NCBI GenBank assembly: GCA_030248295.1
Contig: JASANH010000148.1
Coordinates: 35,723-99,722, forward strand
From: Mesodorylaimus sp. YZB2_4
Lineage: Eukaryota; Nematoda; Enoplea; Dorylaimida; Dorylaimidae
Length of the DNA stretch: 64,000 bases
Reading direction: 5' to 3'
Part shown: positions 1-64,000 of the stretch, in pieces
Position numbering within the stretch: position 1 is the stretch's first letter
Layout of the letters: each line of letters begins with the position of its first letter
Notes under the pieces: model-generated
Databases searched by the model: none
What the model saw: the letters and a program-made list of their open reading frames with translations, nothing else
What the model was told of the DNA's origin: nothing
Made by a program: the position numbers and the translations under genes

Positions 1-189
1 GAATTTTGCTTGAATGTGGTACCTGCACGAATCAGGCACAAGTTAGGTTTATCATCCTGTCCTGGTCCACATTAGACCCAACACTGGTCAGCACAAACCT
101 TAAATCTGAGGGCCTGTCTGAGGTTGAGGGGACACAGGGTACACCCAGGAATGAGGGAGGAGGCAAGGCCCCAGGATTACAATACTTAC

Positions 190-3100
190 CTCCAATGTAA
201 CACTGGGTGACGGTCATACGATTCATGGTCAGGGTGCCAGTCTTATCCGTGCATATAGTCGTAGCACTGCCCATGGTCTCGCAGGTCGACAGATGCCGCA
301 CGAGAATGTTCTCTTTCATCATTTGCTAAAAAGGTGAGGGAAGATGCACACGTCTTTAGTATTTCCTGACAACTATAACCTGTTTTCTTTGAGAATATAC
401 ACAACCTTCACGTGCCGCACGGTGCATTCCCGCAGAAAACAGATAGTATGTCAAGCCTGGGAAGCAGCGAAGTGCGTGTCTCTGTAACCCTGGCGCCTGG
501 CTGGCCATGGCGAGTGAGAGCGATACCGATCTCCCCTGGCTGGGAGACGTCAACCCCTCGCGTTGATGTTTCAGCCGCAGATGGTCGTGAGACTTGCCTT
601 GTTTCGGACGGAGTTTTTGTCCCGCCGACTTTGGCCAGCCACACCGCACCCCCTCATGCGCCCGCCAGGCTTGATTACATGTACATACCTTCACAGCATA
701 AGCCAGTGAGAAGGTGACAGCCAGGGGCAGTCCATCGGGAAGTACCATCACTAGGATGCTGATGCCTTCGATTAGGAACTCCATCAAGTGCTGCAAGTCC
801 TTGACCCGAAAGGGATCCTTGTTCACTGCGTACGTTCTGATTACATATCTCAGAAGCAGGATGGCGGTGCAGAGCACCCCGGCCGCGATACCTGAAATGG
901 GAATCCGTCGTCAGTGGTCTGGTCGACCTGATGCTTGCGCTCTAGGCGCGGTGAGGGTTTGTTAGGCCAGTCCTCTTGTAATGTGACTGGTGGATCTTTT
1001 GCACCACTCCCAGGGCCAGCCGAGTCTTCCGACCTGGTCCATGGCTGAAACATCACCCTGACGGCGGAGAGTATCGACTGCCAGTCGAGCCTCTACACTT
1101 CACGGGGAGAGTGGACGATGGACTAGTTATCTGCTCAGGAGTACAACGGGTGGGGTCCTGAAAATGGGTGTTCTGAACCAACCTATGCTCATCAGCAGGT
1201 AAGACAATGCTCGTTCATGCTCGGCTTTGGTCTTTTGGCGAGCAGGTCACCCTGCCGTGTATTATGAGGAATGGTCGATGGCATGCCACACTTATGACAT
1301 ATATGCCCGTATTTTTGGCCTAGGGTCACCTAGCTTAGGGGAGATCGCAACGCGCTAATACACTTACGGTTACAAAAAACTCAGGAAGGGACCTGCAATC
1401 GCCTTTCCCCTTGTTTATGTGCCCCTGGTCTGAACTAAGTGTGACCCCCTGTCACGGGTAGAATACCCCAACGCGTACTATGGTTCGAATCACTATTGCG
1501 TGGTACAGTTACAGAAACAGACGGTAGAACGGTGACACTGTACTGCCGACTGGCGGACACTTCTACAAAAGTAGAACCATAGCAAGCAAAGAATGCAGCA
1601 AGGGGGCAGCTGGCCAGGACCCAACCACAAATAGAAGGGCTGAGGAACAGTCTCAATGAGGCCAGGAGGGACCATGTATCAAACCAGTCAGGACTAGATC
1701 CAGGCCTCGCTCAAGAGACGGAGGAATGCGGAGGTATATTCACGTGCGCAAGAGGCATAAGTGCGGCTCTTACACTAGGGCACGAGGTAAACTTGGGGTC
1801 GACTTTTAGTACTCCTCCGAGGGGGACCAACTCTGAATGACCACGCACTAGGCGGTAACAGCCAAATCACCGTACTGGAGGGGGCGTAAGCAGGTACCTA
1901 CCCATGTATCCAATCCGCATTCCCAACTTTGATAATTTTTTGTACAATATCGACTTTTTCGGATCCGCCTGATCAGAGAATCTCTCATGTTCGGCCACGA
2001 GGCTGATCTTCCTTTCGTCTTTGGGTACAGTCCCGTAGCCATTTCCCATTGCATGGCCATTCAGCAACTCTTTCTCCGCGTCATCACCTAAACATAAGTT
2101 CCAGAAATCCTGCCCCTTACTTTGTCATACTGTACCTTTTCCATTCTTGCTCCTCCATTTGTTCATGGTGAGGCTCATCCTACGCAGGGCATTTCGCAGT
2201 CGGTTGCACACCCGTTTTCTGCGATCAGACGTTTTTGGTGCAGCTTCCAGAAGTTGGACGATGATGCCAATCTGCGATTTATTTCCGACTGCAGTCACGA
2301 CCATTCTTCCCCTGCCTTCCATGACGTGAGTTGCTGAAACGGGCGAGACTGTCGAAGCAGGATTCGTCAAAGGGTGTGGTCGCTTACTGGACCAAATCAT
2401 AGGGTCTATGTCCAGTCCCTTGCGCACATATATTGACTCGCCAGTCAAAGAGGACTCGTCCATGCTCAGATCATTGCTGTGGATGATCACTCCATCAGCG
2501 GGCAAGCAGTCGCCGTACTTGACAAGGCATATGTCGCCCACCACAATGTCCGCTGTCTCGACCATTCGTTGCTTGCCGTCACGCACCACACTGAACTGAC
2601 GCTCGTGTTCCAGCTTGGCTCTCAAGCGATAGAACTCTTTCTCTTTGTTGTACTGCGTGCCAGCCGTGGCCAGTACGACAATCAGGACTGTTGTGAATAT
2701 GGATAAGCTTTCCAACATGTCTGCCTTGGTTTCAGACTGGTCGCCCCTGTCAGCTGTAATGTACAATCTCGTACGGGACATATTCCAAAGTGGGAGAGGC
2801 CCTAGTTGGCATTGCTGAGGGCCAGGGTTCGGTCCCTGTGTCATTTCTCCGCCCTCTGCTTGTTTCATGAGGCATGGGCACCTACCACGGCCCGCGCCAT
2901 GTCCTAGTGGTTAAGGCGTCTGCCTCTCACGCTAGGTGCCCACTTATAGGGAAGGGTTCGACTGCCGCCTGGGCAAAATATGACTGTCAGTTTATGTGTC
3001 CGAGCCCTCGAGTGCGCTGTACAGTGCTTGGCTATGGCTAAAGTATGACATGACAACAATCGACCCAAAGTGGAGTCGGGCTTACTCCAAAATGTCATAG

Positions 3101-4376
3101 CGAATGAAACAATGGCCGCTATGAATAGCATGATCAGGATACGATCACTGGCAGCAGCCAACACCAATTTGAAAAACGATTTTGATTTGCCTCGAGTAGA
3201 TATATTTTGACCAAAAATTTGTTTACGCTTTTCGACATGACTGCTGGAGATACCTGAAAGGGCTGTCACGGTTGCCAAGGGCCAGCTGTGCGCAGGGGAG
3301 GAGAGCGCCAGTGGGACCTAAAATTTGGAGATAGTGGAGCAACGGAGGGATTTTTGTGCGTGCTACACAACTTCAGGATGGAACTCAAGGTTGCTAACGG
3401 TCATCCGGCTTGGCTTCCAGTAAGTGATCCTTGGATGCCTCCTGGTGGTTATCCCATAGAGAGGTTTGGCTTGTCAACGTATACTTAGAAGAGAGCCAGT
3501 GAGGTATCCAGGGTGGTTCCCGTTTCTTGAAGTTTGTGTATGAACCTCACAATAAAACGGGTGACAGCTCTGCCCAACGAATTATGGGAGTGGACCTTCA
3601 ATGTCTGGTCCATGCTCTCATGCGGGTCCCGCTTGTAGAGGCTCGATTGGCAATCGATGCTGTGCACGGAGCCGCTTGGAGCCGTGATTGATATTTCATG
3701 GACTTGGACGGAAGACTTGGTTGGCCGCCCTGGGTTTTTAGAGAAGTGCAAAAGCTCCACTGCTCACTCCCACCAATAATACGGACCCAGTCGTATTGCA
3801 CGCTGTGGCCACACAGTCTAAACTCCACTGTACCAGTTGTGTGGACACATAGCCTGCATCGTCAGGGGCCTGAGGGCTTATGAGGGGCGGTTTTCCTGCA
3901 CTCCGACTGGAGCAGGTAGTCTTGCGACTATACCTACGGCTGAAACATCAACTGGAGAGGTTGACGTCTCCCAGCCAGGGGGGTGGGGGGGCGCACACTC
4001 GACAGCAACGCCCACACGGCCAGAGTAAGAGATGTTGTTCAATTCTCATCAACGACAATATTTTTCCAAGAAATGAGGAAAAGTTGCCGTGAGCGCTAGA
4101 GCCCATGCTTATAAACATACTTCACTGCTTCCTGGCCATCTGCAGGCAAAATCCTTTGCTCAAATTAGAACAGCAGAAAAACCTGAAGCAACCACACACC
4201 TTACCATTATCGGGGCAAGTACCCAGTGCCTTGCACAATCCATAAGCATCACCAAAGTCGTCAACGAGTCTCTGTTTGGCTTCCTTTTTTTTCAGTTTCG
4301 ATAATGCATTTAAGTTAGACAAGATTTTCTCATAATTTTCCAATTGAAAATCTCCTCCTAAATGTCCATTTTCCAT
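190..4376 (-). CDS. ATP2B: Plasma-membrane Ca2+-transporting P-type ATPase (PMCA), N-terminal part
   Basis: P-type IIB ATPase that uses ATP to export Ca2+ from the cytosol. Seven exons on the minus strand: 4376-4205, 3253-3086, 2753-2388, 2333-2136, 2087-1902, 891-689 and 325-190. All have GT/AG borders and compatible phases. The gene continues past base 1, so the ATP-binding and later membrane domains are missing here. The visible protein is about 476 residues: cytosolic N terminus, first membrane pair (exon 2 and start of exon 3), actuator domain with DESSLTGES (exon 3) and the THVMEG region (exon 4), a membrane pair with [17 protein letters not shown] (PEGLPL in most animals), and the phosphorylation loop CTDKTGTLT in exon 7, with its catalytic Asp. 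I start at the ATG at 4376; upstream in-frame codons are not ATG. Exon 4-5 is the variable basic linker. A MITE sits in the intron between exons 6 and 7. Confidence 0.93.
483..679 (-). mobile_element. MITE of the TGTAACC family, full length
   Basis: About 197 bp bounded by TGTAACC and GATTACA, in a PMCA intron. It is the reverse complement of the intact copy at 56448-56643 and shares its internal blocks (GGCTGGGAGACGTCAACCCC, the GTTTCAGCC block, GGAGTTTTTGTCCCGCCGAC). No clear target duplication remains. A further decayed piece lies near 1010-1090. Confidence 0.75.
2890..2975 (+). repeat. tRNA-like sequence (Glu-like), pseudogene or SINE head
   Basis: Lies in PMCA intron 2. It has an A-box-like CCTAGTGGTTAAGGCG, a 7-base loop CTCTCAC that would give a CTC anticodon, and a B-box-like GGTTCGACTGC. 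The ends can pair only as GCCC/GGGC, and the anticodon stem is poor, so this is probably not a working tRNA. Confidence 0.4.
3895..4000 (+). mobile_element. Relic of the TGTAACC-family MITE
   Basis: Contains the family core: GACTGGAGCAGG, then GGCTGAAACATCAAC and GTTGACGTCTCCCAGCCAGG. Same orientation as the intact copy at 56448. Termini are lost. It lies in the first PMCA intron. Confidence 0.6.
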
Positions 4377-5124
4377 CGCAATACTGTGACTCGATGCGAA
4401 CAAAGCGGAAATTTTAATTTTAATTCGGCAATCTAAATTTCACCAGGGCCACCAAAATTATTCTTTCGTTGTCTCAATTTGCGAAAAACTCTGTTTCGTA
4501 AGACGATTTCACACAGTACACAATATGAACATATGTCTAGCGGGAGAGAAAGGGAGTGTGTATGGGTTACCCTACTTGGCTCGGCGGTGTCTTGTTTCGA
4601 AACTCGTTTAATAGTTTTCTATTCCAGGCAAATCTGGTCTTCTGCCGACCCCACACACTTGCGTACAAAAGAGTTCAAAGTTCCTACAGCTTGCCATTCT
4701 CCTTTTGCCCAATTTCGAAATTTTAAAAGTAGGACGCTTATTATGCGCAAAATTTTTTCTGACTAGAACGCCTATTCAACTCATTGATTGAGCACATTTT
4801 TTTGATGGACTTGCAGGATTTTTTTGTGAACTACATTTGTATAGGCGAAGTGAGCAATGATGGCAAGGGCAGTTTGTTAGGGAATCTAATCTTAGTTACC
4901 GGCAGACTCGAGCACCTTGATCAAGCAAAATACAATTTGGCCAGCTAGTACGTGCCCTGTGGGACAGCCGAGGGCCCAGAATGCCAATCCGATGCTCTCC
5001 CTGAAAATTTAATTTGCTTGAGGAGCTTCTCGTCAACACTTAAGCCGTGGGTGTTCTTAGATTGAGAAGAGCGAGGTAAAACTGAAGATTCGAAACGTGC
5101 GTGTTGTGGATGAGTGGATAGAGG
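4377..5124. promoter_or_regulatory. Divergent intergenic region between PMCA and GPCR
   Basis: 748 bp between the start codons of two genes pointing away from each other, so it should hold both promoters and 5' UTRs. It is AT-rich near 4400-4500 and 4680-4840. I see no named core motif. Confidence 0.4.
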
Positions 5125-6913
5125 ATGGAGAGTGAGGACGACTTGTATTCTGGGCAAGAAGATGAAGAGATCGAAGATGAGTTGTACATGTACGGATACC
5201 AGGATGTGGAAGAGGAGCTCTTGTTTGGCATTCAACGAACACAAGCCATCGCTTTGACTGCTATCGTGTGCATATCATTTCTCGGCAACATATTCGTTTT
5301 ATGTTCAATTTTTGTCTCTCATTATTCGCCTGGCTCGGCTCGACTAGTCTTCAGGCAGTTGCTGTGTCACATATGTATTACAGACCTGGCTTACGGCATT
5401 TTCACTATTTTGCCACGAACGATTAACATTTTGACATTTCCACGATTTTATGGTGGCTATTTCGTGTGCAGACTAGTCAAGTTCTTGCAGCTTATTCCAG
5501 TCTATGTGTGTCCTTTTCTGACAGTGGTGTGCGCAGTGGAGCGATATGCGACTATTCGACGAAAAATTGATCCGAATGATCCATTTTACTTGGTCGATAG
5601 GAGACGTATATCGTGGCGCGAGAGTCGATCTTTTGTGCACGTACTGTCATTTTGGGCTTGGATATGTGCTGTGGTCTTGTCAGCCCCGAACATATTAGCA
5701 TTTCGATACGAATATTTGGACGAGGCGGGCACGATCGGGGCTTGCGTGTATCAAGTGCGCGAAGCCTATGAGCGTCTCTGGTTGATATTCCTGACATTCG
5801 CTACTTGGCTGGTGCCCCTGTTGATCGTATTGATCCTGGGGACTAGCTTGTTGGTTCGGTACCGCAAGAAATGTCGAAAGAATTCAAAGACGATGAGACG
5901 AATCAGGGAGAAGGTGGAGGAAGGGGAGAACGTGCGTGTGCTAGCATTTTTTTCCGCGGTCGTATTAATGAAGTACATTTTATGGACGCCCTTCAACGTC
6001 ACTAACATCGTGGGCACTAATTGGAAGGCTGCTCTGATTGGTAAGTGTGCAGAGGTGCACCCATTGAAGCCAGCGCATTGAGTCAGTGCGGCCACCGTTT
6101 ATCACCGGCCTTGCTGCCTGTGTCCCGGGTTGGAACTTAGGGACAGTCGGGACGGAAGTTCAGGCGAAACACTGTATGTTCTCTGGTCAGGAACGACCGC
6201 CGACAACTATCCGGTGTGCCAGAAAGAATGACCCTCTCAGAAAAGGCTGAAGAGTCGCGTCGCAAACTTTAGACTAACACAGGCAGACAGAGCATTCCCC
6301 AGTGTCCCGTCCAGTCCAGTCCACAGGCAGTCTATATTCCGATACATTCGCTCCCTGATGCTCTCACAGATGCCCTCGGACACTGACCAGAGGTTGCGCT
6401 CTAGTCTAGCTCATAGAATAGTAGGTATCACCATGGGGCACTTTTTGTGCTACAGTATAGTCCAAAGCTCACAGTCAGTGGCTGCCAAGCGGCCCTTCGC
6501 TCAGGTGTCCAGGTGCCCCGTGATCTTTTTCGCCATCTTTTTCGCCCACGTGCCCATTCTGATTACTGTAGGCCGATAGCGGGCCAGGCTGGATGTGTAT
6601 TCTCTATTTTTCAGATGAGAACGTTTCTGTGGCCGTCACGTTGGCCAGTAACTGTTCGTGTTGCGTGCCGACAATAGTTTACGTCTTATTCGACTATAAA
6701 ATCATTCGAGACAACATTTCGAGCGTGTTGTCCAAATTCACAAGAAGCAACTATTCGAGCGAGCTTGTAGAAGAACGAGTGGCTGCAAATGGCACTGAGC
6801 AAAGAGCTGAAGCCAAGGCATCCACTTCGACTCCCGTTCTGCTAGTTAATGATGCCGAGCCCCCGAGGCGTGATAGCACTGTTGAGAAACATAGTCTTAC
6901 CGTGAGAATATGA
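5125..6913 (+). CDS. Class A (rhodopsin-like) G-protein-coupled receptor
   Basis: Two exons, 5125-6040 and 6612-6913, joined in phase 1 (gattg|gtaagt ... tttttcag|atgag), give 405 residues. Visible family features: TM1 with the conserved Asn (about residue 55), TM2 with Asp 87, Cys 115 and Cys 207 for the extracellular disulfide, ERY at the end of TM3 (139-141), Pro 231 in TM5, and WTPF in TM6 (287-290). TM7 is encoded by exon 2 and carries a modified end (VPTIVYVLFDY in place of NPxxY). The first 35 residues are very acidic with interspersed Tyr (DDLYSG, DELYMYGYQDVEEE), as in receptors whose Tyr are sulfated. A peptide or protein ligand is plausible, but the ligand cannot be read from sequence. 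A poly(A) signal AATAAA lies at 7091-7096. Confidence 0.88.
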
Positions 6914-7263
6914 GCGTGGTGTGCGTGCGTGATCTGCAAGAGTGCCCTCATCCTAAACGTGTGTGCGTGCATTGCAGGCCCTGACTGCCACGACTCCTGG
7001 GGTTTTTGCGTGACTGAACCCACGAATAACAAGGACTGACGCAGATGGCTTACGTGCAATAGGTTAGGCTCGAATGCTTCCAGCCCAGTTAATAAACGTA
7101 TTAACGTCTGGACGAAGACGCAAGGGAGACCTTGAATGAGCGCTGGGTAGAGAGAAGTCGATAGGGGCAAACATCTATTGAAATGACGAAGTGAGTGAGC
7201 CTGAATAGAGCGCAGGCAGATCACTCAGAAATGTTTTTCCGGTTGTTTAGACTGAGTCCATCC

Positions 7264-7476
7264 GCTCCCCGCGGTATCTTCTCCAATGTAGGGCTATTCC
7301 GCCTATTACAACTGTCTGCATACAAACATGGCAAGCCGAAGGGGTAACATTTGACACTTCCTGTTTACTCTTATGCCTTCTTGAAAATGCATACTCTTAG
7401 CTGCAAACAGTTGATCCTTTCATAATGCGTGGTGAAGGCTGAATAGCCCTACATTGGAGGAGATATCGCGAGGAGC
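7264..7476. mobile_element. Foldback element with 36-bp inverted ends
   Basis: Left arm 7264-7299 (GCTCCCCGCGGTATCTTC... to ...GGGCTATTC) and right arm 7441-7476 are inverted repeats with a few mismatches. The sequence between them has no coding capacity. A closely related single arm occurs at about 31275-31320 and 43680-43725. Confidence 0.7.
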
Positions 7477-7833
7477 TCCAGGCAGGCCTCCTGATCCTAG
7501 GAGGCAGAGATATCAACCCGACTGACAGGCCTTCCTCCAGACGACTTTATCCTCATTTTATGGCGGGCACCTCTGTCGACACACTCCGCCTCAACCTTGG
7601 CCTGACATTGGCTTTCACACACCACCACACCGATGGTGCACCTTTCAACATGGCTATACGGTCGTCGAACCACGCTGTCAGGCCGTGAAAGGATGGGTGC
7701 CACCACACAGAAAGACGGAATGAATGGCTATGAATGTAGCTCTTTTCTGCTAAAGCAAGGCTACACAGCCTCTGACAGGCCTTCCCGCCTTTATGAGCAT
7801 TTAATGGCAGTCACCGCTCGCAGTCCTGCAAGG

Positions 7834-7859
7834 AAGTACAGTACAGTACAGTACAGTAT
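7834..7859 (+). repeat. (AGTAC)n microsatellite
   Basis: About five perfect tandem AGTAC units. Followed by AATAAA at about 7873. Confidence 0.8.
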
Positions 7860-9487
7860 AACGCAAGGAATTCAATAAACACACGTTTTGTGAGCATGAG
7901 CACAGAGCTTCTGCCCCCCCTCCATATAAGACACGTAAAAAATAGGTTGCTCTTTCCGTGCTATTAAACTGGTTTTAGTTGGTTCGAAGACCCAGGAAAC
8001 ATGCCAAGGCATGAGAATGGGTAACTAAGTCAGATGTCACAGACTATGTAGACTTTGACTCAGACTTATTCGACTGATATTCCACTTATTTTACTTAAAT
8101 ATAGTTTCAGATCTATAAAGAGCTAACATCGTGGCAAGGGAAGATGCCGCACGCCCATGCCGAGCGTTGGCTATTGCGCATTGTCAGTGCGTGATGGCCC
8201 AGCAATGTCCTTGACTAGTCCCCTTTGGCGCTGGGTTTATGGGCGTATCGTTTTACGACCCAGTGACACTCCTTCTCACGTGCGGCAGTTTGATGGCAAG
8301 ATTTATGCCAGCCTGATAACTGCAATCATTATTGCCGGCAATGGGCATAAAATGTTTTCCTACTATTGCAAAGTGAAAACATCCGGCAGACGAGCAAAAA
8401 GAAGTCGTAGTATTATGTGTAGGATAGTTAGGTAGGACCAGTCTCATGAACAATGCCAACAGGACTAGTCTTTGAGAGCCTCAGGGACCATTCGCTATTG
8501 CACAGTATAAGAGACAGCCTGAATAAATTCATCAACCTTAAAGAAAAAGGCTTTTAGAATAAAATTCGTGTTTTGAACATTTTTGAAACTAGTGCTATAC
8601 AGACACTGTGCGCGGGTGGCGTAGGAGGTATGCGTATGAGAAATCTAAATTAGCGGTGTGTGGGCGAAGGTTTGTGGTCAGTGAGTCAAGGGTGGCCAGA
8701 GCACACTCTGCATCTGACCTGCCCAGATTTTAGTGCTCTGACTCATAGTTGCTAACTGGAACTGCCTCAATGTGTCCCATCAATGTAGTACCTCTAGTAT
8801 CTGGGCAGCTTGTATGAATGCTATGACTGACTCAAAAAGTATAACGGGATCGTACTTGCGTCTTACGATAAGGCAAACCTATACTTGCACGGCGCCGCGA
8901 TCTTGTCGACGGACTGTTGTAAATTAGGGACTGTCTAAAGGTCAGAAGACGCTGCGCTCTCTCAGCACCAAAAAGAATGCGCCAGGCTGGTTTCGAATTC
9001 AGCCAGGTTTGGTCGTCCATGTGCCCTGACTGGTCTTTGTCAGCTTGTCATATATTATCAGCCATGCAGCGTGTAATCTGCAAAAGTTGAAATGTGAACA
9101 TTGAGAGCAGGCCGGAGATTGGCATGCAATGAGATGGCATTCTACAGTAGTCCTTGTGGGCCTGGCGGATTCGAGTTGCCGATTGGGAAAGATTGAACGA
9201 AAGATTAACTGACGAAAACAGATGCCGCTGAGTGATCCGGTAGGTGACATCAGAGAACATGAACAGGTTGCCATCACCGATGCCAGGAATGGCCTTCAGG
9301 CATATTACTGCCATTAGTGTCGAATACGTCACGGCCAGGGAAGACCGACGGGAGAGTCTGGGCGGATGAAAGAGAAATGTCGTCTCCCTTCCTAATTTGG
9401 AAATGACTATGAAAGGCATCACCTTGCTCGCTTCGCGCACTCCGGCTGACCAATTCGCCTGTTCGTAGTGCGGTTGGTAGCGAAGAC

Positions 9488-10777
9488 ATGTTCTTGCCAC
9501 TTATCCTAGTGGTTCTTACTGTAACGATGGCGAATGGCTTCAGTAAGTATGCTCGCAACCCACCTGAACAGGGTCGTGGGGTCATAATTTGGGCCACCTG
9601 TACCACTGTGGTCTCTTAGGACAACCAAAGACCAGTCCATGGGCATGGCATACTATTAGCTCTCTTTCTCCCTACAGCCGCCAATGAGGTCATCTGCCAG
9701 CGATTGCCCAACAATGCCAATTGCCCAGGTGCCAGGAACCCTGTAAGTCGTGACATACCGCAGCCTCAGCCTCAGCCGCAGCCACAACCTCAGCTTCCGC
9801 CTCCACTCCCACCGCAAGTGTTACCACCGCAGCTTCAACCGCAAGTGCAGCCCCAGGCTCAACCTCAGACGACACAACAAGATGGTGAGCTTACCGTGTC
9901 ATCTTGTGAGCTCTTCAGGCATGCGTGACCTCGCTTTCAGCATACCAAGCTTGTCAGAACCTGAAGCAGCCATATGAGGCTCATTGTACGACTGGTGCCG
10001 CCTTGACGCCAGACGCGCAATCGTATTGCGACCTGTTCTTGGAGAGATGCGTGAACACTGGGTACAGTATGCCTGGCCCTGGTGGTGGTGGGCTGTACCC
10101 TTATCGTCGCGCCCCAAGAAGACGACTCGGGGCGAAGTGGATGCAACTGACGCGCCAGGCCGACCAGAACGAGCAGCTGAGACAGATCGACTCGACGGAG
10201 AAATGGTTGTATGACTGCGGCACCTACGACTTACAGTGAGGGCATTACAGGGAAACTTGGTGGTTGGATCACAATTGACCCCATTTCAGGTACAACACTC
10301 TGTGCTATCCAAACGGCAGCAACTTCTTCTGCAATGGACTTCGAAGAGTGTGCCTGACCCACGCTGAAGAACTCGCCGCTGGCCAGACCCCAGTCAATGG
10401 GCCATTCGCCCACAATAACGGACTGCCTACGTGAGCACAAAATACGCTTTGGGCCTACTCGCTTCTGGACTCTGTTTTGCAGGGGTGGTGCCGGCAGCAG
10501 CAGACCACTGACCTGGGGCAACAACCTTGGCATTGGTCCCTTCTTCAACCTGGGCGCCAACAGGGCCCTCAATCCTTTGCAAGGTTATGGCGAGGCCACA
10601 CAACTCCAAGTGCCCGTGGTTGGACTGGGAGCAACGATCAGCAGAGGTGTTGACTATGGTGGTCTGATTGGCATATCTCAACTGGGCCAAATATTGGATG
10701 GCAGAAGGAAGCGTAGCTCGGATGCTCTCTCTAGGCTCCTACTGCACCATACAAAGAGACGGGTGCGTGTGGTGTGA
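9488..10777 (+). CDS. Secreted Pro/Gln-rich and Cys-rich protein, unknown function
   Basis: Five exons (9488-9542, 9678-9884, 9941-10235, 10290-10430, 10483-10777) with GT/AG borders; phases close exactly to give 330 residues. It opens with a signal peptide (MFLPLILVVLTVTMANG). Then come a short Cys-containing segment, a low-complexity stretch of repeated PQ (about residues 38-85), a Cys-rich module (CQNL, EAHC, SYCDLFLERC), a Gly-rich spacer, a second Cys pair region (YDCG, LCYP, FFCNGLRRVC), and a Gly/Leu-rich C terminus ending in RRKRSS and KRRVRVV. The basic clusters could be processing sites. I do not recognise the family. The even spacing of Cys suggests a disulfide-bonded extracellular or matrix protein. 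Confidence 0.8.
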
Positions 10778-11208
10778 GACCTTAGAGAACTTCCATGAAG
10801 ATTTCTAGTGTTTGACTACACATGTATTCTCGAGGCGCTGTAGTGCATTCTACGCTGTGGTCCATAGTTTGTCACTGGTATCGAGAACATTAAAGATACC
10901 ATCATAGCCGTCCTGGACGTTTTGTTAGGCTTGAATAATTGATGCAATATGACTGCACCGGATTTTTATTGCGGTACTACAGTTTGCTGGTGGAAAATAT
11001 CGTCATGTCTACAGTAGGTACCGCGTTTTCACATTTAAATTTCCCGCTTTTTTTAAGTCAGACCGAAAGTACGTGCTCAAAAGTGCGCACTGGGTAGTAC
11101 GGTAACGGGGCTCGACGAAATTTCGATAAATTCGAAACTAAAAATGATAAAAACTCATGAGAATGAATTGGTTCTGTATGGTTTTGTGATTGTTTTGTTA
11201 TTTCCGCA

Positions 11209-14200
11209 ATGAATTCATCAAAAAATTTGTGTGATGGTTTTTTATCTCCTTGCCTTGTCCATATTATCGATTCGAACATAATTCGCGCTCGCATGAACAT
11301 TTACGAGACACAAATTCGAAAAAACGGTGGTCAACTAGTCCAGAAGCCATCGGCCAGCCTCGTAACACATATTTTGGTCGATGACGATTTAGTGGAAGAA
11401 AATATTGCGAAATTAATTTCAGCGAAGTTTCCAAATTTACTCGATGCTGAAAGCGACACGAAACTTTTGCGAACAAAATGGTTGAGTACTTGCCTGAAAC
11501 AGAAGAAATTAGTTGATACAACGCCGTTTCTCGTCCACTTGCCGAAGAACGAAGAAAAGAAAGATGCAAAGACAAATTTAGACCAAAGTTCAGGTATGCG
11601 ATGGCTACGGGCTGCTAGAATCCTAGATTTCAGTCGATCGAAAATCTGGACCCTTTTTGGATCTGGTCTTTCATAGGACCTTTTAATTCCCAAACGGCTC
11701 AATTTTAGAATCAGAAGCTGGGCCATCGCAGCAAAAGAAACGTCGCTCTTCGATTGCGTCATCCGATTCGTCAGCGGGAAAGGGAATTTATGATCAAACA
11801 ACGGACGAAGATTCAAGTGATGAAGAAGCGGAAAAACCATCTTTAGAGTCGACCAATCGCGACGAATCTGCATTTGCACGAGTAAGTTGTACGGATGAAT
11901 TTTTTCGGCAGCCGAGTTGATCTGGGTATTTTTTCAGAAAAAAACTAAATTCGCTTGCGAGCGAGCGAGCGACGATCCTTCAAATCGGAAGACGAATTAC
12001 AATAATCTAATCACGGATAAACTAAAAGTAAGTGTTTTGGGATTTATGTTTTATCTAATTGCCAAAGTTTGGTTTTAGATTCTTGCCGAAGGTTACAAAA
12101 GTACGAACGATAAATGGCGAGCTTTGAGTTACGAAAAAGCTATAAAATCGTTGAGCGCTTATCAAAAACCCATAAGCAATTTTGAGGTAATTGATGCTAA
12201 ATTTTTACCTTTTTTTCGTTTGCTTTCATTAAATTTTATTTCGGTTTTAGGAGGTTAGAAAAATGCGTGGAATCGGTCAACGTTTGGCTGAGAAAATTTG
12301 GGAAATACACGAGAGTGGAGAATTACGAAAAGCGGATGAATTTTTACGCGACGAGAAAGTTCAGACGATGAACTTATTTACGAATGTTTTCGGAGTTGGA
12401 CCAACTATCGCTGAACAGTGGTATGCTCAAGTAAGATATGAGAATAGTTGTTTTCTGACCTTTTTCTCAACAACTTTCTTCTTATAGGGTTTTCGTACGT
12501 TAAAAGATTTGGAAGAAAAAGCTAATTTAACACGACAGCAACGACTAGGTTTGAAATATTATGGCGAAATTCAAATGAGAATGGATCGATTAGAGGCGGG
12601 GGAAATTGTTGAAACTGTAAGAATTCCTTGAGGAGTTTTTTAAGTCACTAATTCTTACTCTTGTTTTTTAGGTAATCAGTGCAGCGAAGAGGCTGAATCC
12701 GAATCTGATATGCACTCCCGGTGGGTCGTTTCGACGCGGTTGTAAGACATGCGGTGATGTGGATATTATTGTCACGCATGAGGATGGTCGGTCGCACGAA
12801 GGTGTGTTAGCACCATTGGTGAAAGAATTGACGGAGACTGGTAAGATGTGGCTTTAGGTTTGGTTAGGACACAAAGCGGAAGAGTATCGATTCAGGATTT
12901 TTGACGGATCATTTGATCGAATGCGATGTGGATGGAAATCAGCGAAAGTATATGGGACTGTGCAAATTGCCTGGGGAGGAGAAATTGGTAAGCACGGCTT
13001 GAGTTGTCGAAGAAAGTTGGGACGTGGTGTCTGCCTTATGGTGGCTGGAGACACCTTGGATGGGATGGGTCACTTGGGTGTTAGGGCTCAGGTGTTTCCT
13101 GGTCTGCGGGCCTGTCTCTGGCTGTGCGTTAGCGTGTGAGGATAGCTTTACTGGACTTGGAGATGCATGATTGCGTGGGAGTGGTAAAATATGGTTGCAG
13201 AAGGGGTGAGTGCACAGCAGTGTAAAGTAGATGTTTTTTGTTGTTTAGCATCGACGTATCGATATCATAGCCGTTCCTTATTCGGAATATGGCACGACAT
13301 TGGTCTATTTTACGGGCAGCGCTTATTTTGTGCGATCGATGAATGCGAAAGCGAAACATATGGGGATGCGGTTGAATCAGCACGGCCTGCGGGGAGGTGT
13401 AATGCGTCAGGTGAGTTGTGTCTTGGTCATTGCTAGGGGCGATAGAAGGGTGGATTCCCACACGTCGTGGAAAGTGGTGGTGGTTTATTCGGGCCTTGCA
13501 CCTCCCTCTTGGTGGTGGGTGGACGACCATGCCATGAGGGTGGTAAACGAGGGGCCTTTGACTGGGATTGCTGTCGAGTCCGGGCTGGGACTGGTTGCCT
13601 CACTGACTTGAGTCACCCTGAACTGGTACTCCTTAGGACCTCGGTGCATGAATGGGGTACGGGCGGACTGTGGCGGGGTGGCAGAACAAGACATGCATCC
13701 CCGATGGACCAGAGTCAACGGCGTTTGTCAACGAGTGCCGAGAGTCGAGGTCCAAATGAGTATCAGTTCTCCGAAGTTGTCTCTTGGATGCGCTCTCGCC
13801 ATTGACTGATTCACGTGGGGCAAGAACGCGCTGGATGTTGTCTGCCGCCCCGCCACAGTCCGCCGGTACCCCCTCCATGCCTTGGGGTCCAAAGCAGTGT
13901 CAGTTCTCAAGGTGATCAAAGTACAAGAGATCACGGCTGGGACCGTGTGTAGGACAGCTAACTTGGAGTCCTCAAGAAGCACGTGGCCTCACAATAGGAG
14001 CAAGAGGGGCAGGGACTGGAGTGGATAAGTTTGGGACTATGGGTGGTGTGCTGCGTGTGGTGGCTGATGGGAGGAGATTGGAGTAGGTTATATTTGTGTT
14101 GTTTTAGGGCGGTGAGAAACTGAACGAAGGGTATCCCGTCTCCACACCAACCGAGGAGTCGGTCTTCGAGGCGTTGGGGGTCGCGTATCGGAGACCGGAG

Positions 14201-14236
14201 GAGAGAGATCTTATTAGCTTCACGGCGGACTTGTAG
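11209..14236 (+). CDS. POLL: DNA polymerase lambda (family X, BRCT-containing)
   Basis: Gap-filling repair polymerase acting in base excision repair and non-homologous end joining in the nucleus. Ten exons: 11209-11593, 11709-11881, 11938-12027, 12079-12186, 12251-12430, 12488-12616, 12672-12840, 12896-12987, 13249-13410, 14108-14236. They total 1617 nt, exactly 538 codons plus stop. Domains in order: BRCT (about 5-105, ending [12 protein letters not shown]), Ser/Glu-rich linker (about 130-200), 8-kDa lyase domain with a helix-hairpin-helix ([15 protein letters not shown]), a second HhH ([15 protein letters not shown]), and palm with catalytic Asp 384 and 386 ([10 protein letters not shown]) and Asp 447 (RRIDII). 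This is the same 63-residue spacing as in human Pol lambda. YFTGSAYF and the C-terminal YRRPEERD are family hallmarks. Human Pol lambda is 575 residues. Confidence 0.96.
13621..13905. mobile_element. Foldback element in the last Pol lambda intron
   Basis: Left arm about 13621-13691 and right arm about 13833-13905 are inverted repeats. The shared core includes GCGGACTGTGGCGGGG on the left and its complement CCCCGCCACAGTCCGC on the right. No open frame between the arms. It is confined to the intron 13411-14107. Confidence 0.65.
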
Positions 14237-14539
14237 GTTGGCCTAGGATTGGCATTGATCGGATGTGATTGGTTTTGTACTGTAATTTATTGGAATTGTA
14301 GGTACTACTTGTGCACTGTATGTGAATGGTTTGAGTAAACGGTCCTGCCTGTTCTTTGTGCAGTTCTTGATGGAAGCGTAGTGCACGCTGTACTTAGATG
14401 TGGGGACTGTACTGAAAGGATGTGGACGAGTGGGGCCTTTTCAGGAATCGACTCGAGCAACAAACGATGGCGAGACCACCGAGGTGTAAGTAACCAATGG
14501 GGAAGGGGATGGCGAAGTGTCCGGTCCGCTATAGGTGGC

Positions 14540-16573
14540 ATGCAGTTGCGTAGACGTAGTTTCCTGGCGGCATTGAGGGGACAAGACAATGTTGCGGCAA
14601 TGGGTCCTGTCACCTTGATCTGCGAGTCTGTAGGAATTGTGTTTGTCATGTGTGCATCTGATGTCTACTTTTCAGCGTGTTGGGTGCACAAGCCGTGGCA
14701 CAAGTACCGCAATTTGCCTCGTTCGGATTTCAATCGTATCAAATATGATCCGGAAGAAATGGAAGCAACGCCGGAATTATTCGAAGATAAATTGGATGGA
14801 ATACCACCAAAATTATGGGTGGCTTGGATGTTCCGAGCTCCCGATAGTCCCCGGATGGGACCGGAGAAACCTATTCTGCGGCAGCTGTTCGGAGAGGATC
14901 TGAATAAATCGGTAAGTGGGGGGGGGTCACTCACTTCCTGTCAGTGCTTAAAAACAGTAGCTTTTCCTTGAGATAGCTAGTCTGAAATTCCTGTCCTGCC
15001 TTTGTGAGTGCTTGTAGAGATCGGCGATTTCAGTGCTTGGGAAAATAGCGCTTTGATGACGATTCTTGGGGTTGCTGGGCAAGTGGCTTGTGTGGGGAGG
15101 CGATTGTGGTCGTTTGAAGGTCGCAGCTGGTCCATGCCAAAAGAGCCTCGCTGCTGAATGTACAATCAAGTCACATTCTTGGGATTCAGGTACAACGGTT
15201 CTTATAGGGTCTTCCGTCGCCACGAGTATTCGTGGTCATTTAGACTTGGCATTAAGAGCTTTCAGGCCGCATGATCAGGGACTGTAGTGTGTAAGCAGGG
15301 GACAGTCCACCCCAGGGAGGGGGCGAATGCACACCTGATTATCCTAAAACTCTGGTGATAACTGACCCAGGGTCGACCGTACCACCGTACCGGCCGTACC
15401 GTACCGCCGTACCGGGGGTGTTACGGTACGGTTACGCCAGTGAATACAGGCCGGTACGGCCGTACCTCCAGGGTTATGTCATTTTTAAATTTTCCGCGCT
15501 TCAGTGATTCGCAGGTGCATGCAGCTTACTTCAAAACAGCTGTTTTTGAGTAGGTATTCGAGAAAGTGTGAAATCAAGAAGATTGTTGCACTTTGATTTG
15601 AAATCAAGAAAGTGTGAAATCAAGAAAATTGTTGCACTGTACCGTAGCTGCAGGACTTGCTGGTGTGAATTGAATTTCGTAGCTGGTCTGTTGGGACAGC
15701 CAGTTAGGTCTTATCAGCAAATGTCTTCTAAACTTTCTAAAGTTTACGATTATTACTACATCGACGATCACGACGAATTACACGCAATTTGGAAGGTCTG
15801 TAAGACAAAGATCTCGAGAGGCGGCCCCTCATCTCACTCTGATTTCCAGCGCTGGAAATCAGGTGCTGGAAAGCTGAGAAACCGCATTTTTGGTGGCTAA
15901 GAATGTATGCGGGGGTAACCATGGAAGTCTTATGCCAGAAAATACCCGAATGCTTCCTTTTGTGAAATGTAATCTGCCAGCAGTTAGATTCAATACGTTC
16001 AAATTAGTCTAATACGGATGTGTGACGCCAGATTCAAACAAGCTAATAAAGTCCGCTTTTGAAATCAAAGCATAAGCAGCTAAGAAAGTTTCTTATTCAT
16101 ATGCAGTTAAAGTAAAATTTTGAGTACGGTACGGTACGACCGTACCAGGCCCTCGGTACGGGTACGGTAAAAAAAGCCGGTACGGTCGACCCTGGCCCGT
16201 GGTCTGGACCCTGAATCCTGCAAGAGTCGAATATTCTTTTTAGGTCAACAAAATGAAAGTGTTCAAGAATACGCCATATTGGAATAATCTATTGTGGCGT
16301 GTGAAAAGCTACATCGAACTTCGACCAGTCACATTTCCGCACGGCGAACCGAGCGAGCACGATATCAACCACACTACCTTGCTGTCGTCTGGCGAGTGCG
16401 TGGTCAAGAAGGACATGAAGGTGGACGAAACACAATTGAACGAGAAACCCGAAGACGATCTGAAAAACTTCCCACGCGGCTACATCCCGTCCAAGTTACT
16501 GAGCAGGTGGCACGGGGGAAGGGAAATCCAGGAGGATGACGTGTGGGGCGACCCTCAAAGTAGTCGATGGTAG
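14540..16573 (+). CDS. MRPL30: Mitochondrial large-subunit ribosomal protein uL30m
   Basis: Two firm exons, 14676-14911 and 16244-16573, joined in phase 0 (aaatcg|gtaagt ... tttttag|gtcaac). Exon 2 encodes a mitochondrial-type extension with KPWHKYRNLPRSDF and KLWVAWMFR...PEKPILRQLFG, matching the uL30 core start. Exon 3 has VFKNTPYWNNLLWRVKSYIE, then ELRPVTFPHGEPSEHDI and GECVVKK, as in animal MRPL30. It ends 16573. The first exon is unresolved: exon 2 needs one leftover base, and the ATG at 14540 is only a candidate because its obvious donor (gtagga) is in the wrong phase. The intron 14912-16243 holds a DNA-transposon-like element. A poly(A) signal AATAAA is at 16967-16972. Confidence 0.8.
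15367..16195. mobile_element. Non-autonomous DNA element with 17-bp TIRs and GTACGG subterminal repeats
   Basis: Perfect inverted ends CCAGGGTCGACCGTACC (15367-15383) and GGTACGGTCGACCCTGG (16179-16195). The subterminal regions (15376-15470 and 16120-16190) are packed with GTACGG/CCGTAC units on both strands. No transposase frame. The CAGGG start resembles hAT ends, but no 8-bp target duplication is visible. Confidence 0.75.
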
Positions 16574-17085
16574 CCTTTCATTGTTGAATGGTAGCCATGA
16601 TTTAGTTGTTGAAGCTACCCCCTTTTTTGAGTGATTCTCCAAACCAATTTATTAGCATACAAGCAACAACGTAGTCAAAACTTAGCCATGGTTCCCGCAT
16701 TTCGATGGTAAACAGACAAAAACACCATTCGTTGAAAAAAACAGCTGCCACATGATACGCTTAGAAGATAAGATGGCCATTTCCATGCGAATAGGGCAAC
16801 TAGGTAGGCAGATAGGAACTGAGTGGGCTCGAATACCATATCAGACTTTAGCACCTGTCTAAGCAAGTTTCCATTCCTACATGCGAGAGGCGGTCGAGAC
16901 GAGAGTATTGCACAACTATCAACATGTTCGCCTATGATTATGCTAAAAGTGAGGCCAGAAATAGTCAATAAAATATTACGTACTCCATAAAAATGCCGAT
17001 GACAGATCGAATGCTATTAAATTCTCGATAAACTTAATAAAAACCAGTCAACGTGCTTCTTCCCGTTCCCACCAAGTTGCAATGT
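16574..17085. terminator. Convergent 3' ends of uL30m (+) and LASP (-)
   Basis: Poly(A) signal for uL30m: AATAAA at 16967-16972 (+). Poly(A) signal for LASP: TTTATT at 16648-16653, which reads AATAAA on the minus strand. If both are used, the 3' UTRs overlap by about 300 bp. Confidence 0.5.
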
Positions 17086-20000
17086 TCAATGTACACGCTC
17101 GACGTAATTGGCCGGAAGCATGCCCCATTGGCCCGTACGTTGCACCGTGCCAGTCATCCAGCCCTTATCTACTGGTTGGCAATTTATAATCACGTCGCCT
17201 TCTTTGAAAGAAATCTGAAAATTACAAAATCAAAGTCAGACGAGGAGCAATCGTGTCCGAATAAGGTCTTTTCAGGACCTTTGGCCAAAATGCCGAAAAA
17301 CAGGAACATACTTCGTCGTTGTCCGCCGCCGTATAGTCGTACATGGCTCGATAGGCCACCCCCGGGCTCTGCGCGTTGCCACGACCCGGTGACATTTTCT
17401 GCGACGCTGCCGTCCGCCCGGGCGAAGTTGGCGAATGTTTGGGAGCATAGGGCGATGGCGAATGGGTCTGACCAGGTGACCGATCCAAGTGAGCATGGCC
17501 CGATGTGGTCGGCGAATGCTTCGGCCCGGGTCCTGAAAAGGGAGCAATGTCTGACATGACAACCACCGAGTCACAACCTCCATGCGGCACCGCCACCACC
17601 ACCTACCAGCAGCCGGCTGATTGGGTCGAGCAGCCGCAGCCGACGCGATCGATCCCCACTGCCCGTTCAACGGATCGTAGTCAGCTATCGAACCAACTTG
17701 ACGATTCTGCGGTTGTACTGAAACACCGAGTACTCTCACACCCGTGCATGGCATCGCCTACGTGCCAGGGAGGGCAGCTTATGGGTGCCAGGGGCGATCA
17801 GCGCGTACCCAGCGACTGGCGGTCGCTCTCTGCGCTATAGCACCCGACCTGACCCAACGTTGTATGCGCCCGCTCATCTGTTTTCCTTCGTTCATAAAGG
17901 ACACCCAGAGTCAGAAGGGAAGGGTTTAGATATTACAGCCCACAGAAAGATATTTTGGCGGGAATTCAAAATTCGATCTGGACGACCCACAGATTGGCTC
18001 TGTTCTCTCAAACCAATCAAGCCCGGATCAGCGGGTCGGTCGATGCTGGCAAAAACACTCAATGCCCCAAGCACATAATTTTCATTTTCTTTAAACCCAA
18101 CTTTCCCCTTGACAAATGTGAAATAGCATACTTAGGGTAAATACTATTCAAAAAGACTGGGCTACGGCAAGATTCGAACTCGGCACCATGCTCTTCGCGG
18201 GTGAAAATGCTTACATACGCACGGCAGGCGCGTAGCCCGGGGGTTCTTGTAAGCTAGGCTCACAGGCAGGACAGAAACTCCAAGAGGAACAAGTCTTGCG
18301 ACCACACCTGCGGCTGAAACATTAACTCGACGGGTTGACGTTTCAAATCCCGGGGAGATCAATGATTCTCTCCCACTCGCCATGTCCAACCAGGCACCGG
18401 GGTTACAGAGACACAGGGATTGCTGCTTCTCCAGCCTGACAGCAGCTGTCAGGAAGTGCCAAAGACTGGTGCAGATCTTCCTTCACTGTTTCAGCAAATG
18501 GTAAAAGAGAAGGTTCTCGTGCGGCATCTGTCGACCTGCGAGGCAATGGGCTGTGCTACAACTATATGCACGGATCAGACTGGTACCCTGACCACGAACA
18601 GAATGACCGTCCGCCCAGATTCGACCCTGGGCCTGGATCCCGATCCGATCTGGCTGATCAGCTTCAAAAATGGAAGATAGATGGGGATGACGTGTTTGGC
18701 ACTGACTCCTCACCAACCTGCCCTCTTTCCTGGCTGTCACTCCCTGTTAGAACACTCCAAAGGAGGAAGGCTAACCAATGCCTACAGCAAGATCTGACAG
18801 AAAAAAAAGGATTTTCTCATAATAATATGCCACATTTTATTATTTCCTAGCAGATAAACCGCGAAAAATCCTTGCTGCCGATCCAGCAGTCGGATCAGTC
18901 GATGCTGGCGTGTCACCCAGTGTTACATTGGAGGTAAGTATTGTAACCCGGGGCCTTGCTTCATACTCCCTCATTCCTGGGTGCACCCTGCTTTAACCAA
19001 GCCTGGCAGATGCAGGAGGGGGTGTCGGCGAGCAAAAAACCCTAGCTGGAGCAGGCTTGCGGCTGCAACATCGACCCTGTTTCTCAGCCAGAGGAGATGA
19101 AGGATTCTCTCCCTTCACGGCCTCCCAGGCTCCGTGATTGCATTCTCGAACACCCCTCCGGGAAACTGTGTAAACTAATGATATGGCGCTTTGTGGCAAT
19201 CATCCAGCCAGGGTTTGTTCCTTCACTTCACCTACTCACCTCAAATCCTAGCCACGCCCTTGCACGACTCGGCCTCAGTCAGCCCTTCGCTGGATACCGC
19301 CGCCGCCACTGGCGCCTCAAACCTCCCCTCCCCACCAAATCGGGCAAACACCAGACAATTCTTGGTTAGTACTCTCCAACTCATGCTTCCCACATCGAAC
19401 CAAAAATCCACTCACCACGACCGCCTTGTTCCGAAGAATAAATTAAAGTAGGCGACTGTTGCGTTTTCGCACTGTAAGGCGTGTTCGGTTTGCCGGGCGC
19501 TGGTTCGCCACGAGCAGGCGACGACGTAGCCTGTTGCTGATGCAATGCTGTAGCCGCTTTCGTAGCGCTAATCGGAGTCGGAACGGCTCCTTGGGGCGCA
19601 CCGGGCGGCGCAGTGGCCGCAGCTGGTCCTAAAATATACACTATTCTGAATATTATCGAATCCAAACCCCTAAAAATATACCTCTTTGAACAGGTCCACC
19701 TTCTTCCAATGGTGGCCGAGCCTTTTCCATTAATTCCTTACGTTCAACCTCGCCATGATAAGCTACGTTCGATTGTATCATTGAATTTTTCATATGCCTT
19801 TGTAATTCCGGATCATCCACTACATCTAATTTTTTTCCTTTCATACGTTCAAATTCTTCGTGATATTTTACCTGAAAAAAAAACAATTTTCGATCATAAA
19901 ATCGCTTTTAAACGCATGTTCTGTTTGGCAATTTAACAAAGTGTATCTGCATCGTCCAGCCTGCACTGCAACCGGATACAACAGACAAATAATCCTGCCA

Positions 20001-21426
20001 TATCCTATATCGCATACTCGACTATTTTGATCTGCTCTTGCATATTTTTGAGTTCCTGTTATTTTCACGCATCAAATTTCAATCAAACACCACGTCCGCC
20101 TCTCGCAACTTTTCCTGCGCCAGACAAAACAAAATGAAAAAACCCCACAGACGGCTATCTATTACAAAATGAGTGTGGCGAGTGTAAGTGAAGGAGGAAA
20201 CTATAAATGCAAACAATCGTGACGAAAAGGCCCTATGCCTAGCTCTTATATACGACCCCCTCGATTCGATTCAAGAAACTTAAAGCCGTGCGCCAATTTC
20301 ATACGTGTCTGCCAGGGCCGAGCAGGGCTATAAGCGTTTCTCGAAATCGTCGACCTACTCGGCTGTTTTCTAAGCACTTTTCGCCGAATAGCCGAGAGAG
20401 AAAGCGAAAATTTTCAACAGTAACACTCTTTCGTTCGACAACGCGCCTGCCACTGGTGCCAACTGCCACCGTCCGTTCGTCCGTCCGTGCCCGGAGCCGA
20501 CCAGGCTGGCAACAACAGGCGAACCTGCAGACTCGATGAGCGATTTTCCAAGCCAGCTTCCGAGTCAGTTTCGTTTCTTCGACAAACGGGCCACGCCATG
20601 CCGCAATGCGTAAGAGCATAACCATTAACACGCCCAAATGGCAGGCTATATTTCCAATATAAATACCACACCCAAATATAAGACGGCAAAAACTGGCCCC
20701 CAAAAGGCGAAAACAATTTCATTTACCCCCCTGTCTTTCCCGCGTGCATGCCTAAAAATGGTTCAAGGACAAATATGCACGATCTATCGCTCATTTCTAC
20801 CTGACCAGTTTTATGACCACATAACTCCCCTTCGCGCCCAAATATATTGACCGCTTATGCTCAGCATTTTTCGAGAAAATCAAGTCTGAACCAAGATCGA
20901 TAATCCATGATTAGTTTGTGACAAAAGACGAAAATTTAAATATTTTAGAGCTAAAACCAATCCAATATACCTGGCTCTGGATTTTTGTATTTTCAGCCAA
21001 GCGCCGCATTTCGGGCGTATCGGCGACAACTGTGGCCGTTGTTTTTGGATAGTGCCTGAAATCGAGATCCGACTTGGTAAATATGGAGAAGATAAAACAA
21101 TAAAAGTTGTCATAAAAGCCGAAAACAAAAAAAAACAGGGAAGCTGGGGCCCAAACAGCAAAAGTGCCGAAAAAAAGGAGCAGAAAACAACCAAGCAAAA
21201 TTTCTTACGCTTCGCAATAGGGCATTTTATTGTAACCTTTGTAATTTTTTAAATTCAAAACCATATTGCAACCGTGACAACGAAAACATTGCTTGTGCCA
21301 AGTCTAGAAAAGAAGAGATTAGAAATCGAAAGGGGGAAAGAAAATTAAGCTGACTTGATCGAGGCATTTTAATTCTTCCATAGGATAAACAGTTTTTCCG
21401 CATTCCTGCCTAGCGCACTTGGCCAT
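17086..21426 (-). CDS. LASP: LIM and SH3 domain protein (LASP)
   Basis: Actin-binding scaffold of focal adhesions and muscle. Eight minus-strand exons: 21426-21355, 21303-21209, 21055-20971, 19871-19682, 19628-19416, 17717-17607, 17532-17312, 17214-17086. They total 1116 nt with all phases closing, giving 371 residues. Order: one LIM domain (1-58; [20 protein letters not shown] and [11 protein letters not shown]), two nebulin repeats ([16 protein letters not shown] and KYHEEFERM...[13 protein letters not shown]), a Pro/Ser/Ala-rich linker with repeated HSP and SPG units (about 150-312), and a C-terminal SH3 ([14 protein letters not shown], then [20 protein letters not shown]). The intron 17718-19415 holds a broken PMCA exon, a tRNA-like sequence and MITE relics. 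Confidence 0.95.
18159..18238 (-). repeat. tRNA-like sequence with a perfect 8-bp acceptor-type stem
   Basis: On the minus strand the ends GGGCTACG and CGTAGCCC pair perfectly over 80 nt. A B-box-like GAGTTCGAATCTTGCC precedes the 3' arm. No good A box is seen, so I read this as a tRNA pseudogene or SINE head inside a LASP intron. Confidence 0.35.
18270..18413 (+). mobile_element. Relic of the TGTAACC-family MITE
   Basis: Family core GGCTGAAACATTAACTCGAC, then CTCTCCCACTCGCCATG and an end GGGGTTACA. The left terminus is lost. Confidence 0.65.
18468..18990 (+). pseudogene. Interrupted copy of the PMCA phosphorylation-loop exon
   Basis: 18468-18611 copies PMCA exon 7 with its upstream intron border (tttcag|caaatg) and encodes [20 protein letters not shown] followed by [14 protein letters not shown]. 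About 300 bp of unrelated sequence follows (18612-18913). The copy then resumes at GTCACCCAGTGTTACATTGG with the exon end, the donor (gtaagt) and further intron. Intron flanks are kept, so this is a genomic duplicate, not a retrocopy. The Lys after the catalytic Asp is now Gln. It lies in a LASP intron, antisense to LASP, about 18 kb from its source at 190-325. Confidence 0.85.
18993..19150 (+). mobile_element. Relic of the TGTAACC-family MITE
   Basis: Starts TTAACCAAGCCTGGCAG, with degraded versions of the GGAGCAGG, GGCTGCAACATC and CAGCCAGAGGAGA blocks. The 3' terminus is lost. Confidence 0.5.
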
Positions 21427-22357
21427 AATCACCGATTTACAAAGTACAACTAGCCGCAGCCGCCGAAAAATTTACTGTTAAATAGCGCGAGTAAATCTAA
21501 AAAGACGTATTCTTTCAAATTACACGCGTAAAACACGATAATTGAAGCGCAAATTTCGACTGCTCTGATTCGTAGGTATACAATATTATAATTGTAGAGA
21601 TGGCGATACAGAGATAAGATTACGAGAAATGGGGAATTTACAAAATTTAGAAATGCGTCATCGAAAATGACGACGAACGAAACTTCCGGAGCGCCAACCT
21701 GTTTTCTCGTAATGCCGGGTCTCTAGGGAACTGCGCCCGAGCGACGAGGCCCAACAACGACGAGCAGACAGCTGCCGAACGTGAGAGCGCCTTCTTATTA
21801 CTCGCGTCAGTGCCTTAGTAAAGTTCACCTCGGCTCGTAGAAGTAAACACAGGTACTAGGCACTAGGCCATAGAACAACCCCTATCGCAGAATCCTTGTC
21901 ATCGTTCCGGTATTCCCCGCCCACACCCCCAAAACCAATGAAAATCAAAAAACTTTCGCCCGGGCCAAGTTGCTAAATCTGTCCTCCAGAAGTAGATAGC
22001 TTGAAACTAGCACAAGAGAGGAAAAGAAAACACGCGCGAGCGGACACAACCCACGCGCGCTAATCTAGCTAGAACCCGCCCTAATGGCTGCTCCAATTGT
22101 TGGGAACAGGTATGGATATGGTGATAAAAATATGGATATAAAAAATGTTAGATGAATTTTTCTATCGCAATTAGTTTTTTTGATTACTTGAATTCATTAT
22201 GTTCAATACTTTTGGCAGAACTGTGCTCAGGTTTCCAAAACTAAAACCTGCAACTGAATCTTACTTTTACCTAGCGTGAAAGGTGTGCTTGCGGAAGTGT
22301 CGAAATCTCCAAAATCTAGATATCGATGATCGATATCGATTTTGAGAACTAAAATCA
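21427..22357. promoter_or_regulatory. Divergent promoter region of LASP (-) and DDX55 (+)
   Basis: 930 bp between opposed start codons. Just upstream of the DDX55 ATG (22321-22340) sits a dense palindromic cluster, TATCGATGATCGATATCGAT. This resembles the TATCGATA element (DRE) known from housekeeping promoters in insects. Whether it acts that way here is inference. Confidence 0.45.
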
Positions 22358-25300
22358 ATGACGAAAGAAATTTCAGAAACGTGGAAATCATTTTCGATCT
22401 CTGAGGAAATCGTTTCGGTTGTTTCTGCCAAGTTTGGATTCGAAAAAGTAACGGAAGTTCAGGTAAAAATTGCATTTGAATTTCAAATTTTCTACAGTAC
22501 AGAAAAGTTGCATATTACTTAGTTAGGTTGGCCTACAGCGAATAATAGGGCGTAGAATGATAGGATCAGAGTTTTGTTTTCATTAGTAAAAGCTGCTTTT
22601 CCTATTCTTTCCAGTTTTGAGTGATTCGCTTTAATTCCAAAATTCGTTGCCAAATCACTGATCATTCGGGCGTATTGTAATATAATGGATCACGTTGTGG
22701 ATACTTTTGAACCGATTCATGGCGGTGGAGGAGTGGGTGGCGGGGGCAACGGTCGTTTGGCAAAAGGGGCCTGGAAAATGGAATTGGTTCGTCGTTTCAA
22801 CGACGCCGTTCCACGTTTTACTGACATTTTTGACGAAGAAACATTTTATCTAACGGCATTTCTCTTTGTTATTGGCAGTGCATTGACTGCTTTTCTTTTA
22901 TCCCGTTTTATTACGTTACGCCCGACTGATTGAAAACGTTTTTCAAATTTTCACTTTCGTGCTATCTTGGCAGCTTTATGTATGTTTTCGTGAGTAATCT
23001 GGTCCTGCTTTGAGCTGTTTCGATAGTTTGATATTCCGATATCTGAGAAAGCTTTAGCTTATGGTATACAAGGAATAATAAATGTTTGATATACGAGTAT
23101 GTCATTTTTAGAAACGGAGCATTCCTCAGTTCTTGGCTCATAAAGATGTAGTCGTGCAGGCGCCGACCGGAAGTGGGAAAACGTTAGCGTTCGTTATTCC
23201 TATTTTGGAAATTCTAAGGCGACGAGAGGAACGGTGGAAGGCGTGGCAGGTCAGTGTGCTGGACATCTTCTATCCATCGCAGGTGGGGGAAGATCCTCTA
23301 CAAAGTGCACTGTGATGTGCTGGCCACATTGGAATTCGAGAGATTATGACCATGGATTTTATGATAGTAAACATGCGCAAATTTCAAATTTCGTGCGTTT
23401 TTATGCGCGTGATGTCGAGAAAATGACTACGAAAGAAATTGTGGTGTGATCCGATAGGTACTCTGACTTTCCCATGATTCCTATGACAAAGCGCGCGAAA
23501 TTTGAAATTCAGTTTCGCTGAGAAGTTTTCAGAAATGCCATAAAACTAGCGTTCTAACCTGCGGGGCATCCGTCGAGACGAGGGGACCCAGGGGTCTGGT
23601 CCTGCTCCTAGTCAGGAGTAAATGCTGGTAATTGCAAGTCTCCCATTGGCGAGCGGATTACTGCAAGAAAACAAGCATAATCGTAGTTTCAAGTACATTC
23701 GCAAATTAGAATTTTAAAACTCGCGCGCTTTGTCATAGGAATCATGGGAAAATCAAAGTACCTACCTGAGTACTTAAGAGTGATTTTCTCGACATTGCGC
23801 GCATGAAAATGAGTGAAATTTAAAATTTGCGCGTATTTTTAAGAATATAGCATGTGTGGTCAGAATATCTTGCTTGAATTCCCATGTGCCTCTGCAATGC
23901 GCGGGCGAGAATATCGAAGTTATCTCATTTTTCTTGGGAAAACCAGCGAGGAAAGGAAGAATTTTCTGAGGAAATTCAAAATTCTTTGCCAAGAACGTTT
24001 TGTCCGTCGGGCCATGGCGAGTTGGATGCGGGAGGATTATCGATTTCCCCTGGCTGGGAACCACTCTGGTTGATGTTTCAGCCTGGGGTGTAGTGTTTGG
24101 CTCGCCTTGGTCCTGTCAAATCTTCTGGCACGCCCGCCTGTGGGAGGGGTGCACATGGATCTGATCGTGAGTGGCAGACCTCTTCTGGCTGATGAGTGAA
24201 TTATGAGCATTTGCTCTGGCAGCCACCCGACTGCCCCTTAACGATTGGTAGGACTGGTCCATTGATCTCGACGGATGCCGCAATGCTGTACTTGCAGGTC
24301 GGGGCGCTGATTGTGGCACCGAATCGCGAACTAGCAGTTCAAATCGCCGACACGATTCGAGTGTTCTTGGAGAATGGAGTGGACGAACTGAAGTTGATAA
24401 CGGTGGTGGGCGGGACGAAAGTGGATGCCGATGTGGAGAGGTTCAAGAAGAATGGGTAAGGGCAGTTTTGTCCCCTCACCTTTGTCTTCTGGCCGTCTCG
24501 GTGGTGTAGCGGGTGAGAACCTAACTCACCTGGTGAGGTAACGTTACGCTAGGAAGCAACTCCAGAGCAGCTGACGAGTGTCCAAGATTGAAGGTAGGGC
24601 CCGCCTGGGTGGTCAGCGGTGAATCACGGTTTGCTTGGCAGAACTGCAAGCCGATCGACCCTGGGTTGAATTCTCACCCTGAAAACTCACCCTTCATCCC
24701 TCTAGAAGAGGCCGAATGGGGGAGGCCCTGAGTGTGGTTGCCCACGGGGTAGCCACCGACATGGTGGGGTGGCGACTAACACGCACCCTTGCCCGGCATG
24801 CATCCCGCTCGATGGCAAGATGATAGGGTCAACTAACCCACGGGAACGAGCAGGATGGGTCAGAAAAAGACCTTTGCCTTCAGAGGCAACATTATGGTGG
24901 CCACGCCGGGTCGTTTGTGTGACTTGCTGAACCAAAGTAAGGACAGCACATTTAATCTGGGCGGCCATCTGAAGACGTTGGAAGTGTTAATATTGGACGA
25001 GGCTGATCGGCTATTGGAATCGGGATTCTATGACAGGTTTGAGTCCTCTGCGGTGGCGGGAATTCGGAATTGTATTGGTCTTCGTTTTAGCATGCAAGAA
25101 ATCTTGGCTCGACTTCCGAAACAACGTCGAACGGGTTTGTTTTCGGCCACTCAAACGGACGCTTTGGAAGAATTGAGCAAGACTGGATTGAGGAACCCGG
25201 TCTACATCACTGTCTATGCGGCCAGTTCAATGGAATCGAGGCAGAGTGCTGTGGCCTTGGACGATGGCCATTCGTCCAAGGTGCCGACTACGTTGAACAA

Positions 25301-27913
25301 TTATTATACGGTAAGATGAGGGCTTGGGTGGTTGGAAGGCTGTCAAGGGTATCACTCTGCTTGGTTGGTCCCGATGCAGCAGGTTGCCCCTCTTGGTACC
25401 TGGACCTTGCCCGTATTAGGTAAGGCATCGGTGATGGTGTGTACCCCTCATGCCTGGCGGGCCACGGCGACTGAGAGAGAGTAATCGATACTCTCCCCTT
25501 GCTGGGAGACGTCAACCTGTCGGGTTGATGTTTCAGGTGGGGTGCAGTCGCAAGACTTGCCTGTTCCAGCCCCGCTGACCTCCCACCTACGCTTACCAGG
25601 ACTGGTTACAGTGGTATGGGTTGTATTTATGACTGTTCGGTTTAGGTGGTGCCTGCGGAAGGGAAATTGACGGCGTTACGATCGTTTCTGCGAGAACACG
25701 CGGATGAGAAGATGCTCGTTTTCCTGAGTTCGTGCGCTTGTGTGGATTATTTCGGGGATTTGTTGAAACGGATGGCTCGGAAGAAGGGGACGAAGGCGAA
25801 GGAGGAGGAAGGAATTTTGACCTTACATGGGAAGAAGAAGCAAAAACGGAAGAGGATATTTGATAAATTTCGTCAAATGGAGAATGGTGTCCTGCTGTGC
25901 ACTGATATCATGGCCAGGGGGATCGATATTGCCGATATCGATTGGGTCGTTCAGTATGATCCGCCCAGGCAAGCCAGGTGAGTCGAGCTGGGAGGGTATA
26001 TGATATTGTGGATCGCCCTATGCCTGCTACTCCGAGGCTGACACCGACGAGGAGTGGTGAGGGAGTCCTAAAGGGGTCACTGCCGCGAATAAAGTCATTT
26101 TTTAGAACAAGAAGTTCGGGGGGGGGGGGGGCAAAAACTGTATTTAAACATAATTTTAAAAAGTAGCGCAAAAATTTGAGCAAAGGCTTTTTAAAAGTAG
26201 TCTGATCATGAGTCTCGCAGAGAGGTCCGGAAATCTGATGTCAGGGGTAAGGTATCGCCGATGTTGACTAGGCAGCATCCAGACGGGTTAATGCATCGAA
26301 TCGAGCGGTCAACAAGGGCTGGTACTCCTTATACATGGGGGGGCTTCACGGTACTTTATGTCCGAGCACCTGTAACCAACGTTCCTGGCGGTCAGGAGAA
26401 CCACTAGCCACCTAGATGTGCCACATTTAGTGAGTAACTGTGCTGGCGGTCGGGAGATCGATGGCCCCTGGCTGGGAGGCGTCCACCCATCTGATTGATG
26501 TTTCAGCGGCAGGTATACCTGGTCGCGAGGGTTACCCTACCCCAGTCAGAGTTTTTTCGTCGCAGGGACTTCGGTTACTCTTATCTCCCACCGCTTGGGT
26601 GCCCTGATTACACAGCTCGCGATCAGGCTCACAGGGACCAACCACACTGGTCTGATGGACGTAATGTGTTGGTTGATTGGGGTGTAGTGAGTGGCCTTGG
26701 CATTTAGCTGGTTCGTACACCGATGCGGTCGGACTGCCCGATGTGGTCGAAGTGGGAGCGCCTTGCTGATCCTGACGCCGAGCGAAGAGGGCTACTTGGA
26801 GTATTTGCAACGTAACCAAGGGGTCAGTTTGAGGTCCATGGAGATCACTTACGCGCACGATCAGGAGTGGGCAATGTTGGATAAGATTCGAAAGATGGCG
26901 TCCAAGAGCAGGTAGATAGCGTCTGCTATTGGGTCCATCTTGGTGCTGACTGGATTTTTTTTCAGGGAGTTGCTGGAGAAAGGCACGAGGGCATTCGTCT
27001 CGTTCATACAAGCCTATTCGAAACACGATTGTCGAATAGTGTGCAGTTTGAAGGGTGAGTAGGAGGGGGTGCGGGGGGTCTCGTCGGGGGCCTCTATCAT
27101 CTGTACTGTTGCTGAGATTGGAACCACCTAGGCTGATTCACAGGTATTCTGTAGGAGATTTTGTTGGGTGACTTCCCGTGTATGTGCGCATTGGGCGGTT
27201 GGATTTGCTGTGTTCGCCTGCTGTGCTGTTAGCTTGTGGAGCCATAATACTACAGTATAGGTGAGGGTTCGAATCCCACTGAAGGCTCAAGTTTTTGACT
27301 GGATTCATGTACTGATCAGAGCGAGCTATCCCACTGCGGGCCCAATGGCTATACATTGGGTGGTGTTGGCAGATCCAGTGGCTGAAGTGTAAAGATTTGA
27401 GATTGTGCAAATCCTCCGGATTCATCCAGGCCTGATCAGAAACGGAAGGTTGGGGGTCGGAAGGTGGTCCGTTGCCTGTGATGGCCGTCTGCTCGATGCC
27501 CACCCATGAGGACGCAGTATGTTTGTTTGGTTTCAGAGTTGGACGTTGTGAACGTGGCGCATAGTTTTGGGTTACTTCGACTGCCGAAAATGCCCGAGTT
27601 GGCTGGACGAGATTTGAGCGGGTTTCGAAAATGTGAGGTGAACACGAGCCAAATCCCGTACGAGGACAAGAAACGAGAGAAAGCCCGATTGAGTCGAGTG
27701 CAAGAAAGGCAACGAGGCGAGGAGGAGAGGACGAAGAGGAAGACTCAGGCCGAACCAGTGCACGTTGCGGGCGACGATGGGGGCCGTGTGGTGAGCAAGA
27801 GACAAAATGAGAGCAAGGAGATGGAAGAGCTGGAGGATGACTACAGGCTGATTAAAAAGTTTAAGAAGGGAAAAATGTCGAAAGAACAATTTGATAAAGA
27901 ATTTTTGGAGTAA
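22358..27913 (+). CDS. DDX55: ATP-dependent RNA helicase DDX55 (yeast Spb4)
   Basis: DEAD-box helicase of nucleolar large ribosomal subunit assembly. Nine exons: 22358-22462, 23112-23249, 24298-24455, 24884-25036, 25091-25310, 25646-25977, 26708-26911, 26966-27054, 27537-27913. They total 1776 nt and 591 residues; human DDX55 is 600. Motifs: APTGSGKT (52-59), PNREL (usually PTREL), TPGRL, DEAD (172-175), [25 protein letters not shown]. The C-terminal extension contains [24 protein letters not shown] and a charged coiled region ending [16 protein letters not shown], all typical of DDX55. The 54-bp intron 25037-25090 is in frame and open, so its retention would insert 18 residues. Introns carry a nested gene, a 555-bp foldback, MITEs and a tRNA-like repeat. 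Confidence 0.96.
22685..22933 (+). CDS. Small single-pass membrane protein nested in DDX55 intron 1
   Basis: 82 residues, intronless, in the first intron of DDX55 and on the same strand. It has a Gly-rich segment ([12 protein letters not shown]), an amphipathic region ([16 protein letters not shown]), one strong transmembrane helix ([20 protein letters not shown]) and a short tail (RFITLRPTD). A poly(A) signal AATAAA follows at 23077-23082, still inside the intron, which supports an independent transcript. I cannot assign it to a named small integral membrane protein family. Confidence 0.55.
   Translation: MDHVVDTFEPIHGGGGVGGGGNGRLAKGAWKMELVRRFNDAVPRFTDIFDEETFYLTAFLFVIGSALTAFLLSRFITLRPTD
23329..23883. 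mobile_element. Large foldback element in DDX55 intron 2
   Basis: Long inverted repeat: left arm about 23329-23520, right arm about 23690-23883, with an unrelated centre. Shared segments include CCCATGATTCCTATGACAAA on the left and its complement at about 23730, and ATGTCGAGAAAAT against ATTTTCTCGACAT. The outer ends are GGAATTCGAGAGATTATGAC on the left and, in inverse, a GGAATTCAAGCAAGATATTC-like end on the right. Confidence 0.7.
24015..24130 (-). mobile_element. Relic of the TGTAACC-family MITE
   Basis: GCCATGGCGAGTTGG, CCCCTGGCTGGGAA and GTTGATGTTTCAGCC match the reverse complement of the intact copy. Termini are gone. Confidence 0.55.
24597..24682 (+). repeat. tRNA-derived repeat (SINE-like)
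   Basis: A-box-like TGGTCAGCGGTG, a stem-loop CGGTTTGCTTGGC...GCAAGCCG, and a degenerate B box GGGTTGAATTCT. In DDX55 intron 3. A second A-box-like TGGTGTAGCGGGT is at about 24501. Confidence 0.4.
25440..25610 (-). mobile_element. MITE of the TGTAACC family, near full length
   Basis: 171 bp from TGTACCC to GGTTACA in DDX55 intron 5, flanked by GTG on both sides. The core GGGAGACGTCAACCTGTCGG and the GTTTCAGG block place it in the family. A shorter relic follows at about 26455-26535. Confidence 0.7.
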
Positions 27914-28147
27914 AGTCTTCTTGCGTTGTTAAGAAAGATCTATGATCTGTTTTGGCATTTTCTAAATCGGAATTCAAGGGGCAACGTGGTGCTCTAGAGC
28001 AGGGGTGTGGCTGCCATCGCTAGAAAGGCCAGGGAGCACAGCAGTTCAGCCTGGCAGATGGCCCCCGCGCCCATGCGTGAAGGTGCTGTGAGAAGACAGG
28101 ATTGTTTTATTTACTGATCTTGGATCATCACTTTACACTGGGACTAG
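27914..28147. other. Short convergent spacer between DDX55 and the TSP1-like gene
   Basis: 234 bp between two stop codons. No canonical AATAAA is visible on either strand. Confidence 0.5.
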
Positions 28148-30401
28148 CTAACCAAAGTGTTGTCCTGGCTGCACGCACAGGAAGCGGTGTTCAGGCGAGG
28201 GGACCAAGGGTGCGCAACAGCAGCGGCACACCCGGTTGCCATCGTCGGTGCTGAAAAGGAGGAGGTGAGGGTGGGTCGAGGAGAGGGTGCTGGTGCTTAC
28301 GTGGCTTTGACGCAGTTGAAGAGCGGGAAGGCGTAGACCATGTCCTTGACCACGTCGGGCACGTCGGGTAGCTGAAACGGGAAAGTGTGGTGAGGAGGGA
28401 TATGGGGGCGGGCTGGCTTACGGGGATGTTCTTGTTTGGCCAGAGCACGCACTCAGGATTGCCCGTTTCTAGGATCTTGTCGTAGTCGGAGTAGCAGGCT
28501 TCGAGTTGGTCGTTGCCGTCCAGCTGCTGCTCGTTGCACCGTTCCTCGGCTACGAAGATCTGGTTCACGTAGCCTTTGCCTCGTTTTCTAAAATGGTCGT
28601 GAGGAGTGCACGTTGGTGGGTGGGGAGGCCAAGACCTCAGGGGGCCTGGGTGAGCACCTAGAAGACTGTTGGATGTACCTCGGATAGATACTGCGGCTAC
28701 ACCTGCCCTTGCTGGTGGCACTTGGCCTGTGTTATCACTTGACCAAACGCATGTATTATCACAGGAGTTGCCCAGCTGGGGTGGAACTGACTGTCAGCAT
28801 AAGGTGGACGTCTAATCCGCCAGGGCCTGGGGGCGTGAGTTTACGTACTTTGTGTTGCACGCACTGCCGCAGGATTGTCTGTACGAGCACACTCCGCAGG
28901 CATCCTCGTCGAGGCTGATGTCGTTCAGGTAGTTGTACACGTTGTCGATGGCTTGGCCGTACAGCTTCCTCGTGTTGGCGAAGAAGCTGCTATTCTGGCA
29001 CTCGTGGCTGAGCTGAGAGAAATATCCGTCCTTGCTTCGAGAGCGTGACCCTTTGACCCAAATCTGGACAGAAGGACGGCATGTAAAGGTGCACCTGAAA
29101 GCCTGATAAGGCATCCAGGTTGGGTTGAGGGCTGCCAGTGTGCCGCGCCAGGTTCTTCTAGGAGATGACGCCTCAGTGCCTGCTAGGACATGAGCCACTA
29201 TGCTGGCCTAGTCAGGTGGCCCTGCAGGCAGAACATGCCAGATGTGATATAGTATACTCCAGCTGGCACGTGGGCGAGGAGGTGCCTTCGTAGACCCCCA
29301 CCAGTGGGGGGGGGGGGGGGAGGGAAGAATTCCTTTTCCTCCTATCCCATTTCTCGTAGAGACCGAAAACAGGAGTCGCGCACAAAGGGCGTTCAGAAGA
29401 CAAGGCCTGATGTCAGTGCCTTTCTGTAGAGAGGACAGGTGACAGTGTCGTCAACAACAACACACTTTCCCACGAGGCGGACAGAGACACCTTGGCGGAT
29501 GTAAGACTGAGAATCCACAGTGCACGGCAGAGGTGGCAGGCTCGCTGTGCTGCCACGGAATGCCAGCCTCAAATCAGATGTGCACAAAACAGTGGTTAGA
29601 CCAGTTGCTCTGCACGGGAATGTTGGGCCACAACTAGGAGCTGCACTCTATGAAGGGAATGCTACGATGCACACTGGGCACTGGGCACCCATAAGCGATA
29701 AGATTATGGAGTGGCGACTGATAGTGGCAGACTAGGCCGCGAGGAGCTTACGCACTCCTCACAAGACTCACGATCAGAGCATCAGTCATCGACTAAAGCA
29801 TCAACCCGACTGGTTGAAGTACCACCGTTTCTCTGAGACCGCCCTCGAGAAACGAGGCTCCGTAGCCTGTGTTATACAATCGATTCTCATCATTGAATAC
29901 TGCTGTCGAAGGCGCCGTATGTTCAGCCAGTATTCGCCATCATTCCGATGCCAAGCACTAGCCCAATAGTCCCCTCACCCTCAAGTGTGCATACCTGTGA
30001 TTGGTGATGCCGGCATGGAACTTTCCAAATACGGATTCAACTCACCCGCATCGGTGGAAACTTCAGGCTACCTGTTTGAAATCAAGGCGACTCGCCCCCA
30101 GCCCCTACCCCTTGGCGCAAGGAGGGTAAATCTTGAGATACCATAATCCCACTCGCCCATGCCGCGTGCTGTGCTGGATCATTCCCGTGAGTCATGACCA
30201 GCAGGCCCCTAGAAGACACGTCACTTACACAGTTGCCCCATTCCGACCACGTCCGGCAATTCTCAGCTTGCTGGGCCTTGTCAAATATGGATGCAAATTG
30301 GGCATCAGCTAAAACGAGTCGACTGTGAATTGGACCAGTCCACGAATGACCAACTTACCCAGAACGGCCAACGAAATGAGCACCGCAGTCGTCCAAACCA
30401 T
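28148..30401 (-). CDS. Secreted protein with a thrombospondin-1-like motif, unknown function
   Basis: Six minus-strand exons: 30401-30359, 30308-30229, 29102-28849, 28587-28422, 28371-28301, 28250-28148. They total 717 nt, giving 238 residues with closed phases. The acceptor of exon 3 is ambiguous; I chose 29102 because it keeps the frame. The protein starts with a signal peptide (MVWTTAVLISLAVLG). Next is a TSP1-like segment (CRTWSEWGNC followed by a C-x-x-x-C and a basic SRSRSK run), then a Cys-rich region (SHECQNSSFF, EDACGVCSYRQSCGSACN, ERCNEQQ, LEACYSDYD, PECVLWPNK), and a final CRCCCAP module. This points to an extracellular role. I do not recognise the full architecture. A decayed copy of exons 1-2 is at 38500-38770. 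Confidence 0.8.
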
Positions 30402-31936
30402 CTCGTCTAGTGTGCCTCTCTCACCAACTATCATCTTACAAACACTCACCACCTCCGCAACACGTGAGCACATCCGGGTGGCTACCGAGCCCCGAGCAAT
30501 TTGCAAAACCTGTCCATCGTGGCTGTACTCTAGTCACCAACATCACACACTGCACTGCACAAATACCAATTGCAGCATCAACAGCACGGAAACACCTGCT
30601 CCATATCATCCCATTTGGCAACACTGAACTCAATGCAGATCATAAAAGTGTCCGCGTCGATGGCCACTCGTTCCGGCGAGTCTTCGTGCACCGCGTGGCA
30701 AACTTGTGTGACTTCCAGTACTTGTACGGGTAGGATGGCCGACATAAGTCGCTGCAGGTGCGAATCAGTCTCGGTTCCTATAGCTGGACAATAGCAACGT
30801 ACAGGGCTTACTGCGCCGACTAGCGGACTATCAGATCATACACAGCAGAAAATATGGGAAGGCGAAGGGAGCCGCGGTACTAGTCGCGGCCATACCAGAC
30901 GGAATCACCTACGAGAACTGGAGACTTCGAGGGCATGTGCGTGGGGGGGGGGGGGGGACGCGAGCCGGCATGATTGGAAGGCATTCCTGGCCTGTACTGA
31001 AGGGAGAGGGTGGTGAAGCTTTTACACTAAGTTCAATACCAGTCTCCTACTTTGGTCCGTAGGCGGATCCCTGCAGTAGGTCCGTGCAGGTCAAGTTCTG
31101 GACGACTGTAGTTGGTGTGTTTGACCTGTACACGGTAGTGTATCTGGTTGCCTTGACTGGCCCTGAATACAGCGTATCATTGCCTTGGTTGGCCGCTCGA
31201 TACGCTCCTCCAGGCGAGGCTGAAACCCGTCGGGTCGGGTGTCTCAGGCACTTACGACTAGGTGACCTGCCAGGAGGCTTTCGCTCCCTGCGATATCTTC
31301 ACCAATGTAGGGGTATTCCGCCTAATTCACGACCCTACAGTGCAATGGCAATGATTACCTCGCTCAAACGACACTCCGTGCAGAGAGTCAATGAAATTCT
31401 GAACGCGCATTTTGTCTCACCGACTAAATCCGTGTCCATCCTTGTTCATCCTTTATATGCTTGAGATCGGAGAGAGCAGTGACAGTTGCAGTGGAGCAAT
31501 GGATTGATCCTCAACCCCTACTGTATGGTTTTGAAACTCTTATCCCCAGCGACAGACGTTGGTTTGTGGAGCATAAACCTTCGCTGGCCGCGCGCCGTGC
31601 CATTGGTGACCCAGACTATCCCTTGTTGCCTCTAACGCTCGCACTGGTGGAGAGTTCGCTCATCATACGACTACGACTGGTGATACGAGCTGGTAGTCCT
31701 GGGTAATGTGGGGCGACATGATACCCTGATCAACAATGAATAATTTGATCGCTGCGTCAAATCGAAACTGCTTTCTCTCAGTTCGTGCGTGCGTGCTTTG
31801 CAAGTGCCAACTTTTCTTCCTTTTACTGCGGAGAAGAACCGATGCTAGTACACTCGATGAAAATACAAAACATTCAGCGATCGATTGAAAACATGAACCT
31901 CCTCATCTTGCATCCTCCCTGACTCAGATCCTTTCT
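30402..31936. other. Spacer: TSP1-gene 5' flank and start of the tandem unit
   Basis: About 1.5 kb. The duplicated unit begins at about 30739. It holds a poly-G run (about 30945-30958), a MITE-like block (GGCTGAAACCCGTCGGG, about 31220), a single foldback arm (about 31275-31320, related to 7264-7299) and a repeat body (about 31556-31615) also found at about 58320-58380. The open frames 31084-31464 and 31461-31706 recur in copy 2 (43488-43868, 43865-44134) but have no recognisable protein features. Confidence 0.5.
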
Positions 31937-33136
31937 TCATTTCTTCTTTCCAGCATACCTTTTCACCAAGGCATCGGTAGGCGTCAAGGACAATTCGGGC
32001 GGTTGCGACACGCTCCAGGCACCGGACGGCGGTCCCTTGGCGCTGGCTTGCTTCACCATCTTCTTTTGGGCATTCTGTTCCCTCACCAGGCGGATGTCGT
32101 AGATCACGACGGCGATGGCGATTGGGATGGCGATGACACAGCCGATGCTCAGGCCGATCAGAGTGCGCTGCAGGTTGACGATGTACGGGTCGTCGTTCCA
32201 GTACAGCCCATCGTCTGGTTCTTCTTCGTCTTCCACATCATCAGACAATTCGCAGCTGTCGATGCAAGGCACTGGCACGGTCGAACCGTTTTTCATGCAG
32301 TAAATGTCGATTCCTTCATCGGGTTGGCGCTCTATAATTGTCCCACGCTTGACAACTGCGGTTTGATAGTACTCGTCAGCAACGCAGTTCTTCGGCCCCA
32401 TTTTCGTGCATGGTCCTTGCCACTTCTTAAAAGGGCAGCTGGAGAGACTTTTTTTCATCCAGTACCGCACGTGGTGTACAAGCTCGCTTAAATTTGTCGA
32501 ATGGCAAGCTTTTTTCCAGCCATACTGGACTCTGCCGTCTTCGCCACGATCTAGTTTGAGCATGGGCGCACCTGACCCCATGAACCCATTGTTGGCTGGA
32601 ATACTGAAGTTCGGGAAGAAGAACGCGTGGGCCTTGGTTTCGACGATTTGTGCGATCCTTTCGTTATCGACGCTGCACTGATTCACAGGTTCCGTGAAGA
32701 CATAGACCAGCTTGGGCACGTGGACTCGGTCGTTCTTCCCAAACGCCATCTCGCGGGTCCTCATTCCGACATCAGCCGCAGTGAATGTGAAAGGCGGTGT
32801 GTACGTGCCTTTGCCGATCTTTTCAGCCGCTTCGATCACCTTGTCAACGCTGTCCCCGTTCTCGATCGATAGGAGAAGGTTCTCATTGGATCCGAATTCG
32901 GCGATGGCCAACCTTGTTTCATTCGGGGCCAGATGAAACTTTTGCGCCATATCTTCGATCACTTCCTTCAGGAATTTGACGTTTTCTTCGTTGACCGGGT
33001 TCGTGACGGAGCTGTTGAAGTGGATGCCGATGGCCAGGTCGAACACGCGCGTGTTGATTTTCCATTCGGACTGCGGCTGGCCAATGATCGTCAAGAAGGC
33101 AGCCAAGCACACGAACAACCACAACGATGATTGCAT
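31937..33136 (-). CDS. vWA-like type I membrane protein, family gene A, copy 1
   Basis: Intronless, 399 residues. Signal peptide (MQSSLWLFVCLAAFLTIIGQ); vWA-like domain (about 25-235) with first strand FDLAIGIHFNSS, helix NEENVKFLKEVIEDMAQKF, strand RLAIAEFGS and strand PKLVYVFT. Then a Cys module (SCPFKKWQGPC, NC, YC, PCIDSC), an acidic linker (DDVEDEEEPDDG), one transmembrane helix (about 326-348, LIGLSIGCVIAIPIAIAVVI) and a 50-residue cytoplasmic tail (RLVREQNAQKK ... WSVSQPPELSLTPTDALVKR). The MIDAS Asp-x-Ser-x-Ser is absent, so metal-dependent ligand binding is doubtful. Several Asn-x-Ser/Thr sites. I infer a cell-surface recognition role; the ligand is unknown. The middle ectodomain differs greatly from A2 (44365-45639). 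Confidence 0.88.
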   Translation of the reverse strand: MQSSLWLFVCLAAFLTIIGQPQSEWKINTRVFDLAIGIHFNSSVTNPVNEENVKFLKEVIEDMAQKFHLAPNETRLAIAEFGSNENLLLSIENGDSVDKVIEAAEKIGKGTYTPPFTFTAADVGMRTREMAFGKNDRVHVPKLVYVFTEPVNQCSVDNERIAQIVETKAHAFFFPNFSIPANNGFMGSGAPMLKLDRGEDGRVQYGWKKACHSTNLSELVHHVRYWMKKSLSSCPFKKWQGPCTKMGPKNCVADEYYQTAVVKRGTIIERQPDEGIDIYCMKNGSTVPVPCIDSCELSDDVEDEEEPDDGLYWNDDPYIVNLQRTLIGLSIGCVIAIPIAIAVVIYDIRLVREQNAQKKMVKQASAKGPPSGAWSVSQPPELSLTPTDALVKRYAGKKK

Positions 33137-35991
33137 TTTCGATTTGTGAGACGACGAGGGTGATTTTCGAGAGAGATGTCAATGACACGACTGATTCGCA
33201 CGATTCCGCTCGCTGAAACTGACCATCACCCCGCGAGTTGATGAACTGTAAAGTTGTGCATGGCTGCTTTGGCGATGTGTAAACTTGCCAGATGAGCACT
33301 GCACTGTGTATATTTCAGGAGGGAAGTTTTTGATCCAGTAAGATTTTTGATGACGCTTATCGTTAAATCTTGATCCTCATACTTTGAACCTACAGCGGAT
33401 ATCGCGCACTCACGTGACGGCGAGTTTGGGCTGATCTTACCAGCGATCAGTCCAAGGTCTTCATTAGCCCATGGTAGAAAGGCTCATTCCTGCAGAGTAT
33501 CGATCACTAGGACCCCGATTCCCACACCCCCTCAGGCAAGGATAATATCTCCATACACAGACAATAGACCTTAGAAAGCACACAGCTGGCCAACTCTCCA
33601 AAAACTGTCAAGGCCTCGAATGTTTTGGCCCACTGTACATATTGTAGATCTAGCTTATCGTTAGTGCTCTTGGCTGACAGAGTGTAAATGACAAAGCTTC
33701 TCTGCTAAAACTGTTTTAGAGAGCCTTGAGAAAGCTTGTTTCTTGACCTCATGCCTTGTCAGGTACCCGATCACAATGTCACAAAATTAAGACCGCTGCA
33801 ACCCTCTCGCCTAGCGAGCCATCGCGAGTCGGAGGGAGACGTCAACGTCTCAGGCTGATGTTTCAGCCGCAAGACTTGCCTACTCCAGTCACCCACATTC
33901 TCTCCTTTGCCTGCCAGGCTTGGATGCACCGTTTTACGTACATTACCTTTGAACCCAGAAAAACCTGCTGTATGCACTGCGCATGGGAATATTGATCAGG
34001 ACAACGCTGTCCACCGCAGCCAGCATGACTTAAGCCAGTCTGATTGGAAACCAAAGCGTATCTCGTTCAAAGTCGCTTATCACATTTCTTAGGAACTTTG
34101 ACAGGTGGCAGAATTTCTAAAATTCGTATCAAAGACCCGAAAACTTTTGAACACGTTTGTTTATTGCGCGAGGTGCCCCACATTTTTAAAAAATATTGGC
34201 GAAGCTTTCCAGTTGTCAGAATTTCAGCCTAAATCAGGGGATTGTGAATTAAATAGGCCCCCTTATCCTGCTAATAGAAACTTTTTCTCAACACAATTTC
34301 TGAAATATCTGCTGTGCAATAATTGATGGGAGCATATTCTAGCACCCACATGCTCGAGACATAAAGTTGACTTGAAGCAGCCCGCAAAAGGTAATGGACA
34401 AGTATTGCAGTACTCTGCACAAAAAACGTGCATAATGTGCTGAGCCTGTGCGACACATTAGACAGGGCCTATCTCGACACCGCCTCACACTAGCACGGAA
34501 AGGATAAAACGATGCAGAATTTCATGCTCTTTCGAACAGCGCATCACGTTCTCTGCTAGGATGTGTTTCCACTCCTTCTTTCACTGAATTTCCATCCATA
34601 CAAATCCTGGTGCTCTGGAACTTCTGTGCTTAATGAATTGGAATGCGCATCAGGCGACCTCCATGCAATAGTGCCTTTTTTGATGAAAAACTTTGCACCT
34701 GGTGTCTGCCTTTCGATTTGATCGCGCAAGGTTTCGGTTGCGTTCATGTCTTTTGGTTGGTGTGGCCCAGAACTCATTCATCGTAATTTATAAATTTCAG
34801 CCCTTACTCGCCCTTTCATGTTTCCATCGTGGCACTGCCGCGCGCACTGGGACCACGGCAAGGTGCACTGTCTTCTCGAAGTCTATATTCAGCATTGGGA
34901 TCCAGTTATTTGATCAGGGCCAAAATGCCTCGTCATCGATATTCCCTTCAGCGAGAAGTAATGCAGCAATTGCATTGCGAATAAACTTTATCCCAAAAAA
35001 TGGCATCACCACAGAATTTTCTGGTGGTGAATGCACACGGGGTGGAATTCAACATTTTTGGTGCAGAAAGATTGCTTTGAACGATTCGACACCAAGCAAA
35101 ATTGAGAGATGCACAACCTGACAATCTGGCACCAATATCCGTCAGTTTTGAATGCTCTTTCGGCCACTGAAGTTGACATGCGCGATTTGCACGGATCACG
35201 AGGCTTCCGTGGATACTGGTAGCCGTAAATTTCACTTTCTGGTGGTCTGGGAAATCGGACTAACACCACGAATCAGGTTCGACCCAGTGGGGTCTTGCAT
35301 GAGTTCGGTGTCGAACACTTCCGTATTCGATCAGGTTGTATGATGGTCTTGCGTGTGCATTATATAGAGTGCACCAACAGTTGATATATGCAGTAACGGC
35401 TGAATTAAAGTCGATGTGATTCTTCCGAAGAGCCACTCACAAACGTGATTTTGAATACACTCTGCATCAATAGGCTTCTAAAAACGGAAGTCAGAAAAAA
35501 TTTGCACGAAGCAGATTAAGCGACAGAGAAAAAGCTGGGGTAATTGCCAGAAATTGCTGGCTAGTTGAAAAGCTAGTTGTATCTTGAGTGTTGTCTTTTC
35601 CATTACAGCTTTATTGAAGCGGTTGAGTGATAAGTTATGTGCATAAAAGACAGATGGAGTCATCGAATGCAGTTGCATACAGTAGAACATACGGGAAAGG
35701 CATTTGATGAATTTCGAGGAAACATGAGCTGAAAGCTGAAACAAATGAAACAAATATTCGGATTTTACGGCCAAATTTTTACCCCGATTCTGCGTGATCC
35801 GCTTACTATGCGGATATTTTGGCAGACAAGGAGAGCGTGTTTCATGTGTGCTGCATTCAGTTATCCTCATTGAAGTGGTTCTTTTCATGATTAGTAGCCT
35901 TCTGATACAAAAGAATCATCATCACAGAAAAAACACAGCATAGAGAACAGGCTGCAGGATCATTCGTTCATCACGATGGTCATGGCACAGC
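33137..35991. other. Spacer between genes A1 and B1
   Basis: Holds the A1 5' flank (a TATCGTTA variant of the shared upstream motif at about 33359), a MITE relic at about 33793-33930, and 2 kb of sequence repeated in copy 2 without a recognisable gene. Frames such as 34556-34777 (-), 34948-35235 (-) and 35478-35888 (-) recur in copy 2 because the DNA is duplicated. They show no known domain. Confidence 0.5.
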
Positions 35992-37280
35992 CTACTTGGA
36001 GGCGTACTTCCTGACCAAGTCATCGACTGGCGTCAGCGACAGTTCAGGCGGGGCCGAAACACTCCATTCGGCTGTTGACGACCCCAGGGCAGTCGAAGCC
36101 ATCATCTTCTTCTGGGCATTCTGTTCCCTCACCAGGCGGATGTCGTAGAGCACGACGGCGACGGCGATCGGGATGGCGATGACACAGCCGATGCTCAGGC
36201 CGATCAGAGTGCGCTGCAGCTTGACGATGTACGGGTCGTCGTTCCAGTACAGGCCATCGTCCGGGTCTTCTTCGTCTTCCTTGTCATCGTCGCCAGGAGC
36301 ACTCGAAGTGGGCGTGCCGATGGGGCTGGTGCTAGGCGTGACACTATCCGAGGTGTGAGTAGGGGTGCTGGGATTTTGGCAGCTGTCCGTACAAGGCATG
36401 GGCACAATCGAACCATTTTTCATGCAGTATAAGTGGATTCGATCGTCGGGTGGGCGCTCTTGAACCGTCCAATTCTGGAAAGTTGCAGTTTCGTAGTACT
36501 CGGCAGCTGAGCAGTTGTTTGGCCCCATTTTCGTGCACGGTCCCTGCCAGTTCTTGAAAACACAGCTGGATAGACTGCCTTCTACCCATGTTCGCACTTC
36601 GGTTGTGACATCGTACAGGCGTGCATCCCTTTGGCAAATGCCATTCCATGTATACATGACACCGCCGTCTTGTTTACGAGTCAAACTCAGCGCACCCACC
36701 ACAAGCGCTTGGAACGAATCGCATCAGGCATGGCAAAGGTAGGAAATAAGACGGCATGGGCGTCGGTCTCGATAATTTCTTGGACACTTCGGTTTCGTTC
36801 TGTTTCATTCATTTCGCACACTTTCCTAGCAACTGCCGTGAAGACATAGACCAGCTTGGGGACATGGACTCGGTCGTTCTTCCCAAATGCCACCTCGCGG
36901 GTCCTCATTCCGACAGCGGCAGAAGTGAATGCGAAGGGCGGCGTGTAAGTGCCTTTGCCGATCTTTCCAGCCGCTTCGATCACCTTATCAGTACTGTCTC
37001 CGTTATCGAACGACAACACGAGCTCCGCGGCGGATCCGAATTCGACAATGGCTATCCTTGTTTGATTGTTTGCCAGAGTGAGCTTCTTCGCCAGATCTTT
37101 GATCACGTCCGTCACGAGTTCGACGCTCTCTTTGTTGACCACGTTTGTGACATTGCTGTCGTAATGAATTCCGATAGCTGGGTCGAACTCGCGCGCGTTC
37201 GACTTCCATTCGGATTTTTGCTTACCGGTGGTCATCGAGAAGATGGTCAAGCATACGAACAACCACCACGACGATTTCAT
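35992..37280 (-). pseudogene. vWA-like family gene B, copy 1, frameshifted
   Basis: Start ATG at 37280 (MKSSWWLFVCLTIFSMTTG). The vWA-like domain is open to about 36725, where a 1-bp deletion relative to genes C and E (coding around ATMPD/GDRFQALV) shifts the frame and gives a stop at 36687. The downstream frame (36702-35992) carries the remaining family parts intact: SCVFKNWQGPC, a Thr/Pro-rich linker, the membrane helix, and the tail WSVSAPPELSLTPVDDLVRK. The same break is in copy 2, so it predates the duplication. A tiny intron is not supported: no suitable GT/AG pair is seen. It could be a pseudogene or, less likely, make a secreted truncated protein. Confidence 0.8.
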
Positions 37281-37566
37281 GCGATATCTGAGATGATGAT
37301 GAGTGAAATTTGGAGAGATATCTGCGACACGACTGATTTCTACGATTCTGTTCGCTGGAATGCTGACCACCGCCAGGCGTGCTGATGTAAAGTTGTGCAC
37401 GGCTTCTTTAGCTTACAAGGGAACATGGCCAAACCTAGTCAAGCTTTGCAATTTTCGGTTTTGGCTGGCCATGCTCCTTTGTGAGTGTAAAGATGACAGC
37501 GCGCGCACATTGGAAGTGGAATTTTCCAATTCCTCGTTGGAATCTCGCATGATTTTGAGTGTCTCT

Positions 37567-37574
37567 TATCGATA
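37567..37574 (-). promoter_or_regulatory. TATCGATA motif upstream of gene B1
   Basis: Palindromic TATCGATA within the conserved TATCGATAAGAGACACT block, 287 bp upstream of the start. The same block precedes B2 (50352-50359), D2 (56652-56659) and E (59085-59092). A DRE-like role is inference. Confidence 0.4.
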
Positions 37575-37794
37575 ATCTTGATCCTTGAGCTCTGATTTCT
37601 GAACGGATAATTACACTTCTACAGCATATGTAACTCATTTCGGTATGTGAACACTCCGCCCCACCCAGAGACGCGGATGCGGTCAATGACATTTGACTGT
37701 CCACTCTCACATCTCTTTGACTGTCCGTCTGTCAGGGACCATCCATAAAAGACGCGCAGACTACCCAGGAGCGTGTGTGGGGTAGGCTCACAGT

Positions 37795-37885
37795 GGACAT
37801 CCACTTATTTGAAAATTGTGCGGCACTTCAAATCCGACTGCAATCAGGAATCGACTTTATTGCCGATTCCTGATTGCATTCCTGA
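37795..37885 (+). mobile_element. Short LINE reverse-transcriptase fragment
   Basis: Encodes VDIHLFENCAALQIRLQSGI, matching the start of the LINE relic at 56876. It then breaks in a small inverted/direct repeat of CAGGAATCG and CGATTCCTG. Repeated in copy 2 at about 50580-50670. Confidence 0.6.
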
Positions 37886-38499
37886 TTGATGTAGCGTAAA
37901 GTTGTGAATGGCTGCTTTCGCGTAATGTAAACTTTAATTAAGCACTGCGCTGTGCGCGTTAGATAAGTGATTTTCGATTCTGCGCCAGGATGTCATAAGA
38001 TTTGAGATGTCTCTTATCCTTTATCCTTAAGCTCTGACTTCTAGGCAGATACATATATATTTCTATAGCATGTGTGACGCTCTAGTACGTGAACACGACA
38101 TTCGCGCCCAAGCGATTCTGCGGCGGAGTGGATATTGCCATTGCTGGTTGACGGTCCATACTCAGGGTCAGCCTCGCCATCAAGCAAGAAGAGGAATTTC
38201 CTTTCTCGTCCTAGTTTTTCTCGATTAGCTTAGTAGAGCCTTGATCAGAACTCCATGAGCTCTTTTCACATCGCTGTCCGACGTGACTGCGTGTAGAGAA
38301 GAGCAATCTCGAGACCAACTCACCAGACGAGAATTATGTTACCTTCTCTCTTCTACTCTACTCGTCGCCTGCTCTGGCCATAGCCCTGGCGAGCCAAGCT
38401 TTGACTACATTGCATGATATATATACGCGGGAGATCCAAACTCTACTGTGACACTCCCAGCACTCAATGAGCTTGTATCACTTTGTCGAGGCCCATTAC

Positions 38500-38770
38500 T
38501 GTATACAGTTGCCCAATTCTAAACACGACCAGCAATTCTCAGCTTGTTACGCCTTCTCAAATCTGGATGGGAATTGGGCATCAGCTGAAATGAGTCGACT
38601 GCGACTTGGGCTAGCCCACAAATGACCAACTAACCCAGAACGCTCGACAAAATGAGCACTGCGAGTCGAAACCATCTCGCCCGATTACGCTTCCTTCACA
38701 AACTGAATCTTACGCACACTCCCCACCTCCACACGACGCGAGCACATCCAGGTGGCTACGCCGTGGCTGT
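38500..38770 (-). pseudogene. Decayed copy of TSP1-like gene exons 1-2
   Basis: Matches 30231-30430 along its length (shared CCAGCAATTCTCAGCTTG-like, GGGCATCAGCT and AATGACCAACT blocks), but the frame is broken and the exon 1 donor has become GTTAGT. It is present only in copy 1, because the equivalent part of copy 2 is replaced by the block at 50826-51218. Confidence 0.7.
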
Positions 38771-38798
38771 ACTCTAGTCACCGAAATAGTGACGCACA

Positions 38799-39010
38799 TC
38801 ATACAACTCTGGGGGGTATGGAGACGCTCCATCCAGAAGACATGGAAACATTGTTCTCTGGCTTCCCAATAACGCTTTTCCCAGATGACGCTTCATAGGC
38901 TTCTCTGGCGCGGATGAAAGCACGAGGACGATAGGAATGGCGCAGCCGATGCTCACAGTTAGACATCAGAGTGCGCTTCAGGTTGATGATGTATAAAGTC
39001 TGTCGTCTTT
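38799..39010 (-). pseudogene. Fossil of a class I family tail downstream of gene C1
   Basis: Reads YIINLKRTL, then a scrambled membrane helix, then GKSVIGKPENNVSMSSGWSV followed by SIPP. DNA alignment to the functional tail of genes A, B and E is clear around CTGAAGCGCACTCTGAT. The gene C frame ends upstream in a different hydrophobic end. Confidence 0.7.
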
Positions 39011-39158
39011 GTCGTAGACGCGCTGGAATTATGTAGCTGTAGACGACGTCGGCAAAGCTGTAGCTGCGGGAATTGGTAGTCGTCAAGGTGGAGTTTGTGT
39101 AGGGCTTAGAACAGATACCTTTTCTTCACACAAGCACGCCTTAACTCAATAAACAATC

Positions 39159-40341
39159 CTACCATATAAACCAGCAGATTATCCTGCCTGTCTCAGTGCA
39201 GAAGAAAACTAGATGGAAAAAAGGGCAGCTAAACCCCAAGACTACTTGGAAAAAACCACGCAAATACAAGTAACTGAAATAGCAGAACATAATAATCGCC
39301 AATAAATCTTCGCGATTGTCTTTCCCGTTCTTCTCGTTGCCATTTTCGTCTTCGGAAGCACTCAAAGTGCGCGTGCCATTGCGGTTTGGGGTAGGCGTGA
39401 CACTATTCGTGGTGTGAGTAGGGGTGCTGGGACTTTGGCAGTTGTCGGTACAAGGCATGGGCACAATCGAACCATTTTTCATGCAGTATAAGTGGATTCG
39501 ATCGTCGGGCGGGCGCTCTTGAATCGCGTGATTCTGGAACGTTGCAGTTCGATAGTACTCGTCAGCAACGCAGTTGTTTCGTCCCATTTTCGTGCACGGT
39601 CCTTGCAACTTCTGGAAAACACAACTGGAGAGACTGCCTTCTATCCGTGTGCGCACTTCGGTTGTGACATCGTACAGGCGTGCATCCCTTTGGCAATTGC
39701 CATTCCATGCGTATGTGACACCGCCGTCTTGTTTACGAGTCAAATTGAGCGCACCCATCACAAGCGCTTGGAATCTATCGCCGGATGGCCAAGCAAAACT
39801 AGGCAAGAAGATGGCGTGTGCGTCCGTTACGATGATTTCTTGGACTCTTTCGTCTCGTTCGGCTTCACTGATTTCGCACACTTTCTCAGCAAATGTCGTG
39901 AAGACATAGACCAGCTTGGGCACGTGGACTCGGTCGTTCTTCCCAAACGCCATCTCGCGGGTCCTCATTCCGACATAAGCCGCAGTGAATGTGAAAGGCG
40001 GTATGTACGTCCCATTGCCGATCCTATTAGCCGCTCTGCTCACGTTTTTAAGGCTGACTCCGTTCTCGATCGACAGCAGGAGGTTCTCATTGGATCCGAA
40101 TTCAACGATGGCCATCCTTGTTGCATTTGGAGTTGGAGAGAACATCACCGCCAGCGTTTTGATCATTTCAGCTACGAGATTGACGTTTTTTTTCATTGAC
40201 CGGGTTGGTGACAGTGCTGTTGTAGTGGATGCCGATGGCCAAGTCGAACACGCTCGTGTTGTTTTCCCATTCGGACTGCGGCTGACCATTGATCGTCGAG
40301 AAGGCAGCCAAGCAAATAAAAAACCACAATGATGATCTCAT
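39159..40341 (-). pseudogene. vWA-like family gene C, copy 1, frameshift in an A8 run
   Basis: Start ATG at 40341 (MRSSLWFFICLAAFSTINGQ). After VNPVNEKK a run of eight A (minus strand; 40186-40193) puts the rest out of frame. A -1 shift at A-AAA-AAA restores NVNLVAEMIKTLAVMF and the whole domain. The second frame runs to 39159: PKLVYVFT, SCVFQKLQGPC, YC, PCTDNC, a Ser/Thr/Pro linker, then an alternative hydrophobic C terminus (LLAIIMFCYFSYLYLRGFF) instead of the class I helix and tail. Copy 2 has the same run. It could be a pseudogene or a case of programmed frameshifting or slippage. Confidence 0.7.
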
Positions 40342-41102
40342 TTTCGATTCGAGACGGCGGGGGTGAATTTGATGAGCGATGTCTGACATGACCGATTCGC
40401 ACGATTCTTTTCGATGAAAGGCTGACAGCCACCACGCGCAGTGATGCACTGTAAAGTTGTACATGGCTGCTTTGGCGTCGTGTAAACTTGCCAAATTGAG
40501 CACTGCGCTGTTCACGTTGGAAGTTTGAAAGTGTGTTTTCAAATTTCGGCGCCTAAATTTAGTAAGATTTGTATCATCTCTTTTTGATAACCTTGATTCT
40601 TAGGGACAGATTTCTGAACAGATAACTATATTTCTAGAGCATATGTGACTCATTTTAGTATGTGAAAACTCGATCACACCCAAAGGGGTGGATGCGGTCA
40701 ACCACATTTGACTGTCCACACTCATATTCGTCAGGGGCCATCCATGATGGATATGCAGGCTACCCGGGTGGGTGGAAAAGGGGGGCAAGACAACAGTTGA
40801 GGTTGACACCCAGTGGAGAGCCCGTTGACACGAAGGAGAAAAGGGAGATTGACAACCAGTGGAACCCGCCTATTGAAATTTGTTGGAGGTGTATTCGAAC
40901 CTGTACCATTTCAAGTCCCCAATGTGTACTCTGCACAGACTAAAAATGTGACTGTCGACGTTAGACGTGACTGACTGGCTGATTAAGGCATAAAAGCCTT
41001 ATTATCTGCGGGCAGTGTGGAGGTACTGACTAATCTGGACTGGTTCTTGATTTGAATTGATATTAACCTGTTGTCTAGTGCCATGCCCATGAGTGGCATT
41101 CG

Positions 41103-41931
41103 GTGGCCCTATCGCGATCAGTCGAGAGTCAGCCGCTAGTTGATGGCTGTCTCTGTTTCTCATTCCATCTGTATATTTCTGCAGCCAAAGACAACCTGTC
41201 CATACTGTCCATACAAATAGATTTTGTATCGAACTGTGTTACGGAGACAGGCCTTGATTTCAATGCGGACAAAATGCAGGCCTGTATATTCCGTTTGAAT
41301 AAGCTCGCAGCTGAATTTCCTGTACTACTCTTGAATGGTAAGCCAATACAATTTACGGACACTGTCAAGTATTTAGGAGTTCATTTCTCGCTAGATTACG
41401 GGTCTGTTGCTTGGTCTCCAATACAAAACAAGCTATCGGATGATCTCGGAAGGGCGCAAAAATTTGCTGCACGGGCAGTTCTCAACAATTGGACAATATC
41501 CTACGAATCGGCGCTGGAGACACTGAAGTGGACTTCATTATCTGACCGAAGAAATCACCACAAATTATTGCAATTTTATCGGTATTACCATGGACAGGCG
41601 GCTTACCCAAATCGGCATTTTGTTCATGCGGACATGTGTGGTCGTCGCGTGAGTGCTCGCACCTCACAACCACATCAATTGGAAATAACAAAATGTCGAT
41701 CAAAAACCTTTACTCAAAGTTTTGAATTTTCTTCAATGACTTTATGGAACACTGTGATACCAAGCACCATCGCTTTTAGTTGTTTTACCGAGTTCAAAGA
41801 TTTTGTGACAAAGATTCGTTTTTGACATGCTTTTATTTTAACTTTATCTTGTCCTTGTTTTATGTGCTGTGCCTCATCAGTGGACTGGTAAGTCTTTTGG
41901 CATAGTAAACTTTAGCATAGCATAGCATAGG
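41103..41931 (+). mobile_element. 3' end of a non-LTR retrotransposon (LINE), decayed
   Basis: Frame 41103-41825 encodes the late reverse-transcriptase region and C terminus: GLDFNADKMQACIFRLNK, VKYLGVHFS, LGRAQKFAARAVLNNW, then LKWTSLSDRRNHHKLLQFYR and SSMTLWNTVIPSTI. It ends in tandem AGCATAGCATAG units (41913-41931), a typical LINE tail. A segment after VKYLGVHFS is replaced relative to copy 2. The element is dead and 5'-truncated. Confidence 0.8.
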
Positions 41932-41944
41932 GCGCAGCACCAAA

Positions 41945-42457
41945 AAATATAAGTCTAAAAGTCACTGTCGATTAAAATAAAGATTGGAAACGAATCGTTT
42001 AAAAGTGTCATGCGTACTATTTGCTATATCATACGGCAAATCATTCCACAGATTTATGGCTGACACTTCGAAAGCCTGCGAGTATGTTGCAGTTCTCCCA
42101 GCAGGTTTCAAGATGGTGAGGAGCCGTTATGCGTTCACTGAACCTACGACCAGACATGTCGGTATGGGTTAGTCGTTGATGTGATGGATTGGCAGTCAGC
42201 CCATGATAAATCCGGTAGAAGTGCATTAGTTTCAGTTGATTTCTACGATTTTTCAAACTAGGCAGCTTTAGGGCAGCCAACGTGGTGTCATTGTCAATAT
42301 GCCGTTGGTTTTGCCAACAGAGGATGCATAATCGAGACGAGGGATAATGCATTGTGTATAGATGGTCTTCAGAACATTGGTAGCCAATTTTCCAAACTTG
42401 CGGCGAACTGCACCGATCATACGCCTGCAAGATGAGGCGAGCTGACGGCGGCTTCAT
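41945..42457 (-). mobile_element. 3' end of a second LINE, opposite orientation
   Basis: Minus-strand frame with LAALKLPSLKNRRNQLKLMH, FYRIYHG and the TDMSGRRFSERITAPHHLE block, homologous to the C terminus of the plus-strand element next to it. The two LINE ends lie tail to tail around 41931-41945. Confidence 0.7.
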
Positions 42458-42484
42458 GAGCTCCTCTGGTATTTTTCCCCTTCC

Positions 42485-42565
42485 TCAGGCGGATGTCGTC
42501 GATCAGAGTGCGCTCCAGGTTAACGATGTATGAATCCTCATTCCAGTACAGACAGTCGTCATTCT
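42485..42565 (-). pseudogene. Fossil of the class I membrane-tail segment near gene D1
   Basis: Encodes CLYWNEDSYIVNLERTLIDD joined directly to IRLRKG. This is the family's DGLYWNDDPYIVNLQRTL segment with the transmembrane helix deleted. Counterpart in copy 2: about 54646-54725. Confidence 0.65.
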
Positions 42566-42902
42566 AATGGACGAAGTGGAATTAGTGGCACGACATGAGC
42601 AAAGTTGTAGCTGCGAAAATGATAGTCAACAACGTGGAGTGTGTGTATGGCACATAACAGGTTTCTTTTCCTTTTTAGCTTGAACAAAGGCGTTTTTATC
42701 AATACTTTTGCTGTGTGACTTTTTACTTGGGTGCGCATGATATGTGTTTTAAGAAGTAAAACTAGAACTAGAACTCGAACTTCACACACGCACACCACAA
42801 AAGCAAGAAACAACCCTACCATACTGTATAACCCAGATTATCCTGCCCTGTTTCAGTGCAGAGGAAAACTAGATACGAAAAAGGACAGCTAAACTTCCAG
42901 GA

Positions 42903-43130
42903 CTATTTGGAAAGCATACCATGCAAATACGAATAAGTCAAAAAGCCCACCAGGATAACCACAATCAAATCTTCCGGACGGTCTTTCCCTTCCTTCTCAT
43001 TCACATCATCGTCGGCAGAAGCGCTCGAAGTGCGCGTATTGTGGCGGCTGGGGGCGGGCGTGATACTATCTGTGGTTTGAGATGGGGTGCTAGGACTTTG
43101 GCAGCTGTCGGTGCAAGGCACTGACACAGT
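42903..43130 (-). pseudogene. vWA-like family gene D, copy 1, cut by the duplication junction
   Basis: Only the C-terminal 74 codons remain (SVPCTDSCQSPSTPSQTTD to YLHGMLSK). Upstream the sequence jumps at about 43131 to the start of tandem unit 2. The intact gene is D2 at 55064-56161. Confidence 0.85.
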
Positions 43131-44364
43131 CCAACCGAACCGACATGGGTCGCTGCAGGTGCGAATCAGTCTCGGTTCCTATAGCTGGACAATAGCAACG
43201 TACAGGGCTTACTGCGCGCGCCGACTAGCGGACTATCAGATCATACACAGCAGAAAATATGGGAAGGCGAAGGGAGCCGCGGTACTAGTCGCGGCCATAC
43301 CAGACGGAATCACCTACGAGAACTGGAGACTTCGAGGGCATGTGCGTGGGGGGGGGGGGGGACGCGAGCCGGCATGATTGGAAGGCATTCCTGGCCTGTA
43401 CTGAAGGGAGAGGGTGGTGAAGCTTTTACACTAAGTTCAATACCAGTCTCCTACTTTGGTCCGTAGGCGGATCCCTGCAGTAGGTCCGTGCAGGTCAAGT
43501 TCTGGACGACTGTAGTTGGTGTGTTTGACCTGTACACGGTAGTGTATCTGGTTGCCTTGACTGGCCCTGAATACAGCGTATCATTGCCTTGGTTGGCCGC
43601 TCGATACGCTCCTCCAGGCGAGGCTGAAACTTGTCGGGTCGGGTGTCTCAGGCACCTACGACTAGGTGACCTGCCAGGAGGCTTTCGCTCCCTGCGATAT
43701 CTTCACCAATGTAGGGGTATTCCGCCTATTACACAACCCTACAGTGCAATGGCAATGATTACCGCGCTCAAACGACACTCCGTGCAGAGAGTCAATGAAA
43801 TTCTGAACGCGCATTTTGTCTCACCGACTAAATCCGTGTCCATCCTTGTTCATCCTTTATATGCATGAGATCGGAGAGAGCAGTGACAGTTGCAGTGGAG
43901 CAATGGATTGATCCTCAACCCCTACTGTATGGTTTGGAAACTCTTATCCCCAGCGACAGACGTTGGTTTGTGGAGCATAAACCTTCGCTGGCCGCGCGCC
44001 ATGCCATTGGTGACCCAGGCAGATGGCGAAGGACGAGGGAGGACTATCCCTTGTTGCCTCTAACGCTCGCACTGGTGGAGAGTTCGCTCATCATACGACT
44101 ACGACTGGTGATACGAGCTGGTAGTCCCGGGTAATGTGGGGCGACATGATACCCTGATCAACAATGAATAATTTGATCGCTGCGTCAAATCGAAACTGCT
44201 TTCTCTCAGTTCGTGCGTGCGTGCTTTGCAAGTGCCAACTTTTCTTCCTTTTACTGCGGAGAAGAACCGATGCTAGTACACTCGATGAAAATACAAAACA
44301 TTCAGCGATCGATTGAAAACATGAACCTCCTCATCTTGCATCCTCCCTGACTCAGATCCTTTCT

Positions 44365-45639
44365 TCATTTCTTCTTTCCAGCATACCTTTTCACCAAGGC
44401 ATCGGTAGGCGTCAAGGACAATTCGGGCGGTTGCGACACGCTCCAGGCACCGGACGGCGGTCCCTTGGCGCTGGCTTGCTTCACCATCTTCTTTTGGGCA
44501 TTCTGTTCCTTCACCAGGCGGATGTCGTAGATCACGACGGCGATGGCGATTGGGATGGCGATGACACAGCCGATGCTCAGGCCGATCAGAGTGCGCTGCA
44601 GGTTGACGATGTACGGGTCGTCGTTCCAGTACAGCCCGTCGTCCGGGTCTTCTTCGTCTTCCTCGTCCTCATCGTCGTCGTCAGCAGCACTCGAAGATCG
44701 CATGTCGCTGGGGCTGGGGGTATGCGTGTCGCTGACTTTGCTCGAGGTGGGAGGCGGGATTCTGGAATTTTGGCAGCTGTCGGTGCAAGGCACTGGTACG
44801 GTCGAACCGTTTTTCATACAGTAAATGTCGATTCCTTCGTCGAATGGGCGCTCTTCAATCACCCCAGTTTTGTTGACATTTGCACTTCGATAGTATTCAT
44901 CAGCAGCGCAGTTGCTTAGCCCCATTTTCTTGCATGGTCCTTGCCACTTCTTGAAAACACAGCTTTGGACGTTCAGTTCCATTTTTTTGAGCAATTGGAA
45001 TGCAAAGTTTCCTCCGAAGTAAGTGACAGACCATTTATAAGAGACATCACCGTTTTGATCGCGAGTCAGAACGAGGTTAATCATATACGCTCCGCCTTGA
45101 TGAGTGAAGCTCGAGAAGAAGAGGACATGTGAGTAGGTTGGGACGATTCTCCCGGCAATTGTGTCCTGTTCATTCTGACTTAAGCCAGGCCATGCTGTGA
45201 AGACGATGACCAGCTTGGGCACGTGGACTCGTTTGTTCTTCCCAAACGCCATCTCGCGGGTCCTCTTGCCGACATCGACAGCAGTGAATGGGAAAGTCGG
45301 TGTGTACGTCCCTTTGCCGATCTTCCCAGCCGCTTCGATCACCTTGTCCTCGCTGACTCCGTTCTCGATCGACAGCAGGAGCGTTTCGGTGGATCCGAAT
45401 TCTGCGATGGCCAACCTTGTTTCATTTGGGGCCAGATGGAACTTTTGCGCCATATCTTCGATCACTTCCTTCAGGAATTTGACGTTTTCTTCGTTGACCG
45501 GGTTCGTGACGGAGCTGTTGAAGTGGATGCCGATGGCCAGGTCGAACACGCGCGTGTTTTTTTCCCATTCGGACTGCAACTGACCATTGATTGTCGAGAA
45601 GGCAGCCAAGCACACGAACAACCACAACGATGATTGCAT
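44365..45639 (-). CDS. vWA-like type I membrane protein, family gene A, copy 2
   Basis: Intronless, 424 residues. The N-terminal 90 residues, membrane helix and cytoplasmic tail are nearly identical to A1, and so is the flanking DNA. Between PKLV(Y/I)VFT and the Cys module the two proteins share almost nothing: A2 has AWPGLSQNEQDTIAGRIV and DQNGDVSYKWSVTYFGGNF where A1 has EPVNQCSVDNERIAQIVE and REDGRVQYGWKK-like sequence. A2 also has a longer Ser/Thr/Pro linker (SSKVSDTHTPSPSDMRSSSA) and a longer acidic run. Cys module: SCVFKKWQGPC, NC, YC, PCTDSC. The MIDAS motif is degenerate as in A1. Function unknown; a surface receptor or recognition protein is my inference. Confidence 0.88.
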   Translation of the reverse strand: MQSSLWLFVCLAAFSTINGQLQSEWEKNTRVFDLAIGIHFNSSVTNPVNEENVKFLKEVIEDMAQKFHLAPNETRLAIAEFGSTETLLLSIENGVSEDKVIEAAGKIGKGTYTPTFPFTAVDVGKRTREMAFGKNKRVHVPKLVIVFTAWPGLSQNEQDTIAGRIVPTYSHVLFFSSFTHQGGAYMINLVLTRDQNGDVSYKWSVTYFGGNFAFQLLKKMELNVQSCVFKKWQGPCKKMGLSNCAADEYYRSANVNKTGVIEERPFDEGIDIYCMKNGSTVPVPCTDSCQNSRIPPPTSSKVSDTHTPSPSDMRSSSAADDDDEDEEDEEDPDDGLYWNDDPYIVNLQRTLIGLSIGCVIAIPIAIAVVIYDIRLVKEQNAQKKMVKQASAKGPPSGAWSVSQPPELSLTPTDALVKRYAGKKK

Positions 45640-48600
45640 TTTCGATTTGTGAGACGACGAGGGTGATTTTCGAGAGAGATGTCAATGACACGACTGATTC
45701 GCACGATTCCGCTCGCTGAAACTGACCATCACCCCGCGAGTTGATGAACTGTAAAGTTGTGCATGGCTGCTTTGGCGATGTGTAAACTTGCCAGATGAGC
45801 ACTGCACTGTGTATATTTCAGGAGGGAAGTTTTTGATCCAGTAAGATTTTTGATGACGCTTATCGTTAAATCTTGATCCTCATACTTTGAACTTACAGCA
45901 GATATCGCGCACTCACGTGACGGCGAGTTTGGGCTGATCTTACAAACAATCAGTCCAAGGTCTTCATTAGCCCATGGTAGAAAGGCTCATTCCTGCAGAG
46001 TATCGATCACTAGGACCCCGATTCCTACACCCCCTCAGGCAAGGATAATATCTCCATACACAGACAATAGACCTTAGAAAGCACACAGCTGGCCAACTCT
46101 CCAAAAACTGTCAAGGCCTCGAATGTTTTGGCCCACTGTACATATTGTAGATCTAGCTTATCGTTAGTGCTCTTGGCTGACAGAGTGTAAATGACAAAGC
46201 TTCTCTGCTAAAACTGTTTTAGAGAGCCTTGAGAAAGCTTGTTTCTTGACCTCATGCCTTGTCAGGTACCCGATCACAATGTGACAAAATTAAGACCGCT
46301 GCTACCCTCTCGCCTAGCGAGCCATAGCGAGTCGGAGGGAGACGTCAACGTCTCAGGCTGATGTTTCAGCCGCAAGACTTGCCTACTCCAGTCACCCACA
46401 TTCTCTCCTATGCCTGCCAGGCTTGAATGCACCGTTTTACGTACATTACCTTTGAACCCAGAAAAACCTGCTGTATGCACTGCGCATGGGAATATTGATC
46501 AGGACAACGCTGTCCACCGCAGCCAGCATGACTTAAGCCAGTCTGCTTGGAAACCAGGGCGAGGACATGTACATGAATGCTGACCAAAGCTTGTCCATAA
46601 TGTCCGATTAAGTTTGTGGCAGTTTATATTAAACGCCCGAAACAAACTGAATTGGCTTCAAATCGTTGTCACTATAATTATCTCGTTCAAAGTCGCTTAT
46701 CACATTTCTTAGGCACTTCGACAGGCGGCAGAATTTCTAAAATTCGTATCAAAGAGCTAAAACTTTGAAACACGTTCATTCATTGCGCGGGGTGCCCCGT
46801 ACATGCAGAAAATATCGACGAAGCTCCCCAATCGTCAAAATTTCAGCCTAAATTAACGGATCGAGCACTAAAAATAGACCCCTTATCCTGCCAAAAGAAA
46901 TTTTTTTCACAACACAATTTCTGAAATATCTGCTGTGCAAGAATTGATGGGAGCATATTCTAGCACCCACATGCTCGAGACATAAAGTTGACTTGAAGCA
47001 GCCCGCAAAAGGTAATGGACAAGTATTGCAGTACTCTGCACAAAAAACGTGCATAATGTGCTGAGCCTGTGCGACACATTAGACAGGGCCTATCTCGACA
47101 CCGCCTCACACTAGCACGGAAAGGATAAAACGATGCAGAATTTCATGCTCTTTCGAACAGCGCATCACGTTCTCTGCTAGGATGTGTTTCCACTCCTTCT
47201 TTCACTGAATTTCCATCCATACAAATCCTGGTGCTCTGGAACTTCTGTGCTTAACGAATTGGAACGCGCGTTAGGCGACCTGCCATGCTGTAATGCCTTT
47301 TTTGATGAAAAACTTTTTACCTGGTGTCTGCCTTTCGATTTGATCGCGCAAGGTTTCGGTTGCGTTCATGTCTTCTGGTTGGTGTGGCCCAGAACTCATT
47401 CCTCATAATTTTTAAATTTCAGCCCTTACTCGCCCTTTCATGTTTCCATCGTGGCACTGCCGCGCGCACTGGGACCACGGCAAGGTGCACTGTCTTCTCG
47501 AAGTCTATATTCAGCATTGGGATCCAGTTATTTGATCAGGGCCAAAATGCCTCGTCATCGATATTCCCTCCAGCGAGAAGTAATGCAGCAATTGCATTGC
47601 GAATAAACTTTATCCCAAAAAATGGCATCACCACAGAATTTTCTGGTGGTGAATGCATACAGGGTGGAATTCAACATTTTTGGTGCAGAAAGATTTCTTT
47701 GAACGATTCGACACCAAGCAAAACTGAGAGATGCACAACCTGACAATCTGGCACCAATATACGTCAGTTTTGAATGCTCTTTCGGCCACTGAAGTTGACA
47801 TGCGCGATTTGCACGGATCACGAGGCTTCCGTGGATACTGGTAGCCGTAAATTTCACTTTCTGGTGGTCTGGGAAATCGGACTAACACCACGAATCAGGT
47901 TCGACCCAGTGGGGTCTTGCATGAGTTCGGTGTCGAACACTTCCGTATTCGATCAGGTTGTATGATGGTCTTGCGTGTGTATTATATAGAGTGCACCAAC
48001 AGTTGATATATGCAGTAACGGCTGAATTAAAGTCGATGTGATTCTTCCGAAGAGCCACTCACAAACGTGATTTTGAATACACTTTGCATCAATAGGCTTC
48101 TAAAAACGAAAGTCAGAAGAAATTTGCACGAAGCAGGTTAAGCGACAGAAAAAACTGGGGTAATTGCCAGAAATTGCTGGCTAGTTGAAAAATGGCTGTG
48201 TGGTCTATTTGTGAGGACGTGATGAAAGCAAGGATGTGATTAATCGTGGGACTGACTGTAAATGGATTCTCTTAGTTACGCATGTGCTGTGGGACCCAAC
48301 CCAATCGATTTGCATTCTGCGGGCTTACAAAACCAATCTTGCACCACGACTCTGAGCCATCATGCACGTAGGGGGGTATCTTGAGCGTTGTCTTTTCCAT
48401 TACAGCTTTATTGAAGCGGTTGAGTGATAAGTTATGTGCATAAAAGACAGATGGAGTCATCGAATGCAGCCGCATACAGTAGAACATACGGGAAAGGCGT
48501 TTGATGAATTTCGAGGAAACATGAACTGAAAGCTGAAACAAATGAAACAAATATTCGGATTTTACGGCCAAATTTTTACCCCGATTCTGCGTGATCCGCT

Positions 48601-48788
48601 TACTATGCGGATATTTTGGCAGACAAGGAGAGCGTGTTTCATGTGTGCTGCTTTCAGTTATCCTCATTGAAGTGGTTCTTTTCATGATTAGTAGCCTTCT
48701 GATACAAAAGAGTCATCATCACAGAAAAAACACAGCATAGAGAACAGGCTGCAGGATCATTCGTTCATCACGATGGTCATGGCACAGC
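45640..48788. other. Spacer between genes A2 and B2
   Basis: Counterpart of 33137-35991 with a MITE relic (about 46283-46420). It has two segments absent from copy 1: about 46560-46680 and about 48191-48376. No gene recognised. Confidence 0.5.
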
Positions 48789-50065
48789 CTACTTGGAGGC
48801 GTACTTCTTGACCAAGTCATCGACTGGCGTCAGCGACAGTTCAGGCGGGGCCGAAACACTCCATTCGGCTGTTGATCCCAGGACACTCGACTGCATCATT
48901 TTCTTTTGGGCATTCTGTTCCCTCACCAGGCGGATGTCGTAGAGCACGACGGCGATGGGGATGGCGATGACAAAGCCGATGCTCAGGCCGATCAGAGTGC
49001 GCTGCAGGTTGACGATGTACGGGTCGTCGTTCCAGTACAGTCCGTCGTCCAGGTCTTCTTCGTCTTCGTCGTCGTCGTCAGCAGCACTCGAAGTGGGCGT
49101 GCCGATGGGGCTGGTGCTAGGCGTGACACTATCCGAGGTGTGAGTAGGGGTGCTGGGATTTTGGCAGCTGTCCGTACAAGGCATGGGCACAATCGAACCA
49201 TTTTTCATGCAGTATAAGTGGATTCGATCGTCGGGTGGGCGCTCTTGAACCGTCCAATTCTGGAAAGTTGCAGTTTCGTAGTACTCGGCAGCTGAGCAGT
49301 TGTTTGGCCCCATTTTCGTGCACGGTCCCTGCCAGTTCTTGAAAACACAGCTGGATAGACTGCCTTCTACCCATGTTCGCACTTCGGTTGTGACATCGTA
49401 CAGGCGTGCATCCCTTTGGCAAATGCCATTCCATGTATACATGACACCGCCGTCTTGTTTACGAGTCAAACTCAGCGCACCCACCACAAGCGCTTGGAAC
49501 GAATCGCATCAGGCATGGCAAAGGTAGGAAATAAGACGGCATGGGCGTCGGTCTCGATAATTTCTTGGACACTTCGGTTTCGTTCTGTTTCATTCATTTC
49601 GCACACTTTCCTAGCAACTGCCGTGAAGACATAGACCAGCTTGGGGACATGGACTCGGTCGTTCTTCCCAAATGCCACCTCGCGGGTCCTAATTCCGACA
49701 GCGGCAGCAGTGAATGCGAAGGGCGGCGTGTACGTGCCTTTGCCGATCTTCCCAGCCGCTTCGATCACCTTATCAGTACTGTCTCTGTTATCGAACGACA
49801 ACACGAGCTCCGCGGCGGATCCGAATTCGACAATGGCTATCCTTGTTTGATTGTTTGCCAGAGTGAGCTTCTTCGCCAGATCTTTGATCACGTCCGTCAC
49901 GAGTTCGACGCTCTCTTTGTTGACCACGTTTGTGACATTGCTGTCGTAATGAATTCCGATAGCTGGGTCGAACTCGCGCGCGTTCGACTTCCATTTGGAT
50001 TTTTGCTTACCGGTGGTCATCGAGAAGATGGTCAAGCATACGAACAACCACCACGACGATTTCAT
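48789..50065 (-). pseudogene. vWA-like family gene B, copy 2, frameshifted
   Basis: Start at 50065. It has the same 1-bp deletion as B1 (about 49506-49511) and the same stop at 49472. The 3' half is open from 49487. The tail region differs from B1 in the linker (SSAADDDDEDEEDLDDG) and after the helix (KKMMQSSVLGSTAEWS); gene E matches B1, not B2, at these places. Confidence 0.8.
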
Positions 50066-50825
50066 GCGATATCTGAGATGATGATGAGTGAAATTTGGAG
50101 AGATATCTGCGACACGACTGATTTCTACGATTCTGTTCGCTGGAATGCTGACCACCGCCAGGCGTGCTAATGTAAAGTTGTGCACGGCTTCTTTAGCTTA
50201 CAAGGGAACATGGCCAAACCTAGTCAAACTTTGCAATTTTCGGTTTTGGTTGGCCATGTTCCTTTGTGAGTGTAAAGATGACAGCGCGCGCACATTGGAA
50301 GTGGAATTTTCCAATTCCTCGTTGGAATCTCGCATGATTTTGAGTGTCTCTTATCGATAATCTTGATCCTTGAGCTCTGATTTCTGAACGGATAATTACA
50401 CTTCTAAAGCATATGTAACTCATTTCGGTATGTGAACACTCCGCCCCACCCAGAGACGCGGATGCGGTCAATGACATTTGACTGTCCACTCTCACATCTC
50501 TTTGACTGTCCGTCTGTCAGGGACCATCCATAAAAGACGCGCAGACTACCCAGGAGCGTGTGTGGGGTAGGCTCACAGTGGACATCCACTTATTTGAAAA
50601 TTGTGCGGCACTTCAAATCCGACTGCAATCAGGAATCGACTTTATTGCCGATTCCTGATTGCATTCCTGATTGATGTAGCGTAAAGTTGTGAATGGCTGC
50701 TTTCGCGTAATGTAAACTTTAATTAAGCACTGCGCTGTGCGCGTTAGATGAGTGATTTTCGATTCTGCGCCAGGATGTCATAAGATTTGAGATGTCTCTT
50801 ATCCTTTATCCTTAAGCTCTGACTC

Positions 50826-51218
50826 TCACAGATACATATATATCTATAGCATGTACGCTCTAGACGAACACACACCCCCAACATCTCCAATACACACCCA
50901 ACAACCCCACAAAAAAAATTCCACTACAACTCCCCACAAAAAAACACCACCAACAAACCTCCACCCCCAACCCAAATACAATATAAAACAACAAACACAC
51001 CACCCAAATCCCATACACAAAAAACACAAACACCACAAAAAAAAACCACAAAACCAACAACCCAAACCCAAAAAAACAAACCCCACCCCACAACAAACTA
51101 CCACACCCCCCCCCCACACCACACACCAAAAACACAAACCAAAAAAACCCAAACCAAACACCAAACAAAAAACCCCACAAAACAAAAAAAAAAACAAACA
51201 AAAACAATCTTCACACAA
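50826..51218 (+). other. G-free, T-poor block replacing 1 kb of copy 1 (probable sequence artefact)
   Basis: No G from 50867 to 51218 (352 bases) and very few T. Flanks align with copy 1 at 38045 and 39126. Reading copy 1 from CTCTAGTACGTGAACACG and deleting most G and T gives the copy 2 string, including the positions of the few T that remain (the TCT and ATA groups). The block contains no credible gene; its open frames are by-products of composition. Confidence 0.85.
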
Positions 51219-51243
51219 GCACGCCTTAACTCAATAAACAATC

Positions 51244-52426
51244 CTACCATATAAACCAGCAGATTATCCTGCCTGTCTCAGTGCAGAAGAAAACTAGATG
51301 GAAAAAAGGGCAGCTAAACCCCAAGACTACTTGGAAAAAACCACGCAAATACAAGTAACTGAAATAGCAGAACATAATAATCGCCAATAAATCTTCGCGA
51401 TTGTCTTTCCCGTTCTTCTCGTTGCCATTTTCGTCTTCGGAAGCACTCAAAGTGCGCGTGCCATGGCGGTTTGGGGTAGGCGTGACACTATTCGTGGTGT
51501 GAGTAGGGGTGCTGGGACTTTGGCAGTTGTCGGTACAAGGCATGGGCACAATCGAACCATTTTTCATGCAGTATAAGTGGATTCGATCGTCGGGTGGGCG
51601 CTCTTGAATCGCGTGATTCTGGAACGTTGCAGTTCGATAGTACTCGTCAGCAACGCAGTTGTTTGGTCCCATTTCCGTGCACGGTCCTTGCAACTTCTGG
51701 AAAACACAACTGGAGAGACTGCCTTCTATCCGTGTGCGCACTTCGGTTGTGACATCGTACAGGCGTGCATCCCTTTGGCAATTGCCATTCCATGCGTATG
51801 TGACACCGCCGTCTTGTTTACGAGTCAAATTGAGCGCACCCACCACAAGCGCTTGGAATCTATCGCCGGATGGCCAAGCAAAACTAGGCAAGAAGATGGC
51901 GTGTGCGTCCGTTACGATGATTTCTTGGACTCTTTCGTCTCGTTCGGCTTCACTGATTTCGCACACTTTCTCAGCAAATGTCGTGAAGACATAGACCAGC
52001 TTGGGCACGTGGACTCGGTCGTTCTTCCCAAACGCCATCTCGCGGGTCCTCATTCCGACATAAGCCGCAGTGAATGTGAAAGGCGGTATGTACGTCCCGT
52101 TGCCGATCCTATTAGCCGCTCTGCTCACGTTTTTAAGGCTGACTCCGTTCTCGATCGACAGCAGGAGGTTCTCATTGGATCCGAATTCAACGATGGCCAT
52201 CCTTGTTGCATTTGGAGTTGGAGAGAACATCACCGCCAGCGTTTTGATCATTTCAGCTACGAGATTGACGTTTTTTTTCATTGACCGGGTTGGTGACAGT
52301 GCTGTTGTAGTGGATGCCGATGGCCAAGTCGAACACGCTCGTGTTGTTTTCCCATTCGGACTGCGGCTGACCATTGATCGTCGAGAAGGCAGCCAAGCAA
52401 ATAAAAAACCACAATGATGATCTCAT
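51244..52426 (-). pseudogene. vWA-like family gene C, copy 2, frameshift in an A8 run
   Basis: Start at 52426. Almost identical to C1, with the same eight-A run at 52271-52278 and the same alternative hydrophobic C terminus. The few differences (for example MGPNNC where C1 has MGRNNC) do not restore the frame. Confidence 0.7.
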
Positions 52427-53190
52427 TTTCGATTCGAGACGGCGGGGGTGAATTTGATGAGCGATGTCTGACATGACCGATTCGCACGATTCTTTTCGAT
52501 GAAAGGCTGACAGCCACCACGCGCAGTGATGCACTGTAAAGTTGTACACGGCTGCTTTGGCGTCGTGTAAACTTGCCAAATTGAGCACTGCGCTGTTCAC
52601 GTTGGAAGTTTGGAAGTGTGTTTTCAAATTTCGGCGCCTAAATTTAGTAAGATTTGTATCATCTCTTATTGATAATCTTGATTCTTAGGGACAGATTTCT
52701 GAACAGATAACTATATTTCTAGAGCATATGTGACTCATTTTAGTATGTGAAAACTCCATCACACCCAAAGGGGTGGATGCGGTCAACCACATTTGACTGT
52801 CCACACTCATATTCGTCAGGGGCCATCCATGATGGATATGCAGGCTACCCGGGTGGGTGGGAAAGGGGGGGGCAAGACAACAGTTGAGGTTGACACCCAG
52901 TGGAGAGCCCGTTGACACGAAGGAGAAAAGGGAGATTGACAACCAGTGGACACCCGCCTATTGAAATTTGTTGGAGGTGTATTCGAACCTGTACCATTTC
53001 AAGTCCCCAATGTGTACTCTGCACAGACTAAAAATGTGACTGTCGACGTTAGACGTGACTGACTGGCTGATTAAGGCATAAAAGCCTTATTATCTGCGGG
53101 CAGTGTGGAGGTACTAACTAATCTGGACTGGTTCTTGATTTGAATTGATATTAACCTGTTGTCTAGTGCCATGCCCATGAGTGGCATTCG

Positions 53191-54092
53191 GTGGCCCTAT
53201 CGCGATCAGTCGAGAGTCAGCCGCTAGTTGATGGCTGTCTCTGTTTCTCATTCCATCTGTATATTTCTGCAGCCAAAGACAACCTGTCCATACTGTCCAT
53301 ACAAATAGATTTTGTATCGAACTGTGTTACGGAGACAGGCCTTGATTTCAATGCGGACAAAATGCAGGCCTGTATATTCCGTTTGAATAAGCTCGCAGCT
53401 GAATTTCCTGTACTACTCTTGAATGGTAAGCCAATACAATTTACGGACACTGTCAAGTATTTAGGAGTTCATTTCTCGCCGGATTTGCACTTCAGTCGTC
53501 ACTGCCATGAAATTGCCTCTTCTTCCAGACAAATGATTGGAGCTTTTCGAAGAAAATTTGGGAATGAAAACAATGAACTCCAATGAAAACAAGCTATCGG
53601 ATGATCTTGGAAGGGCGCCAAAATTTGCTGCACGGGCAGTTCTCAACAATTGGACAATATCCTACGAATCGGCGCTGGAGACACTGAAGTGGACTTCATT
53701 ATCTGACCGAAGAAATCACCACAAATTATTGGAATTTTATCGGCATTACCATGGACAGGCGGCTTACCCAAATCAGCATTTTGTTCATGCGGACATGTGT
53801 GGTCGTCGCGTGAGTGCTCGCACCTCACAACCACATCAATTGGAAATAACCAAATGTCGATCAAAAACCTTTACTCAAAGTTTTGAATTTTCTTCAATGA
53901 CTTTATGGAACACTGTGATACCAAGCACCATCGCTTTTAGTTGTTTTACCGAGTTCAAAGATTTTGTGACAAAGATTCGTTTTTGACATGCTTTTATTTT
54001 AACTTTATCTTGTCCTTGTTTTATGTGCTGTGCCTCATCAGTGGACTGGTAAGTCTTTTGGCATAGTAAACTTTAGCATAGCATAGCATAGG
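53191..54092 (+). mobile_element. LINE 3' end, copy 2
   Basis: Counterpart of 41103-41931, but it keeps the original sequence after VKYLGVHFS (PDLHFSRHCHEIASSSRQMI). The frame breaks at 53586 and continues at 53537-53986. Same CATAG-unit tail. Confidence 0.8.
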
Positions 54093-54105
54093 GCGCAGCA
54101 CCAAA

Positions 54106-54618
54106 AAATATAAGTCTAAAAGTCACTGTCGATTAAAATAAAGATTGGAAACGAATCGTTTAAAAGTGTCATGCGTACTATTTGCTATATCATACGGCAA
54201 ATCATCCCACAGATTTATGGCTGACACTTCGAAAGCCTGCGAGTATGTTGCAGTTCTCCCAGCAGGTTTCAAGATGGTGAGGAGCCGTTATGCGTTCACT
54301 GAACCTACGACCAGACATGTCGGTATGGGTTAGTCGTTGATGTGATGGATTGGCAGTCAGCCCATGATAAATCCGGTAGAAATGCATTAGTTTCAGTTGA
54401 TTTCTACGATTTTTCAAACTAGGCAGCTTTAGGGCAGCCAACGTGGTGTCATTGTCAATATGCCGTTGGTTTTGCCAACAGAGGATGCATAATCGAGACG
54501 AGGGATAATGCATTGTGTATAGATGGTCTTCAGAACATTGGTAGCCAATTTTCCAAACTTGCGGCGAACTGCACCGATCATACGCTTGCAAGATGAGGAG
54601 AGCTGACGGCGGCTTCAT
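54106..54618 (-). mobile_element. Second LINE 3' end, copy 2
   Basis: Counterpart of 41945-42457, tail to tail with the preceding element. A family-tail fossil (CLYWNDDPYIVNLERTLIDD) follows at about 54646-54725. Confidence 0.7.
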
Positions 54619-55063
54619 GAGCTCCTCTGGTATTTTTCCCCTTCCTCAGGCGGATGTCGTCGATCAGAGTGCGCTCCAGGTTAACGATGTATGGATCGTC
54701 ATTCCAGTACAGACAGTCGTCTTTCTCATGGACGAAGTGGAATTAGTGGCACGACATGAGCAAAGTTGTAGCTGCGAAAATGATAGTCAACAACGTGGAG
54801 TGTGTGTATGGCACATAACAGGTTTCTTTTCCTTTTTAGCTTAAACAAAGGCGTTTTTATCAATACTTTTGCTGTGTGACTTTTTACTTGAGTGCGCATG
54901 ATATGTGTTTTAAGAAGTAAAACTAGAACTAGAACTCGAACTTCACACACGCACACCACAAAAGCAAGAAACAACCCTACCATACTGTATAAACCAGATT
55001 ATCCTGCCCTGTTTGAGTGCAGAGAAAAACTAGATACGAAAAAAGACAGCTAAACTTCCAGGA

Positions 55064-56161
55064 CTATTTGGAAAGCATACCATGCAAATACGAATAACTC
55101 AAAAAGCCCACCAGGATAACCACGATCAAATCTTCCGGACGGTCTTTCCCTTCCTTTTCATTCCCATCATCGTCGGCAGAAGCGCTCGAAGTGCGCGTAT
55201 TGTGGCGGCTGGGGGCGGGCGTGATACTATCTGTGGTTTGAGATGGGGTGCTAGGACTTTGGCAGCTGTCGGTGCAAGGCACTGACACAGTCGAACCGTT
55301 TTTCATGCAGTAAATGTCGATTTCGTTATCAGGTGGGCGCTCTTGAACCGTCCCATTCTTGATAACTGCAGTTTGATAGTGCTCAGCAGCGACGCAGCTG
55401 TCCGGTTCTATTTTCGTGCATGGCCCCTGCCACTCCTTGAAAGGGCAGGAGGAGAGAGTGCTGTTTATCCATGCGCCCAAATCGATGGTAAGAACGTTCA
55501 AAGATCCAGTCCCGAAGCAATTTCCATTCCATACGTAGCTGACGCCACCGTCTTCCTTGCGAGTCAAATTGAACGCCCCCACCACAAGCGCTTGGAATCT
55601 ATCACCGGCTGGCCAGGCAAAGGTAGGAAAAAAGACGGCATGGGCGTCAGTTTTGATGATTTCTTGGACTCTTCGCTCTCGTTCGGCTTCACTGACTTCG
55701 CACACTTTCTCAGCAAAAGTCGTGAAGACATAGACCAGCTTGGGGACATTGACTCGGTCGTTCTTCGCAAAAGCTATTTCACGGGTCCTTTTGCCGACAT
55801 CAGCAGCAGTGAATGGGAAAGGCGGTGTGTAAGTCCCGTTGCCGATCTTTTCCGCCGCTTTGGTCACGTTCCTATAGCTGCTTCCATTCTCGATCGACAA
55901 CAGCAGCGTCTCATGGGATCCGAATTCGACGATGGCCATCCTTGTTCTATTTTGAGCCGGATAGAACATCTCCGCCAGCACCAAGATCACTTCCTTCAAG
56001 AGATTGACACTTTTTTTGTTGACTACATTCATGACGGAACTGTTGTAGTGGATGCCGAAGGCCAGGTCGAATACGCGCGTGTTGTAGTTCCATTCGGATT
56101 TTGGTTGACCATTGATCGAGAAGACAGCCAAGCACACGAGCAAACACAGCGATGATTTCAT
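55064..56161 (-). CDS. vWA-like membrane protein, family gene D (class II C terminus)
   Basis: Intronless, 365 residues, open throughout. Signal peptide MKSSLCLLVCLAVFSINGQP; vWA-like domain with FDLAFGIHYNSS, KKSVNLLKEVILVLAEMFY, RMAIVEFGSHETLLLS, PKLVYVFTTFAEK; Cys module SCPFKEWQGPC, SC, YC, PCTDSC; Ser/Thr/Pro linker; acidic GNEKEGKDRPEDL. It ends in a short hydrophobic stretch LIVVILVGFLSYSYLHGMLS with no long cytoplasmic tail. That end could be a membrane anchor (tail too short for signalling) or a GPI-type signal. Its promoter-side region is interrupted by a MITE at 56448-56643, beside the shared TATCGATA motif. Confidence 0.85.
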   Translation of the reverse strand: MKSSLCLLVCLAVFSINGQPKSEWNYNTRVFDLAFGIHYNSSVMNVVNKKSVNLLKEVILVLAEMFYPAQNRTRMAIVEFGSHETLLLSIENGSSYRNVTKAAEKIGNGTYTPPFPFTAADVGKRTREIAFAKNDRVNVPKLVYVFTTFAEKVCEVSEAERERRVQEIIKTDAHAVFFPTFAWPAGDRFQALVVGAFNLTRKEDGGVSYVWNGNCFGTGSLNVLTIDLGAWINSTLSSCPFKEWQGPCTKIEPDSCVAAEHYQTAVIKNGTVQERPPDNEIDIYCMKNGSTVSVPCTDSCQSPSTPSQTTDSITPAPSRHNTRTSSASADDDGNEKEGKDRPEDLIVVILVGFLSYSYLHGMLSK

Positions 56162-56447
56162 TTTTGATTGGTGAGACGACGATGAGGGTGAATTTGATAA
56201 GAGATTTTTGTGAGACGACTTATTTCTACGATTCTGTTCGCTGAAGTGCCGACCACCGCCAGGCGTGCTGATGTAAAGTTGTGCACGGCTTCTTTAGCTT
56301 ACAAGGGAGCATGGCCAAACCTAGTCAAGCTTTGCAATTTTCGGTTTTGGTTGGCCATGCTCCTTTGTGAGTGTAAAGATGACAGCGCGCGCACATTGGG
56401 AGTGGAATTTTCAAATTCCTCGTTGGATTTCGCATGATTTTGAGTGT

Positions 56448-56643
56448 TGTAACCAGGCCTGGCAGGCGTAGGAGGGAGGCAGCCGACCGAAGTCGGCGGG
56501 ACAAAAACTCCGACTGGAGCAGGCGAGTCTTGCGACTATACCTACGGCTGAAACGTCAACCCGAGGGGTTGACGTCTCCCAGCCAGGGGAGAGTATCGAT
56601 TACTCTCTCCCACTCGCCATGGCCTACCAGGCGGGGGGTTACA
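56448..56643 (+). mobile_element. Intact MITE, TIR TGTAACC/GGTTACA, TSD GTGT
   Basis: 196 bp between GTGT (56444-56447) and GTGT (56644-56647), with perfect 7-bp inverted ends. The empty site TTTTGAGTGTCTCTTATC is preserved in the paralogous flanks at about 37551 and 50336, which fixes the borders exactly. No coding capacity. Many relics of this family occur in the window. Confidence 0.93.
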
Positions 56644-56875
56644 GTGTCTCTTATCGATAATCTTGATCCTTGAGCTCTGATTTCTGAACGGATAATTACA
56701 CTTCTAAAGCATATGTAACTCATTTCGGTATGTGAACACTCCGCCCCACCCAGAGACGCGGATGCGGTCAATGACATTTGACTGTCCACTCTCACATCTT
56801 TTTTGGTCCATCTGTCAGGGACCATCCATAAAAGACGCGCAGACTACATAGGAGCGTGGGTGGGGTAGGCTCACA

Positions 56876-57417
56876 GTGGACATCCACTTATTTGAAAATT
56901 GTGCGGCACTTCAAATCCGATTGCAATCAGGAATCGACTTTCTTGCCAATAAAATCGCGGCCCTCGGCCTCTCTTTCAACAGCGAGAAAACTCGAGCTTG
57001 CGTCTTCCGACTCAATCACAAGGCAATAGATTTGCCGACTGTCAGCCTTCAGGAGGAGCCAATTAATTTTTCTGATTCGGCCAAATACCTCGGGGGTCCA
57101 ATTCTCATCAAACATGCGCTTCGCCCAGCATTGCCAGGAAATCGCTCGCTCAGCAAGGCGAATGATTGGCGCTTTTCGACAAAAATTTGGCAAATTGGCT
57201 TAAAAGGTTCTTCACAGCGTCTACATTCAATGTGCGAGGCCCCGGCTTGAACATGGATGCTGCACATGGTCCCCAACTGACAATCAACAAGGTTTGTGTG
57301 ACGAGCTGAAACGTGCTCAAAAGTTTGCCGCGAGATCGGTCAGAAACTATGAGCGTATTTTGACGTCCCGTTAGTGCATAGCAACGTGCTTGGGCGACTT
57401 AAAATGGCATAGCATAG
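56876..57417 (+). mobile_element. LINE 3' fragment in the inverted-repeat arm
   Basis: Late reverse-transcriptase region: IHLFENCAALQIRLQSGIDF, LGLSFNSEKTRACVFRLN, SAKYLGG. After frame breaks it continues as LCDELKRAQKFAARSVRNYE at about 57290-57360 and ends in CATAG units at about 57407. Mirror copy at 63328-63869 (-). Confidence 0.75.
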
Positions 57418-57439
57418 CATGGATGCTCAAATCAAGCCC

Positions 57440-57573
57440 AGAAGCTGGCGTTTGGGAAAAGCGGCATTGGGAAGCCAGCGAACAATGTTTCCGTGTCTTC
57501 TGGATGGAGCGTCTCCCTGGGCCCAGAGTTGTCCTTGACTCCAGCCGGCGTCTTGGTGGGACACTATGCCTTG
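57440..57573 (+). pseudogene. Fossil of a class I family cytoplasmic tail
   Basis: Frame reads FGKSGIGKPANNVSVSSGWS, then VSLGPELSLTPAGVLVGHYA, clearly the WSVSxPPELSLTPxDxLVxxYA tail of the family. It lacks any membrane helix or ectodomain. Mirror copy at 63172-63305 (-). Confidence 0.75.
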
Positions 57574-58217
57574 CCATTCCATGCGCAAGTGATGACAGTG
57601 AATGGCGATCTTGTCACGCGGGGAGTCTGTGCGCTATGTCTCGAGTGCCCTGGCTAAATACAAACCTTTGCTGTCGTGTTTGATGTTCAGTGAAGCAAAG
57701 ACCAGTCGAGACTGGGCCGATCGATGATTCCATAATGTGTGACCATTATTCATAGCATAGGAGCGTGCCTGACTGTGAGTGCCAGACCTTGCGAAACTAA
57801 ATGTTGATAGCATAAATTGTGATCGCCGTGAAAGTTGCTGACGCGTGGAAGGATTCATTCTCGACGTCTTGCCAAGAGTACTCTGAGGACCCCTATCTTG
57901 GATTATATACATATTTACTAACAAACTACGCATGCCGTCTCATTTACCAAACTATAAATTATCGATTACCTCAAAAATAGTGACCAGCAATCAAAAATCT
58001 TTTATTTGCCGCCACTACAGTTTCCCCATTTTTGTAGTGCCTGCATTTTGCATTTTGCGGCTCAACATTGGACTCGTGAGCGAATTAAGTACATCGGGGG
58101 CACCAAAAACCACTGCTATGATCCTAATTGCACAGTTGAGACTGAAAAAAGACTTGGTAAACAGCCCCAAAAAGGGGAGTGTTATAATATTATTTGCAGT
58201 TCACCACGAAATGCTCT

Positions 58218-58315
58218 CAGCGGCCGCGGTGGTGCAGCGCTTCGGCATTCGTCTCTGCATATTGCGTGGGAGCGAGTTGTTAGACTCATCCCGGGTTCGA
58301 TTCCAGGTGATGGAG
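58218..58315 (+). repeat. tRNA-derived SINE-like repeat
   Basis: A-box-like GGTGGTGCAGCGC, then a perfect B box GGTTCGATTCC, followed by a body (CATAAACCCTCGCTGAC, GGCCGTGGGTGACTCACCC) that also occurs near 31556-31615 in diverged form. Mirror copy at 62430-62527 (-). Confidence 0.5.
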
Positions 58316-59295
58316 GTCGGCTTGCGAACCATAAACCCTCGCTGACCTTGCACGCTGGCCGTGGGTGACTCACCCAGTACCCTAAAGGTGCTCCGAGTGG
58401 AGAGACGGAAGCCAAACGAGCAGACAGTCCTGGCTGTCAAACACCAACAGGGTTCAAAGGCCGCCGCCGTCATCCGAGGAAGTCGATGTCCAGTCCAGGA
58501 TGCCCTCGCTTGGAAGTGCCCCTAGTGGAGATGCGCAGAGGGACGCTGCCGTGAGAGCTGGTCACCTCACGGTCTCGCTTATCATATTATGACCTGGCCG
58601 GCTATAGGCAAAAAGGTGTTGGAAGTACCGTGGGGAACTGGAGCGACCGGGGCCCAACCAAAAAAACGAGATGCTCTCACGATCAGAGGAGGTCAGGTAC
58701 TGACTGATTCAGTCCTGCATCCGCCAGAATCCAGTGCGGATCTTCTGAAAAACTACTCAAGTTTTCGAAATTAGCGATGAATCGCATTAAAGAGGCTAGT
58801 TAATAGGTGATAGTTGGTGGGCCATGCTCAGCCGACGACACGGTTTGGACGATTGCGGTGCCCATTTCGTTGGGCCAATTCGCGCCCATGTTTGACAAGG
58901 CCCAACATAATCGAAACGGGAATAATGGGGCTCAGTGGTGAGGCGACTGGGAGGTCAATTACTGGAACTGACCATATCCACCCCGCCTGAGAAACGCTTG
59001 CGTGGTGTTCACATACCAAAATGACTTACATATGCTTTAGAAATATGATTATCTGGTCAGAAATCAGAGCCCAAAGATCAAAATTATCGATAAGAGACAC
59101 TACAAATCATGCGAGATTCCAACAAGGAATTTGAAAATTCCACTTACAGTTGCTCAATTTGACAAGTTTACACTACGCCACAACTTTACATCAGCATGCG
59201 GGACGGTGGTCGGCATTTCAGCGAGCAGAATCGTAGGAATCAGTCGTTTCAGAACCTCTTCAAATTCATCCCCGTCGTCATCTCACCACTCGAAA

Positions 59296-60582
59296 ATGAA
59301 ATCATCGTTATGGTTGCTCGTGTGCTTGACTGTCTTCTCGATCAATGGTCAGCCAAAATCCGAATGGAACTACAACACGCGCGTGTTCGACCTGGCTATC
59401 GGCATCCACTACAACAGTTCTGTCACCAACTCTGTAAATGAAGAAAACGTCGAACTCGTGACGAAAGTGATTAGAGGGCTAGCGCGGAGGTTTGATCTAG
59501 CCCAAAATAAAGCAAGGATGGCCATCGCCGAGTTCGGATCCAGCGAGACGCTTCTGTTGTCGATCGAACATGGAATCAGCGCTGACAAGGTGATCGAAGC
59601 GGCTGAAAAGATCGGTAAAAGGAGCTACTCACCGCCTTTCCCATTCACTGCCGCCGATGTCGGCAAGAGGACCCGCGAGATGGCGTTTGGGAAGAGCGAC
59701 CGAGTCAATGTTCCCAAGCTGGTCTATGTCTTCACGACATTTTCTGAGAAAGTGGACGAAATCAGTGAAACCGAACGAGAGCGAAGAGTCCAAGAAATCA
59801 TCAAAACTGACGCCCATGCCGTCTTCTTTCATAGCTTTACCATGCCAAATGGAGGTACACTACAAGCGCTTCTGGTAGGCGCGCTCAATGTGACTCGTGA
59901 ACAAGATGGTGGTGTCTGGTACGGGTGGAATGGCGGTTTCTATGAGGCTATTACTGTGCACGATCTTCCAACCGAAATGCGAAAATGGATCGAGGGCAGT
60001 CTATCCAGCTGTGTTTTCAAGAACTGGCAGGGACCGTGCACGAAAATGGGACCGAACAACTGCTCAGCTGCCGAGTACTACGAAACTGCAACTTTCCAGA
60101 ATTGGACGGTTCAAGAGCGCCCACCCGACGATCGAATCCACTTATACTGCATGAAAAATGGTTCGATTGTGCCCATGCCTTGTACGGACAGCTGCCAAAA
60201 TCCCAGCACCCCTACTCACACCTCGGATAGTGTCACGCCTAGCACCAGCCCCATCGGCACGCCCACTTCGAGTGCTCCTGGCGACGATGACAAGGAAGAC
60301 GAAGAAGACCCGGACGATGGCCTGTACTGGAACGACGACCCGTACATCGTCAAGCTGCAGCGCACTCTGATCGGCCTGAGCATCGGCTGTGTCATCGCCA
60401 TCCCGATCGCTGTCGCCGTCGTGCTCTACGACATCCGCCTGGTGAGGGAACAGAATGCCCAGAAGAAGATGATGGCTTCGACTGCCCTGGGGTCGTCAAC
60501 AGCCGAATGGAGTGTTTCGGCCCCGCCTGAACTGTCGCTGACGCCAGTCGATGACTTGGTCAAGAAGTACGCCTCCAAGTAG
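59296..60582 (+). CDS. vWA-like type I membrane protein, family gene E (inverted, mosaic)
   Basis: Intronless, 428 residues, fully open; start at MKSSLWLLVCLTVFSINGQP. The vWA-like domain (FDLAIGIHYNSS, NEENVELVTKVIRGLARRF, RMAIAEFGSSETLLLS, PKLVYVFTTFSEK) resembles D and A. From SLSSCVFKNWQGPC onward it is almost identical to B1, including the linker APGDDDKEDEEDPDDG and the post-helix MMASTALGSSTAEWS, which B2 lacks. Tail WSVSAPPELSLTPVDDLVKK. It has the full family architecture and is intact where B is frameshifted. The 5' flank (from about 59003) and 3' flank (to about 60736) are also family DNA, inverted relative to A-D. It lies in the spacer of the inverted repeat. Confidence 0.88.
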   Translation: MKSSLWLLVCLTVFSINGQPKSEWNYNTRVFDLAIGIHYNSSVTNSVNEENVELVTKVIRGLARRFDLAQNKARMAIAEFGSSETLLLSIEHGISADKVIEAAEKIGKRSYSPPFPFTAADVGKRTREMAFGKSDRVNVPKLVYVFTTFSEKVDEISETERERRVQEIIKTDAHAVFFHSFTMPNGGTLQALLVGALNVTREQDGGVWYGWNGGFYEAITVHDLPTEMRKWIEGSLSSCVFKNWQGPCTKMGPNNCSAAEYYETATFQNWTVQERPPDDRIHLYCMKNGSIVPMPCTDSCQNPSTPTHTSDSVTPSTSPIGTPTSSAPGDDDKEDEEDPDDGLYWNDDPYIVKLQRTLIGLSIGCVIAIPIAVAVVLYDIRLVREQNAQKKMMASTALGSSTAEWSVSAPPELSLTPVDDLVKKYASK

Positions 60583-60736
60583 GGTGTGCCATGACCATCG
60601 TGATGAACGAATGATCCTGCAGCCTGTTCTTTATGCTGTGTTTTTTCTGTGATGATGATTCTTTTGTATCAGAAGGCTACTAATCATGAAAAGAACCACT
60701 TCAATGAGGATAACTGAATGCAGCACACATGAAACA

Positions 60737-61941
60737 CAGCCCACTCTTGTTGTGATCATTGCGCCTGGAATTCTTGGGGGTGTGGCTAGTGCAGTTGGCT
60801 CAGTAGGGAGGAACCAAGGCAGTATGAGCAGACCACCAGGAAAGATCAGGGCTTTGCCTTGCTCGTTTTCGTTCGCAACTGATTGATCTGAATTGGTAAG
60901 GAGCCTCTTTACATTTGATCAGCCCATTTGGCAGAATCGTTGTCCGGTCAGGGACTTCAGGTACCATACTCTCAACCTGACTGAGATCGTCGTTTTTCTT
61001 TGGTTCGTAGGGGAAGAGTCCGGGAGTTGACTCCTGGGCAGCATTCGGTTTGTCTGTGGGAAGATCTGGGACTGCTGAGACATCGTCGCGCATCGTGCTC
61101 GTAAAGGATCCTCAGGTCGTGACAGCGCCGTCAGCAATAAGACTGTTCGCCAGCGCGGGTGTCTTAGGGCTGCGTGCATTCATCCTGCAGCCAGGCTAGT
61201 GTCAAGCTAGTTGCAGACACATAGAGGCGCGGCATATACGCCTGAGGCGTTAAAACACCCTCAGCGTGTATGGCATACACGCTTAGGGTAGGAATCGGGA
61301 CCTTAGAGATCGATACTCCTTTCTACCAGGCCATGGCTATAGAAGACGTTGTAAGATCAACCCAAACCCATCATCACGTGAGCCCAGAAGATCAGTCTCG
61401 CACGCTCACACAACACTCTGTGTTTGCCATAGTACGGTAAGCAGCTCTCGCAGGACCAGAGTAAAGGCTAGGCGAATCCATGAAATCCCACTCTGTTCTA
61501 TTTGCTTCCCACAGCTCATGTGCCTCGAATTGAATGGTGTGTTCTTTGCGAGCTCTTTGCTGCATTCGATGACTTCATGACGCTTTGTTGTACGCACTTT
61601 ATTCGTCAATGCAACCGCGTCAATGCAGGTAATGAAAAAGGCAACACATGGCCCCCTTTTAGAATGCATGACCTCGCTTGATCGCGGTGCAGGTTTGGGA
61701 ATGTTATCTGCAGAATGCGAATCGATTAATTTGCCATGATGTCCTTGCAAGCTGATTGCTAGAATTTCGTTGCGTAGTCTAAACTCTGGAGCCTATTCCC
61801 TCACAATCAGTCTCAGGCGCATCCTTGTTCTCGTCACATCCTTACGATCAGGCCGCACAACCATTTAACACATCCTGCTAGCTCTAAGGCCCAGTTTTTC
61901 TATTATCTTGAAAAGGCTCTGACTTCTTCCTGAGTATCGTT
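60737..61941. other. Single-copy spacer between gene E and the right inverted-repeat arm
   Basis: 1.2 kb outside both the family homology and the inverted repeat. It contains a 31-bp palindrome (61258-61288). Frames at 60800-61093 (-) and 61406-61750 (-) show no known domain. Confidence 0.5.
61258..61288. repeat. 31-bp near-perfect palindrome
   Basis: CCCTCAGCGTGTATG and CATACACGCTTAGGG flank a single central G; only the C/T pair at the fifth base is off. It could form a 14-15 bp hairpin. Confidence 0.7.
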
Positions 61942-64000
61942 TTAACTAGCCTCTTTGATGCGATTCATCGCTAATTTCGAAAACTTGAGTAGTTTTTCAG
62001 AAGATCCGCACTGGAATCTGGCGGATGCGGGACTGAATCAGTCAGTACCTGACCTCCTCTGATCGTGAGAGCATCTTGTTTTTTTGGTTGGGCCCCGGTC
62101 GCTCCAGTTCCCCACGGTACTTCCAACACCTTTTTGCCTATAGCCGGCCAGGTCATAATATGATAAGCGAGACCGTGAGGTGACCAGCTCTCACGGCAGC
62201 GTCCCCCTGCGCATCTCCACTAGGGGCACTTCCAAGCGAGGGCATCCTGGTCTGGACATCGAATTCCTCGGATGACGGCGGCGGCCTTTGAACCCTGTTG
62301 GTGTTTGACAGCCGGGACTGTCTGCTCGTTTGGCTTCCGTCTCTCCACTCGGAGCACCTTTAGGGTACTGGGTGAGTCACCCACGGCCAGCGTGCAAGGT
62401 CAGCGAGGGTTTATGGTTCGCAAGCCGACCTCCATCACCTGGAATCGAACCCGGGATGAGTCTAACAACTCGCTCCCACGCAATATGCAGAGACGAATGC
62501 CGAAGCGCTGCACCACCGCGGCCGCTGAGAGCATTTCGTGGTGAACTGCAAATAATATTATAACACTCCCCTTTTTGGGGCTGTTTACCAAGTCTTTTTT
62601 CAGTCTCAACTGTGCAATTAGGATCATAGCAGTGGTTTTTGGTGCCCCCGATGTACTTAATTCGCTCACGAGTCCAATGTTGAGCCGCAAAATGCAAAAT
62701 GCAGGCACTACAAAAATGGGGAAACTGTAGTGGCGGCAAATAAAAGATTTTTGATTGCTGGTCACTATTTTTGAGGTAATCGATAATTTATAGTTTGGTA
62801 AATGAGACGGCATGCGTAGTTTGTTAGTAAATATGTATATAATCCAAGATAGGGGTCCTCAGAGTACTCTTGGCAAGACGTCGAGAATGAATCCTTCCAC
62901 GCGTCAGCAACTTTCACGGCGATCACAATTTATGCTATCAACATTTAGTTTCGCAAGGTCTGGCACTCACAGTCAGGCACGCTCCTATGCTATGAATAAT
63001 GGTCACACATTATGGAATCATCGATCGGCCCAGTCTCGACTGGTCTTTGCTTCACTGAACATCAAACACGACAGCAAAGGTTTGTATTTAGCCAGGGCAC
63101 TCGAGACATAGCGCACAGACTCCCCGCGTGACAAGATCGCCATTCACTGTCATCACTTGCGCATGGAATGGCAAGGCATAGTGTCCCACCAAGACGCCGG
63201 CTGGAGTCAAGGACAACTCTGGGCCCAGGGAGACGCTCCATCCAGAAGACACGGAAACATTGTTCGCTGGCTTCCCAATGCCGCTTTTCCCAAACGCCAG
63301 CTTCTGGGCTTGATTTGAGCATCCATGCTATGCTATGCCATTTTAAGTCGCCCAAGCACGTTGCTATGCACTAACGGGACGTCAAAATACGCTCATAGTT
63401 TCTGACCGATCTCGCGGCAAACTTTTGAGCACGTTTCAGCTCGTCACACAAACCTTGTTGATTGTCAGTTGGGGACCATGTGCAGCATCCATGTTCAAGC
63501 CGGGGCCTCGCACATTGAATGTAGACGCTGTGAAGAACCTTTTAAGCCAATTTGCCAAATTTTTGTCGAAAAGCGCCAATCATTCGCCTTGCTGAGCGAG
63601 CGATTTCCTGGCAATGCTGGGCGAAGCGCATGTTTGATGAGAATTGGACCCCCGAGGTATTTGGCCGAATCAGAAAAATTAATTGGCTCCTCCTGAAGGC
63701 TGACAGTCGGCAAATCTATTGCCTTGTGATTGAGTCGGAAGACGCAAGCTCGAGTTTTCTCGCTGTTGAAAGAGAGGCCGAGGGCCGCGATTTTATTGGC
63801 AAGAAAGTCGATTCCTGATTGCAATCGGATTTGAAGTGCCGCACAATTTTCAAATAAGTGGATGTCCACTGTGAGCCTACCCCACCCACGCTCCTATGTA
63901 GTCTGCGCGTCTTTTATGGATGGTCCCTGACAGATGGACCAAAAAAGATGTGAGAGTGGACAGTCAAATGTCATTGACCGCATCCGCGTCTCTGGGTGGG
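61942..64000. repeat. Right arm of the large inverted repeat (reaches the window end)
   Basis: Inverse of 56745-58803. Contains the mirror copies of the SINE-like repeat (62430-62527), the family-tail fossil (63172-63305) and the LINE fragment (63328-63869), all on the minus strand. Any frame here duplicates one in the left arm. Confidence 0.93.

Follow-up and report, generated by a model that had tools for sequence, protein, structure and literature searches.

A clustered gene family in the analyzed DNA is best read as encoding single-pass cell-surface receptors for adhesion or recognition, with one diversified half of a vWA domain, constant ends, and a conserved motif in the cytoplasmic tail; we put the probability of this reading at roughly 0.5. 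All coordinates are positions in the window, i.e. the 64,000-nt stretch of DNA that was analyzed (contig JASANH010000148.1, C312 in the analysis, 35,723–99,722), and the genome searched comprised 145 Mb in 1,067 contigs. The host is a nematode, as judged from 133 matches to PF01484 (cuticle-collagen N domain) and 27 to PF01060 (TTR-52), several of the latter in tandem on contig C43. Both families are typical of nematodes; neither gave a match in 14 control genomes, the named ones of which are prokaryotic, so this absence carries little weight. A COX1 copy on contig C73 read by eye at conserved positions (TGA as W, AGG as S, AAA best as K) fits invertebrate code 5. A search for SL1 RNA, which found no match in the genome and none in its controls either, carries no information.

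Nine copies in a tandemly duplicated cluster

Nine copies of the family were counted within 31937–60582 (28.6 kb), in agreement with the first-pass annotation, which had listed eight or more members or remnants in 29 kb. Four of them are open, defined as an uninterrupted frame from ATG to stop (A1, A2, D2, and E), four are frameshifted, and one is truncated. A unit of approximately 12 kb (A-B-C-D) is present twice in tandem, and E is additional. DNA alignment placed unit 1 (A1-B1-C1-D1) at 30739–43137 and unit 2 (A2-B2-C2 and the 3′ part of D2) at 43140–55298, with 95.1% identity over 11,694 gap-free columns (30739–43180 aligned to 43140–55340).

All copies of the two units lie on the minus strand. 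In unit 1, the open gene A1 (31937–33136, 399 aa) encodes a signal segment, a vWA domain, a six-Cys module, an acidic stalk, a transmembrane helix (TM), and the PPELSLTP tail. It is followed by the frameshifted copies B1 (35992–37280), which is of the long-tail type, and C1 (39159–40341), which is devoid of the PPELSLTP tail, and by D1 (42903–43178), a C-terminal remnant at the duplication boundary; unit 1 stops inside D1, which does not have the 5′ part found in D2. The second series consists of A2 (44365–45639, open, 424 aa, long tail), B2 (48789–50065) and C2 (51244–52426, again devoid of the PPELSLTP tail), each of which shares its frameshift with its counterpart in unit 1, and D2 (55064–56161, open, 365 aa), the stop codon of which lies two residues past a C-terminal hydrophobic segment. 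Because the frameshift common to C1 and C2 falls within a homopolymer of A, it may be an error of sequencing or assembly. E (59296–60582, open, 428 aa, long tail) lies on the plus strand, opposite to all other copies. Pairwise matches among the copies in the window span 200 to 2,500 bases, with DNA identities of 74.7–99.6%, a similarity that is not due to chance. The approximately 130 bp 5′ of the ATG are also similar in ten aligned copies from several loci, least so in C147b (see below), which suggests regulation common to the copies.

With E as DNA query, 38 matching pieces were retrieved from the window contig and from contigs C147, C36, C331, C643, and C62 (a tail piece). Among the loci examined outside the window, five long frames are open: C147a and C147b, C36a and C36b, and a D copy on C331. 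Together with the four in the window, this gives nine open copies on four contigs with the same domain order. The D copy on C643 carries a stop codon, and the remaining pieces on C147, C36, C331, C643, and C62 are either interrupted or incomplete. The contig ends of C331 and C643 are 99.7% identical over 5.7 kb.

Domain architecture and assignment of the vWA domain

The six-Cys module, the acidic stalk, and the C-terminal membrane helix were read directly from the family sequences, so the module and the single helix described at first pass stand. A signal peptide had been assigned to all members; a crude hydropathy scan of A1, A2, D2, and E flagged an N-terminal signal segment only in A1, and the other three have a hydrophobic start like that of A1 when compared by eye. 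The stalk had been described as Ser/Thr/Pro plus acidic, of which the acidic part holds, while the Ser/Thr/Pro part is missing from A1. The tail WSVSxPPELSLTP, previously considered conserved throughout, is present in five of the nine copies in the window (A1, A2, B1, B2, and E); C1, C2, D1, and D2 carry a different hydrophobic segment at the C-terminal end. Some 340 bases past the D2 stop codon lies a stretch resembling LYWNDDPYIVNL of the long form, from which we infer that an insertion probably cost D2 its tail. For the C-terminal piece of B1, which comprises the Cys module, TM, and tail, Pfam gave no family match at E ≤ 1.

Seven pieces from the window were scanned against Pfam, where the cut-off for PF00092 (VWA) is 23.8 bits. 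Scores above it were obtained for A1 (25.8 bits), A2 (26.1 bits), E (25.1 bits), and the N-terminal piece of B1 (30.3 bits), with E-values from 6e-7 to 2.4e-5. D2 (16.6 bits) and C1 (23.6 bits) remained under the cut-off, as did C147a (20.4 bits) and C36b (22.0 bits) from outside the window, and no PF00092 match was found in the C-terminal piece of B1. In a comparison with PDB profiles, a profile of twelve window rows matched the integrin alpha-1 I domain (E = 3.7e-4); A2 alone gave an E-value of 0.0034. The AF2 model of full-length E, built with 12 window rows, had a pLDDT of 36.6 and was excluded from the fold search. The model of the D2 vWA domain, built with seven other window rows, reached a pLDDT of 55.3 and a pTM of 0.54, and its strands and helices alternate mainly in the first two thirds. 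A Foldseek search with this model retrieved 63 chains at E ≤ 0.001, headed by vWA chains (Plasmodium vivax TRAP, VWF A1, C2a, and integrin I domains), with TMq values of 0.35–0.46 among the best 50 of the 63. The vWA assignment proposed by the first-pass annotation is accordingly supported by the sequence profiles, and the low-confidence D2 model is consistent with it. The MIDAS motif (DxSxS and the TDG aspartate) is absent from all eight aligned open members, so the usual metal-aspartate mode of binding is not expected.

A hypervariable C-terminal half of the vWA domain

Eight open members (A1, A2, D2, E, C147a, C147b, C36a, and C36b) were compared, leaving out the C331 copy as a near-copy of D2; region borders were set by hand on E. 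The members differ by far the most in the C-terminal half of the vWA domain, which contains a hypervariable segment with approximate borders at 32441–32695 in A1, 44953–45198 in A2 (both minus strand), and 59737–60000 in E (plus strand). Median dN and dS among the eight members (28 pairs) were, respectively, 0.13/0.30 for the signal segment plus vWA N-terminal half, 0.77/0.95 for the vWA C-terminal half, 0.24/0.58 for the Cys module, and 0.28/0.63 for the stalk (2 pairs saturated); TM plus tail gave 0.08/0.30 (21 pairs, D2 left out). In sliding windows over the seven long-tail members, the mean amino acid identity was 0.70–0.82 in the N-terminal half, 0.26–0.31 in the variable segment, and 0.93–0.96 in the TM.

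For these seven members, which form 21 pairs, we also calculated ratios of mean dN to mean dS with bootstrap intervals. The vWA C-terminal half gave 0.80 (0.58–1.03) at a mean dN of 0.80, and the ratios elsewhere were 0.39 (0.27–0.56) for the N-terminal half, 0.36 (0.21–0.57) for the Cys module, and 0.27 (0.15–0.44) for TM plus tail. The ratio of the C-terminal half does not exceed 1, and its lower bound of 0.58 barely clears the upper bounds of the N-terminal half (0.56) and the Cys module (0.57). Its dS is also approximately threefold above that of the N-terminal half or of TM plus tail; much of the contrast therefore reflects older divergence spared from homogenization, and not faster protein change alone. 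The alignment of segments with 26% identity is uncertain and may inflate both dN and dS.

The duplicated pair A1/A2 illustrates the pattern between the two 12 kb units. Identical residues amounted to 132 of 148 (89%) before the variable segment, 17 of 73 aligned residues (23%) within it, 46 of 62 (74%) in the Cys module, 7 of 12 in the following region up to TM plus tail (the fourth from the N terminus), and 91 of 92 (99%) in TM plus tail. Inside the family genes, DNA identity along the tandem duplication drops to 52–58% nowhere but in the variable part of gene A. Two further pairs behave alike: C36a and C36b, 257 kb apart on one contig, have a dN of 1.0 and a dS of 1.2 in the C-terminal half and 0.02/0.01 in TM plus tail, and C147a and C147b (118 kb apart) have 0.64/0.53 versus 0.03/0.13. 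Among six of the pairs, D2 versus E was the mildest (0.27/0.39 in the C-terminal half).

A copying of the variable segment from another gene in the assembly is unsupported, as no non-self DNA match reaches it. In a DNA search of the genome, the A2 stretch 44663–45196 (534 bases) found only itself past query base 302 (approximately 44965–45196), and the corresponding A1 stretch (459 bases) found only itself past query base 242. Other non-self matches were at most 82% identical, except for 72 bases at 85%, 72 at 83%, 48 at 94%, and 35 at 91% with the A2 stretch, and 64 bases at 89% and 57 at 84% with the A1 stretch.

Sequence transfer at the 3′ end

The identity between E and B1 was 69–90% per block up to position 60063 (approximate) and then rose to 96–100% in every 100-column block of the 3′ module and its flank (60063–60740, plus strand). 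Between 60290 and 60740, E shares the base of B1 but not of B2 at 16 sites and the base of B2 but not of B1 at one, and it differs from both at six. This jump reveals a transfer of the 3′ module between E and B1, and 3′ modules thus pass between copies, inverted orientation included. Together with the 12 kb duplication and the frameshifted and truncated copies, it bears out the tandem expansion, mosaics, and decay that the first-pass annotation had described.

Relatives elsewhere in the genome

A genome-wide search with PF00092 gave at least 108 matches, 45 of which have an open frame of ≥380 aa; four of the latter belong to the window family. Sixteen of the remaining 41 were examined, together with two further loci (L068 and L069). 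Each of the 16 has a vWA domain, a strong C-terminal TM, a tail in which Lys/Arg outnumber Asp/Glu, one frame and, by eye, a Cys-rich region; in L062, L065, and L067 the C-terminal end is cut by the examined stretch. In the crude scan, a hydrophobic segment at the N terminus was flagged in all of the 16 but L058, i.e. in 15, and one further weak segment was flagged in L067. Given their single frame, these relatives appear to be intronless.

An HMM of the window family detected L054 (1e-5) and L053 (9.6e-4). A tail-only HMM found L054 (1e-5) and L056 (5.4e-5), at a best control of 0.22, with the other 14 below any signal, and the tail of L068 shows WEIEKLPSLTGRTVDEL by eye. The tail motif thus seems common to three sister genes; one of them, L054, is located on contig C147, with a window-family member on either side. 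The HMM of the vWA N-terminal half was weak (best relative L067 at 9.4e-4, first control at 0.83), and that of the Cys module did not separate the relatives from shuffled sequences (shuffle 0.019, best relative 0.13). The MIDAS residues (DxSxS and TDG) are kept in three of the 18 relatives (L052, L053, and L057). L060 has a TSP_1 match below threshold (20.2 versus a cut-off of 21.6 bits).

The genome-wide vWA set and the tail-HMM matches led us to reject an orphan family without relatives. The window family appears to be a derived offshoot of these single-frame vWA type I membrane proteins, which occur genome-wide. The first-pass annotation had recognized no named family with this architecture; this agrees with the lack of Pfam matches to the Cys module and tail, but the architecture itself recurs in the genome-wide set. 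Searches of openly licensed full texts with narrow terms turned up no description of such a vWA family in nematodes.

Proposed function and alternative explanations

The vWA N-terminal half forms a constant frame together with the membrane helix and the tail in the cytoplasm, and the diversified part is the C-terminal half of the domain, after strand beta-4, which in a recognition receptor would likely provide the ligand-contacting surface. With the MIDAS motif gone, the metal-aspartate mode usual for such domains should play no part in ligand binding. A stalk that is acidic and has a glycosylatable Ser/Thr/Pro part would hold the head at a distance from the membrane. The tail motif W-S-V-x-x-P-P-E-L-S-L-T-P may serve as a docking site for a common intracellular partner; copies of the D type, which lack it, could act as decoys or anchored forms. 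Through local duplication and gene conversion, the constant ends would be homogenized but the variable half would not, so that diversity is kept. The resemblance to recognition-receptor clusters that had been drawn from the cluster at first pass appears strengthened by the hypervariable half-domain between constant flanks. The nine open copies among the loci examined are few for a repertoire, which speaks against a recognition receptor.

As to what such receptors might recognize, our judgement gives equal and still tentative preference to gametes or mates and to immune or other non-self targets; interaction with a host surface appears clearly less probable. A further-reaching version is doubtful, namely a self/non-self or mate-recognition system of single-exon vWA receptors, drawn from several dozen receptors genome-wide, in which the half-domain serves as a hyperdivergent cassette that is exchanged rapidly and is flanked by constant, gene-converted ends.

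The main rival is less probable than the receptor reading. It holds that constraint on the vWA C-terminal half is weak in what are ordinary adhesion or matrix-anchoring proteins, and that this half varies without any role in recognition; conversion would keep the N-terminal half and the TM and tail alike and could not cross the middle once this had drifted far. A segment ratio short of 1, the rise of dS along with dN, the 3′ transfer, and the broken state of five of the nine window copies all fit such a passive pattern. It accounts less well for nine copies on four contigs that have kept open frames and the same order of domains, and for the divergence of the same segment in three separate pairs (A1/A2, C36a/C36b, and C147a/C147b).

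It is improbable that A1 and A2 are alleles, i.e. that the assembler joined two haplotypes end to end and that the segment is a stretch of extreme divergence between alleles. The 95% identity of the units would agree with this, as would the second near-identical pair of contig ends in the assembly (C331/C643) and the lack of any DNA match elsewhere in the assembly that could be the source of either variable segment; but unit 1 ends inside D1 without the 5′ part of D2, so the units are not simple equals. Least probable are variant surface proteins that face a host or another organism and are no receptors with a signaling tail: a constant TM and tail, a diversified ectodomain, and a proline/serine/threonine repeat stalk of varying length would suit them, but the open copies are few and the cytoplasmic motif is conserved.

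Comparison with known systems

Pfam and PDB profiles assign to the window family the domain also found as integrin alpha I and VWF A domains, and the Foldseek matches of the low-confidence D2 model are consistent with this. In contrast to these, the MIDAS DxSxS is missing from all eight open members, and, unlike in integrins, Pfam detects no other integrin domain in the window proteins, which are type I proteins encoded in one open frame. The layout resembles that of TRAP and MIC2, with a signal peptide, one vWA head, a Cys module, a stalk, one TM, and a short tail with a tryptophan, a residue also present in the tail of TRAP; P. vivax TRAP was the top Foldseek match, and MIC2 was among the matches listed. 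The host is, however, a nematode and not an apicomplexan, and the window family has lost the MIDAS motif. No TSP_1 match was found by Pfam at E ≤ 1 in the seven window pieces, C147a, and C36b. We regard the likeness to TRAP and MIC2 as probably one of architecture alone.

To our knowledge, no surface-receptor family with constant-variable-constant diversification of a binding site is established in nematodes. The single-frame vWA type I relatives in the same genome share the vWA domain, the single TM, a basic tail containing Ser, and one open frame with the window family, but by eye mostly have a longer Cys-rich region and longer tails. Caenorhabditis elegans F28B4.3, F40F4.6, and T25C12.3, which are EGF/MD/vWA/C-type lectin proteins, are reported to be up-regulated on pathogen exposure (PMC3534327); by description, they resemble the window family in having vWA domains in secreted nematode proteins, but differ in their length (>2,000 aa) and in their other domains. 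If the variable half-domain binds variant ligands, the nine open copies at six sites and their dozens of relatives would constitute a candidate recognition set in a nematode.

Repeats and non-coding elements around the vWA gene cluster

DNA self-comparison of the window revealed an inverted repeat of 2,059 bases flanking gene E, the family copy outside the tandem units, with arms at 56745-58803 and 61942-64000 that share 99.6% to 100% identity (the latter value rounded). The second arm reaches the contig end, and the structure represents either a genuine palindromic duplication or an assembly fold-back. Four frames (41079-41825, 53167-53986, 56852-57250, and 63495-63893) resemble pieces of non-LTR reverse transcriptases; a Pfam search with two of the four returned no family at E ≤ 0.01. 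An element of approximately 90 bases upstream of gene A1 (33409-33501) has at least 23 additional genomic copies with 84-88% identity. In the unit alignment, the non-coding stretch between genes B and C (38115-39120 in unit 1, 50850-51240 in unit 2) showed only 36-64% identity per block, and that of unit 2 is of low complexity.

Pfam analysis of neighboring exons identified an E1-E2 ATPase (2128-2910, minus strand; PMCA-like by eye) and, on the plus strand, a rhodopsin-type GPCR (5122-6078) and a DEAD-box helicase (24837-25316), together with sub-threshold matches to BRCT_2 (11167-11673) and an SPB4-like C-terminal extension (27482-27910).

Related loci and family members elsewhere in the genome

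Two loci with family pieces, L048 and L049 at the ends of contigs C331 and C643, are 99.7% identical across 5.7 kb. Mismatches in their E-like copy lie in its last quarter: two blocks there show 95% identity, and the remainder of the copy 99-100%. The two ends may be haplotypes or may have arisen by recent duplication, or the similarity may reflect a conversion tract. The assembly further contains 15 COX1 matches, spread over C73 and 10 further contigs. Many of these contain interrupting stop codons that cannot be accounted for under any mitochondrial code, which suggests that mitochondrial inserts are frequent in the nuclear genome.

Pfam VWA matches in the assembly total at least 108. Single-frame vWA type I membrane proteins form a genome-wide set on contigs C5, C140, C28, C11, C184, and others, and their short tail motifs, compared by eye, differ between members: MGVS occurs in L052, L053, and L057, and PIDWGSS in L058 and L066.
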